Below, piece by piece: positions 1 through 47,623 of a stretch of DNA of 47,623 nucleotides. The translations under genes were made by a program, and so were the position numbers. Under the pieces are notes generated by a model. It searched no databases. It was not told where the DNA came from and saw nothing but the letters and a program-made list of their open reading frames with translations. Source of the stretch: Perkinsus marinus ATCC 50983 (Eukaryota > Perkinsozoa > Perkinsida > Perkinsidae); the NCBI RefSeq assembly GCF_000006405.1, contig NW_003211397.1, positions 314,817 through 362,439 on the forward strand, read 5' to 3'. The first letter of the stretch is position 1. Each line of letters starts with the position of its first letter.

Positions 1-25
1 TCTCATATTATGGGTAGTCATATTA

Positions 26-54
26 TGCGCCTACCCATATTATGGGTAGGCGCA
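26..54. repeat. Perfect palindrome, 14-bp arms, 1-base centre
   Basis: Both arms are perfect over 14 bases (left arm begins TGCGCC), separated by a single T. It is one of many short palindromes in the first 14 kb whose centre is exactly one base. Confidence 0.9.
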
Positions 55-1753
55 AGCATGACCTCGCATGAAGTCACTGACGTAAAGTCAGTAAACGATA
101 CCTTTATCGGGTCTACTGCGGGGCGAACATGATGTTAATGCTCCCTCATAAACGTTTCATGCTTCTGAATTTGTTCCGCGTTGTTGTCATGTTTGGAAAG
201 CAAACGTCAAAATTCCTCCTGTCGGCCCGCCAGCAGCTAGGCTGCTACCCAAGAAGGCGAACGCTGAAAGAGCTCTGCGTTCATTTAGGGTAAACCATCG
301 AGTCGGCAGAGACCTACTACATGTCAATGGTAAACGAAAAGCGACTCATCAAAATCTATTATTGTAATCGTAATAGTGTCGCCAAGCTAATAACGCCGAC
401 ACCCACTCGGGTGGGTTCTTTCAGTACTGCGGCTCGCGTTCATGGCCTTTGGCAGTGCTAAATTGGCACACAAAACAGTGCAGTTACACACTGCAAAATG
501 TAATGCAACTGCTCATTATGACCGCAATACGCTGACTAATCCCATATATTCACAGAAGCACCCGTCATCCCTATCGCCCCCTCTGGCAAAGGGAGGGGGG
601 AATAACGCGTCCTACAGACGAGGGATGCTGCGGGAAAAGCAAGCCTACCAACAGTGTGGAATCTTCGTCAACGTGGGGTCACACTGTGACAGATAGTGAC
701 TGTCACAGCGACGTCACTATCTGTGACGCTTCGCCCGGCTCATTTCGTGCGTCAGGTCGTCGTCTGTCGATCTAGTGCATATGCATTTACTCCGCTAGCA
801 CATGTCCTAATCTGCGCGCACGCACAAGGTGCCGCCTTGAGTGCGAGGGCAAATGAAATAGCTAAATTCAAACGAGCCGTGGAGATTGGCTGAGTATCCG
901 TGTACACATAGAACTCTACGCTAATGGATGGCCTGTCAAGTATGGTTGAAAGTGAAATTCTGTGACCTGAGATTGGTCTTGAAATGTTCGAATTCACGTG
1001 TTGCTGCGTGAATATGGCGCGCGCTAGAGTATCTCAAGATCAGTTTCACAGGCAAAAGGAAGGTTAACTCGATGAGTTGGGTTCCAAGGTCTTCACTTAT
1101 GAGTGATACTGCAAATCACGAGCTTGATGCTTTATGTGATATCTTTGAACTCACGCTCTGACAAGAGGAATTCTATGTCTGATAAGTCTGGGCGCACACA
1201 ACCGGATGGCTCGCGAGAACCGCCTCCATTCTCCCTCACGAAAATATCCTTTGGGGGATGCATCCGCGATCCGCGAACCGCTAATATTCGTCATTAGAAG
1301 CCTTTTTGCCACGTTGTCATTTTGTGAGCCTCACTAGAGAGGTTTGAAATAGTGTGTCTGATGGGACATGCCATATGCGAATAGATCCCCGATGAGCTAA
1401 GGAAACTTCCGGACTGAGGACGATTCTCTTACTTTTCTAGTATCAGGCCTATCATGATCAAGTCGAATGACGCAGTCCGAGAGGTCAGATGACACCATTT
1501 CAACGTGTTCCGCTTGTGGTGCTGTGCTGTCACCAACAACGTGTTAAGACTCTCCTCTGTGCACGTGACTGCGATAGAATGTGCACGCGTGCGTTAATGC
1601 TATCTGCGATGTCGCTCGAGGGCTGTAATTTACAACCCAGTGGATAATAACTATCAGATGATACCCGATGGCTTACGATTTGTAGACCATTGTCCGTCGT
1701 CTTCCTGAGGAGATGGTTTACATAAACGCCTGTTTCGCTACTTGTCTTCTTTG

Positions 1754-1775
1754 CTACCCTCAGGGTAGTACCCTG
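1754..1775. repeat. 7-8-7 inverted-copy motif (8-mer CTACCCTG)
   Basis: The 22 bases read as the first 7 bases of CTACCCTG, then its complete reverse complement, then its last 7 bases, with no mismatch. This is the first of about 15 examples of the pattern in the window. Confidence 0.9.
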
Positions 1776-2126
1776 GCGTGACCTTCGCGATCGTCAAGTT
1801 AATAGTCGAACATTAACGATCCCTTTGACGAGGGTAACGGCTTATATCGAGTAGCATATTCCAACAGTTTCCAATGGGAATACTGCTGTGAAGATTTTCG
1901 GGCTCTCTCACTGGTAACATAGTCCTCGAATACTTTCTGAATGGACGAGTCTGGCGACTAAAATGATTGGGTTTTGCTTGCATAATACAAGTTGCATTCG
2001 GTATTCCTAGACTGACCTCCAGGCATCTCACTGACAATTACTCACGAATTTCCCTCTCTTTGTCACAGTTACTCTTACAGCAAAGCCGCTTCAGCGTTCC
2101 TTTCTCCTTTCCTCTCTGTTTCTCAA

Positions 2127-3767
2127 ATGAAAATCGCCACTTGGACGATCGTTTCCTTCCTCTGTGTGGTTCCCACAGCTGCCCGTCTATTGCGCGATAA
2201 CATGGACCCCGCAAACTCGGCTTTGTTTACCTCAAAAGCAATGGAAGAAGCCCTCGCAGCACCCTCCCCCGAGGCCGTTTCTATGACTGGTGGTGGAGAT
2301 TCGCCGGTTACTGACTGGATCGACGAGTTCATCGATTCGCTCAAGTCTTTCGCGAGTAATAAGTTGCTGAGTGTTGCTAGCAGAATCATCGACACTCTCG
2401 GTGATACTATTGACGGTGAGGACATGTACTTCAACTTCATACCCAAACACGTCGCTACCTTGAAAACTGACGGGCAGTGGCACCATTACACAGGGAGATG
2501 CTTCCGGAATATCAAAGTTCGCGCTAGCCTTCAATCCGACGGTACTTGTATCATAGAGGCTGATTACCGTAATGCTATCTCTTGGACATGTGCTGAGTAC
2601 GTCCTGTACGGCAACGTCGATGACTTCCATATGCAGTACAAGATCATTCGAGGCACTGAGACGTATAAATGGACTGCAAATCACGACAAGGTTCACGTCT
2701 TCGACCTTAGCACGTCCCTGAGCAACGCAGCCCAAGGCGTCATCAAAACCGCCGACTTTCTCCTTGGTAGAGATGTCGAGGAGTTCCTCAAGCATTTCAA
2801 TCATCTCCAATTTGAGAAGCGCGCCGAACCAGGCGCAGTGGACATAAAGGAAGAAGATATCCATCCTGGTGATGTTGTTATGGTGACCAACCTCCAAGGT
2901 CAGAGTGCTGCTATAATGTGGGGTGGTGGTTCCATTCCAAGTCATACTCTGATGTTCCTGCGTGATCCCGAGACTCAGAAGCTCCATGCCGTTGAGAGCT
3001 GGGCTGGTGGTGTACGCAAGCTCCCTTTCGAGGAATATCTGAAGGACGACGCTGGATGGTATAACAACGCCGTACTCGTTCCTTTAAAGGAGGAACTCCG
3101 TGACAGCTTCGACAACGATGCTGCCTGGAAGAAGTTCGTCACTGAGTTCGAGGGCAATGACTACGGATTCGGCAACTTCCTCTTCACTGTTGTAGATACT
3201 CTCAAGGACAATTACCCCTGTCTCCCAATGGATGGCTACCAAACCTGCCTATCATGGGAGTTTGTTGAAGTTGCCGTAGGTCTTGTGGAGCGAGTGAAGC
3301 CCGACATGGCTCAATTGATATTCGGCCAAGCTCTTAATCATCGCCTAGGCACCGAAGGCCTCAGCTTGTCTGAAGTAGTCAAGACTGCCGATGCCAAGTT
3401 AGAGGGAGGCGCGGCGATTCTCCCCACCATTCCGGAAAATGATGACTGGACTTACGATACCCATCGTAACGGCCAAGCTGTCAAAGGGCCTAGCAGAGTT
3501 TGCAGCGCTCTCGTGTGTGAGATGCTTCGTGCTGGTGGTGCTCTGGGAAATCATGAACTCTCCTGCTCTGAGTTCACCCCATGGGATGTCTACAGTATGA
3601 ACATCTTCACCACTCCTACCTATCAACTCAAGGGGGATTACGCTATCGACTTGACCCAGCCTGAAGCACTACGCCTCGGCTACAAGCCGGTTACCGATAA
3701 CATGGCTCAAAAATGTGAAAGTATTATCACCGCGAATTCTTATTATGAACGAGCTAATGGGTGCTAA
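2127..3767 (+). CDS. Secreted permuted NlpC/P60-like protein, copy 1
   Basis: A single-exon gene for 546 aa. Residues 1-20 form a typical signal peptide (hydrophobic core, then TAARLL). Residues ~60-230 are a domain I do not recognise. From residue 243 there is EDIHPGD, followed by SHTLMFL with His273, VESW at 289-292, and GPSRVCSALVCEML with Cys459. A PGD turn, then His, then a later Cys in a CSxLV context, is the order expected of the circularly permuted NlpC/P60 (YiiX-like, papain-fold) superfamily, so a secreted peptidase, amidase or acyltransferase-type activity is inferred. The substrate is unknown. Two paralogues lie on the opposite strand (6022-7659, 11130-12767) and share the whole architecture, including many Cys. 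The start was chosen because the signal peptide follows it directly. The lack of introns contrasts with the neighbouring housekeeping genes. Confidence 0.85.
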   Translation: MKIATWTIVSFLCVVPTAARLLRDNMDPANSALFTSKAMEEALAAPSPEAVSMTGGGDSPVTDWIDEFIDSLKSFASNKLLSVASRIIDTLGDTIDGEDMYFNFIPKHVATLKTDGQWHHYTGRCFRNIKVRASLQSDGTCIIEADYRNAISWTCAEYVLYGNVDDFHMQYKIIRGTETYKWTANHDKVHVFDLSTSLSNAAQGVIKTADFLLGRDVEEFLKHFNHLQFEKRAEPGAVDIKEEDIHPGDVVMVTNLQGQSAAIMWGGGSIPSHTLMFLRDPETQKLHAVESWAGGVRKLPFEEYLKDDAGWYNNAVLVPLKEELRDSFDNDAAWKKFVTEFEGNDYGFGNFLFTVVDTLKDNYPCLPMDGYQTCLSWEFVEVAVGLVERVKPDMAQLIFGQALNHRLGTEGLSLSEVVKTADAKLEGGAAILPTIPENDDWTYDTHRNGQAVKGPSRVCSALVCEMLRAGGALGNHELSCSEFTPWDVYSMNIFTTPTYQLKGDYAIDLTQPEALRLGYKPVTDNMAQKCESIITANSYYERANGC

Positions 3768-4147
3768 CCTAAAATCATGTCCAGTGGTACTTGTCGCATA
3801 TTGTCAATACTTTAGACTATCATAGTGTTACTTATATTGACTCTCTACCGGGCATTCAGTTCTACACTGTTGCTCACGTTCCTGGTAGATGTAGAGATAT
3901 TATCCGTTTTACTCTTTGCCGTTTCTAGCCCTCTTGGATGAACGTCGAGTTACGCGATACTGGGATGGCTTGAGGCACACTGGGTATGGCGAATCGATAA
4001 TTCTCTCGAGGAGAAATCACACCGATTTTGAACTATTATGAGTATCGATCACGCAAGGGCCTCGCGGCAAGGCGAATCTTCAGAAGCATGTTATTTTAAG
4101 GATACTAGTAGTGAGCGTTTTTGCATAGTGTCTTCAATTGTACATGT

Positions 4148-4223
4148 CGCATGTGGCTTGAGAATTTATCAAGCCACATGCGTGCAATGAGTTTACTATT
4201 TATCAATGATAAATAGTAAACTC
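4148..4223. repeat. Two adjacent hairpins
   Basis: 4148-4182 has perfect 14-bp arms (CGCATGTGGCTTGA) around a 7-base loop. 4189-4223 has perfect 17-bp arms starting GAGTTTACTA around a single A. Transcribed, both would fold strongly. No coding region surrounds them. Confidence 0.9.
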
Positions 4224-4448
4224 CGTGAGGAGGTGCGAAAAAATTGGGGAAAAACTCACGGTAGGGTCCTTGGCGACTCAGGCCATCTTCAGAGGATTGA
4301 AAATAGTACTAGCGATAGAGAATAATGAGAGTTATATACCGCTAAGAGAGTATTTGCTGTCTGTGATTATTGCCATGCTGATGAGGCATCGTTCTTGTGC
4401 AGGTCGAAAATAGGACCTGTGACGTGGCCAGTCGTTCCGGACGACTGT

Positions 4449-4470
4449 GAGCTTCCGAAGCTCAGCTTCG
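4449..4470. repeat. 7-8-7 inverted-copy motif (8-mer GAGCTTCG)
   Basis: This is a perfect 22-base example: the first 7 bases of GAGCTTCG, its full reverse complement, then its last 7 bases. Confidence 0.9.
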
Positions 4471-4818
4471 TAGGTCAACGATATATCTATGCCAATGAGC
4501 TGTCGCGGTAAGTGCTAGCATAGAATGCTGACTCAGCATTGCTAATCATCCTAGCCTCGCGCTGCCAGCGTGGCGCTAGTAGCATCAATCATTCGAGGTC
4601 CTAAGCCTGACATCAAGTAAAGCGGGTCATGCGTGACTTACGGCGCGTAAGTTTTGAGTGTGTGGTACACAGCTGTGCCTTTCTCTCCTATTTGTCTCAC
4701 AAGTTTTGTGATGATCAGTGAGTATCAAGCTCATACTATCAAGTATAGTTTTTTGTGGTTTTTGTTCGGAGACAGTTGATGCCTGAGATCATATACGTAG
4801 TCCATCGTCTCGATCCAG

Positions 4819-4923
4819 CTCAAGAAATACTGTATTGACAATACAGTACTTCTTGAGCATGAGTGTTTCTTGAAGGTGTATTCCCACCGGGCCGGTGGAA
4901 ATCCACAATACAGTATTGTGGAT
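4819..4923. repeat. Cluster of three palindromes
   Basis: 4819-4857 has 19-base arms with one mismatch around a single A. 4884-4898 (CCACCGG) has 7-base arms around one G. 4901-4923 (ATCCACAATAC) has 11-base arms around one A. All three have one-base centres. Confidence 0.9.
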
Positions 4924-5223
4924 ATGCGCTACAACTGTACAATCGTATTTTTCGTCCTTAGCTACGAAGCTTTAAATCCTTAGCCCAAATCAATAAGAAG
5001 TTCTTCTGATAATGTTCAACTGCGGCTTAGGTCTACAGCTCCCACATCAAATGCTTCATTTCAGAAGTGGAAGGAGGAGTATGAGCGTCTCGTGAGAGAA
5101 CTGGAGGTGTGAACAGTGAGCGGTGATGCTGATTCATAGAAGCCCGAGCAAGAGCGGTCAGCACTACGAGAGTAGTGCCAAGTTTTCTTTGAAAAGAAAA
5201 CTAGTAATAGAACTCGAGATAGT

Positions 5224-5541
5224 GTGGAGAACATTGTTGCTCGTCGATTATCATTCTTCATTGACGATCTGAAGGACGCCGGTGTACGATGGACTCTCAA
5301 GGAAGTGGTTGGAGAACCGAGCGGATTCTCTGAGCTGTTTCTGAGCCGACGATCTTCTTACTTTGTTCGAGTCCAAGCCCGTTGCGCATGTGTCTCACTT
5401 TCTTATAATGTGGGCATTGATCGGCTCATTCGTATTCGGCGTGAGTCGAATTTCTATGGTGAGGTTGTGGAGATGCTGTTGGATGAGGGTGATTGTACCA
5501 TACCGCCTATGATGAAGGAACTTTCTTCAAGAAGGCTTTGA
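5224..5541 (+). pseudogene. Open-frame fragment, paralogue of 10249-10653
   Basis: This and the paralogous stretch share a conserved block (GIDRLIRIRRES here, DIDRLIRIRRES in the other copy, then a VLLDE-type segment and TIPP). The 5' ends diverge in frame, and the other copy extends further (LCDDGVLLAPTYLHGDL). I do not recognise the family. The frame is open in both copies, but with no convincing start or splice sites a relic of a larger gene duplicated with the segment is the likeliest reading. Confidence 0.35.
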
Positions 5542-5571
5542 AACGGAAGCAGCGATGATGGTGTTCGCATG

Positions 5572-5593
5572 CTTGATAATATCAAGCTGATAT
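5572..5593. repeat. 7-8-7 motif, one mismatch (8-mer CTTGATAT)
   Basis: Left and middle parts are perfect and the right part has one mismatch. The duplicated segment at about 10660 lacks these 14 extra bases and reads straight through the single 8-mer region. Confidence 0.8.
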
Positions 5594-5616
5594 CATTTCC
5601 ATGACATTGTATTGGG

Positions 5617-5653
5617 CATGACATTGTCATAATGACAAGCTGTCATTGACAAC
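5617..5653. repeat. Two nested 7-8-7 motifs
   Basis: 5632-5653 is a 7-8-7 unit of ATGACAAC with one mismatch, and it is shared with the paralogous segment (10676-10697). 5617-5638 is a second unit (8-mer CATGACAA, one mismatch) built on the left arm of the first and absent from the paralogue. The two events therefore happened in sequence. Confidence 0.75.
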
Positions 5654-6021
5654 TCAAATAGCGCATTAATGCTATGAAATGAGAACTGCTCGCAGCCCGA
5701 GGCTCATCAGGGCGAGGTGCATGGGTCGAGTTGATGATCGCATATCAAAGAGATTATACCATACATAAATCGTGTATCATCTTTCCATAATTGAGTCGCT
5801 TAAACATTGTATCTCCAACAGGCTATCCCAAACATTGGATCTCCCGTTGGAAAGCACGTGTAACTTCCCTTTCCCGTTGTAACGGAAAGCAGAATGAGAA
5901 GGCGAACTTACCATCCATCGGAAGAAGAGAAATAGGGTACGATTGCTGGTCTAAAATACTCGCAGAATAACGAGTGAGCACTTAGAGATAAAAAAAGGCT
6001 ATGTCAGAGGAGTAGCAAACC

Positions 6022-7659
6022 TCAGCAATGAGGCTCTCTGGCGTAGTAGGAATCCGCGGTGATTATACTACCACATCTCTGAGCCATATTATTGGTAACT
6101 GACTTCTGACCCAGGCGCAATGGTTCAGGTTTGGTCAAGTTGATAACGTAGTCCCCTTTGAGTTGGTGAGTAGGAGTAGTGAAAATATCCATACTGTAAA
6201 TATCAAAAGGGGTGAACTCAGAACAGGAGAGCTCATGGTCGCCTAGAGCGCCACCAGCACGGAGCAATTCACATAAGAGAGCGCTGCAAACGCGCGAGGG
6301 TCCCATCACGGCCTGGCCGTTACGATGGATATGGTAGGTCCAGTTGTCCTTCTCTGGAATAGTTGGGAGCACAGCAGAGCCGCCCTTGAGCTTGGCATCG
6401 GCCATCTTGAGCAGATCACTCACATTCAATGCAGTTGTGTTCATGCGATGGTTTAAGGCCTCGAGGAAAAGCAGGTTGGCGATATCGGGTCTAACACGCT
6501 CGACCAAACCGAGAAGGACTTGAATGAGCTCCCATGATAGGCAGGTTTGGTAGTCATCCATCGGATGGCAGGGATAATTGTCCTTGAGAGTATCTACAAC
6601 AGTGAAGAGGAAGTTATTGAATCCGTAGTCATTGCCCTCGAACTCAGTGATGAACTTCTTCCAAGCAGCATCGTTGTCGAAACTGTCACGGAGCTCCTCT
6701 TTCAGAGGAACGTGAACGGCGTTTTTATAAGGAGCAGTATCGTTCTTGAGATATTCCTCAAATGTGAGCTTGCGGACACCAGTATACCAGCTTTCAACAA
6801 CGTAGAGTTTTTGAGTCTCGGGCTCACGCAAGAACATCGCAGTATGACTTGCTAGGGAACCGCCACTCCACATAATAGATGTACTCTGGCCATCGATGCA
6901 AGTGACCATAATGGCATCACCAGGATGAATATCTTCCTCAGATATCTCAACTTCACCAGGGTTGGATCGCTTGTCGAAAGTGATGTTCATGAAGTGTTCA
7001 ACAAAGCCTAGTGCATGGTCATGGCCACGCAAAAAGGCTACGGTTTCGATGATAGTATCAATTGCATTTTCCAGCGAAGTGCGGAGATCAAAGAAGTAGA
7101 TCTTTCCCTTGTTAGCAGTCCAGGTATAGATTTTGGTGCCATGCATTTCCTCATATCGCACAGAGAAGTCTTCAACGTTACCGTAGAGAACGTATTCAGC
7201 ACAAGTCCAGGAGACGGCATCTTGGTAGTCAGCTTCAATCACGATGGTGCCATCGTGTTGTTCAGTAGAGCGTACCTTGATGGATCGGAAGCAGCGTCCG
7301 CTAAAGCTATGCCACTGCCCGTCGTTGTCCAAGGTTGCAACATGTCTCGGAAGAAAGTTGTAAAGCATATCAACACTCTCAATATGATCATCAAGAGTAT
7401 CCACAATCTTTAAAGCCCAGCTGAGGAGCTCTGACTGAGCCCAGGACTCCAAGTGGGTTATAGAGCTCTCGAACCAGTCTATAATGGGATGGGCAGAAGA
7501 GCTAGAAGACCCATCAGTTTTGATTGTAAGCTCGGAGTTGAGATATTCCTCGATACTTCGCGAGTTAAAGATGATAGAATCACTGCCATGCCCAGGAAGT
7601 CGAGCAACAACTATATTGAAGATCGACCAGAGGGTTAAGACGTTGCAGCCGATGCGCAT
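6022..7659 (-). CDS. Secreted permuted NlpC/P60-like protein, copy 2
   Basis: A single-exon gene for 545 aa. The N-terminus is hydrophobic (VLTLWSIFNIVVARLPG), a likely signal peptide, followed by a Ser-rich linker (SSSSS near residue 51). The C-terminal half carries EDIHPGD at ~242, SHTAMFL with His272, VESW, and GPSRVCSALLCELLRAGG with Cys458, the His-then-Cys order of circularly permuted NlpC/P60 (YiiX-like) enzymes. It is a close paralogue of 11130-12767. I count about 12 differences in the last 300 residues but clearly more in the first 245. It is more distant from 2127-3767. Several N-glycosylation sequons fit a secreted protein. The activity and substrate are inferred from the fold family only. 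Confidence 0.85.
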   Translation of the reverse strand: MRIGCNVLTLWSIFNIVVARLPGHGSDSIIFNSRSIEEYLNSELTIKTDGSSSSSAHPIIDWFESSITHLESWAQSELLSWALKIVDTLDDHIESVDMLYNFLPRHVATLDNDGQWHSFSGRCFRSIKVRSTEQHDGTIVIEADYQDAVSWTCAEYVLYGNVEDFSVRYEEMHGTKIYTWTANKGKIYFFDLRTSLENAIDTIIETVAFLRGHDHALGFVEHFMNITFDKRSNPGEVEISEEDIHPGDAIMVTCIDGQSTSIMWSGGSLASHTAMFLREPETQKLYVVESWYTGVRKLTFEEYLKNDTAPYKNAVHVPLKEELRDSFDNDAAWKKFITEFEGNDYGFNNFLFTVVDTLKDNYPCHPMDDYQTCLSWELIQVLLGLVERVRPDIANLLFLEALNHRMNTTALNVSDLLKMADAKLKGGSAVLPTIPEKDNWTYHIHRNGQAVMGPSRVCSALLCELLRAGGALGDHELSCSEFTPFDIYSMDIFTTPTHQLKGDYVINLTKPEPLRLGQKSVTNNMAQRCGSIITADSYYAREPHC

Positions 7660-8251
7660 CGGAGAACACGGTAAAGGCCAACTGTAAGGAGGCGGAACAT
7701 TCTATCCAGCAGCGCTAAATGAAGGACGCGTTTTCAGCAGATGCTTGAAGTCCGCTACCCGAATCAAATTACACTCATGGAGAATTCCCATTGGAAATGC
7801 TCGGATCACAGTGATGCATACAGAATGACTTAGCTAAAGTGGCATAATGGTCAGCTACATTATGTAACATCAATGAAGTGACTTCGTTGAAGTCACGTAC
7901 CATACATCGGGGAGCAACCAAGGATAGGGTTTGTCTCGTAGTTAGGCAAATGAGTCATACGCCCAAGGCCTTGTGATGTGACTAACGCTATATGAACGAC
8001 CAAGATAGACCTGGCTATAACGGTGATCATGCCAAAAACCTCTCAAGAATATAGGGTGGGAGAACCGATACGTCATTCAGCGAAGGCTGGATTTCCAGTC
8101 ATGGATGAGATCGCTAATCAGACCAACTTGCCACTAGTTTTAGGTTGGTAGTCTTATTGTCTATAGATTAGCAATCGGGGAATCCATGGCCTGTGGGTTC
8201 GGAGGTTCTATGTGGCAAGGAACGCATGGCGTGAACTGCGGTTCAAGTTCT
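7660..8251. other. Upstream region of copy 2 gene
   Basis: This is the duplicated 5' flank of the secreted-protein gene, alignable to about 12768-13138. No gene was seen. It contains the 7-8-7 motif at 7873-7894. Confidence 0.5.
7873..7894. repeat. 7-8-7 motif (8-mer ATGAAGTC), one mismatch
   Basis: The outer parts match ATGAAGTC exactly and the central inverted copy has one substitution. The paralogous site at 12995-13002 holds the single 8-mer only, so 14 bases were gained here or lost there. Confidence 0.85.
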
Positions 8252-8486
8252 CCCCACCTTGCTCTTCTTGATGAGTTGAATAAGTGCGGCACTTCAAGTT
8301 GTCCGACAGCGGAGGCTCCGTTGTCTCCTCTAAATATGCCGTCCACCTCATCCATAATCAATCACGGCTTCCCGAGTCATATCGATTTACATTCGACCCT
8401 ATTATTCCCACTCAGTGGGACCCACTGGCCAAGTGAGTAGCTCTGTCCGATATCCGCATTGGTTGCCGAACCGATACCAGATTGTG
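8252..8486 (-). pseudogene. Degenerate RFC1 genomic fragment
   Basis: This stretch aligns with the RFC1 gene at about 17693-17900, covering the exon that encodes the Walker B region (LVMDEVDGM there, MIMDEVDGI here), the short intron beside it, and part of the previous exon. Because intron sequence is included, it is a DNA-level copy and not a retrocopy. Substitutions, small indels and a 14-base palindromic insertion at 8406-8427 break the reading frame. It is separated from the intact gene by about 9 kb and lies on the same strand. Confidence 0.8.
8406..8427. repeat. 7-8-7 motif (8-mer TCCCACTG)
   Basis: A perfect 22-base unit inside the RFC1 fragment. The intact RFC1 gene has the single 8-mer TCCCACTG at the same place (about 17824-17831), which gives a clear before/after pair. 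Confidence 0.9.
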
Positions 8487-8713
8487 TGACACAGAGGACA
8501 CGCAGTGAGTCCGTGGGCGTGACACAGAACGCGCGCAATGTGTTGTGGGTCCAGTTTGCCTACAATCTTGCTATATTGCTGATCTTCCCACCGCTAGTGT
8601 TGTTCCTTCCCATCCCGAAGGGTATTGCTATCCCCTGAGAGGTTGCACTATGGAGAAAACCTTCGCCATCCCCTTATAGCGAGTGAACCCAATATCGATT
8701 ACTATGCTTCTCA

Positions 8714-8732
8714 CAGTGTATAATATACACTG
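8714..8732. repeat. Palindrome CAGTGTATA, 1-base centre
   Basis: Perfect 9-bp arms flank a single A. Confidence 0.85.
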
Positions 8733-8882
8733 TATATGCGTGCAGAGGTCAAGCGCATTCGTGTGGAAGATTCGTGCGGGTAGTGCGCTTATTGTTAGTG
8801 TGCTAGGGTCGCAGTATTGGTTGCTCTAGCTCGAATTCCCTTATTGTGTTCCTCTCAGGGTTCATCAACTGATACCGCGACA

Positions 8883-8913
8883 AATGATTCCACATGACTC
8901 GTGTGGAATCATT
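8883..8913. repeat. Hairpin, 12-bp arms, 7-base loop
   Basis: Arm AATGATTCCACA and its exact reverse complement flank TGACTCG. Confidence 0.85.
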
Positions 8914-8949
8914 ACGTTATAATCAGTATGGTCTTTCTCCAAAGCTTAG

Positions 8950-8971
8950 CTGGAACGGTTCCAGTGGAACC
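8950..8971. repeat. 7-8-7 motif (8-mer CTGGAACC)
   Basis: A perfect 22-base unit. It has no paralogous site in the window. Confidence 0.9.
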
Positions 8972-10189
8972 ATGGTCGTAACCAGGGAATTTGGTACAAT
9001 GGGGCATGGGATCGGTGGCTAGGGTGGCTGAAACCAGATCCCGCGACAGCGGGAAATATCTCACTTGGAATATTACTGAAATTTCATGATGAAAAATTTG
9101 ACATATTTCTCATTTTATTCACAACTGCGTTTTGAGTGACTTTCAATCGTCTCCATCAACTCCGTCTATGACAGCAACTGTCTGGGAGACTTCTAGAAGC
9201 TGAGGATCATTATTATAGCGCATGAATCATATTATGATCATCGCAAAATGCAGGCCTTTCACAAAATCTAGGAATGTCGACTGGTAATTGACGGTGGAAA
9301 TCCACGATCACCGTCAAGCGCGGGACAGTTCCACTGGGACTGTCACCACAGCAGTGTCTTCAATAGAGCTTGACGACGATTCGATTCGTGGAGAGCCGTC
9401 CGTCGAAGTCACTTAACAGACTGGGATCAGAGGGAAAGACGAATTACGAGCAAACTCAGCCCGGATAGTGAAAACACTTTCATATGTTTTGGAAATTTGG
9501 CGAGTTCGGCCGCACCGGCAAAGGCGCGCTCGCCCGATTCGAGAATCGAGAACGAGATCGAGATAACGAGAAAATCCTCCGATATCCAACGATCGAGAAT
9601 TTGTTACGCGGAAGATACATCGAGACGAGATCGAGATATCTCGCAGCATCTTTTTACGGCCGGTCATTGACTGTTGTCTCGGTGAGACGCTGATTCTCTG
9701 CAAGAGTGGCGAGATCCTGGACACCAGAGATGTCCTCAGGAATCTCCGGTGGGGATGAGTGCTGTGCCATCTTCGACCCGGAGAAACGAAGTGTCGAGTC
9801 GCCATCTCCTGTCAGGAGCACGTCTAGTTGAACTAGGGACCCTAGTTCTGAGGCGCTCGTCCCGGACGCTTCGGTGGCGATTCTTCGAGCCCGGCTAACC
9901 GAAACAAACTCGGTTACGAAGGCGAAGGCGGTATCGCCTTCAAGATTTACACTCGGCCTTTGGGCTGGGCCACCTTGTTTGTGGGCGACGAAGCCATGGA
10001 TTCTAAATTGTGCTTTCCTCGGCTATCCGATTCCGTGCAGATTAGTGGTGGCAGTATATACTCGTGTTCGTGGTGATTCTCAAACAGTGTGTCAAGGAAG
10101 TGTCAATATCCGGTGCACTTCGAAGAATGTGGAAGAGGTTGCGGTTCGTTGATTATTATTATCTATTCCAGAAATCATTGACGGCCTAG

Positions 10190-10235
10190 GGGGGCTCAGC
10201 CCCCGGGGCTGGTGTACGATTATCGTACTACGATA
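10190..10235. repeat. Two 7-8-7 motifs two bases apart
   Basis: 10190-10211 is a perfect unit of GGGGGCTG and 10214-10235 a perfect unit of GTACGATA. At the latter site the paralogous segment (about 5284) has a single GTACGATG and lacks the 14 bases. Confidence 0.9.
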
Positions 10236-10248
10236 GACTCTCAAGAAA

Positions 10249-10653
10249 GTGATTAGTTCTGAGAACCAAGCGGATTCTCTGCTCGGAGCAGAGAACGGAG
10301 TCCGTTCGTGGGTCGCATTGAAAGGCCTCGGAGTAGTAAATGACGATCTTCCTCCTGAATTCGAGTCCAAGCCAGCGCCGCATATGCCTCACTTGGTCCA
10401 TAATGTGGACATTGATCGGCTCATTCGTATTCGGCGTGAGTCAAAGCTCTCTGATGAGGTTGTGAAGGTGCTGTTGGATGAGAGTGATGGTACCATACCG
10501 CCTACGGTGAAGAAAGCCTTGAAACGGGAGAGGCTTTGCGATGACGGCGTTCTACTTGCACCAACCTATCTCCATGGTGATCTCACTCGAATTTTGAGGG
10601 AAGTGAGTTCTCATGATGAGAATCTCATCCCAACGAACACCCAATGGTTATAA
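10249..10653 (+). pseudogene. Open-frame fragment, paralogue of 5224-5541
   Basis: Encodes 134 residues from the first Met with DIDRLIRIRRES, KVLLDES and TIPPTVKKALKRERLCDD. The family is unknown to me. A perfect palindrome (10-base arms TTCTCTGCTC, one-base centre) inside it at 10275-10295 is absent from the paralogue, which argues against strong protein-level constraint. It is probably a relic. Confidence 0.35.
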
Positions 10654-10675
10654 AAGAATGCCTGATACCATTTCC

Positions 10676-10697
10676 ATGACAAGCTGTCATTGACAAC
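10676..10697. repeat. 7-8-7 motif (8-mer ATGACAAC), one mismatch
   Basis: The same unit is present in the paralogous segment at 5632-5653, so it predates the segmental duplication. Confidence 0.8.
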
Positions 10698-11129
10698 TCG
10701 ACAGCGGATTGCTTGAAACTGCTTGTAACCCAAGGCTCATCAGGGCGACGTGCCTAAGTCGAGCTGACGATCGCCTACCAATGATATTACACCATACAGG
10801 GAAAGTGTATCATCATCCTACCACGATTGAGTCGTCGATTAATATTATCTTCAACCGACTATCTTAAACACTTCGACCTCTCGCCAGAAAACCTTCCTCC
10901 AACAGAATTTCGCCGTCCTAATAACGGGAAGTATGCAGGCGGCTATAGGGCCCACGAGACCGTGCCGCTTCAAACTATCAAGAAGGAGAAGAAAAAAAAT
11001 AACGGGGAGGAGAATGAGGATTCCAAGTTACCATCCATCGAAAAGGTACGATAGCTGCTCTGAAATAATCGCAGAATGGCGAGTGAGGGCCGAAAGACTA
11101 AAGGCTCTATTCTAGAGGAATCGTAACAC

Positions 11130-12767
11130 TTAGCAATGAGGCTCTCTGACGTAGTAAGAACCCGCGGTGATTATACTACCACATCTCTGAGCCATATTAC
11201 TGGTAACTGACTTCTGCCCGAGGCGCAATGCTTCAGGTTTGGTCAAGTTGATAACGTAGTCCCCTTTGAGCTGGTGGGTAGGAGTAGTGAAAATATCCAT
11301 ACTATAAATATCAAAAGGAGTGAACTCAGAACAGGAGAGCTCATGGTCGCCTAGAGCGCCACCAGCACGGAGCAATTCACACACGAGAGCGCTGCAAACG
11401 CGCGAGGGTCCCATCACGGCCTGGCCGTTACGATGGATATGGTAGGTCCAGTTGTCCTTCTCTGGAATAGTTGGGAGCACAGCAGAGCCGCCCTTGAGCT
11501 TGGCATCGGCCATCTTGAGCAGATCACTCACATTCAATGCAGTTGTGTTCATGCGATGGTTTAAGGCCTCGAGGAAAAGCAGGTTGGCGATATCGGGCCT
11601 AACACGCTCGACCAAACCGAGAAGGACTTGGATGAGCTCCCATGATAGGCAGGTTTGGTAGTCATCCATCGGAAGGCAGGGATAATTGCTCTTGATAGTA
11701 TCCGCGATAGTGAAGAGGAAGTTATTGAATCCGTAGTCATTGCCCTCGAACTCGGTGATGAACTTCTTCCAGGCAGCATCGTTGTCGAAGCTGTCACGGA
11801 GTTCGTTCTTCAGAGGAATGTGAACGGCGTTTTTATAAGGAGCAGTATCGTTCTTGAGATATTCTTCAAATGTGAGCTTGCGGACACCAGTATACCAGCT
11901 TTCAACAACGTAGAGTTTTTGAGTCTCGGGCTCACGCAAGAACATCGCAGTATGACTTGCTAGGGAACCGCCACTCCACATAATAGATGTACTCTGGCCA
12001 TCGATGCAAGTGACCATAATGGCATCACCAGGATGAATATCTTCCTCAGATATCTTAACTTCACCAGGGTTGGTACGCTTCTCGAAAGTGATGTTCATGA
12101 AGTGTTTAACGAAGTCGAGGGCGTGATCATGACCACGCAAAAAGGCTACGGTTTTATCGATGCCTTCAACTGCATTTTTCAGCGAAGTGCGGAGATCAAA
12201 GAAGTAGATATTTCCCTTGTTAGCAGTCCAGGTATAGATTTTGGTGCCATGCAGTTCCTCATATCGCGCAGAGAAGTCATCAGCGTTACCGTATACAATA
12301 TATTCAGCACAAGTTCGAGAGAAGGCATCTTGGTAGTCAGCTTCGATCACGATGGTGCCATTTTGTTGTTCAGTTGAGCGTACCTTGATGGATCGGAAGC
12401 AGCGGCCACTGAAGCTATGCCACTGCCCGTCGTTGTCCAAGGTCGCAACATATCTCGGGACAAAGTTGTAAAGCATATCAACACCCTCAATATGATCATC
12501 AACAGTATCCGCAATCTCCAAAGCCCAACTGAGGAGCTCCGACTTAGCCCAGGACTTCAAGTGAGTTATAGAGCTCTCGAACCAGTCTATAATGGGATGG
12601 GCAGACGAGCTAGAAGACCCATCGGTTTTGATTGTAGGCTCGGAGTTGAGGTATTCCTCGATACTTCGCGAGTTAAAGATGATAGAATTACTGCCACGCC
12701 CAGGAAGTCGAGCAACAACTATATTGAAGATTGACCAGAGGGTTAAGACGTTGCAGCCGATGCGCAT
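11130..12767 (-). CDS. Secreted permuted NlpC/P60-like protein, copy 3
   Basis: A single-exon gene for 545 aa and the closest paralogue of 6022-7659. It has the same N-terminal signal peptide, Ser-rich linker, PGD turn, His272, VESW and Cys458 in a CSALVCELL context, so the permuted NlpC/P60-like core looks intact. The two paralogues are almost identical in the 3' half and drift in the 5' half, a gradient that suggests gene conversion or selection. Flanking DNA is duplicated too, so the pair arose by segmental duplication. All catalytic candidate residues are kept in all three copies. Confidence 0.85.
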   Translation of the reverse strand: MRIGCNVLTLWSIFNIVVARLPGRGSNSIIFNSRSIEEYLNSEPTIKTDGSSSSSAHPIIDWFESSITHLKSWAKSELLSWALEIADTVDDHIEGVDMLYNFVPRYVATLDNDGQWHSFSGRCFRSIKVRSTEQQNGTIVIEADYQDAFSRTCAEYIVYGNADDFSARYEELHGTKIYTWTANKGNIYFFDLRTSLKNAVEGIDKTVAFLRGHDHALDFVKHFMNITFEKRTNPGEVKISEEDIHPGDAIMVTCIDGQSTSIMWSGGSLASHTAMFLREPETQKLYVVESWYTGVRKLTFEEYLKNDTAPYKNAVHIPLKNELRDSFDNDAAWKKFITEFEGNDYGFNNFLFTIADTIKSNYPCLPMDDYQTCLSWELIQVLLGLVERVRPDIANLLFLEALNHRMNTTALNVSDLLKMADAKLKGGSAVLPTIPEKDNWTYHIHRNGQAVMGPSRVCSALVCELLRAGGALGDHELSCSEFTPFDIYSMDIFTTPTHQLKGDYVINLTKPEALRLGQKSVTSNMAQRCGSIITAGSYYVREPHC

Positions 12768-12894
12768 CGGAGAACACGGTAAAGGCCAACTGTAAGGAGG
12801 CGAAACATTCTATTCAGCAGCGCTGAATGAAGGACGCGTCATCAGCAGATGCTTGAAATCCGCTACCCGAATCAAATTACACTCATAGAGAATT

Positions 12895-12916
12895 CCCATT
12901 GCCAATGGGCCATTGG
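12895..12916. repeat. 7-8-7 motif (8-mer CCCATTGG)
   Basis: A perfect unit. The paralogous site at 7787-7794 carries the single 8-mer CCCATTGG. Confidence 0.9.
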
Positions 12917-13512
12917 AGATGCTCGGATCACAGTGGTGCACACAGAATGGCTCAGCTAAAGTGACATAATGGTCAGCTACATTATATAACATCAATGAAG
13001 TCACGTACAGTTGATCGGTGGTCAGCCAAGGAAGGGCTTTGTCCCGCAGTTGAACTACGGTGGTTCCGCATATGAGTTATATGCCTAATGCATCATGATA
13101 TGACCAACGCTACATGGACAACCAAGCTAGAGTTGACTACTGTGCGTGCGTTTTTCTTATGCAAATGCGTGAAAATTCGATTTCTCGGGTAATACGGCGA
13201 ATATTCATACAATATCTCAGCATAATGAATGCATCCATATAACAAGTATACACTAGGAGTTTGGTTGGCTAAATCGAACTCCCGATTGACTTATTGAGGC
13301 GCGTGCTAAAATGACCGTAGGCAGGCGTGCAAATTTCTTAAGCAATTCTGTTGTCCGCAACTCAGATGGCCAAAGGCAGCTTCCTAACCGAGGAAGAAAA
13401 GGCTATGCTAGTGAAATGATCATCAGGCCGAAAGAGTTTAAACGTGTGTATTGTGGGCCCTACACGTGCACACCCCATAGACGATTTCAGTGGCGCAAAG
13501 CTTCGCTAAGAC

Positions 13513-13534
13513 TACAACGTCGTTGTAACAACGA
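13513..13534. repeat. 7-8-7 motif (8-mer TACAACGA)
   Basis: A perfect 22-base unit. Confidence 0.9.
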
Positions 13535-13713
13535 CAGGTCTCACTCCTAAATCAATAAGATGTCAACTGTAAGCGTGTGCAGTATATGCGCAGTAGCCTT
13601 GACAAGTCATGGCTGGCGCTATACCGGAAGAGTTCTTCATGATGCTCGTCACGGGACGAGCTCCTGCCTTAGATCAGATACACGCATGCGCCTTTGCTGG
13701 CACACTTGGCGTA

Positions 13714-13735
13714 CGCGCGGACCGCGCGGCGCGGT
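13714..13735. repeat. 7-8-7 motif (8-mer CGCGCGGT)
   Basis: A perfect 22-base unit, GC-rich. Confidence 0.9.
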
Positions 13736-14695
13736 AGGAGCACGTGGGGACCAATCACCAGAACAAGTGTGAGAAGCGAATCAATCAGCGATATACACAA
13801 GAGTCCGTCAAGCACAAGTTATGAGATGAAGTTGCCGTGGTCAACCACGAGGGACCGCCAAATGAAGCAAGTATTTACCACAACTTCGTTACAGGTCCGA
13901 AATTCGCAATCCAAATATCCTTCCAGCAGTGCGCGCGGCTAGCTCGAGAAGGAGTCCCCCCCTAGAAGCACCTCCAACTTCCGCGTGATGGAATATTTGC
14001 TGAGCTTCGAGAACAACGAACGAAACATTCGAACGTTTGGCTGCCGCTGAGCCTACTCTCATATGAGATTTTTCCTTTAAACCCTCTACATTGGCGTTAT
14101 AGTCTACCACTGACCAGGGAATGACCACCTACCAATTCGATTCTTTCCACTTCCAAGATAGTAAGCATGAAACGAGGTATATCTCAGTAAAATACTGCAC
14201 GCTCGCAGGATGCCCGGGACGAACGTCATTGAGCAGCTATACTTCTCTACAGGTACCTAGGAACTCATTCAATAGTCCATATATGAGACCATCACAGCTA
14301 GCAGGGTCCAATCATGGTCTTGCACTAGGTACCAACGAACGTTCTTGAGAACTTCTGTGCACTTGATACTGATACCCGGAATTGATGTCCGCGAAAATGC
14401 ATTCCCTAGTCATGAAACTGATCTCATCTGCGAACTTGATTCTCTATTCGAGTCTATCAGCGAATGAGATTTCATTATTCGCCCAACTGGTGACTTCAAC
14501 CGCAAAATAGACTTCTGAAAAGTACAGTTATGCACTATTGATCACTGATTGTTAGAAACTAGGATTAATCTAAGACGAACTGCTCCTGAAGTTCGCAGCG
14601 CCAACTTCGTGTCTAAGAGAAATCACACAGTTGCTGGACCGCACATTGAACTCAACACCTCAGCCCAGTCGTGCAGGAAATGAACAAGCAGCCAA

Positions 14696-17600
14696 TTAGA
14701 CTATCCCAGCCATTCGGGGATCTTCGGCTTCTTTATCTTCCTCGTCCACCGTAACTTGTTCATCGTCTTGCGACCCCGCTACTGCCGCTGACTTCCTTCC
14801 CTTCGACCCCTGACATAATCGTCCTACACTAAATACAACATGAACAAATATCATGCCACGACTGTGCATGCAGAAGCTCATCACAATTTCCTATGATCAA
14901 GAAAACTCAGTGTGAGGAAATGCTGTCCAGCTTATAGACTTTTGCAATACTTATTCCCATTGCTAGCCTAGCATACGCTTAATGATAACTGTATTGATGA
15001 CAAGTTGAGAACCACTTGTTAATGACTCTTGCTGAGTTGTCTAATCCCAACACTCACTTTCGCGGTACCAGCTCCTTTAACTTTGAACATATTGGGCGCA
15101 CTGCCCGGCAACAGCACCTTGGACTTGTGTGCTCCTTTGTTGTAACTACAACCACCAATGATAACTCAGTTGTCCTGCGAACACCGTACCTCCGTGTGAG
15201 AGCACTTTTCGTCTTAGCATCAATCGTCTTGTATCTGACAACATCGACTTCATCATCAACGACTCTCGCGAAGTCGCGTCAACTCATCAGGTTGTGTTGG
15301 CAGTCTTAGATCTGTAAGGCACTCCAACACTCCATCCTTCGACACACCCAGTTGATCAAGCAGTTGAATACAGCTAGCCACCTGAGAGCAACGAATAGTC
15401 AACTACTATCCCCAACCAAGGCCTTACCGAAGCGTGAGTGTCCTCCTTGCCGTTCTTCAACGGCTGCAAAATACTGTCATAAAGCAGGTCCATATAGCCC
15501 TGCAGTGCGCACATGCATTGAGAGTAATCGACTATATTCAGACAATACCGAAGTTCGAAGATCTCGGGCAGACATTGATGTCGTCTGTGACAGCATACCA
15601 CGAAGTTCGCGAACCTACGAGTAGTCTGCAACGGCGAAGGGAACGAAGGCACGCACCAGTCGAGCGTTCTTGGTAGTAGTGGAGTTCGCTCCCAACCACT
15701 GAGGAAACTCCGGAAAGCCGATGAAGTTGTTACAGTAGAAAGATGGGCCCACAGTTGAAAGGACCTATACATCAACCAATTCACCAACTGAGAGAAAAAG
15801 TTCAGAGACACTGCAAAACTGAGGAGCTATAAATTGTGCGGATGGCAACCAAAGAATCCTACGCAGTGCGAGGGCAGTAGCGTCCATTCCTGACCGCTCC
15901 TAACAGCTGTGGATATCATATCCGCCTCGCTCATGAGGTCGGCAGCCTTGGCAATGCCAGCCAAGGCCCGAGTGCTTGCCGGCCCAACCACCTAGCAAAA
16001 GATGAAAAGAGGCGGAGCGAAGCTGCTCAGCACATTCTCAACACATTTGATGTAGTTCTGCTGCATTAATAAAGGAATCAAATCATAGTCTACATAATAC
16101 CTGAAAATATGCAAGGTTGCAGCATGGAAGATACAAAGCAGGTCCGAATTACATATCACTCCGCTCTTTAAAGGACAAACGCCGTGCCATTGTCGAAGTA
16201 AGGAGGGTCTTGCACACATCAAAAGGACCTTCACATTTCCCTTCAACATCAACAACATCATCATCTCAGCCTATTCCTACTTAGCATATTCTGCACGTCC
16301 TTCCCCCCACCACGAGTACCAACCGATACCGTTGCGGCCTTACCCGACTCCGCAGCCAGACTGAGCATCTCTAGATTGTTGATTATCTAAATCGACCATC
16401 ATCTCTGTTGAAGTTACAACAACGTAACGCAGGCGCTAATACCAAATATTCAACGAAAATTTCCTACGACTGACAACCTCAGAATTATCGTCTAATGATT
16501 TTTCAGATGCCGAATCCACCTCCTACATGAATGAACGATAAAATGACCCTTCACGCGCCACAAAATAATCCCACAAATTTCCGACATACCCCATGTAACA
16601 ACCGCCGATTTTTCATGGTTACCTATGACATTCTTTGAGATTATAGTGATTTCTAACTACCTCAGACTCTTTTGCGTTTACATAATAGAAGTGAAACTCC
16701 CATGAACTAGTATTGGGAGAATATATGCTCGCTTTTCTCAGCTGAGCTCAGGAGTTTCCATCATAAAATGTATTATATAAACATATATAAATATATATAT
16801 TATTAATATTTTAATAATAATATTAGTAATATTTTATATTATATAAATATATTATTATTACTCCATTATAAAAGTGTTTTTCCTGAAACTTCCTCCCAGA
16901 ATTTCTGTACAGCCTACTTACGATACTCACCTGGCGCATATCCCCACCGAGCTGTTCCGCCAGCATCGCCATAGCGTCCGTATCAACCTAACGGGAACAA
17001 CAACATTTCGCCGAACAGGGACAGCACACAAGAACTCACATGAACTCCCTCAGACTTTGCTATAGCCGCCACTCGTTGGCTACACTGAGCTCCCGTTGGC
17101 TTCGTAAAGCGGATGTCATAACAGGAGTTAGCCAAGGAGCGCACCTATAAAGCCTTGTTATGAATTTGCAGAAAAGACCTTCGAGCCGTAGTAGTTTGGT
17201 TTTTGCTTTCTAGAATCTCGACCCCAGAGGGCCTAGAACCTCCGTCTAATTCCTCACAAAACTTCTTGGCCAACTCTTAGGAGTAGATTGACTCGGACAT
17301 AGCCCTGCTTACGAGCAGCTGGTGTTACCTTAGTGCTCATCCTGTCGTTGCAGATACACATAACTGGCATCTAAAAAGGAGAGAACCTCTTTATATAGCA
17401 ATAGAAATAACAGTGTGGGAAAAATATGCACGTGTTGGTGACAATATGAAAATTGTGAAGAATTTCTCCGAGATTATTACGAGCCTATACACTCCTGCCC
17501 GGATTCGTATGTGAACTTCTACAATTAGCGAGTAAACTCCTGAGCTCAGCTGAGGGAAGCGAACAGATATTCCTCCAACACTGACACACACCATGTGCCG

Positions 17601-20600
17601 AGCAAACCACAATAAAGTTTCTTTTACGCACATGAATCCAAAGGTCGACTACAAAAGATTCAAATCATGTCCACAACAGTACTCTCCCACCTTGCTCTTC
17701 TTAATGAGTTGAATAAGTGCCGCTCCTCCTCCTCTGTCCCCTCCAGACATGCCGTCCACCTCGTCCATAACCAAACACGGCTTCCTGAGTTCTATCGATT
17801 CACACTCGACAAGTCCCTATTATTCCCACTGCTTGAGTGAGTAGTTCTGTCCGATAACCGCATTGGTCGCCAGTCCTGAAGCCAGATTATCAACAGTCGC
17901 CTTGTTGCGTTGATCGGAGGCGTTGAACTCCATCGGCATCTAAAATACACGATACCATCACAACAAGATGCAGAATATTTACATAACCCAGTTCTCGAGC
18001 GACAAGGCGACATGCCGTGGTTTTGCCTATACCAGGTGGGCCCGAGACCAAAACTGCCTTGGCATTCACATTCTCCGGTACCTTACATCCACAAAGACGT
18101 TCCAAACACATCGACAAACCCTCGCTAAGTCTACTAAACCATATAAGCTACATTGAAAGATTCTCTCACCAACATATTTTGCGCGCACAGCGAAGATTGA
18201 TCGATTATGATTCTTTACTGACTGATAGCACAATAAACCATAAACAACCACAAGGGTGGCAAAAAATCAGAGAGAAATAATTATCAAATGCCTCGTATGC
18301 CTACATATTCCGAATACTAATATACTTATAAAATATTATGTAACCCAACAACTTACCCCACGCCCTCTGAATGTCACCGGTTTCTTTTGTCCATGAACAT
18401 GCACCTGAGCCATAGACCTACTCATACGCAGCGAAGCATACACTGTGAAAATCACTACTACACAACTACATCAGCTCAACTGTCGAGACACATAACATTC
18501 ATGTGTCCAAAAAGCATGTACCGGGGATCGAACCCGCAACCACCAGTTTCCTCGCAGAAATCTACTCATTCACTGAGCTTCACAACGACGAACCTCATTA
18601 TTCGACATGATAATTCAAAACAATAACAAAATATCATATAAGAAAAAAACAAAAGACTCCACAAGGCGGTGAGCCGCTCGCGATGGCAATTGAGATTTTC
18701 CCAATCGGCACTGGGGGAAAAATATTCCAACAAAAAATGGCAAAAACGACAAGATACAATTGCGACCCACCTTTTCCCAGTCCTGTAACCATGTTCTCAA
18801 CTTGGTGATAGGTGCGTTGTTCCCTACCAAATCCTTCAGCGTGCGAGGCTTATATCTGATCACCATCACATCTTACCCTCATCATAGACAACAACAGTGC
18901 TGCAAAAAATGTTCGCTTTCCTCAGCTGAGCTCCAAATTTTCCTCACTAATCATAAAATTTTATATACGAATTGGAAGAATATATACGACTAGTGTACAG
19001 ACACTAACAAGGATTTCCCAAACTTTCCTCAGAGTTTTCATATTGTCACCAACACATGTGGTTGACCATGCGCAAATTTTACCACACGGGACAACAAAGA
19101 CCCCACTTTTCCGTCCATAGGATTCCCTTCACATCGCCACCACTACTGCCGTCTTTTCGTGACGATGTCGGCTTGATCGCATCAACAGTGACTTTCACTT
19201 GCTCCTGAAAATAAAAGTAATACCACACCTTCGAATAATTTCACATAACTACAGTCAACACTGTTCGCTGCATCCGATCGTTTTTACCAATGGATTCTTA
19301 TCAAAATCATAACAGAGGTAAAAAACTATATTTCGCACATTTTACAACTCCTCCATAGCGTGATCGATTACGTAAAATTTGGACATTTTCTTTCCCAGAT
19401 GCTACTCGTGTTAGGACAACTCCTGTAACCAATCGCACTGTAGCTCACCGCAGCGCTGCCAACCTTCAGCCAATTATATAAGTAAACATACGAGTCCGAA
19501 TAAAAACATGTAAAAATCCTTGATAATTCCTCAACATTGCCTTGGAAATTTTCCATTTTATCACTAACATGTTTTCCACCCACATTTCCCATGGAAAGTC
19601 AAATATACCTCCAACTTACCACCGCGACATTGCCAGCCTTCATAAGCCCCGCTTTCTGAAGTTTCTCTATGAATTCACTTTCTTGCAACAAACTAGGTCC
19701 CGGCTTCCCTGCTGCCCTCAACTCTTGCGTCTTTTTGAACCTAAAATTTCAAAAATTTTAAAAAAAGTGAGGAGAAAAAATTACAACATCTCGAAGTGAA
19801 CTCAGAGTAGTCTATTAGTAACCAATGTCAGTTACTCTCTTATGACTATATAAGAACTTGCATAGGTTATAACAGCTATGTGATAACACTGGAGTTTCAC
19901 GACTACCCGTTTTACGTGAAGTGGCGTAAAACACGAAATTTGCGCTATGCGGTAGTCGTGAAATATGTTTTCCACTAGTGTTATTCATATCATTAGGGTG
20001 GTGAAACTCCACTGTTATCACACACGTATGTGCAATCACACACAATAAAGTCAACCAATTGAAATAATAACCACATATTATCACAACAGCTCACTTAGAG
20101 CCTTCCTCAATAGGTCGACCATCCTCCAATACTGACCCTACTACTAGATACGTCGTACCTTACAAGGAGCAACTAAGCGTGTGGATAAACTGCAACACTC
20201 ACGCCCAGAGACTGCCGTGGTGACCTTTGCGCCAGCTAGCTTCGCTTTAGTCACTGCCAAGTCTCGCTGAAAAATTAACAAAATTCTAACAGTAGTAATA
20301 TACTCAACGTAATGCAATACGCTCTCGTACAGACCTCAAGCCGCTCCAAATTGCCGGTAAAGACAAGCGTCTTTCCATTGAAAGGCTTCTCATCCGTCAC
20401 TGCTGGTGGCGGCGACTTCGCCGACTTGCGAGGCTTAGGGGATGCTCCTACGGGCTGTTACGATGTTCGCGCAGTCGGTTTTTCAAGTTATCACATTCGC
20501 GCATGAAACAGCTATAATTACAGATCCTAAATTCACCAATAATTCTTCATAGAAAAATAATTTCTGTTTCCTCGTCCATTCCGAACACTACATGCATCGC

Positions 20601-21825
20601 CCACCCGAAATGCACAACCTTCACATAGTCTTCCTAGATGTATAGCAGGAATATCGAGGAGTTCAGGTACAAGGTATGGCATAACCATTTGAGAGGGAGA
20701 CGATTCAGATCACTCTACTCGTTAGTAAAAACGATGAATCATGAGTAGGGAAGGTCAATCGAAGTTGAGCAAGGAATCGGCTATTCCTTCCTCACTTGGA
20801 AGAGATAATAGGATATTCGTAGGATGCAATTCCGAACAGCATCTTACCAGTATCCAAAAACCCGGTTAACAATAGTCAGCTGCAAAGCCCTATAAGCCAT
20901 ACAATTCCCTCCATTAACCTGCCTTTTCTCGCTTTCGCCGATGCGGCTGATTTCGGCGCCGGACTCCTATGCTGCTTCCTCACCTTAGCTGAGGACTTCG
21001 GCGGTGTGGCCGGCGAATCTGAGAAGAAGACTACCACTCAATAGTAGCAGTGTTCCCTTCAACTCTACGCTTTCTCTTCTTCGCCGACTTAGGCCGACCC
21101 GTTGAGCCATCCTCGGAACTACTCCCCAGTGATATCGGAGCGGGGGACTTCGCCATCGCAGACTTGGATTTCGATGCAGCTCCTCCTGAACAGAACCAGT
21201 GAGTAATCATTGATAACGCCGCTGACGAATCGAGAGGTTCTATAAGAACGCTGATTCCAGTAGAGCAGCCTGGTACTAGTCGGTATTGCTACCACTAGGC
21301 ATCTACGACTATACATGAAGGTAAAGCTGGAATTGTGGACTGGATAGAAACGCAATAGCAGACAGGTCGTAGTTTTATCAACAAATCCCAGGTTGAAAGC
21401 TGCCAACAGAATACTACAACATTTCAACTAAACCGATGAGGATTCACAAGCATCTCTTAGGTAGTCGGGCGAACAAGCGTTTCGGACATTACATGGCGAA
21501 TACCACAAAGACGCTAAAGTTCTTCTACTCGCCTCTATACCACTTCGAAGTATTTCCATCTAGATCAGCAGTAATACCACACTTTCATCCTCACCTGCTC
21601 CAAAAAATGCTGCAATACTGTTGATATCAGCCTTCGACTTGACATCCTTTCCACCCTGGTTCTTATGCTCCTTTTTGGACTACAGGGAAAACGGTGAATC
21701 ACACCGTAAACTTGAGTCATCGCCCACTTCAATTCGTGGAGGTATTCCTTTCGTTCTCCCACCCACTGGCGGTGACGGTGATTGGGCAACTCTGAAGGCG
21801 AAATCGACTCCAGCCGCAGTGTCAT
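14696..21825 (-). CDS. RFC1: Replication factor C large subunit, multi-exon
   Basis: RFC1 is the large ATPase of the clamp loader that opens PCNA on DNA in the nucleus. Exons read in order on the minus strand: a PIP-like segment ADINSIAAFFGAG (21595-21679); Lys/Pro/Ser-rich linkers (21069-21185, 20919-21018); a BRCT domain split over GKTLVFTGNLERLE (20335-20447) and RDLAVTKAKLAGAKV (20203-20266); then 19620-19740; ILWTEK (19107-19204) joined to YKPRTLKDLVG (18771-18855); Walker A SGPPGIGKTTA (17983-18081); NASDQR (17830-17939); Walker B LVMDEVDGM (17701-17791); MCICNDR (17329-17370); RSLANSCYDIRF (17040-17144); LAEQLGGDMRQ (16931-16987); YYVDYDLIPLLMQQNY (16034-16100); the C-terminal all-helical part to about 15000; and an acidic Lys-rich tail ending at 14696. 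Introns are mostly 38-52 nt, with several expanded by element B or A. The first exon and a 32-nt first intron are the least certain parts, and an exon between 20450 and 20918 may be missed. Confidence 0.9.
16711..16870 (-). mobile_element. Partial element B plus AT-rich tract in RFC1 intron
   Basis: 16711-16762 matches the CAGCTGAGCTCAGGAGTTT end of element B. It runs into about 100 bases of nearly pure A/T (16765-16865). All of it lies inside the RFC1 intron downstream of the GGDMRQ exon. Confidence 0.65.
17411..17583 (+). mobile_element. Element B, complete copy
   Basis: It begins CAGTGTGGGAAAAATATG and ends with the inverted form ATATTCCTCCAACACTG (173 bp). Internal landmarks are GTTGGTGACAATATGAAAAT on the left and CTCCTGAGCTCAGCTGAGG on the right. 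No coding capacity. It lies in the RFC1 intron between the Walker B and CICNDR exons. Confidence 0.8.
18509..18586 (-). other. tRNA-like sequence in RFC1 intron
   Basis: On the minus strand it has a D-arm-like part (AGCTCAGTGAATGAGT) and a good T-arm/B-box (GGGTTCGATCCCCGG), followed by a T run. The acceptor stem does not pair, so a functional tRNA is unlikely. It resembles a degenerate tRNA or a tRNA-derived short element. Confidence 0.45.
18898..19090 (-). mobile_element. Element B copy in RFC1 intron
   Basis: Both characteristic ends are present in reverse order: TTTCCTCAGCTGAGCTC at the left and GTCACCAACACATGTGGTTG near 19045 on the right. It fills most of the intron between exons 19107-19204 and 18771-18855. 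Confidence 0.7.
19890..20011. mobile_element. Element A copy in RFC1 intron
   Basis: Terminal inverted repeats GGAGTTTCAC and GTGAAACTCC, with the internal landmarks TTTTACGTGAAGTGGCGTAA and CATATCATTAGGGTGG. It is flanked by ACT on both sides, a possible 3-bp target duplication. Non-coding miniature element. Confidence 0.8.
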
Positions 21826-22109
21826 ATCTAACAATATACGAAGTATGGCCTCCGATACTTGATATCTAGATTGAGATCATTGCTTCTTACGTGAACTTCG
21901 CCTTCTTCTGCATACTGAGCGCAAAAATGTACTTGTAAAACTACAAGTGAGTGCGTACGTCAGCGCGCGCCATTACGATGTCAGCGCGACAAGAGATGTC
22001 GCTCGCCCCATGCTGTATTCCTCGCTCGGCTGTAATCGTTACATCTATCTTTCGGATCTTAGGAACGGCTAGATCCCCTATAGACGTTCTTCAGGTCAAG
22101 TCTTGGAAC

Positions 22110-22138
22110 CAGGAAACTGGAAAGTTTCCAGTTTCCTG
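22110..22138. repeat. Palindrome, 14-bp arms, 1-base centre
   Basis: Arms CAGGAAACTGGAAA and its exact reverse complement flank one G. The arms themselves contain an internal GGAAA direct repeat. Confidence 0.9.
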
Positions 22139-22651
22139 AAACCCTGATTTGAATGAGTAATCTGACACTTTGTTGAGTAACCTCATTGTAACTCTGGTTC
22201 TACTTGAGTTAACCAGTTCATGTTAGCAACACATTGTAATCCCTACTGCCTCCTCAGCCCCTGTTTTGCTACTGACAACTAAACGCTGAATGAATCGTAC
22301 ATCGTATACAACCGACATTGAACAAATATTGGTAGCATCAATTTGATACACAGGCGGCTCAAAGCGTTTCACTGAAAAGGCGAAAGCGTGGATGCAACAC
22401 AGAAATTCAAATTGTAAAGTTTCCAGACTTAGAGGGCCTTCGAACCTCCTTGGTGATACTCATACGGAATGGTGATATGGGCCGATTCTCCAAGCATAGA
22501 ACTGCGTGTGATCGTAGCCTGCTCATCAAACTTCACCGCGGCCTGTTATAACTCCGAGACCATATAACTACTATTCTCCATCCCACCTTCAATCGCCGTT
22601 TCCCACTTATTCGTTTGCCGCCTCTGAGAGCGAGAATTGATCGCGTAAGGA

Positions 22652-22673
22652 GTATCTTCAAGATACTATCTTG
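22652..22673. repeat. 7-8-7 motif (8-mer GTATCTTG)
   Basis: A perfect 22-base unit. Confidence 0.9.
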
Positions 22674-22690
22674 AGGTGGCACTATACCAG

Positions 22691-23200
22691 TGGCATAGTT
22701 GCCCCACCGAAAAACGTTGATGGTAAGTTACCACTGGTAACAGCCGGTTACAGTGTGTTACTATGCCGCATAGTTGCCTGTGGGATCTATCGTATTGAGT
22801 TGTATCTCGCGATGACATCGTCATCTCACCCAGGACAACCGTCTACACTAAGGCATATCTTTAATTGGCATAGGCGCCCCACTCTCATCAAGCTGCACAT
22901 AATCCTAGACTGGAATTCCGAGTAGTCCTCAAGCTCAACATATTCCCAATGCAATACATCTGCGGCCTATGAACACGGGGGAGGAGGCGAATCGAATATT
23001 AAGCCCCTACAGAGGGCATCTCGGCGTGGCATAGCTGCCCCACTTTAAACATCGTTCTCACTAAGGCAAATCGGCTTGGCATACCTGCCCCATCCTCACC
23101 ACACTAAGCCTAGAGATTCGCACAAGAGACAAATTGAATGTCAATATTACTGACTCAGTAATGTCACTCGAGAGCATCATGTGGTGGCATAGCTGCCCCA
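22691..23200. repeat. Dispersed GGCATAGCTGCCCCA words
   Basis: Near-identical words occur at about 22692, 23028, 23073 and 23186. The last two carry a longer shared context (CCTCACC..CACT.AGCCTAGAG). They lie between the SPINDLY 3' end and the RFC1 5' end. They could be regulatory repeats or remnants of a local duplication. Confidence 0.6.
22720..22741. repeat. 7-8-7 motif (8-mer GTGGTAAC), one mismatch
   Basis: Middle and right parts are perfect; the first base of the left part differs. Confidence 0.8.
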
Positions 23201-23638
23201 TCCTCACCGCACTGAGCCTAGAGGGTCGCATAAGCTGGTAATATTGCCAATACCCCAGCGGGCCACCAACAGCAGTCATTGTGGCCTTTGAGTTGGTGCC
23301 ACCACTGCAACCGAATATCACCCTTATTTCCATAAGTCACACGACCATAGGCCTACGTGGCACTGGGGTTAACTCACATTCAGCTCTCTTCATCAAATAT
23401 TCAGAACTATAATTCAATCGATGAACATTCAACAGCCTACACAACGCCTCAGACCGTCAAGTCGTCTGAGACTGAGCCTCTCAGTCTTTCGATTCGACAA
23501 AAGCAGCTTCCCAAAAGCAATCACCAATCGCTCCTAGGCAACTCATTATGAGTTACTCATACCACATCTTATTTAATTTATACGCAACCTCCTCAAACAT
23601 TGTCAAAGATAGAAACTAGTCTATAAACGTTTGGCAGA

Positions 23639-26296
23639 CTACACAGGCCTATTCTCTCTCCCCTCAGAATGCCGAGTCTCCGCCAGCATCTTCTCAACAG
23701 CTTCCTCCACTTCTATCGTATGCTTCTTTGCATCACACAGTGGCCCTTCCGCCATCAATCGCCTAAGTTCCCTCCGCCACTTCTCGAGATCGCCAACATT
23801 CTCAGCCAGCTTCTTGGCTTTCGCAATGTACTCCTCTTCACTAGTCGCTACAGTAGCAATCTCATAATCGCGACCGACCGCTCTTGCTAAGCTAGCAGTA
23901 ACCCTTTGTGAATGGCATGCACCCTTCAGTGCCAGTGTCACCACTGGCACTCCCATAAACATAGCTTCAGCACTTGTAGTAGTCCCAGCGTAAGGCCATG
24001 GGTCCAGGCAAACGTCAATTTCACCGTACATGCCCAAATGAGTTGAAGTCGATGGCGTCATTCCCAACAAGTCCAGCCGAGTCGACGGAACACCCTCCTC
24101 CGCGAACAGCCGGTTGAGCCTCTCCACAGCGACCGTCGAAGCGAGGGCTTTCGACTTCAGCATCAACCGCGAGTTTGGAACCTCTCGCAGTATTTGAGCC
24201 CAGACCCGTACAGTGTCGTCAGACAGTTTAGCTAAAGTGTTGAAACTACCGAAGGTGGCAGTCCCACCAGTGCGTCGTTGAGGGGCTTCCAACACACACT
24301 CGGGGACATTTTCAGGAGGTATATAACACAGAAAACAGTGAGGCAAGCGGACTAGCTGTTCGCTATAACCGTTGCCCGAAGACTCTATAGGATCAGTAAC
24401 CTCATCAACCAATCGGAAGTCCATATTGGGCAGGCCAGTCGTATTAGGGTAACCAATGTAAGTAACAGTACACGGCGCTGGCTTCACTGCGAAGACCAAA
24501 AGGCGGTTGTTACCAGAGTGTCCCGCGAGGTCGACCAAAACGTCAATATGATCCTCCCAAATCTGCCGAGCCAATTGACGATCGTCCATATCGTGCACGT
24601 CCACCCATTTCCATTCAGAGTGCCTTTCTATATATCCCCGCAGTCTCCGAGTTACTGCATCATTTACTGCCGAGTCGTGATAAGCATAGACCTCCACCTT
24701 AGCTGGGTTATGGCACCGGAAAAGACCATCCACGAAATAACTCACAGAATGGCCTCGTAAATCAGGCGACACGTAGCCGATTCTGATCTTGCCTGAGCCT
24801 GCGGGATTCTTTCGACTAACAGCCGCGCTGAAAATGGTCTTGCTGTCAACTTCCTTAGCGACCCGAGCCACAACAGACTCCCCCCACTTGCGATGCTCCT
24901 TGGCCACCCATAAGCCGCCATCCCTCTGAGGGAGGTAGTTGAGGCTCATGAGTCTACTGTGTGAGGCATGACGGTGATCCGGCTCAGCTTTCAAGCAGTC
25001 CTCAAAGGAGGCAATGGCCGATCGTGTTAGTCCAATATCACGTAAAAAGATACCAGCAGTATTAAACGCCTCCGCTTCGCCAGAAATTTTGCACAAGTTC
25101 ACTGATTTTTCAAGATCTCGGCCAGCTACTCCATATATAGCCCCCAGTCTATGCAGGTATTCTTTATTAGACGGATCGAGGTCAACCGCTTTCACCATAG
25201 CCGTTTTGCAGTCGGCCCAGTCGTCAAGAAGTCGGTAACACTCCGCTTTAGCTGCCCACAGAGCTCCCTTAACTCTGCTATTAACATTCCCATCCACCAG
25301 AGCAATCGCCGTACCAAGAGTCGGCAATTCCTTAGCGAATTCGCCCTGTCGATGCAACATAGAAGCTTTCACTTGAAAGACTCTATAGTCATCAGGAGCC
25401 AACTGATACGCTTCAAGCCATGCCTCCTCTTCTTCTTTCGATAACAGAGTGTGCGCCAGGTCCCGTGATATCATCGCAATACTTCTACTGAACTCCGAAG
25501 AAGTACCATCGTTTGCCAAAAGTGCATCCCTGTGTCTGTCCCTAAGGCACTTGAGCGCCCGTCGGAACGCTACAATGGCATCTTCAACATGACCAACTTC
25601 CCTTCGTAAAATAGCTACATTGTTAAGCGCCTGAACGTGGTTCGGGTCAATTTCGAGAACCCTCAAGTAAAGCTGAGAAGCTTCAACAGGATCAGTGGTG
25701 ATAACCGCTAGGTTATAAAGGGCCGCACAACAGTTCGGATCGGCTTCAACAGCGTTCAAGAGAGTCTTTCGAGCCACCACAGGATCGGGAATACACAAAG
25801 CCTGGTCAGTCAAACAAAGTGCCGTGAGCTCAGCGAAGCGATGCTGATATCGAGATGACAGTACACGGTCCGCAGCGAGGGCCTCTCTCATGATCGTCAA
25901 TGCCTCTATATAACGACAGGTAGCATGGTAGTGCCGGGCTAGGTAGTATGAGGCAAGGGGACTTGTGCCCTTCTGGTGAAGGGCGACCAAAGGAGCAACA
26001 AACTCATCAGCGTTGATCGGCTCGATCGCTAGCTGAGTCAGATAGCGAGCTATGACCACCAGGTCTGGCCAGGGACCCGGTACTCGATCGAGAACAGCTA
26101 GGGCTTCCGTGAAGGCTTTACGAGAGTAGTGAAAACAGGCGGATTTCTGACAAATAAAACAATCAAAAAAGGCGGAGCGAAGCTGCTAACTCACTAGTGC
26201 TGAAGCTGTTGACTCAGTAGATAGGGCAGAGATGTCTACATCGGACTCTGAGAATATTGCATCGAATTGGTCTCCACCGGTGAATGAAGAAAACAT
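23639..26296 (-). CDS. SPY: SPINDLY-like GT41 glycosyltransferase, complete
   Basis: A two-exon gene for about 869 aa. The first ~420 residues are TPR repeats (for example CAALYNLAVITTDPVEASQLYLRVL). The rest is the GT41 catalytic region with RIGYVSPDLRGHSVSYF, LAGHSGNNRL, YIGYPNTTGLPNMDFRLVDE, a GSFNTLAKLSD segment and DPWPYAGTTTSAEA. The PNTTGLP and RLPHCFLCY stretches are closer to plant-type SPY (protein O-fucosyltransferase) than to animal OGT as I recall them, so nucleocytoplasmic O-fucosylation of Ser/Thr is inferred. A 48-nt intron (26147-26194) near the 5' end has a perfect donor and a strong pyrimidine tract. The Met at 26296 is the first in frame across the splice. A second, truncated copy follows the assembly gap. 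Confidence 0.88.
26147..26194 (-). other. 48-nt SPINDLY intron
   Basis: Donor GTGAGT, acceptor TTTATTTGTCAG. The length is a multiple of three. In this copy an in-frame TAG follows the donor; the second copy (30212-30259) has TAT and stays open. It shares AGCAGCTTCGCTCCGCCT with an RFC1 intron (15992-16033). Confidence 0.85.
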
Positions 26297-27105
26297 AAAA
26301 CAGGAATGTCACAACTAACAAAAACCGTAGGCTGCTGTTACTATTCGGGGGAAGGAAGGGAATTTATCCCTTTTACGGTACGACTTTCGAAACCGTGAGT
26401 GTTCTCAACCATAACTGTATGTATGCCCATCCTAAGAGAATTCATAAATTGGACTCGGAATTTTGACTTCTGGAACTACGAGAAGATCTCAGAGATATAG
26501 ACTGCTCATGTGCCCATCCTCTATAGCTAGCGTCAAGCGATGAGAATAAATCACTACAACTCGACAGGGTGAGGATATCGTGGAGTTATGATGCACATCA
26601 ACGCAGTCGTCGAGTTTATATCCGTGTGAACCATGAAGAAGATCAAAATGTTCATGAAACTTTCCTGGCGAATGCTGGCAACTCTCTGAGTAAAGTTGAG
26701 GAATAAAACTAACAAGGACCTCCTTGTTAGATCACAAATGCGCCCCAATGATGTTGAATATATATCCTATTATACTACTTGCCTACGTATCCCATGAATA
26801 TACCCCGCAGAAGTTGTTCGAAGTGAAGATATACGCCCTTGGTTCCTCCAACGCACAGCGGCCACAGTCTGGTGACCAGTCCAATTACTACTACATTATA
26901 ATGAACTCTGAAAAGTATAGATACCCAAGTACAGATACATTCTCTCAGGAGATATTCTCCTCCACTAGACAAGCTTGGTTATATTCGAAAGGAACCGCCG
27001 CCTAGAAGTGATACTACAGTGTTGATGAAGTCTGTGTTGGATCCGCCATGGCGATCGGAACTGCTTACAGCGACCGCATATGCAGAAAAAATCGCAAGAA
27101 AAATA
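26297..27105. other. SPINDLY upstream region
   Basis: No coding region is supported. The sequence is repeated with indels at about 30362-31208, and the reading frames differ between the two versions, which argues for non-coding DNA. Confidence 0.5.
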
Positions 27106-27177
27106 GGGCTGAGCCGAGAATCGAACTCGGGACCTCTCGCACCCAAAGCGAGAATCATACCACTAGACCACACAGCC
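27106..27177 (-). tRNA. tRNA-Pro (TGG)
   Basis: Read on the minus strand: acceptor GGCTGTG pairs with CTCAGCC except for one T-T mismatch at pair 6-67. The anticodon stem CTCGC/GCGAG encloses TTTGGGT (anticodon TGG). The T arm CCGAG-TTCGATT-CTCGG is perfect, followed by discriminator C. The body matches the usual eukaryotic tRNA-Pro pattern and has no intron. Confidence 0.9.
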
Positions 27178-27377
27178 GGTGTTCACCACAAACTACCAAA
27201 TCGCTGTGTCAAATACTATGCATACAATATGTTACCAAAACGATCTTAAATTCTTCCAGCAAAACCACCGATCACATACAATACTCAACGACATACTCGA
27301 ACTCCCTCAGTATAACAAAATCGCGGACCGACAGGAAATATAGGGTGCGAAGGAGAATTCAATAATACATAACAAAT

Positions 27378-27620
27378 TTAGTCATCATAATGTGGGCGCA
27401 CCACGAAATTCCCCACAATAGTATTACTCAGCAGATTCCTTAATTCCTTCGATTCACCATACTTCTGCTCCTCTGTCGTAGTGCTGCACTTCCGACGACA
27501 TGACGTACAGGCAATCACCGTAGTAGACGAGATACCAACCCAAGATCGCTGTACTAATACTGGGCCCAACCGCTGGAGTATAATCAACCCTCGAGACGAC
27601 AACATTAGAGCTTCACCCAT
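27378..27620 (-). CDS. Small open frame, conserved in both locus copies
   Basis: 80 aa starting MGEALMLSSRGLIILQRLG and containing CTSCRRKCSTTTEEQKYGESKEL. The first ~60 residues are identical in the second copy (31466-31723), after which the C-termini diverge (NFVVRPHYDD against NFVACSMMSKL). A short N-terminal amphipathic stretch could be a targeting sequence. No family is recognised. It may be one exon of a spliced gene or chance. Confidence 0.3.
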   Translation of the reverse strand: MGEALMLSSRGLIILQRLGPVLVQRSWVGISSTTVIACTSCRRKCSTTTEEQKYGESKELRNLLSNTIVGNFVVRPHYDD

Positions 27621-28457
27621 GATATGAAGAAAAAAACACTAATGAGAAACACAAGCTTCATTTTGCTTCCCGAAAAAAACACATGTGAGCAGCGAATGAC
27701 GTGATGTTGAATACGTGATGTGTTTTACGTGATATGGGGTGAGTTGTCCGGGGTGTAATTCACAGAGTGCTTTTCTAATTCACTTCATATCGCGAATATC
27801 GCGTTTTCCACATAGAGTATCACCTTAAACGGGTGAAACTCCGTCGAGCCACAACTACGAATAATATGAAGTATGATACTTTTAGGACTCTGCCGTTTCA
27901 TAACACACTGTCATACTGCAGGCTCAGACAGCAGTGACTGAGCCTGCAGCTAAACCTCTATACTGGCTATTACTCGCCTGGTTGAAGGGGTGCTGCGCAA
28001 GAAGAGGATTAATAATATCAGCAAATATAATTTGGTTTATAATTCATAAAAAATAATATAATCAACGAAATAAAGTACAAAAATATATATTAAAGTTCCA
28101 CCCTAGTGATATGAAAAACATATTTCACGACTACCGCATATCACCGCGAATAAAATCGCGTTTTACACCACTTCACGTAAAACGGGTAGTCGTGAAACTC
28201 CACTCTCCTACGAGGAGATGTGGTAACCGCTGCGACTAGCACTAGCACTATAGATGTGGTGGAGAAAGAAGCATCGCATCCGCATATAGCTAATGCAAAC
28301 ACCCACTGCGCGCGCCACAATAATCTATGCACCGCAATACATGAAATATCATTGACTTCATAACAGAGATTCCATACTAAAAAACTGCCCCCTATCCGAA
28401 AACCATAAAATACTAGAAGACTACAATATCAAAGTAAACGAAGAAACTTGAACCAAT
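27621..28457. other. Region between small frame and OTU 3' end
   Basis: Holds a degraded element A around 27715-27850, a hairpin at 27916-27949 with perfect 12-bp arms (CTGCAGGCTCAG, 10-base loop), an AT-rich tract, and element A at 28094-28201. The same arrangement recurs in the second copy, with its hairpin at 32019-32052. Confidence 0.6.
28094..28201. mobile_element. Element A copy
   Basis: Contains CCCTAGTGATATGAAAAACA at the left, TTTTACACCACTTCACGTAA inside and GTAGTCGTGAAACTCC at the right end. The left terminus is truncated (AGTTCCACC). The matching copy in the second locus is 32198-32303. Confidence 0.75.
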
Positions 28458-29360
28458 TCACACTCGAACCAGCTGCGCTTCTCCACCTTGCTTCTGTTCT
28501 TCATCGTCCTTCTCACGGGATTTCTTCCCCGCCTTTTTTCGTTTATTTTTCGACTTTTGCTTCTTCTTCTTTTCATCCCATTTATCTTCACCCGTTGAGG
28601 AGAAGCATTCACGAACCTAGACGAGGTCCTGGGTTCAAATCCCGGCCCCGGCACTTACTTCAGCTAGAGTCCGTAGTCGTTCATCGTCTTCCCATAGGAC
28701 TGCATTATAGTGTTCTCCATCATGATAAGACAGCAGAATACACTGAGTGGTCTCTGGGTCCACTTCCTTGTATTTGATCTCATAGTGGACCTATGATATC
28801 GAGAACGACGACTATTTTAAGATCAATGAAGTTTCACCACCCTAGTGATATGAAAACCACTGGTGAAAATATTTTTCACGACTACTGCATATCACTGCGA
28901 ATTACGCCACTTCACGTAAAACAGGTCGTGAAACTCTGAAATTTTTTTTGATGATAATTGAGTTTCACCCGTTTTACGTGAAGTGGCGTAAAACTCTGTG
29001 AAAAACTCTGCGAAATTCGCTCTACTCAGTAGTCGTGAAATATGTTTTTCACTAGTGTTTTTCATATCACTAGGGTGGTGGTGAAACTCCAATTATATAA
29101 GAAAAATACTGGAAACTCTGAATAACCTCTCCAAAGATATCGTCACAACAGACGTGCCTAATAATATTCCATATATACACTTTTCCAAGGTGATACTCGC
29201 GACAACGACAAATTGATCCTTATTGGCCCCATCGGCTCACAACGATATAGTAACAACCTCCGTGACAGAGTAATAAGGAGGACCCATCCCTACTCACACG
29301 TTGAGCGCGTAAAACTAATGCAGTAACATCGTAAGCACCACAAAGGGCCGTGAGCTCCAC
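28458..29360 (-). CDS. OTU protease exons 4-6, partial copy at contig end
   Basis: Three exons match those of the complete gene at 32560-35145: 29298-29360 (VELTALCGAYDVTALVLRAQR), 28659-28790 (LLSYHDGEHYNAVLWEDDE) and 28458-28616 (Lys-rich tail ending QLVRV). The frames are intact and the 42-nt last intron is identical in position. Exons 1-3, including the catalytic Cys, are missing because the sequence ends at the N gap. There is no element C in the intron before exon 5. This is probably the other allele or an unmerged contig end and not a second gene. Confidence 0.75.
28829..28936. mobile_element. Element A copy in OTU intron (first copy)
   Basis: Starts GAAGTTTCACCACCCTAG and ends CAGGTCGTGAAACTC. 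It is absent from the corresponding place of the second locus copy as far as I can see. Confidence 0.7.
28961..29090. mobile_element. Element A copy, opposite orientation
   Basis: Starts TGAGTTTCACCCGTTTTACG and ends GGTGGTGAAACTCC. It lies beside the previous copy in inverted orientation in the same OTU intron. Confidence 0.75.
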
Positions 29361-29412
29361 CTGAACAGACGATCGAAATCGACAACTGCTGGTTGTTGTT
29401 GTTGACAACAGT

Positions 29413-29529
29413 GGGGGGGGGAAACACGCACATGGTCAACTACGTGTGTTGGTACTAACATGAAAACGCTGATAGTATGATTTTTGGGAATTCTTATTGC
29501 TTTTTTCTACACTCCTACCTGAACTCGTA
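29413..29529 (+). mobile_element. Element B, truncated by the gap
   Basis: Starts with a CAGTG end and runs CACATGGTCAACTACGTGTG to the last base before the N run. It matches the left part of the complete copy at 33803-34015. Confidence 0.7.
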
Positions 29530-29629
29530 NNNNNNNNNNNNNNNNNNNNNNNNNNNNNNNNNNNNNNNNNNNNNNNNNNNNNNNNNNNNNNNNNNNNNNN
29601 NNNNNNNNNNNNNNNNNNNNNNNNNNNNN
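29530..29629. other. Assembly gap, exactly 100 N
   Basis: A fixed-size N run. Sequence left of it ends at a point homologous to about 33924; sequence right of it starts at a point homologous to about 25564. Confidence 1.
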
Positions 29630-30361
29630 TCGGAACGCTACAATGGCATCTTCAACATGCCCAACTTCCTTCGTAAAATAGCTACATTGTTAAGCGCTGA
29701 ACGTGGTTCGGATCAATTTCGAGAACCTCAAGTAAAGCTGAGAAGCTTCAACAGGATCAGTGGTGATGACCGCTAGGTTATAAAGGGCCGGGCAACAGTT
29801 CGGATCGGCTTCAACAGCATTCAAGAGAGTCTTTCGAGCCACCACAGGATCGGGAATACACAAAGCCTGGTCAGTCAAACAAAGTGCCGTGAGCTCAGCG
29901 AAGCGATGCTGATATCGGGATGACAGTATATGGTCCGCAGCGAGGGCCTCTCTAATAATCGTCAATGCCTCTATATAACGACAGGTAGCATGGTAGTGCC
30001 GGGCTAGGTAGTATGAGGCGAGGGGACTTTTGCCCTTCTGATGGAGGGCGACCAAAGGACCAACAAACTCATCAGCGTTGATCGGCTCGATCGCTAGCTG
30101 AGTCAGATAGCGAGCTATAACCACCAGGTCTGGCCAGGGATGCGGTACTCGATCGAGAACAGCTAGGGCTTCCGTGAAGGCTTTACGAGAGTAGTGAAAA
30201 CAGGCGGATTTCTGACAAATGAAACAATCAAAAAAGGCGGAGCGAAGCTGATAACTCACTAGTGCTGAAGCTGTTGACTCAGTAGATAGGGCAGAGATGT
30301 CTACATCGGACTCTGAGAATATTGCATCGAATTGGTCTCCACCGGTGAATGAAGAAAACAT
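29630..30361 (-). CDS. SPY: SPINDLY 5' part, truncated copy
   Basis: The N-terminal exon and part of the TPR region, almost identical to 25564-26296. Within about 100 bases of the gap there are three single-base deletions relative to the first copy (about 29670, 29697, 29727), which break the frame and look like low-quality contig-end sequence. The 48-nt intron (30212-30259) has no stop here. The catalytic region is missing. It is probably a duplicate of the same gene created by failure to merge contig ends. Confidence 0.75.
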
Positions 30362-31208
30362 AAAACAGGAATGCCACAACTAACAAAAACCGTCGGCTGT
30401 TGTCGCTATTCAGGGGAAGGGAGGGAATGCTTTCCTTTTACGGTACGACTTCCGAAACCGTGAGCGTCCTCCACCACTTACGCCCCGTAACTGCATGTAT
30501 GCCCATCCTATGAGAACTCATGAGCTGGACAAGGAATTTTGACTTCCGTAACTACGAGAAGATCTCAGAGATGAAGCAACGTAGACTGCTCATGTGCCCA
30601 TCCTCTATAGCTAGCGTCAAGCAATGAGAATAAATCACTACAACTCGACAGGGTAAGTATACGTATAAGATATAATGGAGTGTTACGACGCACATCGACG
30701 TAGCCGTCGAGTTTATATCCGTGTGAACCATGTAGAAGATCAAAATGTTCATGAAACTTTCCTGGCGAATGCTGGCAACTCTCTGAGTAAAGTTGAGGAA
30801 TAAGACTAACGAGGACCTCCTTGTTAGATCACAAATGCGCCCCAATGATGTTAAATATATATCCTATTATACTACTTGCCTACGTATCCCATAAATATAC
30901 CCCGCTGAGGTTGTTTGAAGTAGATATAGCGTGTTAGTTTGCCCCTTGTTCCTCCAGCGCACAGCGAACACAGTCTGGTGACCAGTCCAATTACTACTAC
31001 ATTATAATGAACTCTGAAAAGGATAGATACCCGAGTACAGATACATTCTCTCAGGAGATACTCTTCTTCACTAGACAAGCTTGCATTCGAAAGGAACCGC
31101 CGCCTGAAAGTGACACTGTAGTGTTGATGAAGTCTGTGTTAGATCCGCCATGGCGATCGGAACTGCTTACAGCGACCGCATATGGAGAAAAAAAACGCAA
31201 GAAAAATA

Positions 31209-31280
31209 GGGCTGAGCCGAGAATCGAACTCGGGGCCTCTCGCACCCAAAGCGAGAATCATACCACTAGACCACACAGCC
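31209..31280 (-). tRNA. tRNA-Pro (TGG), second copy
   Basis: Same as 27106-27177 apart from one change in the variable/T-arm junction (GGTCC to GGCCC on the minus strand). It includes the same T-T mismatch in the acceptor stem. Confidence 0.88.
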
Positions 31281-31465
31281 GATATTCACCACAAACTACC
31301 AAAACGCTGTGTCCAATACTGTGCATACAATATGATACCAAAACCATCTTAAATTCTTCCAGCAAAACCACCGATCACATACAATACTCAACGACTTGGG
31401 CTCCCTCAATATATCAAAATTACGGACCAGCTGATCGACAGAAACCATAGGGTGCGAAGGAGAAT

Positions 31466-31723
31466 TCAATAATACATGATAAGTTTAGACATCATTGAGC
31501 ACGCCACGAAGTTCCCCACAACAGTATTACTCGTCGAATTCCCTAATTCCTTCGATTCACCATACTTCTGCTCCTCAGTCGTAGTGCTGCACTTCCGACG
31601 ACATGACGTACAGGCAATCACCGTAGTAGACGAGATACCAACCCAAGATCGCTGTACTAATACTGGGCCCAACCGCTGGAGTATAATCAACCCTCGAGAC
31701 GACAACATTAGAGCTTCACCCAT
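31466..31723 (-). CDS. Small open frame, second copy
   Basis: 85 aa, identical to the first copy through EEQKYGESKEL and divergent afterwards. See 27378-27620. Confidence 0.28.
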   Translation of the reverse strand: MGEALMLSSRGLIILQRLGPVLVQRSWVGISSTTVIACTSCRRKCSTTTEEQKYGESKELGNSTSNTVVGNFVACSMMSKLIMYY

Positions 31724-32197
31724 GATATGAAGAAAAAAACACTAATGAGAAACACAAGCTTCATCTTGCTTCCCGAAAAAAACACATGTGAGCAGCGAAT
31801 GACGTGATGTTGAATACGTGATGTGTTTTACGTGATATGGGGTGAGTTGTCCGGGGTGTAATTCACAGAGTGCTTTTCTAATTCACTTCATATCGCGAAT
31901 AACGCGTTTTTCACATAGAGTATCACCTTAAACGGGTGAAACTCCGTCGAGCCACAACTACGAATAATATGAAGTATGATACTTTTAGGACTCTGCCGTT
32001 TCATAACACACTGTCATACTGCAGGCTCAGACAGCAGTGACTGAGCCTGCAGCTAAACCTCTATACTGGCTATTACTCGCCTGGTTGAAGGGGTGCTGCG
32101 CAAGAAGAGGATTAATAATATCAGCAAATATAATTTGGTTTATTATTCATAAAAAATAATATAATTAACGGAATAAAGTAAAAAATATATATTCGAT

Positions 32198-32303
32198 TTC
32201 CACTCTAGTGATATGAAAAATATATTTCACGACTACTGCATATCACCGCGAATAAAATCGCGTTTTACACCACTTCACGTAAAACGGGTAGTCGTGAAAC
32301 TCC
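32198..32303. mobile_element. Element A copy
   Basis: Counterpart of 28094-28201 with a few substitutions, in the 3' flank of the OTU gene. Confidence 0.75.
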
Positions 32304-32559
32304 ACTCTCCTACGAGGAGATGTGGTAACCGCTGAGGCTAACACTAGCACTATAGATATGCTGGAGGAACAATCATCGTAACCGTATATAGCTAATGCAA
32401 AGACGTACTGCGCGCGCCACAATAATCTATGCACCGCAATACATGAAATATCATTGACTTCATAAGAGAGATTCCATACTAAAAAACTACCACCTATCTG
32501 AGGACTATAAAATACTAGAAAACTACAATATCAAAGTAAACGAAGAAACTTGAACCAAT

Positions 32560-35145
32560 TCACACACGAACCAGATGCGCTTCTCCACATTGCTTCTGTT
32601 CCTCATCGTCCTTCTCACGGGATTTCTTCCCCGCCTTTTTTCGTTTATTTTTCGACTTTTGCTTCTTCTTCTTTTCAGCCCATTTATCTTCACCCGTTGA
32701 GGAGAAGCATTCACGAACCTAGACGAGGTCCTGGGTTCAATTCCCGGGTCCGGCACTTACTTCAGCCAGAGTCCGTAGTCGTTCATCGTCTTCCCATAGG
32801 ACTGCATTATAGTGCTCTCCATCATGATAAGACAGCAGAATACACTGAGTGGTCTCTGCGTCCACTTCCTTGTATTTGATCTCATAGTGAACCTATAGTG
32901 TGTTCGATTTTGATAGTCCAACCGGAGAAAAGTGCATATCATTTCCAATACGCATAATTTCACAAACAAACTTTCACATAATAAGGCTGATTAGATTTGA
33001 GAACTAAATAAATAGCCGATAGCTCTATATCGATCACCGTTTCACTTGTGGGGAGGGGTAGGAGTGATAGACCCACCTGTTTGGAGTATGAAAATCGAAC
33101 ACACTGTAGCATATACATACGTTCATTGTGCCATGTTCACAGAACAACGACTATGTTGATAATTATAAACGAAGAGATAAAATTGAGGAAAAAAGAACTG
33201 CATTAGTAAACGTGAAATAAACTTCCTTACACATGATCCCGTAACAAACCTATGATATGGAATATGAAGACCTCCCAGAGGGACAATAATGGTACTAATA
33301 GTTATGAACAATGGCTAAATTAGAGTATAACAAATAGGATTTAATTAATCATAAAACAACAAATATCTATCATCATTGAAATGCCGAATAAATACCATTC
33401 GCGAGACGGGAAAAAAAATCAATTCGCACAGCGCACCAAAACCGTGCACACATTGTGTATGTTTTTTCCAAGAATATCACAAGTTACGAACTAACCGAAT
33501 TCCTACTATGGCGAAGATTCGGTCCATGATACGAACCTCTCATGAAACGACAATCACCTCCTCGACAGTGGAGTTTCACCACCCGTTTTACGTGAAGTGG
33601 CGTAATACTCAGTGAAAAAACGCGATTTTATTCGCGACGATATGCAGTAGAGTTTTTCATATCAATAGGGTGATGAAACTCCATCCTTACTCACCCGTTG
33701 AGCACGTAAAACTAATGCAGTAACACCGTAAGCACCACAGAGAGCCGTGAGCTCCACCTGAACAGACGATCGGAATCGACAACTGCTTCTGGTTGTTGAC
33801 AACAGTGTGGGGGGAAACATACACATGATCAACTACGTGTGTTGGTACTAACATGAAAACGCTGATAGTATGATTTTTGGGAATCCTTATTGGCTTTTTT
33901 TCTACACTCCTACCTGAACTCGTAGAAATGAGAATACCTACTCAGAATTTCCTTCCAGAATTTTCATTTTATCATCGACACATGTGGTTGACCATGAGCA
34001 TATTTTCCCACACTGCTTGTTGTTGTTATTGTTGTTGTTGTTGTTGTTGTTGATGTTTTTGTTGTTGATGTTGTTGCTATTAATCTCACCTGGCCGCCCC
34101 ACGTGGTCGGCTGCCGCATATTTGCTACATATTCCTCATAATCGTCGAAACCTTCCTCCGTTAAATCGACGAAATCCTGAAAACTGGAAACACCTAGGAG
34201 AGACATTTAGAGTGGTTAACAGGAGTTTCACGACTACCCGTTTAACGTGAAGTGGTGTAATACTGCATGTAAAATTAAGGCGTGTATGCTTGTTTGCGAA
34301 GTGAATTGTAAAATATCTTTTTCACTAGTGGTTTGCATATCACTAGGGTGATTTTTTAATAATTGTTACTCAATTAGTTTTACGCGTTATTCACGAAGTG
34401 AAATGTGAAATGTGTTTTTCACTAGTGTGTTTTTCATATCACTAGGGTGGTGAAACCTCCACTGTACTCACACATCTTGGTGATCTCGTAGCCAATCGCA
34501 ACATTCTTGTCGAAACTCATCGTGATAAGTTTCAACTCCCTTTAACTCAACAGCGAAGCTCCTAAAGAGGCAATTGCCATCTGGTAGCACCTGGGAAAAA
34601 GGGAAATAAGGATTGCTTCGCTCCGCTAAGAATTCAATTCAAACGAATGAGCTCTTTCACAAGCACGAGGAAACCTCAGGAAGGCCAAATGAACACTCAC
34701 GAGGTTAACGTATGAACTGATTACTATACATCTTAGAAATGTAATAAATGTAATATTACACGTATTAGCCCTAAAAATGATATCGATTTATACGCTATTC
34801 ATGAAAAATGACCAGGGTCATATATGTTGGTGTAACTACCACTTATATACATAGTTTCACCACAAATTGAGATATCGTAGACATCGAATGAATATACGCT
34901 CACGAAGAATCCTAAGAATAGTTTTACTACTATAATGGAGGTCATATTCTAGAAGTGAATAGAAGTGAGTACACTCACTTCTTGAAGTGATTAGAAAATC
35001 ATCATTAAAACCTTGTTTTGGACCCACCGACCTCATGAATTTGAAGTCCCCGTGTACGCAGCATCGCTCGAGCCTGTTCCAGATCTTCTGATGAGGAGGT
35101 CCTATCATGCTTAGAAGAGCCTGCTTTCTTCTTCCCTTTTGCCAT
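32560..35145 (-). CDS. OTU-family deubiquitinase (OTUD3-like), complete
   Basis: Six exons give 223 aa: 35032-35145, 34474-34590, 34090-34176, 33695-33757, 32761-32892 and 32560-32718. All junctions are phase 0 with GT-AG borders. The second exon opens with VLPDGNCLFRSFAVEL, where Asp42 and Cys45 are the OTU catalytic Asp and Cys. Exon 3 has EEYVANMRQPTTWGGQ, exon 4 VELTALCGAYG, and exon 5 LLSYHDGEHYNAV with the catalytic His154. The tail is a Lys-rich exon (KKKKQKSKNKRKK), likely nuclear or RNA-associated. The order fits OTU cysteine proteases that cleave ubiquitin chains, closest to OTUD3 from memory. Long introns are filled by elements A, B and C. The start codon gives MAKGKKK and is the first Met in frame. 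Confidence 0.9.
32896..33106. mobile_element. Element C, TA-flanked MITE at a splice acceptor
   Basis: 211 bp with terminal inverted repeats of about 24 bases (AGTGTGTTCGATTTT at both ends) and TA on both sides, as for Tc1/mariner-type miniature elements. No coding capacity. The first locus copy has the empty TA site (28792-28793). The insertion lies one base upstream of OTU exon 5, so the acceptor AG is made of the duplicated TA plus the next G. Confidence 0.9.
33570..33682. mobile_element. Element A copy in OTU intron
   Basis: Ends GGAGTTTCACC and GATGAAACTCC, with the conserved TTTTACGTGAAGTGGCGTAA core. Confidence 0.78.
33803..34015 (+). mobile_element. Element B, long-TIR copy in OTU intron
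   Basis: 213 bp starting CAGTGTGGGG and ending CCCACACTG. The two ends form imperfect inverted repeats of about 55 bases, each containing a CATG(T/A)GGTTGA-like block. This copy has the same block at both ends, unlike copies whose right end carries CAGCTGAGCTC. Confidence 0.8.
34016..34080. repeat. (GTT)n microsatellite
   Basis: About 60 bases of mostly GTT repeats with GAT interruptions, in the OTU intron directly beside element B. Confidence 0.85.
34222..34460. mobile_element. Two element A copies filling an OTU intron
   Basis: 34222-34352 and 34378-34460 carry CACTAGTG and CATATCACTAGGGTGGTGAA landmarks. The second is truncated at its left side. Together they make up nearly all of the intron between exons 3 and 2. 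Confidence 0.7.
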
Positions 35146-36040
35146 CTCAATGAGGGGGTGGGACCTATATCATTTTTCTAAGGAGAGTGTAAGAATCCTA
35201 AGGAAACGTTCTCGCTCGCCCTCTGCGTTTTTCTAAGGGAGGTTCGGCACTTTCTAAGGAAGTTCCGTTTTTTTCCTAAGGAAACCTCTCAGCTCTCACA
35301 CAGTCACGTGTTCACGGAGGTTACGCTCTTGCCTTGCGATTGGCGTTTTTTTCTGAGGCCTTGGATAACAGTCTTAACCCGGATATCAGCTCTTACCCGG
35401 ATAACATCCTTAACCCGGATATCAGCTCTTACCCGGATGACGGTTTTAATCAGGAGTTTCCCTCCTGTAACCTTTCCCAGTTGTAGCCTGGCTCCCGGCC
35501 TCAAAGTTAATTCTTGTTGCTGAGTGCTTGCAGGGGAACTTTCTCCGCCAAGGTTATTTTGGCGGTTCGAAGGGGGTGGTGGAATGCGAATATGAAGATA
35601 CCGTTGAGAAATTATAAGTGCGCAAGACTCGAGCGAATTTGGGATTTCCGAAATGTTGGAGACAGGTATTGAACTTCCGCATATTCCTATCTATCGAATG
35701 TCGCCAGTTAGGTGATTCCATTCCACCATTCCACCTTTGAAGATGATTGCGAGATAGTTTGAGTACCCCTTCTTTTGGAGGCTCTCTGGAGCGGTTTTTG
35801 CAACTTTGGTTGTCATTTTTAATAGTATTATTGAGGGGTGGAGCTCCCCGGCTGCGGCAGGCCAGAGTTGTTTACTATTCCCAGTTATTCTGAGAAACTG
35901 TAGTTCAACCACATCTTTTTGTATGGCAATTCCCGTGGAAAATTTCAAGCAACAACGATCAACGCGAACAATGGATTTCGACAGAACTAAGTAAGTTCCC
36001 TATCCTTTTGAAAATCATCCGACGTGTTCCTAAACGGCAC
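35146..36040. promoter_or_regulatory. Divergent promoter region, OTU / channel-cyclase
   Basis: The OTU gene starts leftwards and the cyclase gene runs rightwards, so the region must serve both. Between 35176 and 35290 the word CTAAGGA occurs about five times. Between 35370 and 35447 a ~37-base unit with two CCCGGAT words is repeated twice. A possible first exon (MDFDRT, 35971-35990, donor GTAAGT) could not be joined in frame. Confidence 0.45.
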
Positions 36041-36044
36041 TAAC

Positions 36045-39000
36045 GAGTGTAAAACTGTATTTTGGGAGAAGTTCATTTTCGGCCGATTCAGAGCTTCCAG
36101 CACCCTACTGATGCGCCTCCAACACGAGTGGGTCAGATTTTGCTCCGTTATAGTAGACAAGGCATGGTGAGCTGTGGGGTGTTGTTTCCAACGTGTAGGG
36201 GTTGATATCAGGTTCTCGGCAACTACGACTATTCTCACCTTATACGCCTTGTTTGGTGATGACATTCGTATGGCGTGTTTCGACCAAGATGCTGATTCGT
36301 GAGTGACAGCTTCATGTTGCCAACTGGGAATTGGAGGAATATATACGTTCACACCTTTCCTCAACTGAGCTCGGGAGTTTACAACGATTTTTAAATAGGA
36401 AAGATGAACAGGGTGAATCAAGAAAAATTCCCCAAAAAATTTGCTAAGAAATTCCAACATATGTGGTTGGCAATGTGCATATCCCCTCCCCCCCACACTG
36501 CTGGCATAACAAGTTGTTGTTGATTTTATTCATTTTCAGAACCTTCAACGCGATAACAATCGCTTGTCTAGTGGTATTTGGCATCGAGATAATACTACAG
36601 TCCTTCGGCAAGCAGACTACTTTGGGGGATCTTCTTCCTCTTGGACGTCTTGCCACAGGATCACTTGTGCTGGATGTGAGTCACACTGTATATGTGAAGT
36701 GGTGCAAAACGCGATTCTATTCGCGGTGATATGCAGTAGTCGTGGAATAATTTTTTTCACTAGTGTTTTCGTATCACGTTTAGCTCACCTACGTAGCTGA
36801 GGATCTCTTCGGTGACGACTCGGGAACCGCCGGACAAGGTAAATATGAATTTAGTGACACTCCTGTATGCTTATACGTTTAGGTGATGCCGCGAGGGCCG
36901 GTCGAATGTCCAGAGCGGGCACTCGGGCCGGCAGAATCGTTCGAATCATCCGCCTTATTCGTCTTATTCGAATTGCGAAGATGTAACGAAGTCATTTATA
37001 CTGAGAAAGTTGATGAACCTCCGTATTAGGTACAAGGCCTTCGTGGATGCTCAGCAAAGAGAAGCACGTGTGAAGAATAGACAAAAACAGGAAGAGCTCG
37101 CTTTAGAATATGTGGAGGAAGAAGAGGAGGAAGAGGAGGAAGAGGAGGAAGAGGAGGGAGAAAGTTTCACCTCGGACGACCAATCGGAAGTGGGCTCAAT
37201 TTGGGCCTGTTTTGAATCTTTATTGGTCAACCTTAGATATCCGAAGATTTCCTGGACGACGATCTTGACTTGATCAGCGGTGTAGATGAGGAAATTGTCG
37301 AGCCGGAGTCGCGAGTTGGAAAGAAGCTGACCGAGAAGACAACACAAAAGCTCATCGTAGCCTCGCCCTTGTTGTTATCACCCTACCAATTTAGCATAGA
37401 CTTCTCAGTTGTCTTACTCTCGTGTGGTTCTATGGACATGTTCATTTGCAAACAGTAGATATGCTTACTCCTATGGAGAGCATTACACTTATCATCATTT
37501 CACCCACTCACTGTGACTCGCTAGATCGATTCTAGTAGGAGGGTCACCTTAGTCTTTTTTAGAGGTTTTCAAATTAGTTATATAAAGTGTTAGAGGATCT
37601 ATCCTGTGGATCAGGATTCTCTGAATCTAAATGTAAAGAGGATATACCTTTTTTATATCAATGGAGTTTCACGACTACCCGTTTACGTGAAGTGGCGTAA
37701 AACTCGGATATGCAGTAGTCGTGAAATATACTTTCACTGGTGTTTTTCATATCATTAGGGTGGTGAACCTCCAATGTTGGCAGATCCTGATCCTCCTCAT
37801 GCTGTTCATGATACCAGTGTTCACCATCACGAACATTGTACCTAATTCGGCGCAGTATGGAGTGGATTCATTATACACCTCTTATATAGAGTAGGTTTCC
37901 ATCTCGTCGTCTTATATGGTGTGATGGTAGAATCTCTCGTTTCCACGCTGGAGGTATCCGGTTCGATTCGTCCGTGGGGCATTTTTATTTATCGTCCTAT
38001 CTAGATACGTCCACGAATGCCTCACTAGTGGCCAGCACAGCATCGACACCCTCGCACGGCGCTCCTCATATACTGATAAGCTCCTGCACTTCCTCTACGC
38101 TCACAACGGGGACACTAGGGACAGCGATTGTAACGCTGCTCGTGCTCGCTAATTGAATCCCTTCCTCGTCAGGTCCAGGCGGCGATGTGATGTGCGTGGC
38201 TTCATATGTAAGCCATCTTGCATGGATCGGGTGGGTTCAGGTTGGGTCTAACTTGTCATTTCAAATCATATATCTTTGTTTTCCTCAGCTGAGCTCAGAA
38301 GTTTCCTCACTAATTATAGGAGTTTATACTCCCATATTTCGGGTGGAAATATTCGGAAACCAATGAGAATTGCTCACAGCTCTGATGTTGTCATCACCAA
38401 CTGTGGTGGAGCCATTGAATTCGAGACAGCATGAGACCTTCATCCACGTCGGCTGAAGTGAACGCAGGCCGTTAGCTATATTGGTGAATCGATCAACTTT
38501 GTCTACTGCGCACCACAATCATGCAGTTTCGAATTCAATACTTCCAACACATGTGGTTAATAATGTGCTGTTCCGAATAGATACTACACTGAAGGGACGC
38601 ATCCCTGCTGGACGAACCCTTTCCTCGACGACTTATCGCTCTCGGACATTCGCATTGAGTGAGTAGAGCTTCGCCGCCGTCGTGTATCTAGGTAAGAGTG
38701 GTTTTGTAGATACGACGAAGCATATAATGGTGATGGTTTTCTGGTCTACTCGGGTGACCTCAGTGACTTAGCGGTGGAAGCACTTATTAACCCGTGGGAC
38801 GCCTGTGGCGGCGATCCTGCTGTCCCGATTGGGGTGAGTTGGTGATTGTAGAATTGCTTTTGAAGTCACTTATCCACTTCGAAGTACACACGATAATACA
38901 AATTGCCAACTCGATAGGAGCTCTTAAGGGGTTATCAGATAATAGTAAAAATACGAATATCATAATAATACGAAAAATTATACCACAACGTTGGCATAAT

Positions 39001-42000
39001 TTTTCGTGAGGTGTCTTTACTCCGCATCCCTGCAGTTTGACGGCGGGGGGAAAAATATGCACATGGTCAACAACACGTGTTAGTGATGACAATATGAAAA
39101 TTTTTAGGCCGTTTTTATTGGCTTCTGTACACTTCTACCCTAATTCGTATAGTAGTTGGGCAAACTCCTGCCTCAGCTGAGGAAAGTGAACATATATATT
39201 TCAACATTGCCCCACTGTATGGCGTCAACACTTGAAATGAGTTTCGAAGTATTCCTTGTACACTTTACCAATCGAGATTGACATTTCATCTGCCAAGTGC
39301 ATCACGGTTTAATTCGATTTTACTATTTTTTCATCAGAAATATCAGCGTCCCTCAGGTACGAGGAGTTTCGTTAATTGCCGACATAGCATGTCCAGGGGA
39401 TCTTCGCTTTAATGAGCGCACTGCAGTTCTACCATTGTTACGCAAGCCGACAGATCCGGAGAATTTCAATACTTATTTTATAGTAATTTCTGCAAATATT
39501 CCGCGACGACGCTGTACCACGCCTTTCCCAGTTCGTCATGGACGAGCGTGCGAAGGCGTATTGGGCTGCTGTTTTGAATATGTTCCAAACCGTCTTCATT
39601 TGTCTAGTCCTGGGAACAGGGGCGATATTCTTTTCGAGAGATGCCAATGTGAGCGCTTCACACTTGTGAGTAACGACCTAGATGCACTATATGGTAGATG
39701 TTGGTGTTGGGACCGATAGAGCGGATGATGGTGAAACTGACTCGTATTAGAGACAACCCTTTGATGGCAACGATGCTGGGTGAGGGGGGGGGAGTAGTGT
39801 TGGAAAATATGCACACTTTTCTCAGCTGCGAGAATTTGTGAGTTTGAAGTCCAACGCCTACTACGACAACACGGCTTAGTTAGACTCGCATCGCTGCACA
39901 TTAGGTCTCGAGTGATCAGTTTCAGCCGTTTAAATTGCGTCTACTTTCATCATGCCAATGAGTTTTTTCCACAGGAGTTTTTGAAGAGAATTGCCGTAGA
40001 AATGTGCAAAAATCTAGGAGAATTTCCAGAAATTTCCTCAGAATTTTCACATTGCTATCAACACATGTGGTTGAGTATATGTATATTTTCCAACACTGAT
40101 CGAGAGTGAGATTGTATATGCACATGGTCAACTACATGTGTTGGTGAAATTTTGGTACACTTCTACCCAAAATAATATGTGGATTTTCATAATGTAGTTT
40201 TGGAAATTTACGAGCTCAGTCGAGGAAACCAAACATTCATTCCCACACTGAAATTAAAGCCTTACTCGTTTTATTTATTCAACCCATCCCTCGTGTCCTT
40301 CCCGCACCACCTCACTCGGAGAGAGGGAAACGGGAGAGGGGTGGCCACTAGATGCGGTCGCCCCTCTCGTGCCGACGTCCCCATCTATTTATTCCCACAC
40401 TGAATCCGTCACGCGCCACGAGCTTTATTGCTACACTGAGCTGGTTAGGTGACGAGGAATTTAGAAAAGAAGAAACGCTGAAGGCTAAAGAGGTTGCAAG
40501 GCAATCGCGAAAAGGTCTGTCGAAAATGTGGGACATTGTTACAGTGAGTGGCTCCCCCGGGCGGGGGCGGCGATTTTACGGTTTTTGTATCAGTTTCAAA
40601 ATGCGAAGACTAGTGATTCGAGTCACGAGTAAAGAGGAGAGCTCATTTGATGAATAGGTGATGTTTTATTGTAGGCCTCTGGAAACGGTGATGTTGGAGA
40701 AAACTATTATAAAAATCGGCAGTTTACTAGCCTTGGGATTCGGCGAAGCTGGTGCTGAAATCATCGGAAAAAATATGCAGGTGAGCTGAATCTATTCGTG
40801 AGTGTTTTCTAATACTCCCAGCTAGAGTATTGGAAATTTTTCATTCTTTATCTTGACAGGCCGCAGAAAGGTCGGCCGGGGTGAATGCGATGATTCCGGG
40901 GAAAAAAGTAGATGCAGTTTTTGGGTTTTGCGACATACGCAATTTCACGGACGCAACTGAGGTGTTGAACGACAAAGTTATGGTTTTTGTAAACCAGGTG
41001 AGAGCGGCTGGCGAGGGTATTTTGAAAGAGTTTGTAAATGTATTCAGATTGGAAAAATTGTGCATGGAATTGTGGATGAATTTCACGGCGCTGCAAATAA
41101 GAACATCGGCGATGCGTTTTTGGTGAGGAAGTTGGTAGTGGTTGCTGAGGAGACGTTTGCTGTTCAGTTGGTGTGGCGCTTACCCGAGGACGATGCTGAG
41201 CTTAGGAAAAAAATGTGCGACATGGCGGTGATGTCTTTTGTTAAGGTGAGCTGGGAAAATGCACATGGTCAACTACATGTATGTGTTGGTGACAATATGA
41301 AAATTGTGATGAAATTTTTTATCGGCTTCGGAACACTTTTAAAACACGTAGGACCTATTCTTCCAAATATGTATAGTGTGTTCGATTTTGATAGTCCAAC
41401 CGGAGACGAGTGCATATCATTTCCAATGCGCATAATTTCGCAAACAAACCTTCACATAATAAGGCTGATTAGATTTGAGAACTAAATAAATAGCCGATAG
41501 CTCTATATCGATCACCGTTTCACTTGTGGGGGTGTCGGAGTGATAGACCCACCTGTTTGGAGTATCAAAATCGAACACACTGTAATGAGGAAAAATATGA
41601 AAATTGTGATGAAATTTTTATGGGTTTTTTGAACCCTTCTGAGGAAAGCGAAGATATATTCTTCCAAAATCGCATATAGGTGGTAGCCGCAGTAAACAAG
41701 AGTCCAGTTCTGTACGAGTACAGAGAGCATCCAGGACTGCGAACGCGACTAGAGAACTATCGGTAAGCTCTGGAGATGATGTTGTTGTTGCTGCTGCTTC
41801 CCTGCAGAGTCCGCATGGGATTTGGTATGCATTGTGGATGGGCGATCGAAGGGGCGATTGGGTCTGAGTTTAAGATAGATGCCAGTTATCTGTCCCCTAA
41901 CGTTAATCTGGCCGGCTCGCTCGAGGCTGCTACCAAGGAATACGGGGTGAGTGGTGTTGTAGAGTCTGTTTAGTGTAATGGGGCCGATTCCTGTTTGGGA

Positions 42001-43052
42001 AGCGTAAGGTCTCCTGTTCGAATCTTGGGGGGGGGGAGTTCAATTGTAATTATTTTTGGAAGAGGAAATCATCCAGAAACCTATAATGTTCCCGAGGAGA
42101 ACTTGTTTTGAATTTTCCAAATTTTTCGATCAGTTTCCCATGTGAATGTCATCACATTGGTAACATTTTTCCCAGTGCTATCAAACCCTAGGGAATGCCA
42201 TTTCTGCAACCTGTCTTGGAATGCCACAGTTATCTGCATCATCGTATATCGAAATTTCTCTGATGTAGTTTGCATATTTACTCTCAGGTTTGTATGCTTT
42301 TCTCGGGAGCTGTGGTGGAGTCTTGTAACGAGAGTGTTCAGGAGTAGCAAAAAAAACGAAAAAAATTCCTTCTTGATTTTTTTTCGTGTCAGTAATTGCC
42401 GTTTGATTGATCGAGTTATGATCAATGGCTCCAGCATGGGCCTATACACTCTTGATATCGTCTATGAAGACCTCCCAGTGGTGGGAATCACATGTACTAG
42501 CCATTTCCCAGTGTAGTTATTGCACATAGTGTTCTCCTCAGCTGCTAAGGCGAGTGGGGAGAATGGCGCCTCGAGTCCTCAGCGGTGAGCTCTTCTTGCC
42601 TTGGGGAACTTGGGTATGTTTTTGGTAGTAGATCTCGAGCACGACAAGGGCGAGCGACTCGGAAGGCTAACAAGTTGTTGTCGTCGTATTGTGTTGGAGA
42701 TCTGTTCGAAAGCGACGCGGATATCGTACAGATGCGTAAGGTCTTCACTGAAGAGTTTTTTGACAAGTTCCGAATGGCACTAAGGTAGCACATTTCCGGA
42801 TGAAGTTGGTGAGTTGCATGGTAATCTGCACAGGAACTATGAGTCGGGCGAGTGGGAGGTGGCGTACTCTATGTTCAACATTACCGAGCAGATGCTTGCC
42901 TCGGAAGGGTATGTTGACGGGCCTAGTGCCTCATTGAAGAGGTGCTAAAGTGAGTCGAAGTGGCAGCGTATGATAGTTGCTTATCGAGGTACATGAAGCG
43001 GTATGATAAGAAGGCCCCTGCTACGTGGAGTGGTGCTAGGGAGCTTCCATGA
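36045..43052 (+). CDS. Voltage-sensor channel fused to class III cyclase
   Basis: A many-exon gene of the alveolate channel-adenylate/guanylate cyclase type. Ion-channel part: YALFGDDIRMACF (36212-36298), a membrane segment ITIACLVVFGIEIIL (36540-36675), an S4 sensor with RIVRIIRLIRLIRIAK (36883-36982), an acidic Glu run (37030-37189), and ESRVGKKLTEKTTQKL (from 37237). A later membrane exon ends GTGAIFFSRDAN (about 39652). Cyclase part: TIIKIGSLLALGFGEAG (40675-40780), the metal-binding GFCDIRNFTDATE (40860-40997), NKNIGDAFL (41048-41122), 41168-41245, 41680-41762, GWAIEGAIGSEFKIDAS (41808-41946), 42288-42343 and 42393-~42480. The C-terminal exons end 42784, 42941 and 43052 (ARELP). It would make cyclic nucleotide at a membrane, perhaps gated by voltage. 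The 5' end and pore exons (37460-40670) are not fully resolved. The product could be cAMP or cGMP. Confidence 0.85.
36333..36500. mobile_element. Element B copy in cyclase intron
   Basis: Left end GGAGGAATATATACG with TTTCCTCAACTGAGCTCGGG; right end ACATATGTGGTTGGCAATGT and CCCACACTG. It fills most of intron 36299-36539. Confidence 0.7.
36676..36783 (+). mobile_element. Intron made almost entirely of element A
   Basis: A 108-nt intron between GSLVLD and LTYVAED. Its interior follows element A from GTGAAGTGGTGCAAAACGCG through GATATGCAGTAGTCGTGGAA to CACTAGTGTTTTCGTATCAC. The donor GTGAGTCAC and acceptor CACGTTTAG replace the usual termini. No other sequence is left over, so the element itself supplies the intron. 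Confidence 0.8.
37663..37772. mobile_element. Element A copy in cyclase intron
   Basis: Ends GGAGTTTCACG and GTGAACCTCC, flanked by AAT on both sides (possible 3-bp target duplication). Confidence 0.78.
37913..37981 (+). other. tRNA-Gly(TCC)-like sequence
   Basis: D-arm-like GTGATGGTAGAATC, anticodon-loop-like CGTTTCCACGC and B-box-like CCGGTTCGATTCGTCC. The acceptor and T stems do not pair well, so it is probably a pseudo-tRNA within the cyclase transcription unit. Confidence 0.4.
38277..38580. mobile_element. Broken element B remnants
   Basis: 38277-38325 carries CCTCAGCTGAGCTCAGAAG and 38546-38575 carries the opposite end (CAACACATGTGGTTAATAAT), with unrelated sequence between. Confidence 0.5.
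39043..39218. mobile_element. Element B copy in cyclase intron
   Basis: Runs from GGGGGGAAAAATATGCACAT to AACATATATATTTCAACATT, with both internal landmarks. Confidence 0.7.
39797..40098. mobile_element. Interrupted element B
   Basis: The left end AGTGTTGGAAAATATGCACA is near 39798 and the right end ATGTGGTTGAG..TTTTCCAACACTG ends at 40098. The interior is longer than usual and may hold another insertion. Confidence 0.5.
40105..40250. mobile_element. Element B copy in cyclase intron
   Basis: Contains TGCACATGGTCAACTACATG at the left and a degraded CGAGCTCAGTCGAGGAAACC right block ending CCCACACTGA. Confidence 0.6.
41246..41679 (+). mobile_element. Cyclase intron formed by element B with C nested
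   Basis: The intron opens with GTGAGCTGGGAAAATGCACA, where the donor abuts the left end of element B, and it closes after AAAGCGAAGATATATTCTTC. Element C (41374-41582, TA on both sides) is inserted in its middle. Donor and acceptor give phase 0 joining of MSFVK to VVAAVNK. Confidence 0.75.
41374..41582. mobile_element. Element C, second copy
   Basis: 209 bp, nearly identical to 32896-33106, with the same inverted ends AGTGTGTTCGATTTTGATA and TA flanks. High identity between the copies suggests recent activity. Confidence 0.9.
41968..42040 (+). other. tRNA-Pro-like pseudogene in cyclase intron
   Basis: Follows the local tRNA-Pro layout (TTTAGTGTAATGG, then TGTTTGGGA around a TGG anticodon, then CTGTTCGAATC) but with broken stems. 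Located in intron 41947-42287. Confidence 0.45.
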
Positions 43053-44149
43053 TTATTGTTGTTGTTATTGTTATCGCTAATGGGTGATTCGTAGTGTAGA
43101 CATGTGAAGGTATTCACCACTTTGTTGTATCATCATCACTCTTGCGTTAACAGTAGTTATACGGAATTTGTTATGGCATGCCCCTTGGTTGATGACATTG
43201 AAAGTTAAAAGAGCATTGACAAACGGGTAATTCGTAGTACCGCCGCTTTTCGTAACGGAGGAAGATCTTCCCATATCATGTATAGTGCGCGTTGATCCGG
43301 TATTTGGGAACATGTCTGTTCGGCTGTTGCCCTCTAGATCTGGACTATCGCTTTTAAACTACTTGCCAATTGAATTGTGTGTCGATGCAGCCTAGTGGTA
43401 GAGCGGCTGCTTGAAGATGAGTAGGTTGTCGGTTCGAACCCTGGCAAGGTCTTTTGTTGGGTTATTAAGTGACAAGCAGTTCGATGTTGGTAGCCGCCGC
43501 ATTCTAGCATTTTATTCAAACGCCGAGTTTTCCCTGTACTAGGCCGCCGCCTCACTTGCCCATCGTTACTCTACTCGTATAGAGATTCCGTGTGCTCGCA
43601 AGCAACCCCCCAATGTCCTTGGATATACCTCTGGTCGTGTCAGGGAAAGCCTCCACATTCAAACGACCGTTACTCGGAAATTTTGAACTGACATATCCCC
43701 AACACTTCCATGGCGTCGCTTATAGGTCTCTATCAGCCTACATTGATGGCGACTTCTATCAACGATATCGTACATAAAGAATCGTCGATTCAGTCAGATT
43801 ACCCCAAGTCACTGCCCTCGTTATTCTCCTCAAGGCCTCTCCATATGCTAATCAGTTCACTTTACCAGCCAAAAAAGAGAGATGGAAAGAGAGTTACATA
43901 CAAGAGAACAGCTTGCGTTGCACACAAGGGGAGCGGTAGTAATGTTCATCACACAACCGTCCGGGTTACTCACTCAAGCCAATAACAGAGCATTTCAAGA
44001 GGACGAATCGAAGGGAGCTCCCCCGCCCATTCTAAACCATTTAAGCTACCCCTTATTAAAGCAATACCATAAAACACTCAACACTACGAAGATTCTCCAG
44101 AAGCAAGCAAGAGTTCCGTTTCAACCACCCGAATCGATCAAGGCTTGGT
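43053..44149. other. Intergenic, cyclase 3' to RPS25 3'
   Basis: No gene recognised. Convergent genes flank it. Contains a tRNA-like stretch at 43385-43455 (AGCCTAGTGGTAGAGCGGC, TTGAAGA loop, CGGTTCGAACCCTGG) with an irregular anticodon stem and no acceptor pairing. Confidence 0.45.
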
Positions 44150-44569
44150 TTAAGCAACGATCTTCCTGGTGTAGATGAGAGCACGAGAGTGAGGTACTCC
44201 GACCCGCGAGATCTGACCAGTACTCTCCAACATACGGAGGGCTTGACGAGCCAAAGAGCCGTTGACCTGCAAAATGGATATCATCAACAGCAAGAAGATT
44301 ATTATCAACCCTACCTTGATACGCTCAGAAACGATAGCAGGGGTGATCAGCTTGGCCTTGGGGATCTCCTTCTGGAGCTTAGCAACAGTTGCCTTATCCC
44401 AGCAGACAGCGTTATTCAGCTTCTCTTGCACCTATACCATATCAATCAGCACGATTTGAGAGAAATGTGGTATTACCTTTCCCTTAGACCACTTCTTCTT
44501 CTTGCCCTTGCCACCGGCCATAGCGGCCTTAGCCTTGGCCTCCTTTGACTTTTGAATCTTAGGTCCCAT
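44150..44569 (-). CDS. RPS25: 40S ribosomal protein eS25
   Basis: Three exons (44477-44569, 44315-44431, 44150-44266) give 108 aa; the introns are 45 and 48 nt. The N-terminus is Lys-rich (KGKKKKWSKGK), followed by LNNAVCWDKATVAKLQKEIP, LITPAIVSERIKVNGSLARQ and HSRALIYTRKIVA, the full eS25 pattern with the winged-helix core. Length matches the family. It is part of the small ribosomal subunit head and makes no link with its neighbours. The first Met, giving MGPKIQKSK, is the natural start. Confidence 0.95.
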
Positions 44570-45274
44570 ACTGACGACGAAACAGACCTGCTTGCGATGC
44601 ACCGAGTGTGAATGCCAAATTAGCTGTACACAAATCGATCGCTTGGGCGTCCGCTTTTTACATTCATCAGCACAGCGGAGCGCTGCAGCCTTTCATAGCA
44701 GGTGTATTTAGAGGAAAGTCGCAGTAGAAGACTTCGCGCTCAGCAACAAGTGCCAAAACGATGAAAGGTTCGAAGCAGTCTCTTGTGAAGGCCGAGCTAC
44801 GTTCGTACGCAAACTCAATGAGCGGAGCGAAGCGATTCTTTTCAATGGCATAATAATGATAATCGACTTTAATCGGTTGTGAAGAACATCGAACACAGTG
44901 TGATGTCTATGCTTTACAGCTTGGCATTTCGTAAACTGCCTTTCCATATGGACTAGTCGGCAACTTAATAATAAGTTATTATTGAGTTGCCGATGAGTCC
45001 ATTACTAACAACATCAACGGTGATAGTAGCAAATCGACTTAATACTATCAACGAATGCCGACAGTGTGGTTTACTAGGACGAACCTAGTTATACGAGAAA
45101 TCGATTATCGAACTACATTTCACATTTTCATCTCCGCATCGAACTGACTTGACAAACGCTTTCATGAGAGTTAACGTAAACTTCGGTGTCGCTTCCACAT
45201 GCCCCTGAGGTGGTTAAATTACAAAATACAGAAAATAACGACAATATTCAATGAGGTTTGTCGTTCACTCTCAG
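44570..45274. other. RPS25 upstream region
   Basis: No gene seen. It must contain the RPS25 promoter. A long imperfect inverted repeat lies at 44947-45001, and the word GAGCGGAGCGAAGCG near 44820 also occurs in introns of other genes in inverted form. Confidence 0.5.
44947..45001. repeat. Long imperfect inverted repeat
   Basis: About 27-base arms starting ATGGACTAGTCGGCAACTT pair with the opposite strand apart from a few mismatches, around a single G centre. Confidence 0.8.
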
Positions 45275-45450
45275 CAGTTCGGGTTTCTGGTTGCCTTTGG
45301 TTACAGCTTTCACCCGTATAACAGTTCGGGTTTCTAGTTGCCTTAGGTGACAGCTTTCACCTGTATAACAGTTCGGGTTTCTGGTTGCCTTTGATTACAG
45401 ATTTCACCCGTATAACAGTTCGGGTTTCTGGTTGCCTTGTCCGGTTTCGG
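45275..45450. repeat. 47-bp tandem repeat, about 3.7 units
   Basis: Units start CAGTTCGGGTTTCTGGTTGC at 45275, 45322, 45369 and 45416 (last one partial). The unit length is exactly 47 in the three complete copies, with 3-7 differences between units. It lies between RPS25 and the ARGLU1-like gene. No spacer variability, so not a CRISPR array. Confidence 0.9.
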
Positions 45451-45580
45451 GTTTACAATTCAATTTGTCTTCCTTGGATGTTGTACGACACCCCTCTGAC
45501 GTTGTTTCCTTTTCTCGTGGAACTTTTATAATCTACATACCCTCACTCACGTAACTCAACAATAGTAACAGATGAAAATA

Positions 45581-47488
45581 TTAGAAAATGAATTCATCCC
45601 CTTCCCTCGTCTTCTCTTGTTGGAGTTCCTCGACACGTTTCCGTCTGAGGATAGAAAATATATATACCCCCGATAATAACAATGGAGTTTCACCACCCTA
45701 GTGATATGAAAAACATATTTCACGACTACTGCATATCACCGCGAAAATCGCCTCTTTCACCACTTCACGTAAAACAGGTCGTGAAACTCCGCTGATGAAA
45801 ACGCATTTCCTGAATTTTCTCTCAAAACTTTCACCTTGTCACCAACACATATTTTCCCCATCCTTTCGGGGGGAATATACACATGGTCAGCTACATACGT
45901 TGGTGACAATATGAAAACTCTGAGAAATTCTCTGTCTCACTAAACTAGTGAGAGAACTGCTAAGCTCAGATGAATAAAGCGAAGATATATTCCTCTAACA
46001 CTGGCCGCGCTATTCTTACCGGTTTCTCTCCATCTCGATCCTCCTCAGCTCACGGACTCGTTCTTCTCTCTAAAACAACAAAAACATAATTGGGTGAAAA
46101 ATTCACTTATCGGATTTTTTTACCCGACTTGCCGCTTCTGCTGCCAAACGTTGTTGCTCTTCCTTTGCCCGACGACTACAAAACATGACATTCCTCTCCC
46201 CTCAAACTCCTTACTACACCTACGCGTTGTCCTCCATAATTTTCTCGAGCTCATCACTACTACGTTGTTTTTCTTCCAACTTGGATTTAAATTCAGCAAT
46301 CAACTGCCGTTTTTCAGAGGCGATCTCGAGCACCTACCACACGCGATATCTAAAACGCTCAATTCCTATTAGATAGTGTAGTGGTGGTGGTGACGACGAC
46401 ATACAACAGAGTCGCCTCGGTGAAAGAACATAACGGTAAAGGTTGCATATTATCATCTACGAGAGGCGTTTAGAATTGATAAGTGGGAAGCAACGCGTAG
46501 AAGCGACATGTGCTGAAATATGCATGTAATAAGAATTTGTGGAAGAATTCGTTGAAGATGTGTTTTTTCGCGCACGATTATATCCATCTAGCTCGAAAGT
46601 ATTAATTCTTCCCCCAACTGCATCGATTTTTAAATCTACTTTTTTACACCCAAAATTCTTATATATACCTCCGAAACTGAAATCGAGAAGTCGCGCATAT
46701 CAAACTCTAGAAAATTACTTTTCTGGAATATATGCTTTGTTTCCTCAGCTGAGCTCAGGAGTTCATCACTTCTAAAGAATTTCTCATAATTTTCATATCG
46801 TCACCAACACATGTAGTTGACCATGTGCATTCCTTCTCACACTGGGGAAAATACTCCACTGATGCAAAATGATGACTCATCGACAAAAAATCAAAGACTC
46901 TCGAGCAAAATTATACCGCAACAAGAGGCGCTTTCGCGTTGTGCGTGCGTGCGTGCAGATTTATTCTGGCTAGACTACGGAGCGTGGGAGGCTTTCAGAT
47001 ATATTAGAGGACTCCTCTATATGCGGAGGTGTTGGAAAAAATCAGAAAACTCGATTATGCGAACAGCTCGAAGAGATATGCACGAAAAACGTTAATGACG
47101 GAGAAATGTCTTACCCGGGGATCGAACCGGGGACCTATGTAAATTCATTGATTGAGTCCACGATGTGGACTCAGTGAGCTCCGCCCCTTCGTCACGAAGG
47201 CCTAGTATAGATAGTGAGAGTCGCGTCTCGGTTTACGAATCTCCCTTTCACATTAAAATTTCCACGAATTCCCTCATACAACTTTCTCAAGAGCTTTCGC
47301 CCTCTCCTTCTGCTTCTCTGCATCCAATCGCTTCTTAAAATCGTCACTCGCCACGAAATTATCCAACCTCTTTTTGACCTCGCTCTCTACTCTAAACTTT
47401 CACACGATATCATATATATCACAAAAAGTCCGAATCTACCTTTGCTTTTCGTCGACTTCAATATTCTTATCTTCAATTCTCGGCAGCG
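45581..47488 (-). CDS. ARGLU1-like coiled-coil protein, 3' part
   Basis: Exons on the minus strand from the window end inwards: LPRIEDKNIEVDEKQ (to 47488), VESEVKKRLDNFVASDDFKK and EKQKERAKALEK (47300-47395), then EKRQLIAEFKSKLEEKQ and DELEKIMEDN (46250-46345), RRAKEEQQRLAAEAASR (about 46120-46170), EERVRELRRIEMERN (about 46030-46075), and a last exon RKRVEELQQEKTREGDEFIF ending at 45581. Introns of 48 nt separate several of them, and longer introns hold elements A and B and tRNA-like sequence. The ELEKIMEDN..RRAKEE segment resembles the ELERILEEN region of ARGLU1, a splicing and transcription co-factor. The highly charged helix makes the match suggestive only. The 5' end lies beyond the window. 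Confidence 0.55.
45684..45790. mobile_element. Element A copy in ARGLU1-like intron
   Basis: Terminal GGAGTTTCACCACCC and CAGGTCGTGAAACTCC, with the CATATCACCGCGAAAATCGC core. Confidence 0.8.
45868..46005. mobile_element. Element B copy in ARGLU1-like intron
   Basis: Left GGGGGGAATATACACATGG, right AAAGCGAAGATATATTCCTC and AACACTGG. An inverted left-end fragment lies just upstream (about 45805-45860). Confidence 0.7.
46724..46845. mobile_element. Element B copy, reverse orientation
   Basis: Starts GGAATATATGCTTTGTTTCC with CTCAGCTGAGCTCAGGAGTT and ends CATGTGCATTCCTTCTCACA then CTG. About 122 bp with a shortened middle. Confidence 0.75.
47110..47192 (-). other. tRNA-like sequence in ARGLU1-like intron
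   Basis: On the minus strand: AGCTCACTGAG, a hairpin (TGAGTCCAC arms at 47153-47173) where the D-loop/anticodon region should be, and a perfect T arm CCCCGGTTCGATCCCCGGG. The acceptor stem is not formed. It shares AGCTCA(G/C)TGA..TGA with 18509-18586, so the two may be one tRNA-derived family. Confidence 0.45.
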
Positions 47489-47536
47489 CTGAGATTGGCC
47501 CTGAAAGTCCCAACAAAGTCACAATTGATTTATAAA

Positions 47537-47612
47537 AAAGCCCCTCCTAGGAATCGAACCCACCTCCTACCCCTTCTATGCCGATTCTCATCCGAGTCCT
47601 TTGCCCAGTCCC
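47537..47612 (-). other. tRNA-like sequence near window end
   Basis: On the minus strand a B-box GGTGGGTTCGATTCC is followed by GGAGGGGC and six T, like a polymerase III terminator. No matching 5' acceptor strand was found. It lies upstream of the 47488 exon, probably in an intron. Confidence 0.35.
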
Positions 47613-47623
47613 TGATCATAGAA

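What the first reader, a model, noticed from the sequence alone, without database searches (positions are those of the whole stretch)
1754..22741. Recurrent 7-8-7 inverted-copy motif built on arbitrary 8-mers
About 15 sites share one geometry with unrelated sequences: bases 1-7 of an 8-mer, its full reverse complement, then bases 2-8. Perfect cases: 1754 (CTACCCTG), 4449 (GAGCTTCG), 8406 (TCCCACTG), 8950 (CTGGAACC), 10190 (GGGGGCTG), 10214 (GTACGATA), 12895 (CCCATTGG), 13513 (TACAACGA), 13714 (CGCGCGGT), 22652 (GTATCTTG). One-mismatch cases: 5572, 5617, 5632 (shared with 10676), 7873, 22720. Chance cannot produce this. hAT-type transposases are known to make 8-bp target duplications, nick one base inside the flank, and leave a hairpin joining the two flank strands. 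That hairpin would be exactly 7 bases joined to the 8-base complement, and joining to the other flank gives 7-8-7. So these may be hAT-like excision footprints, or the product of a two-step template switch with fixed register. The uniform full-length inverted copy is unlike usual short footprints.
Basis: partly seen in the sequence, partly recalled or inferred. Interest (0 to 1): 0.92.

Follow-up and report, generated by a model that had tools for sequence, protein, structure and literature searches.

The report
Uniform 22-base inverted-copy insertion scars
This protist genome carries many copies of one fixed kind of small insertion scar, in which an arbitrary 8-base word becomes a 22-base forward-inverted-forward sequence; it is most likely the mark left when a hAT-type jumping gene leaves and the break is rejoined in one uniform way.

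Summary
The window holds 13 perfect 7-8-7 sites against about 0.0002 by chance; the 10 listed are exact, 3 were missed. No other tested length or offset has a comparable excess of perfect sites. The pattern also lies outside the window: 11 readable stretches (71,909 bases) hold 1 perfect and 7 one-mismatch sites, expected 0.0003 and 0.011. At nine sites a paralog lacks exactly 14 bases, and at seven of these it keeps the plain 8-mer. So the event is w -> w1-7, rc(w), w2-8, net +14, repeated independently. The genome (probably Perkinsus) has hAT elements with 8-bp target duplications in 10 of 11 testable copies; the scars lean to the same T2/A7 preference (p=0.004 with one-mismatch sites, 0.12 for perfect ones). 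Best explanation: hAT excision leaves flank hairpins whose opened strands anneal through the duplicated 8-mer and are filled in. Geometry and event are shown; excision and annealing are inferred. hAT footprints are known; one uniform full-length form at many sites would be a new variant. No site was seen with its element still in place.

The parts
1754..1775 (.). perfect 7-8-7, w=CTACCCTG
   Evidence: only the window itself matched in own genome
4449..4470 (.). perfect 7-8-7, w=GAGCTTCG
   Evidence: the one paralog found covers only the first 152 bases of the query, not the site
5572..5593 (.). one-mismatch 7-8-7, w=CTTGATAT
5617..5638 (.). one-mismatch 7-8-7; the paralog near 10670 has plain CATGACAA, but the difference is longer and more complex than +14
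7873..7894 (.). decayed 7-8-7, w=ATGAAGTC; net +14 against its paralog
   Evidence: empty copy at 12995-13002
8406..8427 (.). perfect 7-8-7, w=TCCCACTG; net +14 against its paralog
   Evidence: empty copy at 17824-17831
8716..8737 (.). perfect 7-8-7, w=GTGTATAT, inside a repeat with many other copies
   Evidence: the C137 copy has a 14-base gap here but is diverged, not counted
8950..8971 (.). perfect 7-8-7, w=CTGGAACC
10190..10211 (.). perfect 7-8-7, w=GGGGGCTG
10214..10235 (.). perfect 7-8-7, w=GTACGATA, 2 bases after the previous site
12895..12916 (.). perfect 7-8-7, w=CCCATTGG; net +14 against its paralog
   Evidence: empty copy at 7787-7794
13045..13066 (.). old, two-mismatch 7-8-7; net +14 against its paralog
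13513..13534 (.). perfect 7-8-7, w=TACAACGA
13714..13735 (.). perfect 7-8-7, w=CGCGCGGT
22652..22673 (.). perfect 7-8-7, w=GTATCTTG; two other loci match from its right arm onwards, but their left flank is unrelated
22720..22741 (.). one-mismatch 7-8-7, w=GTGGTAAC
23140..23161 (.). one-mismatch 7-8-7, w=GTCAGTAA
7787..7794 (.). empty (pre-event) copy of the 12895 site: plain CCCATTGG
17824..17831 (.). empty copy of the 8406 site: plain TCCCACTG
12995..13002 (.). empty copy of the 7873 site: plain ATGAAGTC

Best explanation
Each site is the repaired scar of an excised hAT-type DNA transposon. Insertion duplicated an 8-base target w on both sides. On excision the transposase nicks one base outside each element end and joins each flank's 3' end to its own opposite strand, giving two flank hairpins: w1-7 joined to rc(w) on the left, and rc(w) lacking its last base joined to w on the right. 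When both hairpins are opened and unfolded, the only long stretch in which the two single strands pair is the 8-base rc(w):w block. They anneal there, overhanging flaps are trimmed and the two 7-base gaps are filled, giving exactly w1-7, rc(w), w2-8 (+14 bases) wherever the hairpins were nicked outside w. Opening at the tips followed by direct w:w annealing would restore w and leave no trace. Shown: the geometry, the pre-event 8-mer in paralogs, repeated independent events, hAT elements with 8-bp duplications in this genome. Inferred: the excision itself, the annealing step, and a polymerase-theta-type pathway.
For: Fixed 8-base inverted copy with a one-base offset on both sides, as hAT flank-hairpin chemistry predicts. 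Nine sites with a paralogous copy lacking exactly 14 bases: window 12895, 8406, 7873, 13045, L046 (4 of 6 other copies align cleanly and lack it, 2 are too diverged), L028:680, L034:90, L034:1771 and L069rc:952. The paralog has exactly w at 7 of the 9 and a different 8-mer at 13045 and L028:680. Insertions occur in either member of the L034/L069 pair, and two older sites are shared by both (L034:1677 = L069rc:1816; L034:1958 = L069rc:2083). Nineteen hAT dimerisation-domain matches in the genome; one family bounded CATAC...GTATG has perfect 8-bp duplications in 10 of 11 testable copies. T2/A7 preference: 46 of 120 in sites with at most one mismatch, p = 0.0045, the position at which that family's duplications show 14 of 20. 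In 36 of 36 perfect sites with usable flanks (of 37) the rc(w) block is the longest pairing between the two unfolded hairpin strands. A polymerase-theta-like family A polymerase is encoded (L073). In Ac/Ds footprints the palindromes are centred on the complement of the base bordering the element (PMC5873905, section 14), as here.
Against: No site was found with the element still present in a paralog. The bounded hAT family has about 17 copies (a lower bound), while extrapolating the stretches taken by place (8 sites with at most one mismatch in 71,909 bases) gives roughly 6,000 sites genome-wide, so excisions would far outnumber standing copies of that family. Known hAT footprints are heterogeneous (28 types among 128 in C. 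albicans); this uniformity is not typical. For perfect sites alone the T2/A7 excess is not significant (25 of 74, p = 0.12). A Ku-like match exists, so classical end joining cannot be called absent. Site 5617 differs from its paralog by more than a simple +14. The 22652 site looked like a tenth filled/empty pair in the alignment, but the left flank of the other locus scores no better than shuffles (187 of 500 shuffles reach it), so it was withdrawn. One 3.2-kb paralog pair (25650-28900 vs 29715-33000) has 5 indels of at least 5 bases, none 7-8-7, and another (5340-7760 vs 10330-12880) 1 of 7.
Confidence: 0.6

Rival explanations
1. hAT excision as above, but the uniform length comes from a precise second nick at the outer edge of the 8-base duplication (by the transposase or a host nuclease), leaving complementary 8-base 3' tails, rather than from microhomology annealing after loose opening.
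For: Gives the identical product; no class of intermediate-length inverted copies stands out.
Against: Needs an exact nick 8 bases from each hairpin tip; in the Candida, yeast and plant Ac/Ds work described in PMC5873905 (passages) palindrome lengths vary.
Confidence: 0.17
2. Target-site damage without any resident element: a hAT (possibly domesticated) transposase makes 8-base staggered cuts, the recessed ends are filled to 7 bases, and hairpin joining or a two-step template switch yields 7-8-7.
For: Would explain a number of scars far above the copy number of the bounded hAT family; the same T2/A7 preference would be expected.
Against: Full fill-in would give 8-8-8; the one-base offset on both sides has a ready cause only in hAT excision nicks (inference).
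Confidence: 0.12
3. Excision scars of another transposon superfamily with 8-bp target duplications (recalled: P, Merlin), not hAT.
For: Only the 8-base length is needed; the scars keep no element sequence.
Against: hAT elements with 8-bp duplications are shown here, and the flank hairpin with one-base offset is a hAT trait (PMC5873905). Other superfamilies were not searched.
Confidence: 0.07
4. Ordinary quasi-palindrome template switching during replication or repair.
For: Such switches make inverted copies (general knowledge); some double palindromes of other geometry exist in the window.
Against: It predicts a broad range of arm and spacer lengths; lengths here are fixed and further extension is near chance.
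Confidence: 0.03
5. Sequencing, library or assembly artefact.
For: Palindromic library artefacts are known (title and abstract start of PMC6941819 in the listing).
Against: Mutated older copies, and older sites shared by two diverged paralogs, one with the same mismatch, show inheritance.
Confidence: 0.01

Closest known systems
hAT (Ac/Ds, Tam3, Hermes) excision footprints with P-nucleotides
   Same: Target duplication, loss of flank bases next to the element, palindromes centred on the complement of the base bordering the element (PMC5873905 section 14; PMC1978519 passages)
   Different: Known footprints are heterogeneous, mostly short palindromes or deletions; here a full 8-base inverted copy in one fixed form recurs at many sites
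Microhomology-dependent repair of transposon-induced hairpins in yeast (Yu et al. 2004; title seen only in a reference list; the paper itself is not held)
   Same: Hairpins of transposon origin and microhomology joining (from the title)
   Different: Here the duplicated target itself would be the microhomology, in inverted orientation
mPing excision repair through target-duplication microhomology (PMC4561436; title and abstract start in listings)
   Same: The target duplication serves as microhomology (from the title)
   Different: There repair is precise; here inverted annealing through hairpins would leave +14
Kat1 domesticated hAT transposase (PMC4763223 passages)
   Same: hAT enzyme leaving hairpin-capped flanks
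   Different: Mating-type switching at one locus, not scars at many sites

Membership tests
hAT transposon superfamily (element CATAC...GTATG in this genome) | 8-bp target site duplication | tested here: met
   10 of 11 testable copies perfect, of 12 fetched; C23 none; C249 left flank reads N; the remaining copies were not fetched
hAT transposon superfamily (element CATAC...GTATG in this genome) | C-terminal hAT dimerisation domain | tested here: met
   PF05699 E=1.1e-6, above the curated cut-off, L031:913-1710
hAT transposon superfamily (element CATAC...GTATG in this genome) | short terminal inverted repeats | tested here: met
   CATAC...GTATG at both ends of the copies read
hAT transposon superfamily (element CATAC...GTATG in this genome) | BED zinc finger and catalytic core with CXXH motif | tested here: inconclusive
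   zf-BED E=0.021, below cut-off; a C-x-x-H stretch is seen by eye in L031:138-491; catalytic residues were not aligned
hAT-type excision footprint (the 7-8-7 sites) | palindromes centred on the complement of the base bordering the element, one flank base lost per side | tested here: met
   the pattern itself has these centres; no other offset has a comparable excess of perfect sites
hAT-type excision footprint (the 7-8-7 sites) | arises at a plain 8-mer target | tested here: met
   9 sites with a copy lacking 14 bases, exact w in 7; one further candidate withdrawn
hAT-type excision footprint (the 7-8-7 sites) | element formerly resident at the same site | tested here: inconclusive
   No occupied paralog seen in searches; strains not available
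hAT-type excision footprint (the 7-8-7 sites) | hAT target preference T2/A7 | tested here: inconclusive
   46 of 120, p=0.0045 for sites with at most 1 mismatch; perfect sites alone 25 of 74, p=0.12
hAT-type excision footprint (the 7-8-7 sites) | heterogeneous products typical of studied hAT footprints | tested here: not met
   one form only stands out; this is a usual trait, not a strictly defining one
Polymerase-theta-type end joining | microhomology at the join | tested here: met
   8-base block is the longest pairing in 36 of 36 modelled sites; a model, not an observed intermediate
Polymerase-theta-type end joining | polymerase theta in the genome | tested here: met
   L073 best PDB match DNA polymerase theta, E=2e-23; the helicase part was not searched
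Polymerase-theta-type end joining | requirement of that pathway for the scar | not testable with these tools
   needs genetics

The most novel reading that the evidence does not exclude
The scars are a dedicated or near-deterministic way of resolving transposase hairpins in this protist lineage, perhaps by a domesticated hAT enzyme cutting without resident elements, acting so often that it is a major source of mid-size insertions in non-coding DNA.
Probability: 0.2. Interest if true: 0.88.

Novelty: new variant of a known kind. Interest (0 to 1): 0.66.

Why it matters
How hairpin-capped breaks left by hAT transposases (and by V(D)J-type recombinases) are opened and rejoined is usually read from footprints in reporter experiments. 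Here a genome offers a natural collection of one uniform product, with its pre-event sequence readable from paralogs, so models of hairpin opening and annealing can be tested. The scars can also mark and order past events, and in some non-coding paralogs they are the commonest mid-size indels (3 of 3 of at least 5 bases and 3 of 4 of at least 4 bases in two comparisons; 1 of 3, 1 of 7 and 0 of 5 in others).

Tried and rejected
Other registers: k = 5-13 with spacers 0-4 in the window and k = 6-12 with spacers 0-3 in 150 kb gave no second class of comparable strength (exceptions with 3-4 hits are in the observation check). Partial footprints: of direct 6-mer repeats with inserts of 1-15 bases, only the 8-base insert class stands out as built from rc(w), 27 of 131; the one-base class, 25 of 66, is near its chance level of 7 in 16. 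Raw excesses of direct repeats at spacings 9-12 remain unexplained; simple repeats contribute. A possible 6-7-6 class: 5 one-mismatch against 0.15 expected but 0 perfect, two of the five overlapping each other; left open. A tenth filled/empty pair (22652 against C254/C200) was withdrawn: homology starts at the right arm and the left flank is unrelated. The three 545-546-aa ORFs beside the sites were suspected to be transposases; they have no Pfam match over cut-off, start with a signal-peptide-like stretch (by eye), and P0001 matches Perkinsus hypothetical proteins, so they were dropped. Introner elements of Amoebophrya (PMC7789003 passages) have direct repeats of 3-5 nt and do not fit. In the blast, within the window, 10190 and 10214 have no clean spanning paralog; 10608 and 5572 span only in a poor alignment. 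1754 has no paralog in own genome and 4449 none over the site.

Papers: passages of PMC5873905 (plus its section 14), PMC3499496, PMC1978519, PMC7789003 and PMC4763223 were seen; others only as search listings. Searches listed no paper whose title or abstract start describes this pattern; several lists were capped (for example 20 of 94, 10 of 123), and the library omits most subscription papers.


Full report
What was checked. Expected by chance is about 0.0002. A scan of arm length and offset leaves one strong class, an inverted block of 8 with one unmatched base at each junction; the apparent 9- and 10-base classes fit the same sites with one more base matching by chance. A few other registers have 3-4 hits (k=7 (2,2), 3 against 0.14; k=5 (0,0), 4 against 0.045). 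None of the 13 sites overlaps any of the 7 ORFs of 150 aa or more; a net +14 would shift a reading frame.

How widespread. G000 is a 54.46-Mb assembly; the closest named relatives of a window protein are Perkinsus proteins (best 84% identity, P. olseni), so it is probably a Perkinsus species (Alveolata, Perkinsozoa). Of 20 stretches of 10 kb taken by place (4 of them next to the window, the rest contig starts), 9 read entirely N and 11 gave 71,909 readable bases: 1 perfect, 7 one-mismatch and 7 two-mismatch sites against 0.0003, 0.011 and 0.22 expected. In the same stretches smaller geometries are mildly enriched too: 4-5-4 perfect 9 against 1.1, and imperfect 6-7-6 (5 one-mismatch against 0.15, 16 two-mismatch against 2.6, 0 perfect). 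Over the non-duplicate sequence in hand, 180,758 bases, there are 37 perfect and 23 one-mismatch distinct sites, but much of that sequence was fetched because it holds hAT domains or paralogs. Scaling the stretches taken by place gives on the order of 6,000 sites with at most one mismatch in the genome; this is a rough extrapolation from 8 sites.

The event. At nine sites a paralogous copy lacks exactly 14 bases. In the window: 12895 against 7787, 8406 against 17824, 7873 against 12995 and 13045 against the 7.9-kb copy. Elsewhere: L046 against 4 of 6 other copies of a short repeat, the other 2 being too diverged, L028:680 against L022, and three in the C321/C304 pair, two in one copy and one in the other. 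The other copy has exactly w at 7 of the 9, and a different 8-mer at 13045 and L028:680. Site 8716 has a 14-base gap against one diverged copy and is not counted. Site 22652 looked like a further pair, but only its right side is homologous to the other loci; the left flank scores like shuffled sequence, so it is not counted. In the C321/C304 pair two further sites are shared by both copies, one with the same mismatch, one perfect in one copy and two-mismatch in the other, so the process is old and recurrent. In that pair (95.1% identity over 1,662 aligned bases) 3 of the 4 internal indels of 4 bases or more, not counting an N gap and the ends, are 7-8-7. In four window paralog pairs the shares of indels of 5 bases or more are 3 of 3, 1 of 3, 0 of 5 and 1 of 7, the last with a 10-base gap in a poor alignment. 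Against the simple picture, 5617 differs from its paralog by a longer insertion with a partial repeat.

The link to hAT. The genome has 19 matches to the hAT dimerisation domain. One family, 4.34 kb in three copies and about 1.4-1.6 kb in others, about 17 copies in all as a lower bound, is bounded by CATAC...GTATG. Perfect 8-bp target duplications flank 10 of the 11 copies for which both flanks could be read; C23 has none, and C249 could not be read on one side. Two of the long copies are 99.86% identical over 4,348 bases, so movement was recent (inference). The duplications favour T at position 2 / A at position 7 (14 of 20), and the scars lean the same way (46 of 120, p = 0.0045, with one-mismatch sites included; 25 of 74, p = 0.12, for perfect sites only). 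A perfect scar ends three bases from the duplication of one intact copy (L035:1025).

Mechanism. With w-element-w, a nick one base outside each element end and flank hairpin formation produce w1-7|rc(w) on the left and rc(w) minus one base|w on the right (hAT chemistry from established knowledge; hairpin-capped flanks for Hermes and Kat1 in passages of PMC4763223). Unfolded, these strands share one long pairing, rc(w):w; in 36 of 36 perfect sites with usable flanks (of 37) it is the longest within 25-base flanks, with no ties. Annealing there, flap trimming and gap filling give 7-8-7 whatever the exact nick position outside w. This would explain both the fixed length and the lack of a class of partial inverted copies. 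A theta-like polymerase is encoded, and a Ku-like match is present too, so the repair pathway is not settled. A precise second nick would give the same product, and so would element-free staggered cuts followed by 7-base fill-in.

Known or new. hAT footprints with palindromes centred on the complement of the bordering base are known (PMC5873905; PMC1978519), and in Candida they are varied, 28 types in 128 clones; palindrome arms up to 20 in yeast are reported in PMC5873905. In Arabidopsis one footprint made up 11 of 17 cases at one site (PMC1978519), so a dominant product is not unheard of, but it was short. A single full-length form at many sites in one genome is, within what I could search, a new variant of a known kind. 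The largest gaps are that no occupied allele was seen and that scars seem far more numerous than the copies of the one family I bounded.

Noticed in passing
window 2127-3767 (+), 6022-7659 (-), 11130-12767 (-): Three paralogous ORFs of 545-546 aa with signal-peptide-like starts (by eye) and no Pfam match over cut-off; named relatives of the first are Perkinsus hypothetical proteins.
   Followed up: partly
window 23639-26059 (-): TPR plus glycosyltransferase family 41 (O-GlcNAc transferase-like) gene, with a partial copy in a 4.1-kb duplication near 29690-30379 and a tRNA-Pro gene in each duplicate.
   Followed up: no
window 8540-8882: Copy of a short repeat; the 801-base query over it gave 57 matching pieces, most of them from this repeat. 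Another copy (L047:11) has a perfect 7-8-7 ending about at its left border.
   Followed up: partly
L052/L053 (C282:1024-2657): A non-autonomous hAT copy sits inside what looks, by eye, like a tRNA gene.
   Followed up: no
window 22667-22706: Two other loci (C254, C200) match 40 bases starting exactly at the right arm of the 22652 scar, while their left flank is unrelated.
   Followed up: partly
window 10190-10235; L035:1025: Two perfect scars lie 2 bases apart, and another lies 3 bases from an intact hAT insertion, hinting at local clustering.
   Followed up: no
window 22110-22145, 34961-34990, 4895-4925: Longer hairpins or double palindromes of other geometry (arms 14, 10 and 11) that do not fit 7-8-7.
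   Followed up: no
stretches taken by place: Weak excess of imperfect 6-7-6 patterns (5 one-mismatch against 0.15 expected) with no perfect case.
   Followed up: partly
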